This document shows, in pieces, positions 1-64,000 of a DNA stretch of 64,000 bases. Within the stretch, counting starts at the first letter, position 1; every line of letters begins with the position of its first letter. The notes beneath the pieces were generated by a model. The model was not told the DNA's origin. It worked only from the letters and a program-made list of their open reading frames with translations, and did not search any database. Made by a program: the position numbers and the translations under genes. Source of the stretch: Leucosporidium creatinivorum (lineage: Eukaryota; Basidiomycota; Microbotryomycetes; Leucosporidiales; Leucosporidiaceae); assembly GCA_001600635.1 (NCBI GenBank), contig BCKL01000019.1:62001-126000 (forward strand). The letters are read 5' to 3'.

Positions 1-60
1 CCTTCCCTCGCTCGCTCGCCCCCTCGTCCTTCCCCTCGCCGCCCTCCCCCTCTCCAACAG

Positions 61-1931
61 TAACGCCTACTTCCGCTCCACCCCGCTCGACTACCCCTTG
101 ATCTCACTATCAGGGTACCTCAAATTCTGGGCCGTCGCCTTTGTGATCATTACAGCGTATCTCGCGGTGTTCCAGGATGAGGTGAGTTCGGCGCCGCTGC
201 AGAGGCGAAAGGGACAGCTGAATGGAGCTGAGGACGGGATCGCTGACATCCCTCGTTTGCATCCCCACGTCTTCCTTACCTACTCCTTCTTCCCTTCGCC
301 TCGCCGTCATATTGACTCCCTTCTTTCCCCTTCCACCTCCCTCCCCTCGACCTACGCTGGTCGCCTCGTCGCCGAACTCCTTCCCTTCCCCCCTCTACAG
401 GATCCCGTCGCTGCCGATGACCCCGATATGGACCTCAAGAAGGTGTACAAGATCATGTGGAGCGTTTGCGAGCTGAAGCGTGAGTCCCGACCGCCAGCTT
501 GGATCAGAGGGTGCGCGCCGAGCCGAGGGAACGAGAGCGCTTCGTCCACCGCAACCCTCCGTCCACTCCACACCAGCTGACTCTCTTCATCCATCGCCCA
601 CAACAGACGTCCAGACCCTCCTCATCCTCCACCTTCTCACCAAACTCGGCACAGCCACCAACGACGCTGCCACATCGCTCAAGCTGCTCGAAAAGGGACT
701 CAAGAAGGAGGACCTAGCGCTCGCGGTCTTGATTGATTTCCCGTTTCAGATTGCGTTTGGGTATCTGGCGGGCAAGTGGAGCAAGGGGGATAAGGCTTTG
801 AGGCCGGTGAGTTTGGCGGCGAGTTTGGAAGAGGCAGCAGGGAGAGGAAATGAAGGGAGTGAGAAGACTGGAACTGACCTCCCTGTCCATCAATAGTGGC
901 TGATAGCGATGTGGACCCGCCTCATCTGGGCCGTCCTCGCTATGCTTCTCATCTCCAACTTTCCTCAAACGGCCGAGGGAGTCAAGACACCGACATATTA
1001 CTTCCTGCTCGTCGTCTTCTGCACCGTTGGAAGCAGCTTCTCGAGGTGAGCGTCTTTTATCCCGATGAACGAGCCAGCGCCCAACTATAGCTGACCCCTC
1101 CTTCCTCGCTGCCCACAGTACCGTCCAATTCGTCGGCATCTCGGCGTTCCACACCCAGATCGCCGACCCTCTGATCGGTGGAACCTACATGACTGTGCGT
1201 AGATCTGCGTCTCCCTGATCAGGCCGCCGAGCGAGAAGCTGACCCTCGACTGTCCCTCGCTCGCTCGCTCCCTCGCAGCTCCTCAACACTGTCTCCAACC
1301 TCGGTGGAACATGGCCGCGGTTCTTTGTGCTCAAGGGTGCGTCTGAACTGTCTTTCGACGTCCTCACTCGCTCTCGGAGGCTGATCTTTTTACCCTCTTC
1401 CTTCGAACAGGTGTCGACGCCTTCTCGGACGCCGTCTGCGTGATCAGGGATCAGGCTATCGACTTGACGGTGCAGAGTAAGCGCTTACTCCCCCCTCCGC
1501 TTGCTCCTCGCTGATCGTCGTCCCTCCGCCGCTCTCTCTCCCTTTCTCTCTCTCTCCCTTCCACCTGCCCTCCTCCGTTCATCGCTCATCGCTCTCCCCT
1601 CCTGCCCTCGCCCCTCCCCCTCCCTCTTCCCACTTGCTTCTCTCCTCACAAAGGTACCGAATGCGTCTCGGACCACGGCAAGGCCGCCTGCGCCTCGCTC
1701 GGCGGCGACTGCCAAACCATCCGCGACGGCTACTACATCACGTCCTCGCTGTGCATCGCTCTGGGAGCGATCGTCTTGGTTGGGTTCGTGGGACCGAGTG
1801 CGAAGAAGCTGCAGAGTGAGTTTCGGTTCTTCCGCTTGCCAGGAAAGGGCGAGGAAGCTGATGCAATCGCTTTCGATCCGACAGGTCTGCCCCTCTCGGC
1901 GTGGAGGGTGAAGAAGGCCGAGAAGGCGTAA
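61..1931 (+). CDS. Acetyl-CoA transporter (AT-1/SLC33A1 family), 3' part
   Basis: This is the C-terminal part of a multi-pass ER-membrane acetyl-CoA transporter, which supplies acetyl-CoA for acetylation in the ER/Golgi lumen. The gene starts left of the window; bases 1-60 look like the end of an intron (acceptor AACAG). The first visible exon reads AYFRSTPLDYPLISLSGYL, followed by membrane segments. Later exons carry TLLILHLLTKLGTATNDAAT, DFPFQIAFGYLAGKW, SSTVQFVGISAFHTQIADP and LLNTVSNLGGTWPRFFVLKG, the strongly conserved SLC33 core, then a short luminal Cys-containing loop and a last helix. I see about eight introns (for example 182-400, 481-606, 808-896, 1047-1119 and 1816-1885). The stop is TAA at 1929-1931. 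It converges with the pectinesterase gene. Family assignment is firm from the motifs; substrate follows from the family. Confidence 0.9.
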
Positions 1932-2273
1932 TGAGGATGCTAGACGGAATTTGGTGCATTACGTGGATTACTCTAGGTCGAGAGGGCCGTGGTAGAAGTC
2001 GATTTACCTGCGCAGCGAGTTGTAATCAAGCTCGGCGTTGGTTCGGCTTATCTTCCCCTCGAGTTGCTGAGACCTGGCAGGAGAACATGACTCGCATAAG
2101 CTACTCTACTCCTCGTTTGACTGACTCGGAGCAGCGGCATCGCGATCAGAGTTGAGGGCTTGCTCGTCGAACGACTTCTTTGATTCAGCTCTCGGTTCGG
2201 TGACCTCGTACAATGAAGCCAAAAGATAGATATCGGCTTCCAGCGCTACTTCCTATCATACGAGACTGCGACC
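1932..2273. other. Intergenic, between convergent genes
   Basis: This is the shared 3' region between the acetyl-CoA transporter and the pectinesterase. I see no convincing coding sequence or RNA gene. Confidence 0.5.
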
Positions 2274-3770
2274 TCAATAGTACGCCTGATCAACCCACTC
2301 CCGCCAATCGCTGCCCAACACCTCGGCGATGCCATACTCGCGACTCTGCTGGCTCGAGAGGACGGTGCTAAAGTTGGCGCGATGGGAGGTGTGAGATCCG
2401 GGTCCCGTGCTACTGTACTCGCCATAGATGACGTGGTCGACGTTGGGCGAGGTGGAGGACCAGATTGACCAGCCTGTGAAAGCGCCGAACCGGAGCGGAA
2501 CGAGGGGGAGGAAACCGCGTGGAGGGTCAGGAATGCGTAAATGGGAAGATCTGGAAAAAGCAAGAGATGATGGTACTCGCCAGCAGGGTTGATCACGTCG
2601 GAGAGGTACGAATCCTTGAAGATGGAGCGAGCGTAATCGCCCCAAGGTCGGCCGAGGTAGACGAGGCCGGTCAAGTCGATAGTGGCAGCCTTGCTTTGCT
2701 TGATGGTGCACACATCAAAGACATCTGAACGTGAGAGACGAGTACGTGAGCGGGAGAACGAGCCAAGCGAGATCGACCTCCGAGCTCGGCAGACTCACAA
2801 ATGCCCATCCCGTTCGTGACGTTCGTCTTCGGCCTTCCTGCTGTGATACATCCAGCGTCAATCGGGAAGATGTCGGATTTTCTGAAATAGCTGGCGGCCG
2901 TTTCTCCAAAGATGAAGTCCACCGCGCCCGTCACGGCACACGAGCCGAAGTACTGGCTGCTCGGCACAAGCGAGGAGAGTAAAGGTCAGCTCACAAGACC
3001 TGCGGGGAGGCGAGAGTAAGCAGCTCAGGGTGAAACTCACCTTCCAGTGTCCGTTAAGACGGTATCCTGATACCCAGTGAACGAGCTTCCGTAGAAACCT
3101 TGCCTCTCGCCGTACGCCGAAAGGGCGAGAGCTTGACTCTGCTCCACTGGGTGGCCATAGGTGTTGGCGAGGTTGATGTTGTACATGCTGAAGTCATTCT
3201 TGTGGACGCGAAGGGTGCCCGAGCTGCGTGAGAGCGACGTCAGTGATCGCCGAGGAGGAGACGGGGCACAGCTCAAGTCCTCACTTGTCATTGTGACCAG
3301 CTTCATTCTTGCTGATGTTGTAGGTGATGGTGACGAGGTTATTCTTGTACGTCTTGGGGCTGCATGGGCCGGGAATAGGTTAGCGGAGCATTGAGGCGAC
3401 AGCTCGGTTAGCGCAGAAAGCATAAGACTTACTGCTTGGTCTCGCCGATGAGGGTAAGAGGACCAGGGTAAGTGATGTAGACCTGTAGCGAGATCCTGAT
3501 CAGCTAGCGGAGATGATTGTAAGACTACAGCAAGGAGCTCACCTGCTCGTAGTAGCTGCCTCGGTAGGCGAAGATGGTGGCAGGCAAGCTAGACGAGTTG
3601 CCGAGAGCAGAAACCGCGGCGGCGATGGTAGAGTACTCTCCCTTGTTGGCGTTGTGCTGTCTGACGACGAGAGCGCCATGAGGGGGTGTAGTAGAGCTGG
3701 GGCGAGCTTCGGCGATGGTTGCGACTCGGAGGAGCGCGAGGAGAGCGACGGCAGCGAGGGGGAGCAGCAT
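2274..3770 (-). CDS. Secreted pectinesterase (carbohydrate esterase family 8)
   Basis: It demethylates pectin (homogalacturonan) outside the cell, making it a substrate for polygalacturonases. The start at 3770 gives a typical signal peptide, MLLPLAAVALLALLRVATIAEA. Family motifs in order are: GSYYEQV near the N-terminus (the GxYxE motif), GYQDTVL (the Q of the oxyanion region), GAVDFIFGE (catalytic Asp) and YLGRPWG (catalytic Arg), then a C-terminal EYSSTGPG-type segment ending DQAYY. Several introns of about 60-100 nt interrupt the gene, and all core motifs are intact, so it looks active. About 330 residues is the usual size for fungal CE8. It is divergent from a GH28 gene across 435 bp, which suggests co-regulation for pectin breakdown. 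Confidence 0.92.
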
Positions 3771-4205
3771 GTCGGAGGGGGTGAAAGGGTAAGAGATGAA
3801 AGCCTTCACCCTTCTCTGCACTGCAGCAGGAGGCCTCCTCTGGTGGCTCAGCTCCGGCAAGCGAGCCGTCCACTCGGAGCTAAGCCTGGGGAGCGGGACG
3901 GGGCTCCGAGCGTCTGAGCGGGGCAGCCTATGCTGTAACAAAGCAGAGCAGAGCAGGTGGCCGAGCAGGAGAGCAATAAGATGGCCCAGGAAGCGTCAGA
4001 GATCGAAAGCCGAGCTCGAACGACTCCTTGACTGAGCCAAGGTGGCTCGGCTCCCGCTGGCTTGGCCTTCTCCCTTCGTCGCGATTCTCGACTTGAACGG
4101 CTTCGCGCTCCGGGCAACTCTTTTAGCAACCATGGTGCACCACATTCGAGCTGCAGCTACTTCAACTCGCCCCTCTTGTGCTCCTTGCTCTCCTGCACCC
4201 TCATC
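3771..4205. promoter_or_regulatory. Shared promoter region, pectinesterase / GH28 pair
   Basis: These 435 bp separate the start codons of two divergently transcribed pectin-degrading enzymes and must hold both promoters. I see no obvious TATA box or strong regulator site. Confidence 0.5.
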
Positions 4206-6104
4206 ATGCGCTCTCTCCTCGCCCTCACCGTCTTGACCGCCGCTCTCGGTGCCGTCGCCGCTCCTTCCAAAAGCAAGAGCAAGGTTTGCACCGTAGTATC
4301 CTCGCACTCGGCTGCCGACGACACCCCAGCGCTCCTCCAGGTGCTCAACGACACGAGTTGCCTCACGGACGCGACGATTCTGTTCAAGCAAGGAGCTACC
4401 TACAACATCTATCAGCCGGTCAAGTTCCCTGCTCTCAAGTGAGTAATCGCTGTACCTCCTAACTCACCTACGCAGCTAACCGTCGTTCTCCCTGATGCAG
4501 CAACGTCGTCGTTTCGATCCAAGGCAATATCAACCTCCCTTCCAACGTAACCTTGGTGCAGAGCATCGTCAGCAACTCGAAGATCTACTCTGGCTATTGT
4601 GCGTCGGCCCGCCCACGTCCCTCGACTTGAAAGCTGACAGCTCTTCGGCGCCGAGCAGGGTTTACCTTCAAGACGGGCTCGGGAATCACCATTGAGGGTA
4701 ATCCGAAAAACAAGAACTTTGGATGGATCGATTCCCACGGTCAGCAGGTGAAGCGGCTGTTCATTCGACGACACACAGCCTCCTTCGGGTGCTCGACGTC
4801 GTTTCGGCGATGAAGCTAACCTTCTTCTTGCCCCCGTCTCAGTGGTGGGATGCGAGTGAGTGGCCTAGTGGATCAGTATCACATAGAGGGTCCGCGCTGA
4901 CTCTACTGACCAACAGACAACCAGGTCAACCGCCCTCACCTCATGTCCATCGGCGCCTCGAACGTCGAGATTACGAACCTCAAGATCAAGAAGCCGGTCG
5001 CATGGGTCTTCAAGGCCGCTGGAAGCAACCTCAACTTCAACCACATCACCATCGACGCCAAGAGCGATAGCTCAGCCTTCCCCTTCAACGTGAGTTGGCC
5101 TCGAGCTCATCTCGGCGCCGAGGAAGCTGACCTTTGCTCCGTCTGCAGACCGATGGCTTCGATGTCGGAGGAGTGAACGTCACCCTCACCAATAACTATG
5201 TCGTCAACGGAGATGACTGCATCACCATGTACGTCTATCCTCAACCCCTTGCTCAACGGGCAAGATTTTGGCGCGCTTGGCAACGAGGCTCAAAGCCAGC
5301 TACATAAGCTTACTTACTTTTTTGTTGCCCTCTTGCAGCAACAACGGAGCAAAGAACGTCTACGCTGCCGACAACTACTGCGAAGGAGGTCACGGCGCCT
5401 CACTCGGCTCGTTCGGCTCGGGTGGCAGCGTCGCCTCGGCGAGCAACATCACCTTTACCCGCTTTGTCATGGTCGACTCGCTGTACGGCGCTCGCTTCAA
5501 GTCGTGGACCGGTGGGAATGGACTCGTCTCCGACGTTCACTACTCGGACTTCACGCTCCGAAACGTCAGCTTCCCCATCTTCATCACTCAGAACTACTAC
5601 GACCAGGGTGTCGGGAAACCCACCAACGCTGGAGCCACCAACACCAACATCTCCAACTTCTCGTACCGCAACTTTGCTGGTGAGCTCGCTGCTCGGCGCT
5701 CCTTCTCGCGTAGGCTGACCTGCTCTCCTTGCGCAGGCACAATCGACTCGCGCAAGCCCGGAGATGGATCATGCGTCACCAACCCCTGCTGGTACGCTGT
5801 AAACGGTACAGATGGGACTCAGGCCATCATTTTCGACTTTGCGAAGGGGACAGGTGAGTCGCCGCTCCGCTCCGCCTCCCTCGCTCTTCTCGCTTCACCT
5901 GTCTTGACGAGACCTCGCGCTGACCTTCACCAATACTTCATCCCCTTCTGATCCCCCTCAGCCACCAACATCGTCACCAGCAGCATCAACATCCGCCCCG
6001 ACGATGGGCGCAAAGCGACTGTCATCTGCGATCCCGAGGCGTTGCAGGAGACAGACAAGGAGGTCGGCTTTGTGTGTCACAACGGGCTGTATGTTCGTGC
6101 TTAG
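4206..6104 (+). CDS. Secreted GH28 glycosidase (polygalacturonase-like)
   Basis: This is a pectin-backbone hydrolase of glycoside hydrolase family 28, with a right-handed parallel beta-helix fold. The start at 4206 gives the signal peptide MRSLLALTVLTAALGAVAA. The four GH28 signature blocks are present in order: NTDGFDV (spliced), NGDDC, GGHGASLGS and RFKSWTG. The last replaces the usual RIK with RFK. Residues before it include WWDANNQVNRPHLM, encoded partly by a 13-nt exon at 4843-4855. Many N-glycosylation sequons (NVT, NIT, NVS, NIS) fit secretion. About 440 residues. The exact activity (exo- or endo-polygalacturonase, xylogalacturonan or rhamnogalacturonan) cannot be fixed from motifs. 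It pairs divergently with the pectinesterase. Confidence 0.92.
4843..4855 (+). other. 13-nt microexon of the GH28 gene
   Basis: The exon TGGTGGGATGCGA lies between introns 4748-4842 and 4856-4916. It supplies WWDA plus one base of the next Asn codon. Splicing gives GQQ-WWDANNQVNRPH, the conserved GH28 run, and both flanks have good GT/AG signals. Confidence 0.75.
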
Positions 6105-6305
6105 CTGGTGTCACTGAAAGCACGGATCGTAGCTCTTCTCGTCGTCTCTGCCGCCCAAAGTATCCAGCGCCGAGCACCCTTCTCTCGACTCGCGAGGGCT
6201 TCAGCTTGCTTCAGAAGGAGGAAGCATGAGAGGTGGATAACTTTACAGCAGTATCTATCGACTACTACACGACACAGTCTAATGCGCCTGACCTCGTTGT
6301 GCTCC

Positions 6306-8207
6306 TCAATCGAGCTCGACGCCCGAGTCGGAGGGAGGCTCGTCGGCCAGGACCTTCCTCGAGGTGCGGCCATATGCATCCTTGTAGAAGAGTACCTCGC
6401 CTTCGTCCTCGACGAACTGTGAGTGTGCGAGAAGTCAGCAAAGCGAGTTTGTCGGCGGAGGCTCGGGCGGCGAACCGCTGTGAGGGCCTCGGAGGGACTC
6501 ACTCGGCACACACGCAAGTTCCTCCACAATGAGAGGTAGACATTCTCGCTCGTTGAGATGTAGTCATCGCCGAGGAAGGCCTTGAGAGCGACGGTCGCTT
6601 CGCCGGCGTGGTCTGCAAGCAGCGAGAGGGAAGCGGGAAGTGAGGGCAACGGGGAGAGTCAGTTACATGCTACGGGAGGAAATGGTGAGTCAAGAGCAAG
6701 CATAGGTGACCTACAGTGAGGAATCTTGATCGAGACGTGGTGGCTGCACAAGGCGAGGTCGAAGTCAGCGAGAGTCGACAGCCAGTGACTGCGAGCGGAA
6801 TGAATCGGACCCACGCTACATGAGTCTCAGCGATCGAATGCATGAAGAAGATACCAACAAACCCGAGCACGCTGCGATCGATGGTGCACAGTGTACCCCG
6901 AGCAAACGACCATTCCCCCCCTCGGTAGTGAGGGAGCATTGGGTCGGTGTGCTGTTGCAGGAAACCAGTCAGCTCGGAGAGAGCTCACAGCAGAGAGTAA
7001 GCACTCACTTGAAGGTACGTGATGAGCACGAACCAGTGGTTCATGACGAGGTAGGGCACGAGGTAGAATTTGGCAACGCTGGCGAGTCCGACGTTGTGGC
7101 CGAGGAGGGTGAGGAGGCCGACCATGGTGAGGAGTCCGAGGTTGGAAACATGGATGAGGGTACGTTGACGAGGCTCGAAGAGGGCCGAGTCGGGAATGAA
7201 GTCTGCGGACGAGAAGAGCGCCGAGGCGAGGCGAGAGGTTAGCGGCAGCCTAGGAAAAGGCAATGAGAGGCAGCTCACGGTTGGTACCAGTGGGATACCC
7301 GGGCTGACTTGTGACGTTGGTGAGGAGATAGGCGGGCCATCCGAGTAGCTGCGAGCGAGAGAAGTCAGCGATGAACTCGGCTCGTCGTCAGCTAGCTCAA
7401 GAGCAAGAGCCCACCTGTTGCAGCACGACCTTGCCGAGCCTGTAGATCGGCGCATCCTCCAATAGCTCGTCCAACCACTCGCCATCCACCATGGCCTTCT
7501 TGGACGTTGTCTTGCCCTCGGCGCCGAGCTTCTGGCTGCGAGTTGCGGGAACGAAGACCTCCTCCCTGGTCATGTGGCCCGTCGCGGCGTGATGCCTAGC
7601 ATGCGAGATCTTCCACGAGTAGTAGGGTACGAGGCAGAAGGAGTGCAGCACGAGGCCGACGTGGTTGTTGAGGCGCTTGGATGTCGAGAAAGCACCGTGG
7701 CCGCCTGCGGGACTGATTGAGTGAGTCGGGCGAGCAAAGAAGAGCTTTGTCGCCTCGCGCGGAGCACTCACACTCGTGGCCTGGAGGAGAACGGACAAGG
7801 TCAGCGCCTGCGAAGGGTGCGAAGAGCAGCTGGACGGCCGACTCACCGAGAATGAGCATGCCAAGTAATACCACACCTTGTACCATCCAATAGACTCCCC
7901 AGCATCCCCACCTGAGCACCTCACTCTCCATCGCCAAGCCCCGGGCGCCGAACGCTGCATCAATCCGACTCGCCGCGAGCGCCAGCCCAACAGTCATCGC
8001 TACATCCCTAGCGACGTAGTACAGCGAGTGAGCAGCAGATCGCTCGAAGCAGTGTGCCGGTACTGCTCCCAGCAGGTCCTTCATCGTGTAGCGACTCGGC
8101 TGGAACGGAGGATAGCTGCCATGGCTCAGCTCTTGCTGCTTATCTTGCGAGCTGGGCTGCTTGTCGATAGGTGCTAGACGCTGGCGAAGCGTTGCTGTGG
8201 CTTCCAT
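6306..8207 (-). CDS. FAD2-type fatty acid desaturase, copy 1
   Basis: This is an ER membrane desaturase that introduces a Delta-12 (or Delta-12/15) double bond into C18 acyl chains. The three diiron histidine boxes are HECGH (completed across a 9-nt exon, 7772-7780), HARHH and HVAHH, followed by SIKIPHYHAGEAT, typical of FAD2. The N-terminus [17 protein letters not shown] and the [19 protein letters not shown] block match the neighbouring copy. The C-terminus is SDSGVELD, with stop at 6306-6308. About 430 residues and numerous short introns. Differences from copy 2 around the first two boxes (HECGHG versus HECGHQ; HARHH versus HGKHH) suggest divergence in regioselectivity or substrate. The two copies are tandem, in the same direction, 600 bp apart. 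Confidence 0.9.
7772..7780 (-). other. 9-nt microexon carrying His box 1 (FAD2 copy 1)
   Basis: The exon GCCACGAGT (minus strand) follows a CTCCAG acceptor and precedes a GTGAGT donor. Joined to G before and GCGGCCAC after, it gives GHECGH. Without it the desaturase would lose its first iron-binding histidine box. Confidence 0.8.
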
Positions 8208-8807
8208 AGTCGACGGCGTGCTGAGAGCAAAGACGAGGGAGATGGGATGAAGCAAAGCTCTTTTCGATCCCTTGCCCTCGAGACTGAGCCGAGCCTCGCT
8301 CGCCTGGCGCTGGCGTGTCAATTCCGGCGGCAGCGGAACACTCGGAGGGAGTGGAGCGGTGTGGAACGGTCGACTACAGGACGTGGTTGAATCTCCGAGA
8401 GAGAAGAGTGCAGAAGAGTAACGCTCAGCGCCGAGGTGGTTCGCCCAGGTGTAGTTCGGCTCTCGTCGGCTTTCGCTGCTCTGCTCGTAGAGAATGGTGA
8501 ACCGAAACCTCTTGCAAAACTGCACACACATCGTCTATATCCCGACGTGGGTGCCGAGGCGTGATAAGGGAGAACTGACGAGAGGGAAGAGGGGGGAGGG
8601 GAAGTGGAAGCGCCCGAAAGGCTACAAGACTAGACTGATAGACAAGACATCATCCCCCGCTCCTCCTCATCCTCTCGAACAGACTCCTCCTCTCACACCT
8701 CACACCCAACACGACGAGATAATCGCCGAACGACAAAACCGAGAAGAACAAAGAAACCCGCCAACGAAATCCAATGAAGGACTCGCTGAGACGTGCTCTT
8801 GAGCTTC
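8208..8807. other. Intergenic between tandem desaturases
   Basis: This 600-bp stretch holds the promoter of copy 1 and the 3' region of copy 2. It is pyrimidine-rich on the plus strand around 8640-8700. I see no other gene. Confidence 0.5.
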
Positions 8808-11036
8808 TTAGTTGACGTCGACACCAGAGTCCGAAGGGAGCGACTCGTAGACGACCTGGCGGGAGGTGCGGCCGTACTGGTCCTTGTAGAAGACGACCTC
8901 GCCCTCGTCCTCGACGAACTGTTCGTCAGAAGCGGCGAGGTCAGCGATCAGGTGCAGAGAGGAGGAAGGAGGGAGAAGAAACATACCCTGCACTGACGGT
9001 AAGACTTCCAGAGCGAAACCCACATGTTCTCGTCGGTCGAGACGTAGTGCTCGCCGAGGAACTCCTTGAGAGCCTCAGTGGCCTCCCATGCGTGGTCTGT
9101 AGTAGACGAGTCAGCTACAGTACAGTGTAGTATCTGCTCTGTCAGGCTCACGGTGAGGGATCTTGGAGCAAATGTGGTGGCTGTTGGGCGAGGAAAAGGT
9201 CAGTTTGAGCTCGGCGAGCATCTCAGCGCTCGAAGACGGAAGAGAAGCTTCTTAGGAATCAGGAGGTCACTATTACTTACGCAACATGGGTCTCTGTGGA
9301 CGAAGGACAGTTCAAGGGTTAGCCTAAGCTCTTACAGCCGCCCGCCAGCCATCTCCGGAGTACCCAGCCATCGCCGAGCAGGTTTGTACATAAGGCAGAG
9401 GGTACAGAAAGCGAACTAGGACTCACCCGTGATGCCGTGCATCAAATATGGGCCAACAAACCACATGAGGTTCCTATGCAGAGGAAGCAGGAGAGTCAGC
9501 GGTGTGAACGGAGTCGAAACGGGGTCCGTAGGGCCGCCAAGAGCCCTCCGGGCGGGTCTGAAGCCCTCAAGACACTGAGACTCACCTGTCGATGGTGCAA
9601 AGAGCTCCACGCTGGAAGTTCCACTCGCCAGCGCGGTAGTGAGGAAGCATGGGGTCGGTGTGCTGCAGGAAACAGGCGTTAGCGCTTCGTTCGGCGAAGT
9701 CGGTCCGTTCCGCGCTCCGTTCGGCCAACTCCACCCCTCGATGACATGCTACAACTCACCTGAAGGTAGGTGATGAACACGAGCCAGTGGTTGACCATGA
9801 GGTAGGGGACGAAGTAGTACTTTCCGACGGCCGAGATGCCTCCGGCGTAGTGTCCGAACGCGGTGAGGAGGGCGCCCATGGTAAGGAGAGCGGCATCCGA
9901 GAGGAGGATCTGCTGGCGGTGACGAGCGTCGAAGATGAGCGAGTTGGGGTCGAAGTCTAAGGGAGCAGCGTGGGGATCAGCGCGGGATTCGGCGACCTTG
10001 AGAAACGACTCAGAAACGCACGGTTGGTGCCCTTGGGGTACCAGGCTTGGCCAGAAGCGTTGTTAAAGAGGTAAGCGGGCCATCCGAAGAGCTGTAGGGC
10101 GTTGACGAGGTCAGTAAATAAGCTCCGATGCCCAACGGAGCCTTGCCCAAGTCGCGGCTCACCTGCTGGACGAAGAGACCGTAAAGGCGGTAGAGGGGCG
10201 AGTCGTCGAGAAGCTCCTCGAGCTCCATGCCGCCGACCATGACCTTGCGACCAGTGCCCTTGCCTTCGTTGGCGCACTTCTCGGAGCGGGTAGCGGGGAC
10301 GAAGACCTCATCGCGCGACATGTGTCCGGTCGCGGCGTGGTGCTTGCCGTGCGAGATACGCCACGAATGGTAGGGGACGAGGACAAAGGAGTGGAGGATC
10401 AAGCCCATCGTGTTGTTGATGGTCTTGTTGGCGGAGAACGATTGGTGGCCGCCTGCGAGAGGGGTTCGGCGTTAGTTCCGTCGAGCGAAACGAGATCCTG
10501 TAGCCATTCAGACGTACATTCGTGAGCTGCAGTAGATCAGAGGCAATAGTATCGTCAGCGCCAAGTCCTTTTTTTGCGACCTTTCGCGCAAGATAGGGCG
10601 CCGGCTCCACGTCGAACTTGTGGCGAAAAGACTCACCAATGATCCAGATGCCGGTGTAGACGAATCCCGCCCAGATCCAGTAGGTGCTCCAGGCAGCCCA
10701 CTTGGCAGCGAGTCCAGTGTATCCATCGAGGACGGTGCCCTTGAATCCGAGGGCAGGCTCGATGAAGGAGGCGGCGTACATGAGCGCCGCGACGAGGGCG
10801 AAGTCGCGGACGACGTAAGATCCCGAGATGAGGGCGGAACGCTCAAAGCAATGGGCAGGGATAGCGCCGAGGATCTCCTTCATCGTGTAGTTTGGTGGGG
10901 TGAACGAAGGGTAGTCGCCGTAGGTGAGGAGGTCGTCGCCAGAGTCGGAGGAGGCCTCCGAAGCGGGAGCAGCGGCGCTCTTGGCCTTGACGCTGTCGAC
11001 GGGGACACGTTGGCGGAGGGTAGAAGCGGCGGACAT
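8808..11036 (-). CDS. FAD2-type fatty acid desaturase, copy 2
   Basis: A second membrane desaturase, tandem to copy 1 and probably the canonical Delta-12 oleate desaturase of the pair. The start is at 11036 ([15 protein letters not shown]). The block [20 protein letters not shown] precedes the membrane segments. Histidine boxes are HECGHQ (spliced through a 9-nt exon at 10518-10526, giving AHECGHQSF), HGKHH and HVAHH followed by ICSKIPHH. The C-terminus is SDSGVDVN, with TAA at 8808-8810. About 450 residues. Exon positions largely match copy 1, so the two arose by genomic (not RNA-based) duplication. A decayed third copy lies inverted at about 12.5-13.25 kb and is closest to this one. Confidence 0.92.
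10518..10526 (-). other. 9-nt microexon carrying His box 1 (FAD2 copy 2)
   Basis: The exon CTCACGAAT (minus strand) lies between a CTGCAG acceptor and a GTACGT donor. With the flanking G and GCGGCCACCAA it spells AHECGHQ. Position and length match the 9-nt exon of copy 1. Confidence 0.8.
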
Positions 11037-12504
11037 GATGGCCGGAGAGGTGGGAGGAAGAAGAAGGGGGAGAAGAGGGCGGAAAGTGTCGGTTTCGAGG
11101 GCGACGAGTCGAGGAGGGAAAACGTCTAGATGCGAGTAATCTAGATAAGTAGATCCCTTTGCTGGTAACCTTCTAAGGACGATTTCCTGTAGGGGAGTGG
11201 GGAGAGAGAAGGGGCGAGGAGGAAGAGGGAGGAGGAGGAAGGCGTAGGAAAGCAAGAGGTTGTTGGGGGGAACTTCTCCGCCAAGTCTCGAAGTCGAGGC
11301 CTCAGCGCAAGGTCGCCTTTTGTGATCGAGGGGATGAAGTCTGCAAGGCTCCTCATTCGCCACTGGATGAGTGGTGTAGTACAGTAGGTCTGTAGCATGA
11401 CAAAAGTGTTCAAAAAGCTACAGAAAAGTCGAGAAGTCTTCCGGCCCATTTCGGCGCTCTTCGCTGCTCCCCTTTGCTCTTCGCGTGCTCATCAGCGAAA
11501 CAGGCATCTTGTCGTATGTCCTCGGGTGTACTCGGCTCGTACAAGCACAGCTACATGGGTACAGGACGTGCTCCTGCTCTCCGAGCCTTCCACGTCGCAG
11601 CTTCGAGCTTAGGCCGGCGGTCGAGCGGTCGCCGGCCCTTCGCGCTTGACGGCAAGGCCACTAGACTATGGAACGCGTCTCGCCAGCTCATCAGCATGCA
11701 AAGGACTTGAAAGGGAGGCAAAAGACAAGTCGGCGAGACGGGAGCACCCTCACAACGACCTCGACGTCGAGGCCCCTCTCTCACCTCTCGGCGCTCGCTC
11801 CGAAACGCTCTGCCGGGCTTTGCAGCAGAACTGAGCAGTCGACGAAGACCCCCAACCTACTGATGCGTATTGGGCTGTCAACTCGAGCTCTCCAGCGCAC
11901 TTTTGTTGGACTACCTACAGAATTGCCCGTTTCGGTCTTCTCATCTCTCGACGCTCCTGCACTCGGACAGAGGCTTGGCGTGGGGCTGAAGTAATCGAGG
12001 ATGGCTTTTGAGTCTGATATCTACAGACTCTGAGCTTCAGAGGTGTATCAAAGGCGTCCAGAAGCAAACCACCAGCTACGAACCCTTCTCACTGCCATCG
12101 GGCAGCTCAAGTTCCGCTTCCCTCCAGATGTGATGTAAGAGCTTCTTTGAGCGGAGGTGACGATTTAAGAAGCGTATCGGACAAGCGGGCGAAGCTTAGC
12201 GGTGCTGCAAGCTGGTAGGGAGACCGCTTACGCCAGCGCCGAGCTCATCGGGCATCGCTGAACATCGCTTCTCGCCAACATGGCGTAGTACACGTCTCTT
12301 GCCATGGTCCGCGAGATGCTTCATAGTGACCTGGGAGTACTGCTGTGCTCGTTAAGGACAGCTCAGCCTTGTCAAGGCTCGGCAGACTGGAAGCACTTGG
12401 CCCGCCGAGTCGGTGAGCCTGTTTGGTCTCCTCCAGATCGCTTCCTACTTCCCTCGGGGTCCTTCTCGCACAGACGTAGCGTGGTATATGTTTGAGCAAG
12501 GTTT
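11037..12504. other. Long intergenic stretch upstream of desaturase copy 2
   Basis: About 1.47 kb without a convincing gene. The first 100-300 bp should hold the promoter and 5' UTR of copy 2. A GC-rich perfect inverted repeat (GGCCGGCG, 10-nt loop, CGCCGGCC) lies at 11612-11637. The rest looks like decayed sequence leading into the FAD2 pseudogene. Confidence 0.5.
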
Positions 12505-13250
12505 CGGCTTTGCAGCTCCCGCCAGCCTGCTCCAGTCGACAGTGTCATGGCTAAAAGCGCCGCTGCTCCCGCTTCGGATGCTTCCTCCGACTCTGGCGAC
12601 GACCACCTCACCTAAGGCGACTACCCTTCGTTCACCCCACCAAATCTGACGATGAAGGAGATCCTTGGCGCTATCCCTGCCCATTGCTTCGAGCGTTCCG
12701 CCCTCATCTCGGGATCCTTCAAGTTAAGACCTGGCGCAGGTCGGTAGATGACATATCTTCGAGGATGGGAGCTCGCGTAACCTGCCTAGGTAGATACAGC
12801 GTGGCGGGGCTTCCTGCGCTATCGACAGGTGAGTTCCAGCGTCTTGAGGGCTTCAGACCCGCCCGGAGAGCTTTCGGCTGCTGCTACTAGTACCGACCCC
12901 GTTTCGACCTCCGTTGACACCGCTGACGCCCTCGCTTCATCTACATAGGAGCCTCATGCGGCTTGTCGGACCGTACGTATGCACGGAATCAGGGAGACGC
13001 ACGTTGCGTACGTATTAGACACGTCCTCGGTTGCTCTGAGCGCTGAGCTGCTCGGCGAACTCAAACTGACCTCTTTCGCGCCCGATAGCCACCACATCTG
13101 TTCTAAGATCCCTCACCGTGGGTTGTACAGAGTACTTGGTATATGGTGCCGTAGCTGACCAGTCTACCCTACTACAGACCACGCATGGGAGGCCTCTGAG
13201 TTTCTCGGCGAAGTGGCCAGCGCTTGTCGACCAGGGCGTCAGGACGAGCT
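12505..13250 (+). pseudogene. Inverted FAD2 desaturase pseudogene
   Basis: This is a decayed duplicate of desaturase copy 2 on the opposite strand. The segment 12540-12720 reads almost as copy 2: [20 protein letters not shown], then an in-frame TAA replacing the Tyr codon, then [10 protein letters not shown] and [20 protein letters not shown]. The middle of the gene, including histidine boxes 1 and 2, is deleted. Near 12820-12950 the sequence matches copy 2 again, including an intron (GTGAGTTCCAGCGTCTTGAG, then ATCTACATAG) and the exon [14 protein letters not shown], degraded. Near 13085-13200 it keeps SHHICSKIP and DHAWEAS. Retained introns show DNA-level duplication. It is non-functional because of the stop, deletion and drift. 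Confidence 0.85.
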
Positions 13251-13562
13251 CGCTCACGGTCCTCAGGGAGCCTGATTGAAAATCCAGTGTTGACGTTGAG
13301 CGAAAATCTGCAAGCGAGAGCTGAAAGGACCACTCTCGCTGGGAGCGCTCGACTTCGGCGGCGCTGGCTGTCTGCTTCGGCGGACGCGAGAATTAGAGCT
13401 GGGGTCTGCTCATTGTGCGTAGCGCTGTGAAAGATCTACATGGCCAATCTGAGCCCCCTGTACCTTGATACGAAAGAAAGGGGCTCAGCGATTTCAGCCG
13501 TTCAGGCCGTGGCCGCGTCTTTCTCTCTCCGCTGCTCCGCTCGTCTCTTCTTCTACTCCGCC
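13251..13562. promoter_or_regulatory. Upstream region of first tandem zinc-cluster factor
   Basis: These 312 bp lie between the dead desaturase copy and the zinc-cluster gene. The last 60 bases (GCGTCTTTCTCTCTCCGCTG onward) closely match the same region upstream of the second paralogue, which marks a conserved 5' UTR or core promoter. Confidence 0.4.
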
Positions 13563-15776
13563 ATGCCGCCCCGGAAAGCTCAGGAGGATGCAGAAGGAAG
13601 TCTGCCACGCCCTATCAAGCAGAGGAGGGCGACGCGAGCCTGCGACAGCTGTCATCGGCGAGGATTGAAGGTGAGCACCTCAAGCAAGCCCGAACAGGGA
13701 CCGGAGGGGATTCAGATTCGCTGACCTGTCATTTTACACAGTGTGTCATGAAGGAGGAAGCTCTGGGATGCGAGTCGTGTCTCTCGTACGGGGAGACTTG
13801 CACCTCTGACCGACCTGTGAAGCGCCGCGGCCGTGCGTCACTTGCTGTACAGAGGTCGAGACCCGAGAGCTGACCTCTGCGCCTACAGCTCGAAAGGGTA
13901 CTGTCGCTGCTGGAGCAGCCAGCGCCATCGCCGCTGCAGCTGCCGCCTCGGCCTCACCACTGGCAACACCTGGCTCGCCCATCCCAACTCACTGGCAGCC
14001 ACCACCAGCAGCTCATTCGCCCGCCATCCCCATGCTCCTTGAATTCTACCGCCAACTCATCTACCCGTTCCACCCTCTCATGATCTGGCCGCCCTTCCTC
14101 GACCGCGTCGGCGCCGAGGAACACCTGCACAACCGAGCCTTCTGCGCGACGGTCATGTCGGCCTGTGCTCTCGCCAGTGCTCGTCTACGACAATGCGGAC
14201 CGCTATTCTTCCAGTCGAACGACTTTGTGCCGATATTGCCTGTTGGGGACTCGCCCGAGGCGTTCCATCAGGCGGCGAAGGAGTCGATTTGGTTGAGGCC
14301 AGGGGCGACGTTTACGATTGATGAGCTACGGGCGACCATCATCCTCAACATCACTTGCATCCAGAAGGGCGACTTTGGCGAGATGCGGTTCTGGGTGGGA
14401 GCGTACTCGACGATGAGTGCCGTGAGTCTGATCTCCGTTCGGCGCTGTCTTTTGCCTCGCTGTCGAGCTCCGGTCTAGCTCGGAGCCGCTGAGCAACGTA
14501 CTGAAACTCCCTTCTCCCGCTCACAATAGGTCATGAACTTCCACGACGAAGCCCTCTGGCCCGCTGACCTCACCGAGGTGGACAAGGAGGAACGCCGACG
14601 ACTCGTCCATCTCGCCTACCAGCACTCGGTCTACACGGCCATCGTCACTGGAACCCCACTCGAGTTCCGCGAGCGTCAACTGCACGTCTCGTACCCTTCG
14701 GAGGTGGACGATGAGGCTCTCCTACCGCCGAGGGAGGGTGAGGAGAGGAAGCTGCTGCCGATGGGGAGAGATTGTTGGATGCATGGGTGGAATAGGACAG
14801 TGGATCTGTATCGTGAGTGGTCTTTCGATCTCTCCAGGAGCCTTGCCCTCATCCGTTTGTCCTCTCTTCTCGCCCTCCTCGCCGATCTCGTCTCTTTCCT
14901 CTCTCCTCCCGTCTCTCCAGGAATACTCGAACACGCCGTCGACCAGCTTCGAAACACCCAAGGAGCACACAACACTGTCACCGCCTCCCTCATCGCCAAA
15001 ACCGACACGTCGGCCTACACGGCTCTCCTCGCCGACCTCTACGCCGCTCTCCCCGCCTGGGCTCGCACCTTCCACGACACCTCCCTCGACCACTCAAAAC
15101 ACATCCTCAACTTCCAAGTCGTCAACATCCTCATCACCATGCAAAACGCTCGCATTATCTCGACTTGTTCGAACGGTTTCACGACCGAGGAGGGAGTCGC
15201 GGTCGCGAAAGAGCTCATGGACTCCCTCACTCGCGTGCCGCACGAGTACCTCCTTGCCAACAGCGTACCAGTGGTGAGTTACTGTTCCTAGGTGTAGCCT
15301 CGTCGGGCGCAAACGAGGCTCCCTCCCTTCGCCGAGTTGCGCTGACCGTCGTTCCTCGCGTTCCACCCGTCCACCAACAGTTCCACCAGCTAGCCGGCAT
15401 CGGCGGAATCCTCGGAAAGTACACCACTCAATCCGCCTCCTACGACACCCTTCTCGGCGTCCGCTCCATCATCGACGGCATGTCCGAGTTGCTCAGCACC
15501 CTACACACCGACCCTCTCTCCGCGACGGGCAAGGCGCACACGACGCTCGTACGCTACGCAACGGAGGTCGACCTCTACCTCTCCCTGCGCGTCGAGGCGA
15601 GGGGAGCAGGACCGGCTCAGCAGGGACAGCAGGAGTCGGGCGAGGGAGGCGGAGGCTTCTGGGGAGGGGGAGGGGGAGCGGTGGGCCCCGTCGAGCCTTT
15701 CGATCCGCTACCGCTGCCGTTTGATCTGTTCGAGGGGTCGCACTTTGAGGATTTGTTCCCGGACTTGACGTTCTGA
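13563..15776 (+). CDS. Zn2Cys6 fungal transcription factor, tandem paralogue A
   Basis: This is a nuclear zinc-cluster regulator. The N-terminus MPPRKAQEDAEGS leads into a basic stretch and the cluster CDSCHRRGLKC ... CESCLSYGETC, whose cysteines are brought together across an intron. A Pro/Ala-rich linker follows, then a helical regulatory domain (LLEFYRQLIYPFHPLMIWPP, FHDEALWPADL, CWMHGWNRTVDLYR, NILITMQNARIISTCSNGF, HQLAGIGGILGKY). The C-terminus has a Gly-rich run and an acidic/aromatic tail, FDLFEGSHFEDLFPDLTF, a plausible activation domain. About 570 residues. The start is supported by the paralogue's identical MPPRKAQED. Target genes are unknown; neighbours suggest nothing firm. Confidence 0.88.
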
Positions 15777-16016
15777 GATGTGCTCTGGTGGATGGGAAGG
15801 CTTTGTCTCGCCTAAGAGCTCGGCGGAGGAGTTGCGAAGCCCGGCGATACTCGAGAGGCGTTTCGAGGGGTACTGGAGATCTCTAAGCTATATCACTACA
15901 GACTCCCTCCGCTCGGCACCTTTCGCGGAACATTCACTCGGAGCTCGAATTCTGCCGTTCATGCTCGCGCGTCTTTCTCTCTCCGCCGCTCCGCTCGTCT
16001 CGACTTCAACCTCGCC

Positions 16017-18379
16017 ATGCCACCTCGGAAGGCGCAGGAAGATACACAGGAGGGTTCACCACGTCCCGTCAAGCAACGTAGAGCAACGAGAGCCTGCGAT
16101 AGCTGTCATCGACGAGGATTGAAGGTGAGTGGCTCGTGCAGCGGCCAAAGCGGTTCCAGATTCGCTGACTTATCGTGCTACAGTGCGTCAAGAAGGAGCA
16201 AAGCGCTTCTTGTGATTCCTGCCTCTCCTACAACGAGCCATGTACCTCAAACCGGCCGGAGCAGCGACGAGGCGTGCGTTCTTGGAGTTTCGTCTGGTGG
16301 GTGGGGAGCTTAACGCTGACATGTCCACCTACAGCCCAAGGTCAAGAAGACGAGTGCTTCCGCTACACCCCAAGCCTCGCCTGGACCGTCGTCTTCCAGC
16401 TGGACCGTCCCGGAAGTAGCGCGCTCGCCTGCTATCCCAATGCTGCTCGAGTTCTACCATCAGTTCATCTACCCACTGTGCGTCGTCCGCTTGCTGCTGC
16501 TTGCGCACCCCAGGTCGTTCCTTTGACGAGCTGAGCGCCTGCGCCGAGCTGCTCTGCGCCGAGCTGCCGAGCCCCAAAGCTCTGTATTCCATTGCTCTGC
16601 AGCTCATTCGCTGACTGATACTCATCATTCACCTACAGACACCCCGTCATCTTCTGGCCGACCTTCATGCGCAGCGTCGAAGCTGGGGAGCACCTTCGGA
16701 GCCGAACCTTCTGCGCCCTCGTCCTCTCCTCCTGCGCCGTTGCAAGTGCACGTCTACGACATACTGGTCCCCTCTTCTTCCACTCGACCAAGCACAAAGC
16801 GGATGTACCCTCCGAGGAGCTCTCGGAAGCCTTCCATCAAGCGGCGAGCGAGGCGATTTGGCTACGCCGAAACGTCAGCTTCACCCTCGATGAGCTTCGC
16901 GCTGCGCTCAACTTGAACTTCACCTGTATCCAAAAAGGATGCTTGACCGAGATGCAATTCTGGCTTGGCGCTTACGCGACCATGAGCGCTGTGAGTCGAG
17001 GTCTTTTCTTTCGACCTTTTCGCCGAACGTTTCAAGGCCGCGAGCAGAGGAACAGGAGGAGCAGATAAACCTGTCTCCCTTCCGGCAAAGAATACGCTAA
17101 TGCTATCTTTCTCACAGGTTATGCACCTCCACGACGAGACCCTCTGGCCGGGCGACCTCAGCGCCACAGAACGGCAAGCTCGTCGCCGAGTGGTCCTCTT
17201 CGCCTACCAGCATTCGGTCTACATCGCCATCATCACCGGAACACCACTCCAGCTTCGCGAGCGGCAGATCAACGTGCAAGAGCCGGACGATATTGATGAT
17301 GGGGTCCTTCTGGCTGTCGAGGAGGGCGTGCCCGGCGCAGCATCGCTACCGAGAGGGAGGGAGTCTTGGATGCACGGATGGAATAAGGCGACAGATCTGT
17401 ATCGTGAGTGTTTACGTGATTAATTCGTTGCGCCATGCATTCCGCTCACTCGCTTGCTGCTCGGTCCTTCCTCTCCCTCTCCCTCGCCGCCGCCCTTCCA
17501 CTTCCTCTCCTTCTGCCATCTCACGTCACCTTGCCCGCTGCCTCCAGGAATACTGGAGCACGCTGTAGACCAACTTCGGAACTCGCAAGGCTCCCGTTCC
17601 AGCACCTTCACCTCCCCTCTCATCACCAAGACCGACAGCTCGGTCTACGCCTCCCTGCTCTCCAAACTCTACAACGACCTACCACCATGGGCTCGCACCT
17701 TCTACGACACCTCCCTTGAACCTCAAAGGCACATCTACAACTTCCAGACCGTCAACATCCTCATCACCATGCAGAACGCTCGCATCATCTCGACCTGCTC
17801 GAACGGTTTCACCACGGAAGATGGAGTCGCCGTGGCCAAGGAGCTCATGGACTCGCTCGCTCGCATCCCGCAAGATTACCTCGTAGCCATCAATGTGCCG
17901 GTGGTGAGTCCTGCTTCTTTTCTCTCTCCCCTTCGAGGTCGACTTCCCCGCCCGTCTCGCCGGCGCTGATGTCGCCTCCTCCTCCATCCCTCTCCCTTCC
18001 GCTGTCCCCGCAGTACCATCAACTCGCCGGCATCGGCAGTATTCTCGGCAAGTACACCACCCAAGCAGCAAGCTACGAAACCCTCCTCGGCGTCCGCTCC
18101 GTCATCGAAGACATGTCGGCCCTCCTCTCTCGCCTGCACCCTACCGACTCCATCAGCGGCATTGGAAGGGCTCATACCACTCTTGTGCGCTATGCTACGG
18201 AGGTGGATTTGTACCTCTCGTTGCGGGTCGAGGCGAAGGGCACGGGACCGGCGCTGGAAGGGAGCTGGGGAGGTGGAGGAGCGGTTGGACCGGTGGAGCC
18301 ATTTGATCCATTATCGCTGCCTCTGGATTTGTTCGATGGTTATCATTTTGAAGATCTGTTCCCCGACTTGTCATTCTAG
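16017..18379 (+). CDS. Zn2Cys6 fungal transcription factor, tandem paralogue B
   Basis: A tandem duplicate of the preceding regulator, 240 bp downstream on the same strand. It has MPPRKAQEDTQEGS, the cluster CDSCHRRGLKC ... CDSCLSYNEPC, and the same regulatory-domain blocks (LLEFYHQFIYPL, HDETLWPGDL, CWMHGWN replaced by SWMHGWN, NILITMQNARIISTCSNGF, HQLAGIGSILGKY) and tail FDLFDGYHFEDLFPDLSF. The linker after the zinc cluster is shorter and different. An extra 161-nt intron (16478-16638) interrupts IYPL/HPVIFWP, where paralogue A has none. About 560 residues, intact reading frame after splicing. The strong core conservation with a diverged linker suggests both copies are functional. Confidence 0.88.
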
Positions 18380-18485
18380 CTCTCACATGCCACACATTTC
18401 GAGCACTCGCTCGCCGCAGCTCATCGCGGGAGGAAAGTGAGAGAATACAGCATGCTACACGATGAGACTAGGCCACAGCGACTAT

Positions 18486-20071
18486 CTACACCACCTCAGG
18501 GGATCGACTCTTCTCGAGCGATCTAGCAGACCTCAGCGAATGCTTCGTCGGCACGCGCGGGATCACTTGAACGACTTTGGCGATGGGCAACGCTCCCACG
18601 ACGAGGCCATTGCTGTCCGCTACTTCTCCGTCGATATCGCCGACTACACTCTGGTAGTCGAGGGACTTGAGGAGGATGTCTGTGGTGAGAGGGATGGTCA
18701 GCAACGGCGAAGGCAGTCGACTCGACCAGCTCGGCGAACTCACAAAGCAGAGTAGCGATGAGTGCACCGGCCATCTGTCCCACGTAGTAAAGCCAGGTGT
18801 AGGAAGCAAATGAAGCGTTGACGACGTCGGGACCAAGAGTGCGAGCGGGGTTGATGCCTGTTCAAGGAGAGTCAGCGGAAGATCGGCGCTTGGCGATGAG
18901 GTATCGACGACTTGCCAGCTCCCGTCCAGCCGACCGAGGCAATGTGGCCGATGAAGAGAGCGAGTCCAATGCTGGTTAATGTAAAGAGGTCAAAGAAGGC
19001 CTGTCCAAGGCGAAGAGACTGTACTAACCCGACCGGCGCGAGGAAGGTGCTGTTCGCCGAGTAGAAACGTCAGCGCCGTTCGAGCTTGAGAGGAGCATGC
19101 TACTCACGTCTTCGACTTCTCAGCGGCGAGCATAAGCACGGTGAACACTTTATAGGAACGATCAGCTACAGTATCTGCAAAGTAGAGCAGATCGAAGCTC
19201 ACCGAGTAACGCCGTCGCGAACATTTCGATTCCGAACGCCTGGCCGTAGCTGATCCCGTCGGCGATTCGGTTGCCTACAGAGAAGTCTCCGAGTGTGAAA
19301 CCCTTGGCCACGCCAGCAGCAGCAATGCCGCCGAGCAGCTGAGCGATGATGACTCCGAAGGCGCGCCGAAAGTCGCAGGCTCCGATCATCCACAGGGAGA
19401 ACGTGACAGCGGGATTGAACGCCGAGCCCGTGATCCTAAACATGAGAAAGGTCAGCTGAGAGGAGGAGAAGAGCGGGAGGAGAGAGGCGAACCGGAAGAA
19501 GACCCAAGCGACCTGCGAGACGAGGATGAGCGATCGCCGAGATGGGAAGGCAAGGCATACTCACGACAAGTAGAGACATGCCGAACGAGAGGGAGATGAA
19601 GAGGATAGTCTGTAGATGGTCGAGAGTCAGCTCAGCTCACGGCCCGTTGGTGTTCAGGCTCACCTCGTTGTCATTGGCAGCGACGGGCGAAGGCTCGCCG
19701 ACCGAGCGGTTGTAGATCGCTGACTGAGCTCCGAGGAAGCTACAAAGGAGGAAGAGGAAAGTCCCCGCGAACTCTCCGAGTCCGCAGAGGATGTCGTGAC
19801 GGATCTTGTTCATCCCTTCACGCTTTTGAGCGCCGGCGCTGCCCTTCCCGAGTCGGAGATCGCCTCCCTGCTCCTCGTACTCATGGTGTGCAAAGGCGCC
19901 CTGGTCTGGCTTAAGCGGTTGCTGAGAGAAACGAGAGCATTCCATAGAGGTTTTTGGGTGGACGTGGTGTCCTGCGAAGGCGCGGCCATCGCTGACTGCG
20001 AAGGAGTTCGGTGGAGGCTGACCCTCGACCCGGGTGCTGGTGGTGTACATGGAAGCTGGCGGGCTCGTCAT
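18486..20071 (-). CDS. Aquaporin (MIP family water channel)
   Basis: A six-helix channel with both pore signatures intact: FNPAVTFSL in loop B and INPARTLGP in loop E. The Arg after the second NPA and the short loops favour an orthodox water channel (Aqy1-like) over an aquaglyceroporin. The N-terminus is long, hydrophilic and cytosolic (about 110 residues from MTSPPASMYTTSTRVEG), ahead of the first helix LGEFAGTFLFLLCSFLGAQS. A short tail ends RSLEKSRSPEVV. I chose 20071 for the start; an in-frame ATG 60 bases upstream is possible. Introns are many; one exon (19029-19049) is only 21 nt. It is divergent from the epoxide hydrolase over 600 bp. Confidence 0.88.
19029..19049 (-). other. 21-nt microexon of the aquaporin gene
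   Basis: The exon encodes TFLAPVG, with shared codons at each edge (AC/C before, GG/C after). Joining it gives KSKTTFLAPVGIGLALFIGH, a continuous helix-5 segment. Donor GTTAGT and acceptor GAACAG flank it on the minus strand. Confidence 0.7.
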
Positions 20072-20671
20072 GTCGGTGCTGAGATGAAGTGTGAAGTAGG
20101 TGGGGAAGAGCAGAGAGCACGAACAGGCCAAAGGTCAACGCCAGGGATCGCAGAGGTCATGAGCTGCCGAACGAAAGTGGGCCTTGCCCCGAGCCGAGTT
20201 TTGGAACCTTCAAGGCGTCACCCGGTTTCTCCATGCTACGGGAAGAGTCTGCAGACCGTCATTTTAATTGACAGCGCGTGTTTCTGAGTGCAAGAAGCGG
20301 TCAGCGTTAGTCTCGTACAGCACCCCGCGTCGCCCTCCTCACCTCTTGCAGACAGATGGAATGAGCTCTGATGACAGCGGGCGAGTTGGAGGTATCGCTT
20401 AGGCTGAAGTGTAGGCTGAAGTGCTGCTTGCTATCGACCTGTAGGAAGCGAGCTGCAGCGCACCTCCGCCGAAGCGAGGAGGATCGGAGCTGTGGGGCTT
20501 CGCAGGCTCGAGCAGATCTGAGCAGCAGGTGCCGAGAGCGATGAGGGGCGACCCTGTAGGAGGTCAGTAAGCAGCTCAGTAGTAAGTAGACGGTGGCAGC
20601 GCGAAGAGCCGAAGTCGAAGAGGTCAGCCCAACGCCGTTTCGCTCTCTGCTTCCTACCCCATCGCTTCGTT
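20072..20671. promoter_or_regulatory. Shared upstream region, aquaporin / epoxide hydrolase
   Basis: These 600 bp lie between two divergent start codons. No coding segment or recognised regulatory site stands out. Confidence 0.45.
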
Positions 20672-22282
20672 ATGCCTTTCAACACGCTTCCCGCCTCGGC
20701 CACGCTCCAGGTAGAGCCCTACAAAGTCGCTGTACCCGACTCTGCTCTCGAAGAGCTTCAAACGGCTTTAAAGGTCGCTCGCATCGCGCCCCCCACCTTC
20801 GAAAACGCTCAGCAGAATCGCCAGTTTGGATTGACGCGAGACTTCGTGGTGCAAGCCAAAGAGCGCTGGAGCAACGGTTTTGACTGGTGAGCTACATCCT
20901 CCTGCTGCTTTTGCGCCTACCGAGAAACTTGCTGACCAAGCTCGTCGTCACTCAGGCGCCAACACGAGTCGCGCATCAACGAGCTGCCAAACTACAATGC
21001 GGCCGTCGTGGATGATGATGGGAAGAGCTACAAGATCCATTTCGTCGGCCTCTTCTCGCAGAAGAAGGACGCGATTCCTTTGGTCCTCCTGCATGGCTGG
21101 CCAGGTCCGTTCTCGCTGCTCGGCGCTTTCATACAGCTCGCTGATGTCTGGAACCTACCTACAGGCTCCTTCCTCGAGTTCCTTCCCATGCTCAACCTTC
21201 TCAAAGAGAAGTACACGCCCGAGACGCTCCCCTACAACGTCGTCGTCCCTTCGCTCCCCGGCTTCGGCTTCTCGGATCGCCCGCCCCTCGACAAGGACTT
21301 CACCTTCACGGACGTCGCTCGGGTCATGAACCACCTGATGGTCGGCCTGGGCTTCGGAGCAGGCTACGCGGCGCAGGGAGGAGATCTCGGTGCATTCGTG
21401 TCTCGGCTTCTCGGCGCTCACTTTGAGGCTTGCAAAGGTGAGTTGGTTGACTTGAAGTCGCTGTTCGCGTACTGACACTTCGATGAACTCTGCAGCCGTC
21501 CACCACAACTTCACCATCGTCCTCGAGAGTCAGCTCAAGAGCAGCTTCGACAGGAGCAGCCTAAGCGACCGCGAGCGCAAAGGCTTGGAGCGAGGGGAGA
21601 AGTTCATGCAGGAAGGTGCCGCTTATGCCAAAGAGCATGCTACTCGCCCTGCTACCATTGGACTCGCTCTTTCGGCGAGCCCCATCGCTCTCCTCAGCTG
21701 GTGAGTCCAGAGTTGCTTCGCGGCGGCCGAGACGAGGCCACGTTGACCAGCGCTGACCCTCCTTCACCTCCACTTATCTTTTTCATCCTGTTTCGCTATC
21801 GCACAGGGTCGGCGAGAAGTTCCTCTCATGGTCCGACGATGATCCCTCGCTCGACGACATCCTCGAATCCCTCACCCTCTACTGGCTTACCGACACCATC
21901 TCGACCTCCTTCTACTGCTACCGCGATGTGAGTGACCTCTTTCTATGCGGTCTTCGCGCTCGCCCTCGAGTTTGCTTCGACCTGGCTAACTGTCGCCTCG
22001 TCGCCAAGCAGACTCAAGACCGGACCAAGAGCGTCATCAAGGTCCCCTACGGCTTCTCGTCCTTCCCCCTCGAGCTCTACTCGTCGCCCAAAGCATGGCT
22101 CGAGACGACCGGCAACTTGGTCTTCTACCGCGAGCATGACAAGGTGAGCTCCGCTTGCTCTCCCTGCGCCGAGCCGAGCTGACGCGCCTCGTTTCCCAGG
22201 GAGGACACTTTGCTGCGCTCGAGCAACCTCAGGCGCTGCTTGGTGACGTCGAAGAGTTCCTGGCGCAGGTTTGGGGACAGTA
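20672..22282 (+). CDS. EPH1: Epoxide hydrolase (microsomal type, EHN family)
   Basis: An alpha/beta hydrolase that opens epoxides to vicinal diols. The N-terminal EHN region (VPDSALEELQTALKVARI, WRQHESRINELPNY) precedes the catalytic domain. The oxyanion motif is HGWPG-SFLEFLPML, which needs removal of a 60-nt intron at 21105-21164; that intron has no stop and keeps frame, so an unspliced read adds 20 residues. The nucleophile region is AAQGGDLGAF (Asp nucleophile; most relatives have GGDWG). VPYGFSSFPLEL matches the conserved FGF-FP block, and GGHFAALEQP holds the catalytic His. About 390 residues ending LAQVWGQ. It resembles the well-known Rhodotorula epoxide hydrolases, which supports the host assignment. 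Confidence 0.92.
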
Positions 22283-22546
22283 GGGAGCGCAAAAAGCCGC
22301 TGAGTTCGCGCGGCCGAGCGGAAGGAAATGCATCAGTGTCTGTTTTCGCAGTGCTCTCTACACCGTGGCGGAGAGACAGAGCATTCGAGAGTCAGAGAGC
22401 CGTACGTTCTCGCGATATGAGTCGCTTCAGGCTATCGTGCGCAGCGAGGCGAAAGCGAAGAGCAACGCCTTCGCCGAGCTCTCGCGCTTCAGCTCGACGG
22501 AAACGAACCGAATACAGCCCTTAAGATACACAGAAGCTCTAATCGC

Positions 22547-24249
22547 CTACAACACCCCTTCATCAAACCACTCGGGCCCCAACTCCTCCTCTGTAACCTT
22601 CCCACTCGCATGCAACCCTAGTGTCCGAAACCTCCCCTCGGCCGCTCGTCTCGCCTTCACCAACTGGGTGAAACCCGAGCTCTCACTCCCTACAAACACT
22701 TCCGCGCGGCTCATCATCTCGAGATCGACCATACTGGTGAGGAAGAGGTCCAACTGCTTCGTCTGGAATCCTGTGCGCCAGTAGCCGCCCTTCCCGCCTG
22801 GCTGGTCGCCGTGTCGTTCCATCGTTTGTGTAATGAAATGCAGGTGAGGGTACTTGTCGAGCTCGTGGAGGATGATGGACGAGTTGTCGGTGGCGAGGTA
22901 GATGTCTTGAATGTTCGAAGAAGCGGCGAGTTGGTCGACCGTAGCCATGTAGGTTTCGAAAGGGATGAGAGGGTATTCTTGGGACTTGTCGCCGTGTCGG
23001 ACGTGGAGGGAGATGTATCGAGGGGAGGGTTCGATGGCGGAGAGACGGGAGGCGAGGAGTTGGCGAATTGGTCGACGGTGGTTGGCGAGGAGGAGGAAGG
23101 AGCGGGTGGCGAGGGGGTTGAGGTCGAAGGCGCGGAGATGGTTGTAGAAGGCGTCGGTCATGCTTGTCCAGGAGGGCCACTCCATCAGCCACAGCTGATC
23201 CGAGTCCGAGTGGGCGGTGGGGTCGAGCATCTTGAGCGAGGTGGCTTTGGAGGGGGAGAGGGGAGGTTTGCTCGAGAGGAGGGTGCGGACGTAGGAGAGA
23301 CAGCGGTGTGGTCGGTAGAAGGGAGAGTGAAAGTAGCAGTGCAAGCTTTCGTCGGGGCAGTAGCCTGGTGGGAGGCTGTGAGGAGAGAGGTCAGCGAGCG
23401 CCGAGATCAGCGCCGAGAGGCCATGGCGAGAACTTACTAGGCAAAGTTGGCGTTGGGAATCACAATGAGCGGTCGCTTGACATATACAGCATAGTACGAA
23501 AGCCGTGAGATGGTCGCAATGACGGATCCGAGCCCCGAAGGCATGAGTTCGTGCACGATAAAGCGGCCATCCTCGCAGGGGACGTCGTGGTCGGCCGCTT
23601 GCAGGGCGAGGAAGTCGTCCATATGTCGCTGCTCTTGCAGCGGTATTGGCTGCTTGCGGAGAGCAAAGATGAAGCCTCCAGCGAGGGGTTGAACGTCGCG
23701 CAGGATGGTCCAGGTGAAGTTGCCCTCGAGGAGCGAGTCCATGGCCGCTTCCAGCTCGGGTTCGTCGGTCGAGTAGGTGATAAAGAGGGCGGACGAGCAA
23801 TCCCGACATGTCGGCTCTGGCTGCACGAGCCCATCGAGCGCAAAGAATGCGGCGTCGCTCAAGAAGAGCGAGTGATGGGTCGGTGTGCCGGCATTGGCGT
23901 CGGTTCCGCATTGCGCGCCTACTCGACCTGTCCAAGCGACGTTACTCCATGTACGTCCTCCCACTGCCAACCTCAGCGCCTCCATCGCCGAGCAATCCGA
24001 GCCGCTGCTGCTGATTCCGTCCGCGTTGAGCGCGAAGGTGACGGGAGTTGGTCCAGCGTAGGAGCGCCCATGTAGCTCGATATGCTCGTTGATGATGCCA
24101 GCGATTGATGGGTCCAATACCCATCCGCCGCTGCTCCCGCTGCTGCTGGAAGTCGACGTGTGATGGTACAGAACGACCAGGACGAGCGAGACGACGGTTG
24201 CGAGAAGCGGGAGGCGGTAACGACCGAGTTGCGCGCGGAGGGCCGACAT
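22547..24249 (-). CDS. Type II membrane glycosyltransferase, GT23 (fucosyltransferase)-like
   Basis: A predicted Golgi type II membrane protein: short cytosolic tail MSALRAQLGRYR, a single anchor (LPLLATVVSLVLVVLYHH), a Ser-rich stem, then a lumenal catalytic region. The C-terminal third has ISLHVRHGDK, IQDIYLATDNSSII and AEVFVGSESSGFTQLV, laid out like alpha-1,6-fucosyltransferase (GT23) motifs: an HxR-type nucleotide-sugar motif, a (I/V)YLATD motif and the SxxSG segment. The N-terminal half, with several Cys residues, is less recognisable. One intron (about 23377-23438) joins NANFA and YLPPGYCPDES. About 546 residues. Sugar donor and acceptor are inferred only from the fold family; GDP-fucose is a guess. 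Confidence 0.72.
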
Positions 24250-24408
24250 AGGCGACGCTGCTGTAGAAATACAGAATCTAGCGCCTCTGCTGAGCTACAG
24301 CCATGTGCTGAGAGATATTCGATGCGGGGCAGGAAGCGGAGGAGAAGAGGAACAATCTCGCGGCTAAGAAGCTTGTTTCCCTTCCATTCACTCGTGACCT
24401 TCGATTCG
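24250..24408. promoter_or_regulatory. Short divergent promoter, glycosyltransferase / zinc-cluster factor
   Basis: Only about 159 bp separate the two start codons. Both promoters must be compact or overlap. No clear TATA box. Confidence 0.45.
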
Positions 24409-26132
24409 ATGCCAGGCTGCCACCACTGCGAGGATACAAATACAGTCTGCGACTACGGGCTGCCTACCTGCTCTGGCTGCTCAACTGCAGGCCGACGCTG
24501 TCGCTGGGGAGCGCGGTTAAGATGGACGAGCGCAACAGCACATGACCTGGACCTGCCGCCGCCGGACGAGTCTTACGCTGTACCACCAAATCATCGTACA
24601 GGCAGCTCTGCTCTCGTTCGGAGGGAGAAGAATCGTATGGCGCCGATAGCTAGGAGATGGGAGGAGCCAGCTCAGCGCTTGATGGTCAGTTTCGGTCGCT
24701 CGCTTCGACGCTGTAAAGCAGTAGGCTTATCACTATCTCGCCTACAGGTCCCTCTCTCCCTCATGCCCGACGCTACTCCAACCGACATCGCCTGCTGCCG
24801 CCACTTCTGTTCAGCCCTCGCCCCCACCCTCGTCGCCCTCGAAATGCCTTCCAATCCCAACTTCTGCTACATCCCCATCTCACTCGCCTCTCGCGCTTTA
24901 TTCCATGCGCTCGTCGCTACCGGAGCCGCTCACTCCGCCAACTGGGAAACGCCCCTCGCCGACGAACCGGGCTTCGCTGCTCGGCATGAACGGGAGGCCC
25001 TCGCGTTCCTCCAGCGCGACGTCGAGGATCTGCAGCATTCGATCTTGGTGCTGGAAGCGAGTCAGGTCGGAAGCAAGCTCAATGCTGTGCTCGCGACCCT
25101 GCAGATTCTCGTTTTGCTCGCGTCGACGACTGGCGACCGACGGCCGAGGACCTGGAGGCGGTATCTCGAGGGAGCGGGTAGCTTGATCAACCAGTGCTTG
25201 GAGAGGCATCCTGGTATCGTCATTGATACGTTCCTATTGGAGAGTGAGTCGCCTCGGTTGTCTCTCGGCTGTCGGCGCTCGGCTGACCCACCTCATCTCG
25301 CAGCTCTCCGCTACTACGACGTGCAAGCTGCCATCGCCTTGGGCTGCCTTACCGTCATCTCCTCCTCCGTCACCGAGTCCGGATGGGAAGCTAAGCAGGT
25401 TCGTCCCCTCCAATCTCCATCTCTCCCGCCGGCCGTCTCTGACCTCCCCCCTCCTCACAGCTCATCAAGTCCCCTGCGGCGGGTAACCTCCTCATCTCCT
25501 CCATGCACGGTTTCACCGAACCCCTCCTCCGTCTCGCCTCCCGCATCGCCACCCTCCGCTCCACGCCACCATCCACCTCTCTCGAAGCGGACCTCACCGC
25601 CTCCCTCATCTTCGCCGACCTAGAATCCTACGGCCGACAACTCGAGACTCTTCGCGATGACTCTACCTTCCGCGCTCTGCTACTGAAGAAGCTACCGCTA
25701 GGAGGCCATGCCGAGCGATACGACGGCCACTTCCGGTTCGCCGAGGCCCTCCTACTCGCCTGTCACGTCTTCCTCGAACGGACCATCTCCCCTCACACCC
25801 CTCTCAGCCCACAAGGCCGCCGCTACCTCCTCCAAGGGATCTCCTCCCTCGAACTCGTCCCCTGGGAAGGCTCCTCTGGCAACTTGCTCGGTTGGGCGCT
25901 CGTCATCCTCGGCTCAGAGTTGGGCAAGGAGATGAAGACGGCGAGGGCGTTAGTCCAGCTTCGGATGAGGTGGTTGGCGGGGTTGGGGTTTACGAACCTG
26001 GTGCAGACGAATGAACTAGTTGAGGAGGTTTGGAGGAGGATGGATGAGAAGGAGGAAGAGGGGGGAGTACCAGGGACGGTTAGTTGGCAGCAGGTTATCA
26101 AAGAGAATGGGTGGGAGTTGCTGGTCGTTTAG
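24409..26132 (+). CDS. Zinc-cluster regulator with weakly basic cluster (Fungal_trans_2-like)
   Basis: A putative transcription factor. The start at 24409 places the cluster at the very N-terminus: C-HH-C-EDTNTV-C-DYGLPT-C-SG-C-STAGRR-C, with all six cysteines in Zn2Cys6 spacing. The usual basic residues between the second and third cysteines are replaced by acidic and neutral ones, so classical DNA binding is uncertain. The rest (CRHFCSALAPTLVALE, SRALFHALVATGAAHSANWE, KLNAVLATLQILVLLAST, WRRYLEGAGSLINQCLERH) resembles the PF11951 regulatory domain. The C-terminus is WQQVIKENGWELLVV. About 490 residues, with introns near 24686-24750, 25242-25304 and 25398-25461. An upstream in-frame ATG at 24160 is possible but overlaps the divergent neighbour. 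Confidence 0.75.
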
Positions 26133-26444
26133 TGGGTGTAGATCTCTTTTAGCAGGGTCATGACATGTTGTCCTATTCTTTGCGGGAGGTAGAGCAGCCG
26201 AGAAGAGCAGCGAGAGAGCGCCGAGACGAGTGACGACAAGTCCGGCGGGCAAGAAGGGCAGGCGACAATTTGCACTCGAGCGCGGTACATAAAGGATCCC
26301 TCGCTGAGCCCTGCCAATGTCCCGCAAGCTCTGCTCTCGCCTTCGCAAGTCGGCAGCCAGTTCGCCGAAGGCTCTCACGCCGCCCAGCTTCCCTCGATCC
26401 TTGACTCTGACTCAAATACAACAACACTAGTCTACTCTCCCGCA
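26133..26444. other. Intergenic between convergent genes
   Basis: Shared 3' region of two zinc-cluster genes; nothing recognisable inside. Confidence 0.45.
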
Positions 26445-28854
26445 TCAATGCTGATTCCACAACTGCCCCGGCGGCGAGGCGAGGAAAGCGAACACATCAA
26501 AATCGTCCGCCGTGAGGTCGTCGACCTGATACATCGAGGTCGGCAGCGTCGCTCCGAACCAGGGATCTACCGCTCCTCCACCTGCTCCTCCTCCCGGGTC
26601 GACGGATAAGTTGAAGGGCGAGGACGACTGCGAAGCCCCGACGCCGAGGGAGAAGTCGAGAGCGAAATCGAAAGCGGCGGGCGTGGGAGTGGGGAGGGCG
26701 AAGGAGAAGGGGGTAGGGGAGGGCACGCGTGGTGGTGTGTTGATTTGAGGGAGCGGTGGGAGATCGGAGGCGGTGGTGCTGGGGATGAACATGGAGGCCG
26801 AGGTGGAAGAGGATGAAGAGGAAGGAGCAGCGCCGAATGAAGGCTCCTTGATTCCCCATGTAGCGTATCGGGCGAAGAAGGGATGTCTCGGCGTATCGGG
26901 AAGAGCTGGAATCCCGCTCGAGTGCACTTGTACGAGTTGATGGAGGGTGTCGTACTGTTCGAAAGGCGGGTCAGCTCTCGTTCCGCCTCGAAGCGGGGAG
27001 GATCGTGACGTACCAGAGGCGAGAAGCACGCCATCCATTCCCTGCCCGCACTGAGGTAGCTCAAGAACGCCTGCAGTGCTTGGGCGCCGACCGAGGAGGG
27101 AGTGACGGAGCAGAGGAGGGCCGAGGCGGCGGTGAAGGAGGCGAGAGCGCCGAGGGGTGTCTGGTGGGGTTAGAGGTAGCGAGAAGAGGAGTTTAGTTGG
27201 AGGAAAAGTAGCAAGGGCAAGAGAGGGGGGAAGAGGTGTGAGGAAGAAGACGGAGGGTTAGCTCGGGCTGAAGGTCAGGGACCGGAAGCGAAAAGCAGAC
27301 GTACAATACCGAACGTGTACTTCGAGCAAGCCACCAGCACCCTCCCCAAGCACACCGCATGCGTCAAAGCCTTAGCATGACAGCTCTCCTTGAACAGCTG
27401 CTCATCCTCCGCTCCCTCCCCCTCGGCGCCGAAAGCCCCTCCTGCTCCTCCTCCCTCCCCCGGCAAAGGTAAGTATGCCCGAAAGAGGAGAAGGTAAGCC
27501 AGATGATGAGCTAAGTGCATCGTCATGTATCCCGTTACTCCTCCTTCACCATCATCTCCCTCATCCTCCTCGGCGGCCGCCAGCGAAGCGAGGACCGTCG
27601 AATTGAACATGCCTCCGACAGGCAGGTCTCCCCAGTCTGAGAGCTCGAGACAGATTTCGGCGAACTCGGAGGAGGGGTCCCAGTCGTCCTTTCGAGCGGA
27701 AGGGGGGAGGGAGGAGAGCGAGTGAGCTCGCCGAAGGAGGTGGAGAGAGCGGAGAGTGTGGGGGAGAAGGGATGGGAGAGAGGTGGGGAGGGATGTGCTG
27801 GTTAGATTGATTGTAATGGGGAGGCCGAGAGAGGAGGTTGAGGGGAGTGGGAGGGAAAGGATTGAAGCTTCGGTGTGGGTGAGAGCGAGAGACGTGGGCG
27901 AGCCGAGCGAGAGGTGCAGCTCGAGAGCGTAGATGGTGAGGAGGGCTTGATGCGCCTCGTCGTCATTGGTGGTGGAGGGAGCGTCAAAGTCGAGTGAGAG
28001 AGCGATGGACAAAGCCGAAGCTGTGTCCAGCCGAGCTTGACGGCCCTTGCCTCGAACCATCGCGTCCGAAGCGAGAGTGATGAGCGTTTGTACGCCTATC
28101 ACGCTAAACCTTTCCTCCTCTCCGGCGTGGAGGAGCTCCTCACGAGCTCGCGCGATCCAATCTTGACCTCCATCGACCGTCGAAGCGCCGACGAGAGGGT
28201 GAGTGGAGAAGCCCGCCGCCGAGCCGGCTATCGCGTACAGCAGGGCTCTACTCGTGGTCTCCGGAGCTCGGGAAGAGGTGAAGAGAGGAATACCGGTAAG
28301 GGACTTGATATACTGGTGGTGAACCTGAAGGAGGTGTTGGAGAAGGGGGTAGGAGAGATCGGCGAGGGGAGTTTCAGCAGCTGGCGGCGCTTGGGGGAGG
28401 AACGGGAGCGGCGCTGATGGAGCTGGTGGTGGTGTCGTAAAGGGCTCCTGGACGATTGCTTCGGCTGCTGCTATGACCTCGGCGTGGACTTGTGCTGGCG
28501 GCGGCGGCGGCGGAGGGACCCGAGGCCTTCGTTTTTTGTACACGGCGCCCTTTTTCGGTCCGCGCTTTAGTGGCGTAGTAAAGGTGCATTCGTCTGCTGC
28601 ACCTTTGGTCTGGCAGTAGCTGTTGGAGGTGTGGAACGAGGACAGGGAAGGCGAGAACGGGTCAACTTCGAGATCGCCGGCTGTATCTGCTGTAGGAGAG
28701 CAGCAAGGAGAGTGCAGGAGGGAAGTGAGAGCACTTACCCACAAGGTTGTTGCCCATCGCATCGTCGCTTGCGCAACTGGCACAGTGTACACGCTGCAGA
28801 GGCCTTCCGAAGGGGCTCCTTTGATCCGCCTGGCCCCTCGTCGGCAGGTTGCAT
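26445..28854 (-). CDS. Zn2Cys6 fungal transcription factor
   Basis: A nuclear regulator. The start at 28854 (MQPADEGPGGSKEPLRKAS) leads directly into CTLCQLRKRRCDGQQPC-GY-CQTKGAADEC, a full Zn2Cys6 cluster with basic RKRR, split by an intron after the fourth cysteine. A basic KRGPKKGAVYKKRRPR stretch (likely nuclear localisation signal) and a proline run follow. The middle region (LSYPLLQHLLQVHHQYIKSL, WIARAREELLHAGEEERFSV, VQTLITLASDAMVRGKGRQA, AHQALLTIYALELHLSLGSP) resembles the fungal-specific transcription factor domain of Xlr1/AmyR-like regulators. The C-terminus is Ser/Pro-rich with an acidic aromatic tail, DDLTADDFDVFAFLASPPGQ. About 690 residues. Target unknown. Confidence 0.85.
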
Positions 28855-29156
28855 CTTCGTAGGAGAGCGCGAGGGAGCAGTAAAGGGAAGCTGTAGCTGA
28901 TCGACTGCAGGTGAAACGAGGCGAAGCTGTTGAGGTGCAGCAATCAAGGCAAACGGACCACGACAAGAGAGCGGAGAGCCGCGCCCGTCTCTTGCCTCGC
29001 GCCTCAACGTCGTCCATCTCAACCTCGCTCGGAGTTCATCTGTACCACATCAACTATCGCTCTCGCCTCTCTCCTGCACGGGCCGTCTTGCTCCGAGCGT
29101 CCTTCACCTTCGTCGCTGAGGAGCAGCCGCCGCTCAGGCGTCAGGTCGTCTCAAGG
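28855..29156. promoter_or_regulatory. Divergent promoter, zinc-cluster factor / copper-fist factor
   Basis: A 302-bp shared upstream region of two regulator genes. I see no confident binding site. Confidence 0.4.
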
Positions 29157-31680
29157 ATGGTGTTAATCGACGGGATCAAGTACAGCTGCCAAACCTGCAT
29201 CACCGGACATCGCACTACGAAGTGCACCCACACAGACCGGCCTTTAGTCGAGATCAAGAGTGCGCCTCTCGCTGTCTCTCTAGCGCTGAGCTGACATGGA
29301 TCTGTAACGATCTGCAGAGAAGGGGCGCCCCATATCGCAGTGCTCCGAATGTAGGGAGATCCGCAAGACCAAGTCGATCCACGGCAGGTGCGATTGCGCT
29401 GCTAGGAGGAATCAAGGCGAGTCTCTATGGTCTTTCTCGAGCGCCCGATCTGCTTGCTAACAGCCTCGGGGCACACAGTCAAAGCGCCGGCAAGGGTCCT
29501 GCAGAACGGCATCGTCGACCTCGTCAAGGCTCGTTCTCCCTCGCCCGAGCCGCAAGAAGGAGCGGCGCAAAAGGGATTGAGAGGTTCGTTCGCTCGGCTT
29601 GGTCATTGTTCTATCCTTCGGAGCTAAGCTGATTCTACTCTTTCGGTCACATATCAATAGTCTCCCAACTCCTCAACCCCTGCAACTGCCTCAACGGGGG
29701 CCAATGCCGCTGCTCGGGCTCGTCCTCTTCCGCCTCTTCTTCACCCTCGCCTTCCCTCTCCGATCAGGCCGCCCAACCCGTCAAGTCCTGCTGCTCGACC
29801 AAGAAAGCGTCCACTGTCCTTCCTACCTCCGCCGTAGCACCCTCGGTGCCCATCACCGCCTACCACTCTGCCGCCGAGCCCGCCCCCTCCGCCGTCGCTC
29901 CCAAGCCCTCGTCCTGCCGTAGCGGCAAGACCAAAGCTCCCTCCGCGCCTACGCCCACTATCACCATCTCCCCGCCCTCCGCGAGCGGCTGCTGCTCCTC
30001 TAAATCCACCCCTTCGCCCTCCCTCAAACCCTCTCCCTCCGCCGCCATCTCAACCCTCTTCCTCCCCCAAACCCACGGCACCGCCTCCTGCTTCTGCGGC
30101 GACACGTGCGCCTGCGTCGGCTGTCCGACGCACGATCCTGCGGGAACGAAGAGGGCCTCACTCTCGACTGCCTCGGCGGCTGTCTCGTGTGGCTGTGGAA
30201 GCGGCGGGGACGAGTCGATGGATGGCAAGGGAGGAATGGCGGCGAAGCCTTGCTGTGGTGGTGCGGTTGGTCAATTGGGGCTGGCCCAGATGGCGGGGTT
30301 GGAGGAGTTGGGGAGGATCAGGGAGGGGGCCGGAAGAGTCAGGTTGCCGCCTTTGCTTTGGGGAGGGCCAGGAGGAGGTCGAGATGGCGCGGAGGGAGGC
30401 AAGAAGGGTGCTGAGAAGGAGGATGGAGTGAAACGGGGGAGATTGCCGAGTATTGCTTGGGATGAGGGATGGGGAGTGAGCACCGAACAGGAGATCGAGA
30501 AGGACAGGGAGAAGGACGGGGAGGTGGCGGACAAGCAGACTGTGAGTGTTTGTTCGCTTCCACACTTCTACTCCCGCTCTCGTGGGACCTCGTCTCATCA
30601 GAACGCCTCCCTGACCTCCTTGATCTCCCTTCTCTCTCCTCGCCCTCTTTCCTCTCTCGCCCATCACAGATCACCGATACTCGCTCTTTCACGACCAACC
30701 CCATCGGATCCCTCTCTCCCCCTCCCTCGAATCCCAGCCCGAAACGAGGCAAGAACAAGCGTCGTCACCCTCCCTCGCCCCCTCCTCCTCCCCTGCGCAA
30801 CACTCGCTCTCGCACCGCCGCTCCTCCCATCGTCACCACCGAAGACACGCCTATCTTCACCTCGCCCGCTCCATCCTCAGCTTCCTTCGTCGACGAGCTC
30901 GTTTCCCCTTCTCTCGCTCGCACCTCCGAACCGACCGAGAAGGAGCGTACGGCGATTCAGCTTGATGCTGAGGAAGAAATGTTCGAGGACGTTGACGTTG
31001 CTATGGAAGCTGCGGAAGAGGGTGTGGAACAAGGAGAAGGATGCGGAGCAGCTTGCAAGTGCACCGAGCAGGTCGGGATCGCCGGGCAGGGAGGCATCGA
31101 GCAGGGCGAGGTCGGCGTCGGTATCGACCAAGCAGGAGGACTCGGAGCGTTCGTACCCCTCTCGGACAACTTCCTCTCGCTCCAGCAACAGCTTCAAGCC
31201 CCGTCGATGGTTCATCAGCCCTTCGCACTCGACTTCGGTCAGCTCGACCCGCTCGCCGGTCTTCCTCCCCTTCCTGACCTCTCAAACCTGGGCTTCGACT
31301 TCGGCTTCCTCCGACAACCGCTTCAGCACTTCTCGCCCCCCTCCATCGCCTCTCGCGCACCCCTCCTCCCTCCTCCTCCTCCGGCCCTTCCTCCCTCGAC
31401 GAACAGCGGCTGCTGCAGTTCCCGCTCCTCTCGACCCACGCCTACTCCCATCACTCGGGACGAATCACTCGACTCGGACCTCGACCTTCTCCGAGCGGAG
31501 GATATCGAGTCTTACGACTTCGGCGGTGGAGGAGGAGCGACTTGGCCGAGCAGTTTGAGCTTGAGCGCGAAGGCGTTTGGTGCGGAGCAAGGGGAGGGCA
31601 GTGGACAGGCAGGGGAGATGGAGGAGTGGGAGGAAGATGCGAGAGTGAGGGCTGAGTTGATGGCGGCGGGCTTCTGCTGA
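29157..31680 (+). CDS. CUF1: Copper-fist transcription factor (Cuf1/Mac1/Ace1 family)
   Basis: A copper-sensing nuclear regulator of copper uptake and detoxification genes. The first 40 residues are a textbook copper fist: MVLIDGIKYSCQTCITGHRT with Cys11, Cys14, Cys23 and His25, then KKGRPISQCSEC holding the GRP minor-groove motif. Further Cys motifs, CNCLNGGQCRC and CFCGDTCACVGCPTH, match the CxC copper-binding modules of Cuf1/Mac1-type sensors; other CC and CxC pairs are scattered (KSCCS, GCCSS, KPCCGG, GAACKC). Acidic and Gln/Pro-rich segments precede the end at 31680. About 740 residues. One intron (29417-29478) appears to use a GC donor. It converges with a copper amine oxidase gene. Activator or repressor role cannot be decided from sequence. 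Confidence 0.9.
29417..29478 (+). other. Probable GC-AG intron in the copper-fist gene
   Basis: The exon ends AATCAAG and the intron starts GCGAGT and ends CACACAG, with GCTAAC about 20 nt upstream as branch site. Splicing gives NQ-VKAPARVLQ in frame. No suitable GT donor is nearby. A nearer acceptor at 29463 is possible but leaves the branch site too close. Confidence 0.65.
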
Positions 31681-32108
31681 GCTTGGTTGGGAGAGAAGGG
31701 CAGGGGTGGACAGTGGACGCTAGCTTTTTCTTCATCTCGGCGGTTGTCTGTCCGGTATAGCTTGAGGCGGTATCTGAAGCGGTGTGCGTTTGTTCGTCGC
31801 AATCCGAGCCCTCGAGCGGCTGAGAAGAGAGTTGAGAGGGGAGGGAGAGGGAATGCGAGTAAGCGAGGGAGACGGATGTCAGAACCAGTGCAGAGGGTTC
31901 GCGACGAAGCGGGTAAGTATAAGTCGGCACCCCGCTCGGCACCCGTGGAGCAAGCGCCTTCTCGCTGCCCTTGTAATGTCACGCTCAGGCCTTGCGCCGA
32001 GCAGAGGGGACACAGCTTCGCCGGAGTTCGAAGGTCAAAAGCTGCGAGGACGATATCACTGAAGTGCAAAACGAAACTGCTAGATATTCTACATCATGTG
32101 CTAAGCGA
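31681..32108. other. Intergenic between convergent copper genes
   Basis: A 428-bp region holding the 3' ends of the copper-fist and amine oxidase genes. No gene seen. Confidence 0.5.
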
Positions 32109-35047
32109 TTAAAGGTGGCAGCAAGGCTTGACGGGAGCCTCCTGGTCGGGGAAAGCGTAGCGCGACTGGTTGGCGTGCTGCTGCGAAGGAGCAACATCGA
32201 TGGCGGGGTTCTGCTCGAAGAAGCCGACCGGCTTGAACGACATGCGGAAGTGCTCTGAGGGCATGACGGGCCTGGTGAGGAAGAGGAGCGAGGTCAGCGG
32301 ATGCTCGGCGATGGGAGCGAAAGCGAAAGAAGCGAAGAAGGCTCACCAGTCCTCACTCCTCGTCGTATGGGTGAAGCCAAGAGTGAACCAGACGACGCTG
32401 TCGTTTTCGAGCGGCCTGCCCCTGCCGGCCCAAGTCCTGCATCCTCCCTTGCCTCCGCGACTCTGCCACAAGTGCTCGCCCGAGCCCCAGAGCTCCGAGT
32501 CGGAGTACTTGGTGACGTGAACGTGGTTGTTGGTAAACTCGCCGCGGATGTTGTGCATGGAGGTGGGATCGGCGAGGCCGAGCTGAGTAGGGGGAGCTGT
32601 AGCGGACATGTCAGCGAGAAGAAGCGAGCAGAGGGTGGGGGAGAAACGAACCCATGATCTTGAAGCCGACGGGCTTGCCCGAGAACCTGTTGACCTTGTT
32701 GGGGTTAATCATCTTGACGACTAAATGAGAAGAAAGGAGCCGATCAGCTCCCGCGCTCGAACTCGGATCAGAAGGTGCTCGGCGACTCACCTCGATTTGT
32801 GTTCCAGTCGAGGTCGAAAGCGGACTCCTTCTGCACCTTCGTCTGCTTGACCTCGAATCCGACACCGTGGGGATTCCGCTCGTCACGCTTCATAGCGTAG
32901 ACGTCGTCGTAGACGACCGCGTTGTCTCGGTAGCCGTCGATGGCGGGGTCGATACGGAGGTTGAAGAGGTGCTGTAGAGGAAGGGACGTTAGCTCGGAGT
33001 TGCGAGTGTACACTATTGAGAAAGCTGCTCACCTGGTGATGAGGAGCGAAGACTCCATCGGCCACGACGGTGCCGAAGGCGGTTTTGGAGAAGTCGGCGG
33101 TAGCGTCGGCGGGGGTGACCGACAAGATGCCGGTAGCCCTGATCTCGTAGTGGAGGGTGGCAGCCGTGTCGAAGACGAAGTAGAGAGCGTATCTATGAGG
33201 GAAGATGAGCGAGTCAGTCACCGTGAGATGAAGCTTGCGAGCGGTAAAGCTGCTCGGCGAGCTTGAAACTCACTCGTAGTTGCCGACGGTGACGATCAGC
33301 TGGAAGACGAGCTCGCGAGCGCGAGTGACATCAGCTCTTCCAGTGCGAATGTTGGTGTGCTTCCATCCGAGACCGGCGTCCTATGTTGAGAAGGCAGAAG
33401 GTCAGCGCCGAGCGTAAGCCTTTGCTCGCCGAAAGCAACTCCTCGACGCCAAATGTCGAGCCGAGCCAGACGTTAACTCACCTGCTCGTGAAGGCAAATG
33501 GCGTGGGGAATCTTGACGGGGCGTCCATCGAGGGAAGTGCCCATTCCGTCGAAGTCTGCGAGCGGAGAAGAATGAGCTCGAGGCCAGCACGGAGGAGAGG
33601 AAGTGATGGGACTCGCAATGAATAACACCGAGGCAGTCACATCCCAGTTGAAGGTTGTTGGCAGTCTGACCGGCTCCGCACTCGCCTGTTCAAAGCTCAG
33701 AGTCAGCGCCGAGTCGCCGAGCAGCTCAGTCGCCGGGGAAGACTTACCGAGGTCGAAGGCGCTCTTGCGGTGCACAGGAGCACGAGGGTCGCCGTAGGGT
33801 ACGCACATCTCGCTGAGTGCAAGACGGTAGAAGATGGGGCGGCCATCGTACTTGACGTTACGGAGGATCATGCCCTCGCGAACGTCGAAGCAGACGCGGA
33901 ACTCCCACTTCTGCCACTTGACGGTCTCGCCATCGTCTCCGACAGTAAATGATACACCCTCAGGTTGCCTGTAGTTGAGTAGAGAGGTCAGGTCAACGTC
34001 AGAAGGACGAGAGTACGAGAGCGAAGCCGCGCCGAGCCGAGAGGAAGGAAAACCGAGCTGCGAGGGAAGGAAAACGGCCAAAGCAACTCACGAGATGTGG
34101 AGGGGCTTCAAGTCCTGACGCACTCCACCGGGGAGAAGATCTGGAGCGTACTCGCAGTCGGGGTTGGGGCGGAAACGAGCGTTGGGATCCGTCGAAATCT
34201 CGATCTCGCCGTCGACGGGCATCCTGTCGATCCTGATAACCTCCATTGTCGCGATATCGACGACAGCGCTGAAGTCAATTGGGTGACTGTAAAAGTTCGC
34301 GCTTGGATGATCTTTGTTGTGGGCGTAATTGAGGAAGAACCAGACTTGAGAGAGCCTCGTAGGGGTGGGAGTGTCGTCCGAGCCGTAAGGCCAAGGCTCA
34401 GGGATGACCTCGCAGCCCTCGGGGAGTTGAAGACGCTCGATCTCAGCCTTGACCATGGGAGAAGCCAGCGCTTTGCTGTAGGAGAACCCAGGGTCAGCGG
34501 TGGATCGAGAGAAGGGCGCCGAAAGGAACGCCGAGCTTGGCTCCGAGCTCCCTCTACCGCTGTGAGTTGTGCAAGAACTCACTTTCCGATCTCGATGACC
34601 TCGTCGTCGTCTCCAGGGCCGTGCTCGTCGGGAAGGATACGCTGGCCGAGCATGGTACCCCTCGTGATGTCGACGAGAGCCTCGATAAAGTCCTGCTCGC
34701 CTTGGAAGTAGAAGAGGGCCTGTGAAAGAAGTAAAGTCAGTAGTGCTCTGTAGCCCGAAACGTAGAGAGCAACTCACCTGACCGCGGCGCATGGGAGCGG
34801 GAGGAAGGGGAGCTCCCGAGAGCTCGGCCTCGAGGTAGGGGACTACCTCGGCCTTGGGAGGCTCAATCAAGAGAAGACGACGGAAGAGACAAGTCTTGCT
34901 GGCGTTGTAGGACTTGACGACCCGCGACATGGTGGTGAGCTCATCGGGCGTAAGGGCAGCGAGAGGATGAAGCGCCGTGGTCTTGGAGGTGGCGCGACTA
35001 GGGGTAGCGAAGGTACTTGAGGCGTGGTGCGATGAAAGATGCGACAT
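32109..35047 (-). CDS. Copper amine oxidase (topaquinone enzyme)
   Basis: It oxidises primary amines to aldehydes with release of ammonia and hydrogen peroxide. The topaquinone precursor Tyr lies in VGNYEYALYF (consensus N-Y-D/E-Y). Copper ligands are in HHQHLFNLRIDPAIDG (HxH) and FTHTTRSEDWPVMP. Upstream blocks are EFRVCFDVREGMIL, IFYRLALSEMCVPYGDP and CLGVIHYFDG, and the N-terminal domains (HPLAALTPDEL, EVVPYLEAELSG, WFFLNYAHNKDHPSANFYSH) follow the family order. The start at 35047 reads MSHLSSHHASSTFATPSRAT. About 700 residues in roughly ten exons, with one probable GC-AG intron (33556-33616). There is no signal peptide. The protein ends VKPCCHL; the Cys-His-Leu tripeptide fits a peroxisomal PTS1, in keeping with known peroxisomal yeast amine oxidases. 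Confidence 0.94.
33556..33616 (-). other. Probable GC-AG intron in the amine oxidase gene
   Basis: On the minus strand the exon ends GTTATTCATT and the intron begins GCGAGT and ends CTCGCAG. Splicing gives CLGVIHYFDGMG, the conserved family sequence. A GT donor seven codons away would remove the conserved residues. Confidence 0.65.
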
Positions 35048-35375
35048 GGTGGACGACGCTGATGTACGAGTGTGGAGTAAGAGAAAGAGAGAGCAAGAGT
35101 CGACTCTTAGCTCTTGAGCCTCGATCGCCGCCAGCAAAGGCCAAGTCGACCCGCCAGGCGGTCGGAAAAGCATTGAAAGTGGCAGAGAAATTCCACCACT
35201 TGATAACGGCTGCCCCACAATTAGCATCACGCGGCCCGTACGGCAGCTATTCAGCGTGCACCTCGTCCGCTGCATTGACCTCGCAGCGAGCAGAGAAAAC
35301 CCGACGAATCCCCCGCTGCTCCTCTCTTTGCTTCCTTATCTCTCCCTTCTCGACAATTCGCACTCTCCGCTCTGC
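35048..35375. promoter_or_regulatory. Divergent promoter with GATA-type sites, amine oxidase / amino-acid permease
   Basis: This 328-bp shared upstream region has GATAA at 35202-35206 and its reverse complement TTATC at 35336-35340. These are core sites for fungal nitrogen-regulatory GATA factors, and both flanking genes serve nitrogen use. Two 5-mers could occur by chance. Confidence 0.4.
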
Positions 35376-37845
35376 ATGTCCACCGAATCATCAGGACACT
35401 CTGCTACCAAGGATAGCAAGCTGGGCGAACCAGTCGGCGGCAAGGATGCTACACAGTCGGGGGTCGTCGAGGCAACTCAGCCGCCGGCAGACCGTGAGGA
35501 GCAGGTGAAGCGAGGCTTGCAGGACCGCCACGTCCTCATGAGTGAGTCCAGTACAGCAAGCAACTCTGCTGCAACTTTGCAGCCTTGTAGAGCAGCGCAC
35601 TGACCCTTCCCGTCTCCCTTTCCTCCCGTTCATCTCCGTCCGCTGCTCCCTCGCTACCTTGCCCTCTCGCCTTCGTCCTCCCACCACCAGTCGCTGTCGG
35701 AGGCATCATAGGATCAGGCTTCTTCGTAGGGACCGGAGGAGCCCTCAACACGGGTGGACCCGTCGGTCTTCTGCTCGGCTACTCGGCGATGGGCGCCGTC
35801 ACCTACTCAGTTATCACGGCCGTTGGAGAGATTGCGGCCCTCTTCCCTCTCTCGGGAGGATTCGTCTATCACGCCAGTCGGTTCTTTGATCCCGCCCTCG
35901 GCTTCGCGGTCGGTTGGAACTACTGGGGCGGCCTCGCCGTTACTGTTCCCGCCGAACTCGTCGCAGGCGCTCTCGTCATCAGCTACTGGGATACAACCAC
36001 AAACGTCGCCGTCTGGATCTCCCTCTTCCTCTTCGCCATCACCGCCGTCAACTTTTGCCCTGTACGAGTGTATGGAGAGCAGGTGAGTCGACTTGAGAGA
36101 TCGCCGAAGATGGGCTTGCGCTGACTTCCTATCTTCCACAGGAGTTCTGGTGAGCTACTGGGACACTTACATGTCACCAGCAAGCCCAGCAAACTGACCC
36201 CTCCCCTCTCAGGATGGCCTCCCTCAAGGTCCTCTCCGTGCTCGGACTCCTCCTCGCCGGTCTCGTTATCGACCTCGGCGGCACGCCTACCCACGACCGT
36301 CTCGGCTTCCGTTACTGGTTGGACCCTGGACCCTTTGCGCAACTCGATGATAGTACGTTCTTCCTCTGCTGCCTTTGACCGCCCTTCGCCGGCGCGCCTG
36401 CTCGACTGCCCTTCGCCGAAGCCCCTCAGTGATCCTTTCTCGCCGAGCCGTTCGCTGACCGAGTCGCTTTCTCATCAGTCCCCGGCGCAACTGGTCGCTT
36501 CTTAGCGTTCTGGTCGACCTTTCTCAACTCGGCGTTCTCGTTCGGAGGAGTCGAGGTCATCGCCCTTTCCGCCGCCGAGTCGAACAACCCTCACAAGACT
36601 GTTCCACGTGCCATCAAGACCGTCTTCGTGCGTATCTTCGCTGCTTAGCGTACTCTACCAGAGCACCGGACCACTGGGATTTTGCTGACGCTGACCTCGG
36701 CTCTGGATTTTCCTGACGCTGACCTCGGCTCGCTCTCTCGCAGTGGCGAATCCTCGTGTTCTACGTCGGCGGCACTTTCGTCATCGGACTCACCGTCCCT
36801 TACACCAACCCGAACCTGCTCTCGGAGGAGGAGAGCGCTGTAGCCTCTCCCTTCGTCATCGCTCTCGAGCTTGCCGGCGTCAAATCCCTCGCCTCAGTAA
36901 TCAACGCTGTCATTTTGCTCTCGACGTACAGCGCCAGCACGTCGTACCTTTACGCTGCTTCTAGGACTATCTACGGACTCGCCGTCGACCGACAGGCGCC
37001 TCAGATCCTCGCCCGCGTCGACAAGCGAGGAGTGCCCTACGTCGCCGTGGCCTTCACCGCCCTCTTCGGATGCCTCGCCTACATGAACCTATCCAACAGC
37101 GGTGCGACCGTCTTCAACTGTAAGCCAAATCTGGCCGACTCTCCCTCGGCCGACAGCTGACCTCCTTCCGCTCACAGGGCTTTACACCCTTTCCGCCATT
37201 TCCTGTATCTTGGCGTGGATCGCCATCCTCATAACATATCTCCGCTTCCGCGCTGGCTACCTGCGCCAAGGCATCGATCTCTCGCTCTTCCCTTGTGAGT
37301 TTCGGCGTTCGCTCGCTGCCGGTCAGCTCGCTGATCTCGTTGCCTCTCAGACCGTGCACCTCTCCAACCTTACCTATCATACTTCGGTCTCACCATGCTT
37401 CTCCTTATCACCTTCTTTAACGGTATGTTGCGCTCCTTCTCGCCGATGCTCTCCCCTCGCTGCTTGGCGTCTCGCCTTCACGCACTCGCTGACCTCTGCC
37501 GCCACTTCCTTCTCTCAGGGTTCGAGCTTTTCCTCGCTGGCAACCAACCCTTCGACGCCTCCAGCTTTGTCGCTTCCTACATCCTCATCCCCCTCTACAT
37601 CGGCCTCTACTTCTTCTGGAAATTCTGGAAGAAGACCAGCATCATCTCGTGCGTCATTCTTCAAATATCTCACACACCTCGCTCTCGAGCTGACCGTCTC
37701 TCCCTACCTTCACAGTCTCGACCAAATGGACTTCTCGGGCATGCGTGAGCGTTGGCAGAGCTCGGACGTCGAGCGGAGCATTGACGATGTCAAGAAGCCG
37801 TTGGGCAAGAGGATGCAGGGCTGGGTCAAAGCTGCGTGGGAATAA
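35376..37845 (+). CDS. Amino-acid permease (APC superfamily, YAT type)
   Basis: A plasma-membrane amino-acid/H+ symporter with 12 expected helices. The start at 35376 gives a hydrophilic N-terminus, then LQDRHVLMIAVGGIIGSGFF, the unwound helix-1 signature, GGPVGLLLGYSAMGAVTYSV, and GEIAALFPLSGGFVYHASRF with VGWNYW. The EFW segment of YGEQEFWMASLKV is supplied by an 8-nt exon at 36142-36149. SAFSFGGVEVIALSAAESNN and STYSASTSYLYAASRTIYGLA follow as in yeast general and specific permeases. The C-terminus is hydrophilic with Trp. About 540 residues. Substrate specificity cannot be read from the sequence. Divergent from the amine oxidase. Confidence 0.92.
36142..36149 (+). other. 8-nt microexon of the amino-acid permease gene
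   Basis: The exon GAGTTCTG lies between acceptor TTCCACAG (ending 36141) and donor GTGAGC (from 36150). It encodes Glu-Phe and two bases of Trp; the next exon starts G-ATG-GCC. The product YGEQEFWMASLKV matches the invariant (E)FW motif of the family. Confidence 0.8.
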
Positions 37846-38092
37846 CATTCGTTTTCTGTTGCTGTACATTCTTACGACCCCGTAAACAACCCCGCGAGCT
37901 GTCCTCTTTCCATTGCGCCGAGATGCCTCTTCGAAGTTCGGCCCTACATACAAGCTCGCCGCCGAAGTCGAGTCTGGCTAGCGAAGCAGATGTGTTACAA
38001 CCTCTCCAAACCGTGCCTACTATACATCTTCGACTGCTGAAAGCTCCATGACAGCTCCTCACATCCTCACCATGGGCTCAACGGCGAACCGC
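37846..38092. other. Intergenic between convergent genes
   Basis: Shared 3' region of the permease and amidohydrolase genes; nothing recognisable. Confidence 0.4.
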
Positions 38093-39908
38093 TCAAGCCC
38101 GACTATAGACCTTCCTTCCCGCGACCCATGTCTCTACTACAGCTTCCTGCGCCCTCGCCAACACCTCCACTCCATCCGCGAACGGATCAATCGAAAGCAC
38201 AGCAAAGTCGGCCAACATCCCCGGCGAAAGGGTTCCGACCTCATGATCCGAATGGCAAGAGTGCGCCGCTCCTCTTGTCGCTCCAACGAGGGCATCCTTG
38301 AGCGAGAAGCAGAAGTGCTCCATCTCGGCGAGGATGGGAAGGGCTGGAGGCGGCCAGGGCATGTCGGGCTCGAGCGCCGAGCGCCGAGTGGTGGCGACGT
38401 ACAGGTTGGGCATGGACTCGTAAGGTGCGGTAGGAGCGTCGGTTCCGAGGGCGATGGCAACTCCGTGTTCTCGGAACTCGTGCCATGGGAAAGGCCTCTT
38501 GCAGCGATCGTCGTGGCCGAGCATAGAGTGCCAATTGGGAGCGATAAGAGGGTCGGCGTGGACAGGTTGGAGGGAAGCGGTGACCTGGAGAGCGGCGAGA
38601 CGCTTGATGTCGTCCTCCGAGATGGCCTCCATGTGCTCGAGACGGTGTCGGCGGTCGAGACGAGGTCCGTTGATCTTGAAGGCTCGCTCCAGAGCGTCGA
38701 GGGCGACCGTGCAGGCGCCGTCTCCGATGGCGTGAAGTGCGATCTGAAGGCCGGCCTTGTCGGCGGCGAGGACGACGGGAAGGAGCTCCTCGAGAGTCCA
38801 GATGGGGTCGGAGCGAGATCCGTCCGAGTAGGGCTCCTGCAAGTAGGTGAGGTAGGCAGGTCAGCCGAAGCCCTTTCGGCGAAGCCCAAAGCGCGCTCGG
38901 AGCTGGTGCGACTCGTTCGAGCACGCTCGCCTCGAATCTTGATGAAGAGCTCACCTTCATGAACGCCGTACAGCTGTCAATGACTCCGTCGACGATGATC
39001 TTGATGCCACAGACTCGGAGGAAGGGAGCGTAGGGAGCGAGTCGCTCTCGGTGCTTGACGGCAGCGGCGACGTGAGCGAGGCGATCTTGATCCGTTCCCA
39101 CGGGCGAGACGATCCAGTGAGCGGCGACTCGTAGCGGTAGCGAGCCTCCGTAGCGATCGAAAGCCCTCTCCAGCGCCTCCAAGTCGGCGGTCTCCATCGC
39201 CATGTCGATGGCTCCAGTCACGCCGGTGCCGAGGTAGGCGGCGAACATGGCGTCGAAAGCGTCATCGCGCTCCTTCTCCGAGAGTTGGTTGGCGAGGAAG
39301 GGCCACACCGTCTCGACAACCGGCGTCTCCTGCACGAGTCCAGTGAGCTCGCCGTCCTCGTCCCTCTCCCATCGCCCTCCCTTCGGATCAGGCGTGTCCC
39401 TGGTGACTCCCATCTCGTCGAGAGCGGCGGTGCTGACCCAGATGGAGTGAAGGTCGGCGGCGTCGAGGTAGATGGGAAGGCCGGGGAGGAGCTCGTCGAG
39501 GATCCTTCGGTGAGGGCGCTGGAGGACTCCATCGGCGTCGACGAGGGTATGGAAGAGCCATGCTCGACCGAGAAGACGAGGACGAAAGGGTCTTTGAGCG
39601 TGGTGGTCGAGGAGCTTCTGCTTGATCTCGGCGAGCGAGCGGCAGCGCACGAGGTCGGGCTTGAGGAGCGCGCCGCCCATCATGGAGAGGTGAGAATGGG
39701 CGTCGATGATACCAGGAATGATGACCTTGCCGCCCATGTCGATTTTGGTGACTTCCTTGGTCTCGAGGGAAGCGAGCGCCGACTGAGCCTGACTTTCGTC
39801 TCCTACGAAGCGAACTCGTCCGTTTTGGTCGACGAGGAGGGTATCGTACAGCTCATCGAGAGTTGGGTCTGCTGTGAAGATCTTGGCGTGGGTGATGAGG
39901 GTAGCCAT
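38093..39908 (-). CDS. YtcJ-like amidohydrolase (Amidohydro_3)
   Basis: A metal-dependent hydrolase of the amidohydrolase superfamily, expected to be cytosolic, acting on amide or N-formyl/carbamoyl type bonds. The N-terminal beta-sandwich (MATLITHAKIFTADP, VDQNGRVRFVG) leads to GGKVIIPGIIDAHSHL with the HxH metal motif. Then come ICGIKIIVDGVIDS (conserved Lys/Asp region), LQIALHAIGDGACTVALDA, HRLEHMEAIS and VAIALGTDAPTAPY (metal Asp), and the closing TLSPGMLADFAVLS. All expected active-site motifs are present. One intron at about 38837-38954. About 565 residues, the usual length. The true substrate is unknown for most of this family. Divergent from an MFS transporter, perhaps its substrate importer. 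Confidence 0.9.
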
Positions 39909-40367
39909 GGTGCAGGGAAGGGGAGCTGAAGCTGCTTGGAAGGCGAGGGGCAGAGGAGAAGAGCCGGTGAGCGCTTGGGCCTCGTCCTTCTCGACTCGTT
40001 CGGCGCGCGTACCGACTGGTTGAACCCCACTTGCAGATGTCAAGCTGTTCCGCCGACCTCGTATCACATGAGGAGGAGCGCGCTTGAAGCCTTGATCAGG
40101 AAGGTCTCAAACCGCTCGCGCTTGACGGCAAGTTGCAGTCGATTTGAGCGTGCGCAGAAGGCTGGGAAGCTGCATATCGACCCCAGGTTGTCCTCCTGGC
40201 TGAACAGTCTCCCCGAACGACAGGTGAGCAGAAGTGGAGAGCGAAGTAGACCCGATTTCGAGATAGGCGGCTGTGCCCCGCGTTGGAGGTTGGAGAAGAG
40301 CGAGCTTGAATCGCAGCTGACCCTTCTCTCTCCCTTCTTCCTCATCCCTTGTACCCTCTTCAAGGCC
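39909..40367. promoter_or_regulatory. Divergent promoter, amidohydrolase / MFS transporter
   Basis: A 459-bp shared upstream region. No confident motif or coding sequence. Confidence 0.4.
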
Positions 40368-42615
40368 ATGTCCGACTCGCACAGCATCAAAGGGATGGAC
40401 AGTACTAATCACCATGCTCAACACGCTGCCAACGACCTCGTCCCGGGCACTGTACGCCTCTTCGACTCGGAGGGGAACGACATCTCGGGCGGGGAGCTTT
40501 TGCTCTCCCCCGCGCCCTCCACAGACCCCGAGGACCCGCTGAACGTGAGTTGATAGTCATACAAAGCGACTCTGCGTCTACGAGTGACCCTCGTGCAGCT
40601 GCTGAGCTACAGACCCGCGCGCCGACCGCTGACCCCTCCCCTTCAAATTGGCCTTCGTAGTGGTCTGCAGCCCGCAAGAACCTCTCGCTCGCCAACGTTC
40701 TGTTGTTCACCCTTAGCATGGGCTATTCTACTGGTAAGCGCTGCAACAGGGCCCTCTCTGCAACGCTGACCACCTCCAAATCCCCTCAGGCTGCCTCTTC
40801 TCCATCTACGTCCCCTACTCCGAAGGCTCGGGCATCACTATTCCCAACCTAAACCAGGGTGAGATACACAAGGATTCTCCTCTCCTGTACCTCGGTGGCT
40901 GACCCTGCTCATCTACAGCCGTCGGCATCCAGTTCCTCCTCGTCGGCTTCACCCCCCTCCTCACCAACCCTATCGCCGCCGCCTACGGCAAGCGTCTCGT
41001 CTACCTTTTATCCATGTTGCTCGGTGCAGCCCTTTGTTTCTGGTCGCCTTACATCACCAGCGGCGCTGAGTGGAACGCTCGCTGCGCCTTGTTCGGAGTT
41101 GCTGGTGGTCCCATCTTCTCCCTCACCGAGATCTCCATCGCCGACGTCTTCTTCCTCCATCAACGCGCTACTCCCATGTCTATCTACGTCGGTTGTTTGT
41201 ACGCTGGTACACTTCTAGCTCCCCTCGTCGGGGCCTACATCTACGGCGGGATGGGCGTTCACGCTGTGTTCGTAAGTTCCAAGAGGCCGCTCAGCAGTAG
41301 CTTCTGGGATTCGCAGAGGCTGCTCAGCACGAGAGCTGGGCTAACATCCCTCCTCGTCCTCGTGTAGAACTTTGCCGGCGGCTTCATCCTCCTCTGCTTC
41401 GTCTTCTCGGCGCTCACCATGGAGGAGACGACCTTCCACCGAACGCCAACTGTAGCCACTTCCACCGACGACAGCAAGGTAGCAGCCGTCTCGCACGTCG
41501 TAGAGGTCAAGCCTCCCACCAGCTGGTTCCATCGTATGCGCCTCATCACTCGCCACCCTCAACCTCGCGCCGCCATCAAGCAATCTGGCTGGCAGCCGAT
41601 CGCGATGCTACGTCTCCCTATTGTCTGGTGGTGCGGACTCCAGTACGGATGGTATCAAGTCACTTTCAACAGTGAGCAGCTCCTGCACCTTCTTCACGCC
41701 TTGCTCAGAGCTGACCTTTGCCTTCGCCGAACCAGTCATGAACGCCCTCACCGCTTCGATCCTCGCTCCGCCGCCCTACCTTTTCGGCACTTCTAGCATC
41801 GGACTCACTTACCTCTCCCCTACTCTCATGACCATTCCTGGGTGAGCTTCGTCGCCTCTAGCCCGAGCACCGAGCGCCGAGGCTGACCTCCTCCCTTTGG
41901 CAGCACAATCCTCTTCGGCTGGATGAGCGATCGGTGGACCATCTACATGGCAAAGCGCAACGGCGGCATCAGCGAGCCCGAGCACAAGCTGTGGCTTTGC
42001 CTCCCCCTCTTCCTCTTCATGCCCGCCGGCCTCCTCTGCATGGGTCTTGGACCTTACTACAACGCCCACTGGTTCGTCTACGTCTTTGGCATGGGTATCT
42101 CGACCGGTACGTACCTTCTCTTTCCCTTTGCGTCTCTCTTACCGCTCAGAGCTGACTCGGCGCTCGTTCTCGCTCCCAGTCTTCGGCTCCTGGGGAACCG
42201 CCGCTTCGCTCAACTACCTCTTCGACGTCTTCCACGACTTCACCCCTCCCGCAAGCGGCAAGCACGCTGGCGAGTCTCACAGCATGCACAATGATCAATC
42301 GCCTTACATGATCGCCGTCCTCATGCCCTCAATGGCGCTCTCCTTCGGCTTTGTGAGTCTCGCCTCCTCTCCCTTCGTCCTCTCTCCTCCTTCAGCCGCT
42401 CCTTTTCCCCCTTCCGTTTTCCCCTACTGACCGCCTTCCCATCCCTGCAGGGCTACATCATCAATCCGTGGGTCGCCAACCTCGGCCTTCGCAACTGGTC
42501 GATCTGCGCCGCTGGCTGTACCGTCGCCGTCAACCTCACCATCTTCCCAATGATCTGGTGGGGCAAGGCCCTTCGTCGACGAGGAGCCTCGGTGTACTAT
42601 GGGATCATGTCGTGA
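40368..42615 (+). CDS. MFS transporter (DHA1 / Hol1-like)
   Basis: A 12-helix major facilitator. The cytosolic N-terminus has the family lead-in STDPEDPLNWSAARKNLSL, then helix 1. Other family marks are NPIAAAYGKRLVYLLSMLLG (helix 2-3 loop), SIADVFFLHQRATPMSIYVG, LLAPLVGAYIYGG and MEETTFHRTP (the F/MEETxxxR motif that opens the central loop), and TILFGWMSDRW after helix 8. The second half ends VNLTIFPMIWWGKALRRRG. About 560 residues. The layout is that of the Hol1/Tpo/Flu1 group, which includes polyamine and drug transporters; which applies here is unknown. The acceptor for the second exon gives DPLNWS, confirming the splice. Confidence 0.88.
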
Positions 42616-42735
42616 GGCAAGGAAGCGATTGGGTCGTTGCTCGGCGTTCGCATGGGTTTGTAGCCTTGGCCTCGCAGTATATGTATTGGAAAGTCCTGTT
42701 GATGCTTTTACACCTCGTGGGCGCTACTTGTGAGT

Positions 42736-43781
42736 TTACTCGGCGCCCTCGTCTGCTTTGTACGCTCCAGCCGTCATCTCGCCGTTCAACTTCGCCGAGC
42801 CTTCTAAGCCGGCACGAATGCGCGGGTCTCCGGGGATCCGCATCTCAAATGTCTCACGAATGACACCGTACTGATAGGGTCGAGCGAGATGCGATCAGCG
42901 ACCATACGGCGAGACGACCACATCTCGGCGAAGTCGGGTCCCCTTGGCTCACCTGCCAGTAGCCGCATCGAGCGATAGGGACCGTCTTGCTAATGTAGAC
43001 CTTGCCATCAGTCAACACTCGGTCGTCGATGTGGATGCCGATGACTTGCGCAATGATGACCTGAAAGAAGAGCAAAGCAAGGGTCAGCTACTCGGCGCCG
43101 AAGATGACGGGGGAAGGGGAGGCAAACTCACGTCAACAGTGCCCATTGGGCCATTCCCCGGAAGCCTTAGAGTGCTATGATACTTGCACTCAAACTTGAG
43201 GAACAGACGAGGGCAGAATCAGCGAAGTCGGATCGAAACGACTTATCGCCGAGCGAGCCGTCAGATCGGCCTCGCCGTGACTACAGGCGCGAAGGCTCAC
43301 CTTGACGGGCGACTCTTGCACCATCGGGGACTTTACTAGCTCTCCGTACTGTTTCGTCAACCCTGCGAGCTCAAACTCGTCCATGCCGTACGGAACTTGC
43401 TCGGCCGAGATGTTGACGGCCTCGCGAAGGTCGTAGGTTGCTGAAAGTGACCCGAGCGAACTCACAAGTCAGCGATAGGTCGTAGAACAGCTTTCATATC
43501 ATCCAGGACTCACCCAAGGACCAGCTAAACTCCCCCGTTCGCTCAATATTCCTCGTCGTGTCCTTGCGATCGCCTCCCTCGCTCGTAGGCTGTTGATTGG
43601 CACTGATCATCACCATCGGCGGATCAAACGAGAGGTTGTTGAACTGCGAGTAGGGAGCTAAGTTGTGCGAGCCATCTGAGTTGGTGGTGGAAATCCAGCC
43701 GATTGGCCGAGGGACAACGCAGGCCTTGAAGGGGTCGTAAGGGAGATTGTGTTCCGTTACGCCAGGTTGATAGAAGACCAT
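42736..43781 (-). CDS. Flavin reductase-like (split-barrel FMN-binding) protein
   Basis: A small FMN-binding split-barrel protein of the flavin-reductase/DIM6 group, likely a cytosolic flavin-dependent oxidoreductase or partner. The start at 43781 reads MVFYQPGVTEHNLPYDPFKA, followed by the signature VVPRPIGWISTTNSDGSHNL and APYSQFNNLSFDPPMVMISA. Then come NIERTGEFSWSLATYDLREA, VNISAEQVPYGMDEFELAGL, ESPVKFECKYHSTLRLPGNG and GEVIG-like VIIAQVIGIHIDDRVLTDGK. About 240 residues and four exons. The last exon runs to TAA at 42736-42738. Same strand as the downstream-lying regulator (158 bp apart). Confidence 0.88.
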
Positions 43782-43939
43782 GCTGGAATGCAGAGTCAAG
43801 TGCGAGAAGCAGCGCAAGAAGCGAGCGAGCGACCGGAAGTGGGGATCTCGGCTCAGCTTACAGCCGCCGCGACTGCCGGTCCCTTATCTCGCCCGACATC
43901 TCCTCAGGGAACATAGTGATACATGCATGTTACAACACG

Positions 43940-46437
43940 CTAAGCGTTACTCCAAGCGAATGATACACATCTCCCCTCCCTCTCAAGAGCTCGGCGCCAA
44001 TCAATCGAGTTCCCGTCTCCCGTATCCGTGAGCTCCCAGATACGCTCCGCGGAGTTGAGGAGGTTGCCGGCAGCGAAGCTGTAGGAGAGGAGAAGGTGAT
44101 CGAGGGTCGAGGTGACGGCGCAAGTCGGCGAGGAGGCGAGGAGAGAAGGGGGGAAGGGGAGCAGGAGGGCGGAGAAGGAGGAGGAGGAGGGAAGAAGGAG
44201 CTGCAGTCAGTGAAGGCTCGAGGGCAAGCACACCCGCTCAACTCACTACCTCGAAGCTCCCACAGTCATCTCCAAAGCCCGTCGACAAATCGTCCGATCT
44301 TCATCGCTCACGGCGACCGTCGCAGCGAAGAACCACGGTGCCGCGCGCTCCATGACGGCGCTGGGACTGATTTGAGGTGAGGTAGAAGAGATAGGAGCAG
44401 AGGAAGGATTGGGTGGAAGAATGCCGAAGGTGATGAGCTGCTTGAGGGCTTGTCGGATCGAGAGGTGGAGGGAGCCGAGGTGGTAGAGCATCGTTCGGAT
44501 GTTGATGAGAGCGGCCTGTGATGCGATAAAGGACGAGATGAGTCAGAGAGCGATTCCTCAAACAGTACAGAGCAAGTCACAACTCACACATCGCCACATC
44601 TCCTTCGTCGTAATCGCCTCCAACTCCTCCAACCTCGCTCCCACCAGCGCCGACTCCAACGGCTCCCACTCTATAATCTTCCTTTCCAGCGCCTCTGCCC
44701 TCCTCCTAAACTCCATCCTCCCCAACACCTCTTCCTCCTGCTTGAGATTGCAGATCTCGGCCAAAAAGACGACCATGCTCGCAGGCAAGCCGTCCATGAA
44801 AGTGCTCTCGCCCTCGATGGTGATGTCGCCAAAGACGGTGAAGGTCGGCAATGGCGACCCGCCGTCGAGTGGTAGTCGGAAGTCGAAGAGGGTGGTGCGG
44901 TTGCCGAGGGCTAGAGCGCGCATCACGTCCCGGTAGGCGTGGCCTCGGAGGAGGAAATTGAGCACCCCTTGCATGGCGGTCGAGTAGGGACGGGGACGAG
45001 GTCCAAGGGCAGAGGTGAGAAGAATGTCGGTCAGGGTGAGGGAGGAGTAGTATGCCGAGGGGCCGTAGATCTCAATCTGAGGGAGAAGGCTGAGGTCAGC
45101 TCTCGCCGAGCGGGGAGAGCGATCTGACAGACTCACCTGATGGTACGTCAGATCCATCGAGGCGATCAGCTGAGCCTCCAGAGGGTACTGCCCCATCTGC
45201 AGATCCTGCAACGCCTTGCTGTAGAACGCCGCCGCCTGAGCGATCAACCTCGCTCTGGCCTTCGTCGCAGTCGGCGGTAGCCTCCTTGCTCGTACGCCCG
45301 ATGCAAACGCCATACAGGCAGCGGTGCTAACATCGTAATCGCAGATGAGGGCCATGTAGCGGTCGCTGATGGCACTGCGCGAGCGAAGGTCGAATCCCGA
45401 GAAGCCTTCGTCGTCGAGAGCGGCGTCTGTTGCGCAGCGTGGTCAGCGGTCGGCAATATAAGGAGAGTGAAACCAAAGCAGCGCAAGCGAACTCACAAAG
45501 CGTGAGCGTCTCGTTGACGTCCTGAGCGTCGTCCACGGGCTCGTCTCCCTCGTCGCCCAACTCCCGAATCCTCGCTTCCGATGCCGACTGCCTAACATGC
45601 ATGCGACCTCCCTCAAACATATCGCTCACCACCTGCGACCAAGCAAAGCCCACCGGAGGCATGGCCGGTGGAAGAGTGGTGCTGAAGAGCGAGAAGAACT
45701 CGGCGCCGAAATCGGACGGTGGGGGTAGGGCGGGGTTGATGGACTTGAGGGGTGCGAAGGAGATGGCCGGGGGCTGAGGTGAGGGAGGGCGCGGGCGTGT
45801 GAGAGTCGTTGGTAGTGATTGTGAGGAGATTGGCGGGGAGAAGGAGGCGACGCTGGATCCCAACGACCTGGCCGACAGCGCCGGGCTGGAGGCTTCGAAC
45901 CGGCTGACGCTGGTAGTTGGCGAGGATGCGGAGGGTGTACGACCGGCATTGTAGGAGGAGGAGGAAGCTGAAGTTGAAGTCGAGGCGGAGGGGAAGTGCT
46001 TGGGGTTGAAGGAAGCGAACTGCGAAGTCCCCTTGAGCGTCGGCGAATTGATCCTATCACGATGGCATTCGATACCTCCAATCTCGCATCGTTGGCAGAC
46101 GTTCTGCGCGTTGAACAGCTGGTCGCAAGCCTGTAGGAGAGTAGGAGATGAGGGTCAGCCTCTTGCCGCGCTTCGATATGAGGATGAGCGTTCAGGCATC
46201 TACGCCGCTCTTGGTACTGTATAGCAGCGAGAAGCGTGCGTTCCCAGTCCACTCATGCTGCTCTGTAGCCCAGTCGCTCCTCTACTCCCCAGGTGACCCG
46301 CATGAACCTCCACCCCTTCCCCTCTTCTCCACAAACCGCCTGGCAACTCTGTAGCTCACCTTCTTGCGCTTGCGACATTGAAAGCAGCCCGTCTTACTCC
46401 TCGAGAACCTCTCCTTGACTGTACGAGGAGTCGCCAT
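43940..46437 (-). CDS. Zn2Cys6 fungal transcription factor
   Basis: A nuclear regulator. The N-terminus MATPRTVKERFSRSKTG leads into C-FQ-C-RKRKKA-C-DQLFNAQNV-C-QR-C-EIGGIE-C, with one intron inside the cluster. A Ser/Thr/Pro-rich stretch follows, then a C-terminal regulatory region (FGAEFFSLFSTTLPPAMPPV, YMALICDYDVSTAACMAFAS, YSKALQDLQMGQYPLEAQLI, MDLTYHQIEIYGPSAYYSSL, NFLLRGHAYRDVMRALALGN, MVVFLAEICNLKQEEEVLGR) like PF11951 factors. About 600 residues. The last splice is uncertain: I favour an intron ending CTCCTACAG near 44080 so that the tail reads FAAGNLLNSAERIWELTDTG and stops at 43940-43942; another frame would stop near 43930. Confidence 0.8.
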
Positions 46438-47334
46438 GTAGCCGTGAAGAGCGAGACGCAGGTGTGCCGATCTTGAGTGGACGGGGAAACGGGGCGGGGG
46501 AGCTCGAGAAAGCGCGAATGTGTATCCTAGCGGCAAGCCAGCGCCGATCCTCGAGCTTTGGAGTCGCCTTGAAGCGCTGTAGGCGAGAGCAGTCTTGTGA
46601 CGAGTCGAGGTCGGAGCCAACCCTCGGAGGGCGCCCATTCGAAGCGCTGAAGCTAGCGGCGCGACCTCAGTCTCGCCTCGCTCTGTCTGACTGCTCGCTT
46701 GCAAGTCGGCAGCGCATCCTTGAAGTAGTTTGAAGGTCTGTATAGCCCAGCATTTGCCCCACGCTGCTTTTGAAGCTCAGCTAGCCTGAACCGAAGCGCC
46801 GAGGGCGCCTGTCGACGAGGGCTGTGCTGCAGATGACTTCCTTGCAAGGATCTCGCTTTGACGAGTAAGCTTCATATTCACTAATACGCGACGGGGTGAC
46901 GGCTCTCTCCCAGACCCGTTGGAAGTCGCTCGGCGCCGTCTTCGCCGAGCAGCGCCGAGCTCGTGCCCTACCGGGACTGCAGAGGCAGGTTCAAAGTTTC
47001 GGCAAAGGTCGTTACGTGAGCAGAAGCAGCGGTGGCTTGTAGGTAGATCCCCAGCTACGAGGCCACACGACGCGGAGCGCCTAGCCGAGTCGAGAGCCGT
47101 GGACGAAGCAGGCGGCGAAGCGAGCCCCAGCTTACAGCGTGTCGCCCCCAAGAATAAGCCGCCATCTCGCTCAGAAAGGGGAACCGAGAACATAACTGCG
47201 AGTGTCAAGAGGACCGAAAGCTAGAGCCGAGACGAGCGCCGAGCGAGCGCCGTCCCTCCGCTCCTCTCCGCTCCTCGCTCTCCCACCTCTCCCGCGCATC
47301 AAACACTCACCAACCTCATTGCTATCACCAACTC
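46438..47334. other. Intergenic, no gene seen
   Basis: About 900 bp between two minus-strand genes. The left part is the promoter of the zinc-cluster gene, the right part the 3' flank of IWR1. Several short GCGCCGAG-type words occur. No coding segment is supported. Confidence 0.5.
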
Positions 47335-49671
47335 TCACCACTCCTCATCACTACTATCCCCTCCCCCTGTCCCTCCCCCGCCCCACCCTCCCCCTCGTCC
47401 CTCGCCGTCGCCCGAGAAATCACTCTCCTGGTCCTCCCCATCAGGATAGTCGTTGCGGTAGTCGTTCTCCTCTGTTTGGGAGAGCAGGGAGAGGAGCGAG
47501 GAAGAGAGGAGAGATGGGGCGAAGAAGAGGGCGGAGGTAAGGAGAGCGAGCGAGCGAGCGTGCGAGGAGTGGTAGGGAGACGGGGTTAGCGGTCGAGCGA
47601 ATCGAAATATGTTTTAACTACAGCGAAGGGGTCCATTCCTCGCCCTCGCCTCAGCTCTCCTCCTCCTTCTCCCCACCCTCAAGCCAGACCAAGAGAGCGA
47701 GAGAGGGAGCAAGAACAAGAGAGAAACGCACCATTACTATCCTGATCATCCTCATCCACCTCTTCCTCGCTCATCTCGCCCTCGTCCGCTAGGATCTCAT
47801 CGTCTTCGAGGCCGGCTCTGCGAGGGAGGTCGCAGTCGGTCGGTCGGTCGAAGATCGTGAAGTGAGCGGTTCGAGCGATGGGGAGGAGGGCGGGCGGGCG
47901 GGCGAGGGAGTGGAGCGGCGAGAAGGTGAGAGGAGAGAGGAGAGAGAGAGAGGAGAGAGAGAGAGGAAAAAAGAGAGACGAGGTCAGCGCCCTGCCCCTC
48001 TCACTCTGCCCGACCTCTCCCTCAGCCCACCCACTCCCACTCCCACTCCGCAACGAGAGAAGAATCAAAACACCGAGCAAGAAGAGAAAGAACTCACAGC
48101 TCTCCCACCCTCTTGAGCCCCTCCAACCCGGCCACATCCATCCCCATTCCTCCTGCGCCTCCCAGCGCTGCTCCCACGCCGAGCGCTCCCCCCGCCAAAG
48201 CAAGAGGAGGAGTAGAGCGCAAATCGCGGTAGTAAACGTCGTACACGTACTCGCCTTCCTCGTCTTCTTCGGGTGCAGGGACGCGAGGCGGAGGGGAGGG
48301 CGCGCGCCGAGGGAGAGACGAGACGGTGGTGGTGGTGGAGGGGGTGTCTTGCACTAGAGAGCGAGCGAGCGAAAGCAGATGGTATGGTACAGAGAAATGA
48401 AGGTGCGTTTTGGTGGGTGAAAGAGGGGGGGGAGGAGAGGGGGAGGAGGGAAGAGCGAGTCAGCGCAGCGCAGCGCAGCGCCGAGCCTCTGCCACCGAAG
48501 CTCGATAACGGGGATAGGGATAAGCAGAACTCACGAGTAAGGTACTCCTCCAACATTGTAGCAAACTGACTCGTCATCTCCTCGTCCTCGTCGACCTCCT
48601 TCTTGCCCTTGGCCGAGGAGGAGGGGAGGCTGTGTTTTCGGCGTCGGCGTCGGCGCGGCGATAGGTCAGCTTGTCTCGGTTTCTCCCTTTCTCCCTCTTG
48701 ACCTCGACCCAGAAATAACTAGTAAGAAACGCACAGATGGGCAAGATGCTTGGGAGTGAGTGACTCCTCCTCCTCCTCCACCGCATCATAGATGCGCATT
48801 TGGTCCTCGACGGCGGCTTGTAAGGCGGCGGCGCGTTGAGAGGCGAGGACGGCGGAGGACCTGTTGTTGTCGAGTCGAGGGGTAGGGTAGAGAGCGAAAA
48901 GAAGGGAGTGAGGTTAGCAGGTTGTGGTGAGGGAAGGGGAGGAGGAAGGCGAGCTCGGCGCAGAGGAGTGGGCGCTTCGGCCGGGCGAGGAGCGGGGATG
49001 GGAAGCTGCCGAGAGGGACAGGGGGGGGGGATGATGGTAGAAAGAGGGAAAACGGGAACGTACATGACCACGGGCGGTCTCCCCGCTCCTCTAGCGCCCT
49101 CACTCAGATCCACTTTCTTGTTCCTTCCCTCGCTCTCCTGCTGCTGGTGCTGCTGCTCCCCTCCCTCCCCACCAAAAGCGCCAAGGCTGCTCCTCTGCCT
49201 TTGGATAATCCTATACCTCGCCCTCTTTCCTTCTTGATGGAACCCTTGTAGCCTCTGCTGTTTCTTGAGTTGAGGGCTCTCGGCTCCTGATCCTGATCCT
49301 GAGGCTGGACGGCGAAGCTGAAGGGAGGCTGCTGAAGAGGGTCCCTTGCGGGCGGAAGTGGGAGTGGAGGGGGCAGAGCGGGTGGTGGGATGATGTAATC
49401 GAGCAGAGATGTGCTCTTTCAAGAGACGAGTCTCTTTGGCGTCGTTGAAGGAGGAGAGAGGGACGGTAGCTGCAAAGTGGAAGATGCCTGGTGAAGTAGA
49501 TGGTGTAGGTGTTGCAGGTGCTGTACGCCGCCGTTTGTTAGCCGACGAGGAGGACGAGGAGGACGAGGGGTCAATCAATAGGGCGTCCAAGGGGGATTGT
49601 AAGCTCGTCAGCTTGCGCTTGATTCGGAGGATGGAATATAACGGTCTAGTCGAATTGGAACTGAGATCCAT
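47335..49671 (-). CDS. IWR1: Iwr1 / SLC7A6OS-like RNA polymerase II nuclear import factor
   Basis: An adaptor that binds assembled RNA polymerase II and brings it into the nucleus. The N-terminus after MDLSSNSTRP carries YSILRIKRKLTSLQSPLDAL, the conserved LRIKRK...PLDAL opening with the nuclear signal. A second family block is FHFAATVPLSSFNDAKETRL. The C-terminal signature is EYVYDVYYRDL, then an acidic DDEILADEGEMSEEEVDED and ENDYRNDYPDGEDQESDFSG, the diagnostic N-D-Y-P-D motif. Low-complexity Ser, Gln and Gly tracts lie between. Intron-rich; some introns are purine-only repeats. About 450 residues, longer than yeast Iwr1. Head to head with PPWD1. Confidence 0.85.
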
Positions 49672-49774
49672 TTTAAGAGAGAGTAGCAACGAGCGGTAAG
49701 AGCCAAAGAAGCCTTGGACGCGCCTCTCTCACTCCTCCCAAATTGCCTGCCCGCTCGACTTGGGACTCGCTAGG
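49672..49774. promoter_or_regulatory. Very short bidirectional promoter, IWR1 / PPWD1
   Basis: Only 103 bp separate the two start codons, so the 5' UTRs and core promoters must be shared or overlapping. No TATA box seen. Confidence 0.55.
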
Positions 49775-52700
49775 ATGGCAGAACAACAGGCTACAGAATC
49801 GACTTTGCTGGGCAAACGAGCACGAGAGATTGACGCTCTAGACTTCAAAGGTCAGTCAGCTCTCACTACAGCCTTACAGCCTAACAACCCGCTAACCCCC
49901 CGTCTCGCCCCTCGCCTCGCTACAGCTCATCAAAACGGCTCCTCTGCTACCGCTACCACCGAAGACACCGAGGAGCAAGAGCAAGGCCCACCACCACTCG
50001 CTGCAGGAGCAATAGACGACGACGACTCAGACGATGATGATGATGATTTTGGACCCATGCCCCTCCCCGCAGAGGAGAGTGCTGTCATGACCAAGAAGAG
50101 GAAGAGTATGTTTTCCTTCCTTCTCGCTTGCTCTTCTTGAACCTCCCGCTGGCAAGGTGCAGAAGAGGCCACTTGGCGCGAGCGGAGGGGACGGGACGGG
50201 AGGGGAGGGGAGGGGGAGCGCTTGCTGCTCCTCGGCCGCTCGGTCGCCCGCCCAACATCGACCTCGGTCGCTAGCAGAAGAAGCAGGTATCGTATGAGTC
50301 CTCCATCCATTACTGACACCCTCTTCCTCCTCGCCCTCACCGCGACCGCGACCAAACAGCCCTCCCACACGCCCAACTGTACCTCGACCACCTCCCCTCG
50401 GCAGATCGGTACTACAAGTCCTTCATGCATCGGGATACCGTCAATTGCGTCAAGGTCACCAAGTGAGTTTTTTTGCTTGGGCTGCGCTGGCATTGGGGAG
50501 CTGTGGAGGCGAGGGGAGGCGAGGGGAGGCGAGGGGAGGCGAGGGGAGGCGAGGGGAGGCGAGGGGAGAGCGGAGTGGACGGCCGAGGAGGGATGGGATG
50601 GGATGGGATGGGATGGGATGAAACACTACAGTGCTACAGTACTACTCATCGCAGTGCTAGTCCGTTTCACGACTCGTGCCAACCCGCTAACCTCTCCCTC
50701 ACCCTCCCCCGCACCCAAAAGGACCAACTTCCTCCTCACCACCTCTCTCGACGGGCACCTCAAATTCTGGAAAAAGCAGGCGGGAGGAGGGATCGAATTC
50801 GTCAAGCATTACCGCACGCATCTCTCTCCGATTGTAGGGTTGGCGGTGGATGACGAGGGCAAGAACGCGGCGAGTATTGGGGAGGACGTGGGAGGCAAGT
50901 GTGTGCAGGGCGGGGAGGTGAGGGGTAGTGTCAAGGTGTTTGAGGTGGAGAATTTCGGTGAGTGCTTTAGGCTTTGGGCTTCGGGGAGGGGGGAGAGGGG
51001 AGGGGAGGAAGAGAGGGGAGAGCGCAGCGCCGAGCTGACTAGCGACGGCCGATGGGGAAACAGACATGATCAATATTATCAAGTTGCCCTACGCTCCTCG
51101 AGTGTGCGCTTGGATCCATGGTAGAGGGGATGGGAGGGTGTTGCTCGCTGTGTGAGTGCTCGGTCAATCATTCTCGGGCGTTACCCTCGGCTCTGGCCTG
51201 AACACTCTCTCTCTCGGCTCGGCTGACTTGGCTCCTTTCCCTCTCCTCCCCTCCTCATCCGCCTCCCTCCTCCTCGACATCATCAACCGACCCCGACCGC
51301 CGACATCAGCTCCGATTTCGCCTCCCCCTTGATCAGGATCTACGACGGCCGAGGCGACGGCACGCCGCTGCATACGATTGAGGGGTTGCATCGGAGTAGC
51401 GTGCATTTGATGGAGGTGGGTTCTGTTTTAGGGGTCTCTTCCCCCTCCCCCCTTCCTTCTGGCGAGGAGCGAAGAGCGCCGAGCTCACCCCTTCCCTTTC
51501 CTCTCTCTCCCTCCTCCCCTACTCGGCGATGCCACATGCCACATGAACAGTACAACCCGCACTACCACGCCGTCATTTCCATCGACATCTCGGGGATGAT
51601 GGAGTATTGGACCCCCGACGAGCCGTTCGAGAAGCCCGGGAATGTCGAGTGGGATAATAAGGGCCAGACGGGGTTGTATGAGTTTAAGAAGGTGCGTTTT
51701 TTTGAGTTTTGAGTTCGCTCGGGCGTGGTGGGTTGTTTTTGGTGGGGGTTGAGGAAGGAGGGAGGGAGGGAGGGAGGGGAGGAGGAGGGAGGGAGGAAAG
51801 CAGCGCCGCCGCGCCGAGAACTGACGCTCGACGCGACGCTACGAACCCAACCCAAAACAGACGAAATCCACCCCCATCTCCCTCACCCTCTCTCCCACCG
51901 GCACATCCTTTGCGATCCTCTCCCTCCCTCACCTACGCCTCACCGTCTTCTCCTTCGCCACGGGCCGCCTTGTACGAGCGTACGACGAATCCCTAGTCGC
52001 TACTCAAGAGATGCAGCAAGCGGGTACGCTCCCGACTGGTGTCCATTTGGATTCGATGGAGTTTGGGAGGAGGTTGGCCGGCGAGAAGGAGTTGGAGAGA
52101 CTGGCGTTGGAGGAGGTGGTGGGGGGTAGGCCGGGTGTTGGGGTGGGAAAGCCGGCGTGGGATGAAGGGGGCAATTTCGTGATTTATCCGACGTTGTTGG
52201 GGATTAAAGGTGAGTTTCGAGCGGGGCGGGGCGGGCGAGCGAGGGCTTGAGGAGAGGAGGGCGCGCGCTGACCTGACCCTTGCCCTCTCTCTCTCTCCCT
52301 TCTCCTCGCGCCGCCTCGACTTCGCCCACTTCGCCGCTCTCGCCCCCACTCCACTCACACTACCGATCCTTCCTCCTCCTCCCACTCTCGCTCCCTTCGC
52401 GCGCGCGCACCCAACAGTCGTCAACACGGTCACCAACACGGTCGCCCGGATGCTCGGCAAGGACGAGACGGTCCGGTTCCTCGATTTGAGTCTTTTCCAG
52501 GGATTGCCAATCAAGAAGGGGATCAAGACTATTGTGCGTGTTTTTTGAGTTTGTTGCTGCTTCGCTCTCATCGAGGAGGAGGGAGCGGGACCGGAGGAGG
52601 AGGAGGAGGAAGACGAAGGCCGAAGATGAAAGGCTGACCTCTCCTTCTCGCACCCCACCCACCACTCCCACTCCCTCGCGCTCCTCGACATGACAGGCCA

Positions 52701-53834
52701 TGGCCACGTCGGATAACCCCCTCCTCGCCGACAAGGACGAGAGGGACCCCACCCTCTTCTGTACAGCGTACAAGCGCCCGCGGTTCTACTTGTTTACGAG
52801 GGAGCATCCAGAGTACGTTCCTCTTCCCTCTTGCTCTGTCGCTCCTTCTCTCCGACAACCCCTCACCGCCACGCCCAACCGCCGAGACTGACCCCTCTTC
52901 CCCACCTCCTTCCTCCCCTCACCCAACAGCGAGAAAGCGCACGACCGCGACGTCTTCAACGAGAAGCCCACTCGAGACGAGATGACCATCGCTGCTCCCT
53001 CGTCTGCTGCCCAGGGTCCATTGGGCAGGAAGGCCGTGATTCATACGACCAAGGGGGATATCGCCTTTGATTTGTTCCCCGACCAGACGCCAAAGACGGT
53101 GGAGAACTTTGTGGGACTGAGCAGGAAGCATTATTACGATGAGGTCATCTTTCATAGGGTTATTCCCAAGTTTGTGAGTTGATTGCATCGCCTCGCCCTC
53201 GCTTGCTTGCTTGCTTGCTTGCTCGCTCGCTCCTCCTCCCGCCCGCCGAGTTCGCTGACGCCTCGTTCTCCCTCCTCCTCCCCCCACGACGACGACGACG
53301 TCAAACAGATGCTCCAAACCGGCGACCCTCTCGGCGACGGCACGGGCGGCGAATCCCTCTGGGGCAGCTCCTTCGAGGACGAGATCCACCCCTCCCTCAA
53401 GCATGATCGGCCTTACACGCTTTCCATGGCCAATGCCGGACCAAAGACGAATGGGAGCCAGTTCTTCATTACGACGGTCCCCGCGCCGTGGCTGGATGGG
53501 AAACATACGTGAGTTACTTTCCTCTTGACGGCGGCGAGACGCTCGGCGACGCTGTCAGGGTGAGGGTGAGGAATGGGGAAAGCTGACCTTTGCTCTCTTT
53601 ATACACCTCTCCACCCCTCCCTTCCTATCTACGCTCCACCCTCCCCTCCTCCCCTCTTCCCCCCTGGCCTCCCCCTCGCTCTTCACCCTCGCCCCGTTCT
53701 CCCACACTCCCTCCAGCGTCTTCGGCCGCGCAACCTCGGGCTTCGACGTCATCCACGAGATTGAGAACGTGCGCACCGATAAGGGGGATAGGCCGTACGA
53801 TGAGATTCGGATCGTTAGTGTGGATGTTGAGTAG
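49775..53834 (+). CDS. PPWD1: PPWD1-type WD40 / cyclophilin peptidyl-prolyl isomerase
   Basis: A spliceosome-associated protein with N-terminal WD40 repeats and a C-terminal cyclophilin domain. After an acidic segment ([18 protein letters not shown]), the family block [20 protein letters not shown] starts the propeller: [67 protein letters not shown] and [17 protein letters not shown]. The cyclophilin domain ([20 protein letters not shown] onward) keeps catalytic [10 protein letters not shown] (Arg), NGSQFFIT (Gln, Phe) and WLDGKHTVFG (Trp, His), so isomerase activity is expected. It stops at 53832-53834. About 720 residues and many introns, one with tandem repeats at 50.5 kb. Confidence 0.93.
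50504..50568 (+). repeat. 10-bp minisatellite in a PPWD1 intron
   Basis: About six and a half perfect tandem copies of GAGGGGAGGC. It lies inside the intron after the [12 protein letters not shown] exon. Confidence 0.9.
50590..50620 (+). repeat. GGGAT pentanucleotide repeat in the same intron
   Basis: About six perfect copies of GGGAT, 20 bp after the minisatellite. The two arrays make the intron purine-rich on the sense strand. Confidence 0.9.
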
Positions 53835-54083
53835 CGGGCGAGGGGGTCGGCGCGAGGAGGGGAAGGGGAGGGAGGGAGTGGCCCATGGGCCAGCAAAATG
53901 AGAAACGCAGGATTACAGTACTGTCGAGCTTCGTGGTCAGGGAAGCGAGCGAGCGAGATGAGATGAGAAGCGAGAGGAGAAGGGAGATGGGCCAAGCAGC
54001 GCCGAGTCTCGGCGGCGAGTGAAGAAGGCGAGTTGACGAGCTGATGGGGCAGCTATCGACTCACAAGAGGTGGCTCAGGTTGA
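53835..54083. other. 3' flank of PPWD1
   Basis: No gene seen; purine-rich just after the stop codon. Confidence 0.4.
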
Positions 54084-54407
54084 TGGTGGTCTCTGTGTCA
54101 GCCTTACACCGTCGCTGAGGAGCAGGACATACCCTCTGGTGCAGAGCGCTTCTCGCTCGGCACGCTTCTCTCGCACCGATTCGGCGGCTCTGAAGACCTC
54201 AAGTCGGCGCTCACGGCGCTGCAGAAGCTGTGGATGTCCGAGAAGGAGATAAGCAAGTCAATCAAGTGGGTCAGCCCACCCCTTCAGCCAAATGTCATCT
54301 TCTCAAGCTCGGCAGCGGTCGGCTTCAAGTTCGAGTTGGCTCATTCGGCGACTTTCAACTACTCGGCACTTCTTGCCAGAAGGCGCGGTGACAGAGGCGC
54401 GATGTGA
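54084..54407 (+). pseudogene. Possible coding relic of unknown origin
   Basis: An open frame of 107 codons without a start codon near its beginning. It looks protein-like: QPYTVAEEQDIPSGAERFSL and GTLLSHRFGGSEDLKSALTA, then LQKLWMSEKEISKSIK, suggesting an amphipathic helix. A CAG just before CCTTACACC could be an old splice acceptor. There is no upstream partner exon, promoter or downstream exon that I can see. I do not recognise the family. It may be a gene fragment left by a rearrangement, or chance. Confidence 0.25.
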
Positions 54408-55774
54408 AGTGCACTCGGCGTTAAACGGCCACCCAGGTCTCGGCAACGGTCGTAAGCGAGCCAGCATCGGAACATCGAAGGGCCAGACCTTCGCCGAGCG
54501 GCTAACTCAAGGCCGAAGGGGCAAGGTTTCGGCACCCGAGTACCGAAGTGGATGAGCGAGACTGTGCAGCAGTACAGTCTGCAGCTGAACCACTCATACA
54601 GACTCCGCAAGACAGGCAGCAGTGCTGAAACTGACTCTCCCTCGGCGATCTTTTCGGAACGACTTCCCTCTCGGTCCTGGCTGCTCGCTATCGAAGGCTC
54701 ATAGAATCGAACGCGGTCGTTGGCCGTTTCTTGCTGTTCTGCAGCCTTCTTGTGCGGGAAGACGGGCTCTCCCCTTGCTGCTGTACTTCAACATTCCGAA
54801 CGGGTGAGGAGCATCGGCGGTTGCTTCTCCCTTCGGCGAAGCTTCAAAGGTGGTTGTAGACCGGCTGTAGAGGGTTTCCCACGACGTGCTCTTTGAAGAT
54901 TAAGAGTCGCGCAGCGGCTGCACCCGAGCCGAGAGATAGCGCACACGTCCGGAGAGCGAACGGCGGCGATGTCGATGGCGCCAACGCCGAGAAGTGAGGA
55001 CGTCGTTCAGCTGGAAGCTCGTGTACTGTAGTACAGTAGAGCTGCTGTCCATGAGAAAATGATCGTCGTGGCTCGGGATCGAGTACAGAAGTTCCCGAGG
55101 GAGCGGCTGTTCCCTCGTGAGATGATCGAGCAGCCAGCTCTCGCGCGCCGTTTCGAAAAGGACGCGAGCCGCTTGCTCCTGGCTCTCTCGCTCTTACATA
55201 CCACTCGCCTGCCTCAATTCAACTCGACTACAGCGCTGCTTCTCAGCGCTACTGCTACCTCGCTACACACTCAGCCCACGCCCCAGCATTCGGAGGTAGC
55301 TTCAAGCAAGAGCTCGTCGCTGCTGCTCGAACGCAGCCAGGAAAGCGCCTGCAGCGTCTGCTCAGCTCTTGGACGCCAATCGCCGATTTTAGGTGAGCTT
55401 CTCTGCTACATATAGATCACTACAGGACAGCGCGGCTATGTAGGCTTGTAGTGGGGCGGAGAACCGGTGAACCCGCGAGCCTGGAGCCCTCGCTTGATCC
55501 GGCTCGACGGCTCTGGGGGATGCGGGTCGGGTGCAAGTGGGCTCCAAACCAAGTGCGTTGCAAGGTCGTGGTCGCTAACGCTCGTTCCACCCCTCCCTCC
55601 CCTTGCTACGCTACAGCTCGCCTTTCGCTCGCCATCTGCGCTTGCCTGGCCGGTTGCTCTCGACCTTTCTCTCGGCTCGACCAAAGCTTTCGGACTCCAG
55701 CGCAGAACGATTCCGCGCCGGTCGCAGCAGTCTCCGTAGAGCTGTAGAGCACCACTAGGACTACTCGGACCAAC
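54408..55774. other. Long intergenic stretch before zinc-cluster gene
   Basis: About 1.37 kb with no supported gene. Open frames on both strands here are composition-driven in GC-rich DNA. The last few hundred bases should hold the promoter of the downstream regulator. A palindromic word, TACTGTAGTACAGTA, lies near 55024-55038. Confidence 0.45.
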
Positions 55775-58700
55775 ATGAGCTCCCACTCGAGCGACCAGTC
55801 GCAAGGTCACGTCCCTCTCCTATCCTCGCAACCGCTCGTCAACTCGAGCCCTTACGGCCAACCACCACCGCATCCTTATTATCACCAGCAGCAGCAGCAT
55901 CAACCGTACCCTTCTACCTCCTCCTCACGACCCCTGCAACAACCCCTGCAGTCTCATGGCTTCCCCGTTGCAACACATTCGCCTGCTGCCCCCGCGGGAG
56001 CTTCGCTTCCCTCGAGCGCACTCGTCGGAGCTGCTATTCTCGCTGGGCAAAAGTCTAGGAGCGTCATGGCGTGTGTGCTGTGCAGGAAGCAGAAGGTGGG
56101 CATACAGTTCCGCCGTCTCGAGACTCCCTCGACGCGACGCTGACCCACTCCGTCCTTGCTGCAGATGAAGTGCGAAGGGTGCGTTCGCCCTTGCAATAGA
56201 CTTTCGCTACTTGCGATGCTGATCCTTTGGCTATTTGCAGACCCGACAAGGCTCCGTGCAAGCGGTGCAGGTGAGAGCTCGGCCGCTCTTTCCCGCGACG
56301 AATATCGCCGACTGACCCTCTCTCTCGTCTCGCAGGACCGCCGGCGTCGAGTGCACCTTTGAAGCGCCACCAGCTGCTGCGCCACGAGCTCGAGGAGGAG
56401 GAGCGTCCGAAGCCTACGTCGAAGCGTGAGTTTCCTACTATCTCGGGCCTACCTCGGCCGATCGCCTTCGCCTTTGCGAGACGACGAAGGATCACCATCG
56501 TGCTCACCTTATCCTCATTCGGACATGCAGACGATTCTCTCACGTCGAGGATCGCATCGCCAACTTGGAGAACGCTCCACCTCCCTCAGCGATCGCCCTC
56601 TCACCTTCGGCGCCCTCCTCCTCGTCCCTCGTGGCTCGCAACGGCGCCCTCGTTACCGACCATGAGCGACGAATCGCAGCGCTCGAAGCACAGGTCTACG
56701 CTCTGCACCTCTCCGCCGCCTCGCAACCCCCTCCACCGCCAGCCCATCATCTCCAACCTCCGCCGAACCCCTACTTTTCCGCGCAGCCGCAATACGCTAC
56801 GCAGACCTTCTCGCACTACTCGGGGCACTCGACATCGGCCTCACCACCACTCAGCAAACCTCAATTTGACGCGGCGAGCGGGCCGTGCTCGTTTGCCAAC
56901 GGCGAGGCTTTTCGGCAGCAATGGCCGAGCGAGGGGACTCCCGCGTACGAGCACCGCGACAAGCGACATAAGCCGGACCTACCCATGACGGGGGAGCGAG
57001 ACTTTATCGCTCGAGGTGTGGTGACCGAGGCGGAGGCGACTTTGTGTTTCGAGTCGTGAGTTCCCTTGAGCCTTCCTCGCTCCACTCCCGCTCCGCCTCT
57101 CGTCGTCTGACACTTACACGAAGCCAACCGCTTTCCCCTCCTCCTTCCCCACCCCCCTCGCTCGCCCACCTAGTTACTTCCACACGTTCCCCCAACCCTC
57201 CGGCCCCTGCTCCCCTCTCGAAGCACCTCAACCACCACTCCTCTCCACCTCATCCTCCTTCACCGGCTCAACATCTTCCTCCAGCACCACCACCACCGCC
57301 TCCCGGCCCATCCGCCTCCCCTTCGCCGAAACGCGCGCCCGCTCCCCCCTCCTCCTGGCGACAATAATTTCCATCGGCGCGCGCTCCCTCTCGCGCTTCG
57401 ACACTTACAAAGCCACGCTGGGCGAGGCGATTCGGCTGTGCCATGGAACCTTCTTGAGCGAGCCGGGGGAGGAGCCGACGAGTTTGGATTTGAAGGGGAT
57501 GATGCTCTTGTCGTTGTACAATGGCATGCCCGATTTGATGAGCCATGGGATTACGTTGACTTATCGGTTTGGGGCGCCGACGGCGTTGTTGGAGTTTGAT
57601 AAGTTGAGTGAGGAGGACAAGAGGGGGAAGAAGGGGAGGATTCTGGTGAGGAGGGGCAGGACGTTCTTGGTCTCGTTCTTGTGGACTTCCTTGTGAGTTG
57701 GGCCTGTCTCGTCGACGAGCTTCTCCCTCTCGCGCCGAGATGCTGACCTTTGCTGCTTCCTCGCAGCTACTCGTACTGCCGCGGTCTGCACGGCTTCTAC
57801 CATGTACCCACGGACGTCATTCGCAAGCAGCTCGACATCCTTGAGTCGTCCAAGTTTACCGAGCCGCCTTCAGATCGGCGCATTCGAGTGTTCGTCTTTC
57901 GTCTCGCCGTCTCGATCGCTTTCGCTGACCCTCTTCGCTCACTTTCATAGAAACGTGGAGGAGTGCTTGATCCTTCGCGACGTCTTTGACAAGCTCGGAC
58001 CCGGCATGCGGATGGAGTCGCCGAGCTACGAAGAGCTGTTCGAGATTGTCGAGGCGGGCAACACTCAGCTGACGCTGTGGGATAAGAAATGGGTGGACAT
58101 GATGGGTGAGTCGTCTCTCTTTATCGTCTACGTCGCTCGCTGATATCTTGTCGCCCTGCAGAGTCTGTAACGTGCGCTTCTCGCCTTCTCCTCCCCGTCG
58201 GCGCTCTCACTGACCCCGCTCGCTCCACAGTCAATGGGGAGACTCTCGCGAGCTCAAGACGGCCGTACCACTCCACCACGGTCGCATGTGCCTGCTCATG
58301 TACATCTTCCGCGACATGGTCGTCGACGACCGAGCGAGGACCTACCCCAAGATGCGCGAGTTTGCTCGCATGGGCGCCGAGTCGGCTCTGGTCATCCTCC
58401 GCTGGGGTGTCGAGAGTCGTATTTGGCTACCGCACTCGATGGTGGCGCAGTACTTGCAGTGAGCTCTCGTTTGTTCACTCAGCGCGAGACCTCGGAGCTG
58501 ACCCACCTCTCCCCTTCTCGCAGTCACGTCAAGTGAGCTTGCGATCGTTCCGAACTCTGCTCAAGCTTATCGCTGACCTGTCACTACAACAGCATCCCCA
58601 ACGCCATCACCCTCCTCTACATCGTCACCCGCCTCTTCCCCTCGGACGCCTGCTTCCCCCTCATCCGCCGACTCCTCCACCGCCTCCTCAAGCAATGCGA

Positions 58701-58938
58701 CTCGTGCATGGCCGGCAATAACGGCACCAAGCATGAAGTCGTTCGTGCGCTCGAGACGAAGCGGCTGGTGCTCGAATTTGATCGCTATGCGTTCGAGGAG
58801 GGAGGCGAGGAGGCGCCGGACGGGGACGTCAAGGAGGAGGGTGGCCTGTTTGGCGACGAGGTGACGGCGAGCTTGGAGGGAATGAGGTTGGAGCAGGCGT
58901 TGTGGGGTATCGTGCTAGTAGGGGCGCTGGATGATTGA
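55775..58938 (+). CDS. Zn2Cys6 transcription factor with fungal_trans domain and coiled coil
   Basis: A nuclear regulator. A Gln/His/Pro-rich N-terminus of about 95 residues precedes the zinc cluster C-VL-C-RKQKMK-C-EGPDKAP-C-KR-C-RTAGVE-C, spread over four exons, two of them 14 nt (56165-56178) and 30 nt (56241-56270). A coiled coil (VEDRIANLENA, DHERRIAALEAQVYALHL) follows as in dimerising Gal4-like factors. The fungal-specific domain reads PLLLATIISIGARSLSRFDT, MMLLSLYNGMPDLMSHGITL, FLWTSFYSYCRGLHGFY, then WGDSRELKTAVPLHHGRMCL and SALVILRWGVESRIWLPHSM. It ends EQALWGIVLVGALDD. About 740 residues. Confidence 0.87.
56165..56178 (+). other. 14-nt microexon inside a Zn2Cys6 domain
   Basis: The exon ATGAAGTGCGAAGG follows acceptor TTGCTGCAG and precedes donor GTGCGT. 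It encodes Met-Lys-Cys-Glu-Gly, including the third zinc cysteine. Joined to its neighbours it gives CRKQKMKCEGPDKAPC, the expected cluster. Confidence 0.78.
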
Positions 58939-59175
58939 GGAATGAGGCTCATTGTTGTTCGTGCTCGGTTCGGCCTCGGTCAAAGGCAGAGGAGAGCGAG
59001 CGAGAGCAAGAGGAGTCGCGTCTCAGGCAAAGTACTGCACAGAACACGTTACATACTGACCCAAGAGCTTCTGTGTACCCAACCGCCGACCCTCAGACCC
59101 CGCGCCGCCTTGGGCCGTCGTGTCTCCCTCCGAGCCCTCTCCGCCTTGAGTGAGCTGCAGCCACGATGGAGCACA

Positions 59176-61751
59176 TCAAACCTCGGGCACCATCTTGGTA
59201 GCGACGCTGAGCCCTGCTTCCTTGTCCTTGTCCTCGTCGTAGGAGCCTTCGGCCGAGTCGGAGTGAGGAAGGGAGATTGTCTCCTCGTACTCCCATACGC
59301 CCCTGGGTTCCTTCCAGCCCCCGGTCTGTCGGTTACGTTGAGGCCAGATGAGGTTCAGGACGTAATCTGCGCGAGGAGACGCGTCAGCTTCCACTCGGCG
59401 GCGCTCGGTCGCTGAGCGGAATCGCAGCGAAGACACCTACAAGTCGCTCCGGCGGCAAATGTGGTGGTGAACATGGCAAAGTAGTACGAATGCGTGAGCT
59501 TGACCGATTCGATGATGCCGAAGTTGGTCAGGAAGCCTGAGAACGAAGCGAGCGGGAGGCCGAGGTCAGCTTCGGCGATTCGTTACCAAGTCCCATCGGC
59601 TGCAGCAGGCTCACCAGCGAAGTTGACAGCCACTCCGACAAGGTACGCGGTGATAGCCCGCAGATTGACGCCGTAAGTGTAATCTGCAATGCGAAAGCGA
59701 GCGTATCAGCCGAGCTATCGAGTCGCCGAGTCGAAAGTTGAGCTCGGGGTCTCGGACACTCACAGTAGACGCCTTCCTTGCTACTTGTGTACAGGTCATC
59801 GATGTGGAAGAACCCTTTGGTGATGAGGTAGTAATCACTGCAATAACGGGCAGGGTCAGCCAACGGCCAGCGAAGCGGTGGAGGAGAGGGAGGGAAGGAA
59901 AGGGAGGAAGAGAGGAGAGGAGAGGAGAGGAGAGGAGAGGAGAGGGAAGCAGAGACTGTGCCTCACCATAGCATCAGACTCATAATGGAGAAGAGAAAAA
60001 TCTGGTAGCTCGAGAGGACCGTAATGAAGATTGAAGCCGAGCCTGAGGAGGCGAGTCAGCTCAAGCTCGGCGAAGGCTCTCCCATTCTTGCTGGGCCTAG
60101 GACTTACCCAGCAGGTACCAGGGGTTAATAGCCATGGTGAGGGCGAGGCAGATGTAGAAGGCGCGCCTGATGGAGATGAATTTCGGCGCCAAAGCCGAAA
60201 CGTCATTCGAAAAGGGCAAAACATTCTCAAAGACACAGCTGAAGAGTAGAGAGTAGGTGAAGCCTGTAGCGATGTTAGCTGGGTTCTGCTGCCTCGGAGG
60301 GAGAGGCGACTCACCAGCGGCAATGAAGAAGGAGCCAGCGCGGATGCTCGGCGAGTAGTTATCGGTGAGGATCATATCGAGGAGTGTGACGGGGTTCCAG
60401 ATGATGTCTCCGTAGATGCCGGCGCTTGCCGAGGCGCAGAGCATGCCGAGGACTTGGACGATGAAGTTGGAGAGAGGGAAGCCGAGTAGCTGGCCGAGGA
60501 TGGGGTCCGAAGGCTTCGTGGCGTTGCGCTGCCAGTCGGAGGCGTTGCTGGCGAAGGTGGAGCACGAGGCGGCCGAGACGAGGATGAACCGCACGAGAAG
60601 CCAACTATGCTCGGCTCCTTCCACCGAGGCCTGACGGTGTACGATGGGTCCAACTCCTCCGGCTTTTGACATGACCAGCCCCAGCATCCCCGCCGAGGAA
60701 GCGGTAAAGACGATGAGCTTGATGTGAATGAGAATGTTCCACTTGGGGACGTCCAAGAGAAGTACGAGGGCGCAGAAGAAAATGAACAGAAAGAAGCCTT
60801 GGGGCTGGTCAGCCTCGGGCCTCGGCGACGAGCGGAAGTGCTCAGCGCCGACTTACCGATCATGTTGGCGGTAGTGAGAGCCGAGCTGGCGCTCATATGG
60901 TTGGGCAAGGTAGCGATGGAGGGGAAGATGGCGTGCAGCATCACGTAGATGCACTGGCCGCCTGTCGGGAGGGGAAGGAGTCAACGCCGAGGTCCGAGCT
61001 CGGCGAGCGATCTCAAAGGCGAGCATCGTGCACGGACAAGTTTGAAAACTCACCAGAAACACTGTTGACTCCATTCCATACGACGGCCATCGCTGCACGG
61101 TTCAACGCGCACCAGAAGCTGCCGTAGACTGCGCGAGGTGAGGCGACGTGAGCTCGGCGCTGACGGAAATCGCGAGGCCACGCACCTCCGAACGATGAGC
61201 GGGCGGCAACTGGGAAACTCAAGTGCCATTTTGATCCCTGTCGTCCGTTTAGCGCCATGAAGACCGAGATGATGAGGTATCCTGCAATATTGGGGGCGCC
61301 GAGAGCGAGCGAGGTGTCAGCTCGCTCAGAGAGGGATTGAAGCTTCTGCGCAATCCAGGGGGAGCTCACCTGCAGTGGAACAGCCAACACCTTCCCAGAA
61401 ACTGATGCCAGTTGTGAGGAAGGATGCACCTCCAAGCCAGTTGGACCTGGGGAAGGGCGAGCTGTGAGCCTTCGGCGTTCGATTCGGCGATGACAATCCG
61501 CTCCCGAGCAGTCCCCGCATCCTCAAGACTTACACATTGCTCACAGCAGCAGGCCAGAACATGAAGAACGTCCAGAATGTCCACGTACGGCGAACGAGAG
61601 GGACTCTAAGCGTGTTGTAAGGTCAGCTCTCTCTCTCCAGCTCCTTAAAGTCTCCCAACCTCACTTACGGTCGTAGATCTTCATTATCCAGTACTGCTGA
61701 TCCACCGGCGCGGTGTGAGGCTGGCAGCGCAAGTCGCTGAAGGATGGTCAT
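59176..61751 (-). CDS. NCS1-family permease (uracil/allantoin/nucleobase type)
   Basis: A plasma-membrane nucleobase-cation symporter with 12 helices. The start at 61751 gives MTILQRLALPASHRAGGS and LDNEDLRPVPLVRRTWTFWT, the family's DLxPxPxxRRTW lead into helix 1, then FFMFWPAAVSNVSNWLGGAS. Other conserved parts are FPVAARSSFGVYGSFWCALN, VVWNGVNSVSGGQCIYVML, LIHIKLIVFTASSAGMLGLV, FALxNAxD-like TFASNASDWQRNATKPSDPI and GIYGDIIWNPVTLLDMI. The C-terminus is cytosolic and acidic, ending ATKMVPEV. About 540 residues in roughly twelve exons. The substrate within the Fur4/Dal4/Fui1 group is not fixed. Divergent from the CmcJ-like gene. Confidence 0.9.
59908..59946 (+). repeat. GGAGA pentanucleotide repeat in an NCS1 permease intron
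   Basis: About seven copies of a GGAGA/AGAGG unit in the intron just upstream of the SLMLCDYYLITKG exon boundary. Confidence 0.8.
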
Positions 61752-62172
61752 AGCAGGAGGCGAAGGAGGAAGAGCGGAAAGGGGGCTCGCGAGGTCCGAG
61801 CGCGACGTCTAGTGAGCCAGCTGGCGATGTAGGAGAGAGCAAAAGCGAAGAGACGGAAAGGTGGAGGAGCCAAGGAGATACGACGAGATTGACTCAACCC
61901 GCATGTCGATGAAGCGATAGGCGCTCTCGGCCGACCCTTGGCAGCAGCATGGTCGGGTCTGCCAGCGCGCTAAGCCAGCGCGGGGAGGGTGCTCTCGATC
62001 CCATGCAATCCCGTCCTTCAGATACGTTGCACGGCCTCGCGGACGGAGACCAGCGGGCAGCAGAGACGGTGAGAGGAAGAGAGCCCCCGCTTCAATTTCT
62101 CCCTTCGCCTGCTCGCTCGCTTCCTTATCCTCGCTCCTCTGCCGTCCAATCGCACTCGCCCTTGCTACTCAG
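61752..62172. promoter_or_regulatory. Divergent promoter, NCS1 permease / CmcJ-like gene
   Basis: A 421-bp shared upstream region. TTATC (reverse of GATAA) at 62125-62129 and a CCAAT word near 62143 are possible GATA-factor and CCAAT-binding sites; either may be chance. Confidence 0.4.
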
Positions 62173-63435
62173 ATGCCTGAACTTCTCAATACTACTGGCC
62201 CTACCGGTCTCAGCGCTCACATCAACTTCATTGTTCCTCGAGAAGAGATTAAGCAGCCGCTGTCCAACTATCTCCGCTTCGACGTGGCTAATCTGCCTCC
62301 AACTACTGGTGAGGCCTCGACCAGGAGGAGCTACTACAATGCTGTGCTGACGGCTGCCCCACTTCAGAAACCCTCATTCCACTGCATGACCTACGCGAGG
62401 ACATGGAGAGCTTGCCCTCGGTCGAGGAGCAGCTGGACAAGTCTGGGTAAGATCTGAGCCTCCTAAGCCTTTCATACACGTACTTACACACTCTTGGCTT
62501 CCTATAGATACGCTGTCTTGACCCACACCTCCGCCTGCGATCTTGGAGAGGCTCTGGACACCGTCTCGGGCACCGATTCCTACATCGCCGAAGCTATCAG
62601 CCTTTACAAAGAGCAGCTAGGTGCGACCAAAGTCATTCCCTGGAACTCGGTTATCCGCTCCAACTCGTCTGACGCCGGTAAGCCCCGTTTTCCACCCGTG
62701 CGCTCGTTCCAAGACTCACCGAGCTTCCTAGCGCAGGCAAGGAGACAGTCGAAGCTCGCCAGCTCTCCCCCGAGAAGGGCATGCCTCCTATGAAGCAGGT
62801 CAAAGCAACAGCTCGCTCGGCGCACGTTGATCAAGATGAAGACTACGCAAGGGTCATCTGCAAGCGCGCTGCTGGTAAGGCCTAAACTTTCGGTGCTGTT
62901 GCTCGCTTTCCTCTCCAAAGGCTGACCTTCTCTCTGCAGGCGACGACGTCTTCGAAAAGTACAGTCGGGTACAGATCATCAACCTCTGGCGCCCTCTGAC
63001 CGGTAAGCTTGGGCGAAGGGCGTCTAGTCTAGTCGCTTTTAACGCTTCTGCTCGCAGGACCTGTCACCAACGCTCCTCTCGCCATCGCCGACTACACCAC
63101 TATCGACGTCAAGAACGACATGCTAGTATTCGCTTCCGCCTATGGAACAGGCTACGGAATCCACTACAGCCGTGAGTTACGGCCTGCACGCCTTCGCCGA
63201 GTAGCTCCCAGCTGACCCTCTGCCGCTCTCAGCCGCGCAAAAGTGGAGCTACATCCAACACCAGCTTCCGAGCGAGAATATTCTACTGCGCTGCTTCGAT
63301 AGCTGGCAAGGGAGGGACGGACAGGCGCTCTTCTGCCCCCATGTAGCTTGCGACGTGGTGGGCGAGCCCGATCTCGGTATTGCAGAGGTTCCGAGGACGA
63401 GTATCGAGCTTCGCATGGTTGTACTACACGCTTAA
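62173..63435 (+). CDS. CmcJ/AsaB-like oxygenase-family protein (GA4 desaturase-like)
   Basis: A soluble protein of the fungal AsaB / CmcJ-like family, which is related to 2-oxoglutarate/Fe(II) enzymes such as gibberellin GA4 desaturase and the cephamycin CmcJ protein. The start at 62173 reads MPELLNTTGPTGLSAHINFI. Family blocks are LHDLREDMESLPSVEEQLDK, SGYAVLTHTSACDL, AHVDQDEDYARVICKRAAGD (an HxD metal motif), RVQIINLWRPLTGPVTNAPL and AIADYTTIDVKND, then WSYIQHQLPSENILLRCFDS and the end ELRMVVLHA. About 290 residues in seven exons. Members often lie in secondary-metabolite clusters, but no backbone synthase is visible here. Substrate unknown. Confidence 0.85.
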
Positions 63436-64000
63436 ACTCCTTTCAATCGATTTGTTGCATCTCTCCAAGTTCAAGGCTCATCTGAGACCGCGCCGAGCTC
63501 GTCGCCAGCTAGTCCGGACTGCGAGCGAGAACGTCTCGCTCCTCGTCACACGACTTTGACCGTACCAGTGGGGTCCGAAGCGTGTCTCTCACACTACTTC
63601 AAGGAAGTAAGCTCGACAGAGCAGGCAGCGGACAGCTTTTCCCGGTTGAGACAAAGGAAGAAGGAAGGGGCTCGCCCTTACCTTTGGCTAGTTTCTGTGC
63701 TGTCGAGATGTCGGAGATCGTCGCAAGGTCATCGACTCTACGCACTGACGATTCGCTGGATACGCCGTCAGCAAGCAACAGCTCGGCTCAGCAAAGGCTG
63801 TCGGCGCCGAGCAGGAGGTGCTCGCCGCCTTCACCGAGCTCGCGCTCCACGAGCTGCAGCCTCTGCTCTTTCACGCACAGCGTGCTGAGTGCTGTTGAGC
63901 TTGCACAGGATATGCACTCTCAACAGGGTTAAACAAGAGTCAAAGAGCGGAGATTAGGCGCCGCCGAGAATTCGCGGGGTCACCGCCGACTCGCATCTGA
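63436..64000. other. Right-edge region, possible coding relic
   Basis: No confident gene. A frame at about 63745-63890 reads FAGYAVSKQQLGSAKAVGAE then QEVLAAFTELALHELQPLLF, which looks protein-like, but it has stops close by and no splice partners I can confirm. It could be an exon of a gene running past the window or a relic. Confidence 0.25.

Follow-up and report, generated by a model that had tools for sequence, protein, structure and literature searches.

Very short coding exons in five gene families of the basidiomycete Leucosporidium creatinivorum and their probable position between closely set introns

Introduction

The question raised by this locus is whether exons of 8–21 nt, which repeatedly carry core motifs of unrelated proteins, are genuine and, if so, whether they are special. 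The DNA analysed, hereafter the window, comprises 64,000 nt of L. creatinivorum (assembly GCA_001600635.1, contig BCKL01000019.1, positions 62,001 to 126,000 of the forward strand). The original prediction listed six such exons in five families; it held that each restores a strictly conserved motif, that ordinary gene finders would skip or misjoin them and that skipping of the 9-nt exons in two copies of the desaturase gene FAD2 might act as a switch. This reading is partly supported: homology, paralogy and chance tests argue that the exons are real, whilst their interpretation as special goes too far.

Materials and methods

The genomic background was a sample of 264 kb of this genome, in which a rough ab initio model predicted 81 genes with 494 internal exons. 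The model uses no homology and no minimum exon length, and was trained on this contig, window included; its costs had been refitted, as the introns of an earlier version were too cheap and genes ran together. For the chance test, 20,000 introns per case were simulated by a Markov model with the same combined length as the real introns, and AG-[3–30 nt]-GT segments completing a hand-written residue pattern for the motif concerned were counted. Outside the window the contig has 14 microexon genes, for 10 of which Pfam domain spans were tallied by hand; two unscanned genes were left out, as were two transporters (sugar and ABC) of multi-stretch families, for which the output gave the single best stretch. 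Rfam and ARAGORN searches of the window returned no matches.

Results

Six small exons and their borders

The coordinates and borders of all six predicted exons were verified, with AG before and GT after each, a CTRAC motif no more than 60 nt upstream and flanking introns of 57–110 nt; all are coding microexons in the sense of being at most 30 nt long with canonical splice borders. The list was real but incomplete, as two further microexons lie in the same genes (FAD2B and the aquaporin). The features are as follows.

4843–4855, + strand: 13-nt microexon (TGGTGGGATGCGA) of a GH28 gene (exons 4206–6104), encoding WWDA; introns of 95 and 61 nt
7772–7780, - strand: 9-nt microexon (GCCACGAGT) of FAD2A (gene 6306–8207), encoding GHE(C) of histidine box 1; introns of 66 and 67 nt
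9281–9293, - strand: 13-nt microexon of FAD2B, overlooked by the original prediction, encoding ETHVA of histidine box 3 (HVAHH); introns of 133 and 100 nt
10518–10526, - strand: 9-nt microexon (CTCACGAAT) of FAD2B (gene 8808–11036), encoding AHE(C) of histidine box 1; introns of 110 and 65 nt
18858–18915, - strand: aquaporin intron with a GC donor (GCAAGT...CAG), out of reach of the GT-only ab initio model
19029–19049, - strand: 21-nt microexon of the aquaporin (gene 18486–20071), encoding TTFLAPVG; introns of 58 and 57 nt
19493–19512, - strand: 20-nt microexon of the same aquaporin, likewise overlooked, encoding AWVFFR (hand-made model)
36142–36149, + strand: 8-nt microexon (GAGTTCTG) of an amino-acid permease (gene 35376–37845), encoding EF(W); introns of 59 and 63 nt
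56165–56178, + strand: 14-nt microexon of a zinc-cluster gene (55775–58938), encoding MKCE(G) with the third cysteine of Zn2Cys6; introns of 69 and 62 nt
56241–56270, + strand: the next exon of the zinc-cluster gene, 30 nt, encoding (G)PDKAPCKRC(R) with cysteines four and five; the LEU3 alignment has a 2-residue gap here
58162–58171, + strand: 10-nt zinc-cluster exon, known from the ab initio prediction only
58524–58532, + strand: 9-nt zinc-cluster exon, likewise known from the ab initio prediction only

Each of the six exons is needed to complete a conserved protein, as judged by Pfam scores with and without it, the gain being 14–21 bits for the in-frame microexons (the smallest, 13.7 bits, in the aquaporin) and larger for those which shift the frame when skipped, namely the 8-nt, 14-nt and both 13-nt exons (GH28 and FAD2B). 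The six, together with the 13-nt exon of FAD2B, all fall inside Pfam matches. Chance completions of the motif numbered one in the 20,000 simulated introns for the zinc cluster and none for FAD2A, FAD2B, GH28, the permease or the aquaporin. The same microexon was seen in related genes for FAD2 and the aquaporin; for the permease, GH28 and zinc-cluster genes it is the residues, not the borders, that recur in paralogues or solved proteins, and no second gene with an identical microexon was seen for these three.

The two FAD2 copies

Both copies carry the FA_desaturase domain (PF00487) and three histidine boxes (HECGH, HGKHH/HARHH and HVAHH), as befits FAD2 members; we take them to be delta-12 desaturases from general knowledge of the family and their likeness to Fad2 of Rhodotorula toruloides, the activity being predicted. 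In the spliced models, FAD2A reads LIL-GHEC-GHGAFS and FAD2B WII-AHEC-GHQSFS, and both 9-nt exons are phase 1. Inclusion raised the FA_desaturase score from 53.5 to 74.5 bits in FAD2A (+21) and from 69.3 to 90 bits in FAD2B (+20.7); skipping of the 13-nt exon lowered the FAD2B score from 90 to 67 bits. A scan of viral contigs for FAD2 relatives found no match.

The two proteins are 58% identical (253 of 435 aligned residues), and all eight FAD2A introns, including the pair bracketing the 9-nt exon, are common to FAD2B at the same codon and phase. Six of the eight intron pairs score above all 50 shuffles, i.e., the introns have not fully diverged, and their conservation is therefore less independent than the divergence of the exons suggests. 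The copies are modelled with 9 (FAD2A) and 11 (FAD2B) exons, a single 137-nt exon of FAD2A corresponding to exons of 77, 47 and 13 nt separated by two extra introns in FAD2B; in four other desaturase genes the stretch corresponding to the microexon lies within a longer open frame. A longer exon supplying the same motif, which the original prediction held would count against it, is open in FAD2A, since the 66 nt of the upstream intron are divisible by three and contain no stop, and may be read through to the same GHE, although this form scores lower (66 vs 74.5 bits). The ab initio start of FAD2A, which was too short, was replaced by an upstream ATG in the same open frame.

The aquaporin

The spliced aquaporin reads AAEKSKT-TFLAPVG-IGLALFIGH and aligns with 2w1p without a gap through the 21-nt microexon, the MIP score being 138.9 bits with the exon and 125.2 bits without. 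This exon recurs with one base changed in a paralogue on C17 (L034), and is fused, or uninterrupted, in another on C7 (L031). The stretch corresponding to the 20-nt exon is also uninterrupted in L031. The ab initio model of this gene, in which the 21-nt exon had the wrong neighbours, was dropped for a hand-made one with the GC-AG intron and further exons.

GH28, permease and zinc-cluster genes

The GH28 model (GQQ-WWDA-NNQVNRP) scores 166.3 bits with its microexon and gives no Pfam match when it is skipped; WWD aligns with WWN in 8ikx and with AWD in 4c2l, where a 3-residue gap follows directly, and a paralogue on C10 has YWWDG within a longer open stretch. The permease (VYGEQ-EFW-MASLK) scores 446.9 bits with the 8-nt exon and 124.7 without, and its alignment with 9eyd (GESEFWFALIKV) is gapless at the microexon. 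Four permease paralogues (L045, L047, L049 and L050) have EFW or RFW in a longer open frame, continuous with the next helix. EFW is replaced by EVVF in L048, whilst L046 lacks the upstream intron and has an intron placed 1 nt earlier. In the zinc-cluster gene (ACVLCRKQK-MKCEG-PDKAPCKRC), Zn_clus scores 34.1 bits with the 14-nt exon and finds no match without it, and the alignment with LEU3 (2er8) is gapless at the microexon. Here too, the ab initio start was too short and was replaced by an upstream ATG in the same open frame. The restoration of motifs thus stands for all six exons, as judged by the Pfam gains, but "strictly conserved" is too strong a term given the 125 bits kept by the aquaporin without its exon, AWD for WWD in 4c2l and EVVF for EFW in L048.

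Short exons in the genome sample

Of the 494 internal exons that the ab initio model called in the 264-kb sample, 33 were ≤24 nt long, fewer than the 67 expected from random intron placement (binomial p=8e-7, taking the model at face value). Given 1590 random long introns, the model placed a false exon of ≤24 nt in 43, and some of the 33 are therefore probably false; conversely, the deficit could partly reflect missed exons such as the 20-nt exon of the aquaporin, which the model did not call. Multiples of three showed no excess among these exons (13/33, p=0.29), and account for three of the six original exons (both FAD2 exons and the aquaporin exon). Neuronal microexons have distinct splice signals in their flanking introns; here, the 62 introns flanking microexons were like the 513 others in donor, acceptor, branch and length (p 0.16–0.92).

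Outside the window, 12 of 19 contig microexons lie inside Pfam domains, which cover 46% of residues (p=0.10; an earlier tally gave 12 of 16 in eight genes, p=0.07), and six of the 12 belong to one gene. With no significant enrichment in Pfam domains and a deficit of short exons, the claim that such exons are special or favour core motifs is not supported.

With the window in its training set, the model gave the borders of all six exons, the aquaporin exon being mis-joined; with the window held out, five of six were exact, the aquaporin exon having the right acceptor and the wrong donor (19034–19049), and the 13-nt exon of FAD2B was still recovered. Support per single exon was modest for the original six (3.2 to 6.5 nats). 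When the microexon acceptor was disabled, the best parse skipped the exon, shifted the donor, took another acceptor or truncated the gene. The risk of mis-annotation is thus borne out, as is the expectation of misjoining for the aquaporin; a simple model without a length floor nevertheless finds most of the exons. Predicted exons as short as 4 nt also occur in unrelated neighbouring genes. A vanillyl-alcohol-oxidase-like gene has six of 4–21 nt, gapless there against 1qlt, and V-ATPase subunit d has exons of 22 and 6 nt, gapless there against 6vq6. The model also errs in V-ATPase d, where 20 additional residues look like an intron left unspliced, and it calls a doubtful 1-nt exon.

Discussion

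We consider it very probable that these microexons are constitutive coding exons left between closely set introns and spliced by intron definition. In an intron-dense fungal genome, two introns a few bases apart would leave a microexon between them, and each short flanking intron, with its own donor, branch site and acceptor, would be removed separately by intron definition, such that exon length would hardly matter. The motifs would be conserved because the proteins are. Introns may land in motifs as they do anywhere, a microexon becoming noticeable to a reader once it lies inside one, and it is because their motifs are recognisable that the six were noticed. The source of the microexons may be intron gain or loss, as is pointed to by the difference between the 137-nt exon of FAD2A and its three counterparts in FAD2B; the exon borders are established by homology and paralogy, and constitutive inclusion, intron definition and the direction of intron change are what we infer. 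Two cases, FAD2 and the aquaporin, are fully supported by paralogues. In fungi, dense introns commonly give rise to such tiny exons as a side effect, and nothing here points to a new biological mechanism.

It has been suggested that introns in conserved motifs favour microexons (Nelson and Syed), an idea already in print (PMC12940212, from the part consulted) and compatible with constitutive splicing. The position of all seven exons inside Pfam matches and the 12 of 19 contig microexons in domains are in its favour, but the latter excess is not significant and leans on a single gene, the former exons were picked through motif recognition, and short exons are fewer than expected overall; we regard such placement as very unlikely. 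It is also exceedingly improbable that chance AG-GT pairs account for some of the segments, with the motif lost or coming from another exon. The modest single-exon support and the in-frame upstream intron of FAD2A would allow this, but the simulations yielded at most one completion per case, inclusion brings Pfam gains throughout, and the FAD2 and aquaporin exons are conserved in paralogues.

Regulation is the remaining alternative: skipping of the 9-nt FAD2 or the 14-nt zinc-cluster exon would yield an inactive protein, somewhat as described for the Zn2Cys6 gene Xlr2 of Trichoderma virens, whose 20-nt microexon acts as a glucose-dependent switch (PMC11121469, in the text excerpted). Skipping of the 9-nt exons is indeed in frame and would remove the HE of box 1, and the exon is retained in both diverged copies; however, a needed constitutive exon predicts retention equally, and nothing beyond this anatomy supports the switch that had been proposed. 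Switch-like microexons are described as usually a multiple of three long, although the Xlr2 exon is not (same excerpt), whereas neither the six exons nor the contig sample show such a preference, the 8-, 13- and 14-nt exons shift the frame when skipped, and the flanking splice signals are ordinary. Exon skipping is reported from fungi, including Cryptococcus, with 49% of coding-sequence alternative events keeping the frame (PMC3990503, excerpt), but in Ustilago maydis it accounts for 12 of 193 alternative-splicing events, compared with 114 intron retentions (PMC2219887, excerpt). Such a cassette seems very improbable. That the 9-nt exon shared by both FAD2 copies and the 13-nt box-3 exon of FAD2B are regulated, e.g., by temperature, to tune desaturase output is highly improbable; if true, skipped or partly spliced FAD2 messages would lose an iron-binding box, or shift frame and decay.

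Motif-carrying microexons have already been published for fungi and plants, and the following comparisons draw on excerpts of the papers cited. Phanerochaete chrysosporium, also a basidiomycete with short introns, has exons of ≤29 bp in 41 of its P450 genes, the shortest being 6 bp, across more than one P450 family (PMC1184071); these belong to other gene families and have some cDNA support, whereas the present cases are known from sequence. A 1-nt exon of Fusarium CYP621A and an 8-nt exon of P. chrysosporium in the P450 I-helix motif likewise complete a conserved motif, are lost by annotation pipelines and are argued largely from comparative genomics, although RNA reads back the Fusarium exon and the proteins differ from ours (PMC12940212). 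The 9-nt exons of plant AP2 and GH32 genes resemble those of FAD2 in being phase 1, coding for the central part of a conserved motif and frequently escaping annotation, but they are conserved across many species and RNA-supported, whilst FAD2 was compared between two tandem copies (PMC8831610). Like that of our zinc-cluster gene, the Xlr2 microexon falls within a transcription factor's Zn2Cys6 domain, but it encodes PCRRCE in 20 nt rather than MKCEG in 14 (PMC11121469). Fad2 of R. toruloides, with 451 aa and three histidine boxes, is close in length to FAD2B with 450 aa, yet its gene has 4 exons by RACE and RT-PCR compared with the 11 and 9 modelled here (PMC7977280). Among the papers listed, no title or abstract opening reports a fungal microexon for FAD2, permease, aquaporin or GH28.

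These exons are required for correct gene models: if they are left out, the GH28 and zinc-cluster products no longer match Pfam and the permease is shortened, and thus such genes could be catalogued as broken or truncated. The FAD2 and aquaporin copies offer clear-cut cases of microexons retained in both of two diverged copies, or present in one and fused in the other, and would be useful for tests of annotation programs.

Results

Six exons of 8 to 21 nt in five gene families are present in the window, each with AG ahead of it and GT behind. The spliced models, derived from an ab initio gene model and by hand building, hold the frame open across every one of them, and omission of the exon lowers or abolishes the Pfam match in all six.

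The six short exons: window positions, gene, residues read across the exon, Pfam family of the product, and Pfam bits with and without the exon
4843-4855, GH28: GQQWWDANN; PF00295; 166.3 with, no match without
7772-7780, desaturase FAD2A: LGHECGH; PF00487; 74.5 with, 53.5 without
10518-10526, desaturase FAD2B: IAHECGH; PF00487; 90 with, 69.3 without
19029-19049, aquaporin: KTTFLAPVGIG; PF00230; 138.9 with, 125.2 without
36142-36149, permease: GEQEFWMAS; PF00324; 446.9 with, 124.7 without
56165-56178, zinc cluster: RKQKMKCEGPDK; PF00172 (Zn_clus); 34.1 with, no match without

For GH28, the permease and the zinc cluster the loss does not come from the missing residues alone, because skipping also shifts the frame. 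Alignment to solved proteins is gapless across the microexon for the aquaporin (2w1p), the permease (lysine permease 9eyd) and the zinc cluster (LEU3); GH28 was aligned at WWD with two solved proteins, one of which has a 3-residue gap immediately afterwards, and the sole solved-protein match of FAD2B is a distant desaturase, with AHEC aligned. A suitable AG-exon-GT segment was found in at most 1 of 20,000 simulated introns per case, these having the combined length of the real pair and being scored with residue patterns that we wrote for each motif.

Paralogues were also compared. FAD2A and FAD2B share 58% protein identity (253 of 435 aligned residues). Each of the eight FAD2A introns is matched in FAD2B at the same codon and phase; the intron sequences align poorly, yet six of the eight pairs outscore all 50 shuffles. 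In four other desaturase genes of this genome the HxxxH or HxxxxH box, chosen by eye, is uninterrupted. An aquaporin copy on contig C17 has the same 21-nt exon apart from a single base, whereas the corresponding stretch is intronless in a copy on C7 (L031). A second C7 locus (597248-600532) carries an aquaporin stretch that is by eye near-identical to L031, amid open frames resembling a major facilitator transporter, an arrangement that would fit insertion of a partial copy or rearrangement of the genes.

The same microexon is absent from all the permease and GH28 paralogues examined, namely six permease copies and the GH28 copy on C10, where the WW motif lies within a longer open stretch. EFW or RFW is continuous with the next helix in four of the permease copies, and a fifth has EVVF at that place, likewise uninterrupted. 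In the sixth (C36:178150-178950) an intron, placed by eye, splits the same tryptophan codon one base earlier, T|GG as against TG|G in the window gene, which suggests that the intron may have slid or been gained independently. Taken together, family match, solved-protein alignment, simulated introns and paralogues, although unequal in strength, agree that the six exons are probably real.

Further short exons and an unusual intron were found in the same genes:

9281-9293, minus strand: FAD2B exon of 13 nt that supplies ETHVA in histidine box 3
19493-19512, minus strand: second short aquaporin exon, 20 nt, in the hand-built model
18858-18915, minus strand: aquaporin GC-AG intron with GCAAGT donor, directly ahead of the second NPA motif
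Zinc-cluster gene: 30-nt exon after the microexon
Zinc-cluster gene: exons of 10 and 9 nt, in the ab initio model only

Without the 13-nt exon the FAD2B match is 67 rather than 90 bits; as it stands alongside the 9-nt exon of box 1, boxes 1 and 3 of this protein both rely on microexons. In FAD2A it is not separate, a single 137-nt exon corresponding to 77, 47 and 13 nt in FAD2B, split there by two extra introns.

The frequency of such exons was estimated in 264 kb of the contig (the window plus flanking sequence totalling 200 kb), using the ab initio model with no homology input and no minimum exon length. It predicted 81 genes with 575 introns (median 71 nt, branch-site consensus GCTGACC) and 494 internal exons, with a mean exon length of 165 nt. 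Internal exons of 24 nt or less numbered 33, against 67 expected under random intron placement (exponential exon lengths, same mean); the model is rough, as it placed a false exon of this size in 43 of 1590 random long introns, and its training data overlapped with the sequence analysed. When the window was excluded from training, five of the six exons were recovered exactly, and for the aquaporin the acceptor was correct and the donor wrong. Multiples of three were not significantly in excess among the 33 (remainders 0/1/2, 13/13/7; p=0.29), nor was there a significant difference in donor, acceptor, branch score or length between the 62 introns flanking microexons and the remaining 513. Two unrelated neighbouring genes outside the window have predicted exons as small as those described here:

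Contig positions about 188943-192394: L020, vanillyl-alcohol-oxidase-like; six exons of 4, 9, 11, 18, 19 and 21 nt
Contig positions about 224359-225966: L023, V-ATPase subunit d; two internal exons, 22 and 6 nt long

Both align without gaps at the short-exon residues (L020 with 1qlt, L023 with 6vq6), with errors elsewhere in each gene model. The window itself, positions 62001-126000 of contig C19 in a genome of 27.7 Mb, has a G+C content of 58-62% and genes characteristic of a fungus, among them a Zn2Cys6 regulator, a GH28 enzyme and a permease whose closest solved structure is a lysine-specific permease.

Discussion

The simplest account of these exons is intron definition, in which every intron would carry complete signals of its own and be removed singly; with introns taken out one by one, a very short exon between two of them would be no obstacle. 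Intron definition is thought to be the fungal mode, and alternative splicing in U. maydis is reported as intron retention in 114 of 193 cases and exon skipping in 12 (PMC2219887). The exons themselves may arise by intron gain or loss close to an existing intron, and FAD2B against FAD2A, like the aquaporin copies, presents two states of one site. Placement on core motifs needs no special cause: these exons were the ones noticed because their motifs are known. Outside the window, in the 10 of 14 microexon genes that were counted, 12 of 19 microexons fall in Pfam domains holding 46% of residues, an excess that is not significant.

Microexons have been described in P450 genes of P. chrysosporium (PMC1184071), in Fusarium CYP621A, in a paper that adds an 8-nt example from a P450 motif (PMC12940212), and in Xlr2 of T. 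virens, where the exon lies within the Zn2Cys6 domain and is a glucose-dependent switch (PMC11121469). Many are also described from plants, among them exons of 9 nt at the core of motifs in AP2 and GH32 genes (PMC8831610); the present exons are therefore a good set of further examples. The FAD2 gene of R. toruloides, by comparison, is given as four exons by RACE (PMC7977280).

It had also been proposed that skipping of the 9-nt FAD2 exon might act as a switch, yielding a desaturase without an iron-binding box. Skipping is indeed in frame in both copies, with loss of the HE of HECGH, and beyond this nothing else points to regulation. One intron of FAD2A bears on a second form of the protein:

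7781-7846, minus strand: 66-nt FAD2A intron ahead of the 9-nt exon, a multiple of three and stop-free

Its retention would therefore be readable (66 against 74.5 bits), the one feature that partly supports such a form. We regard a splicing switch at this exon as highly improbable. Fungal genes are known to undergo exon skipping, and in Cryptococcus roughly half of the alternative events in coding sequence are reported to leave the frame intact (PMC3990503).
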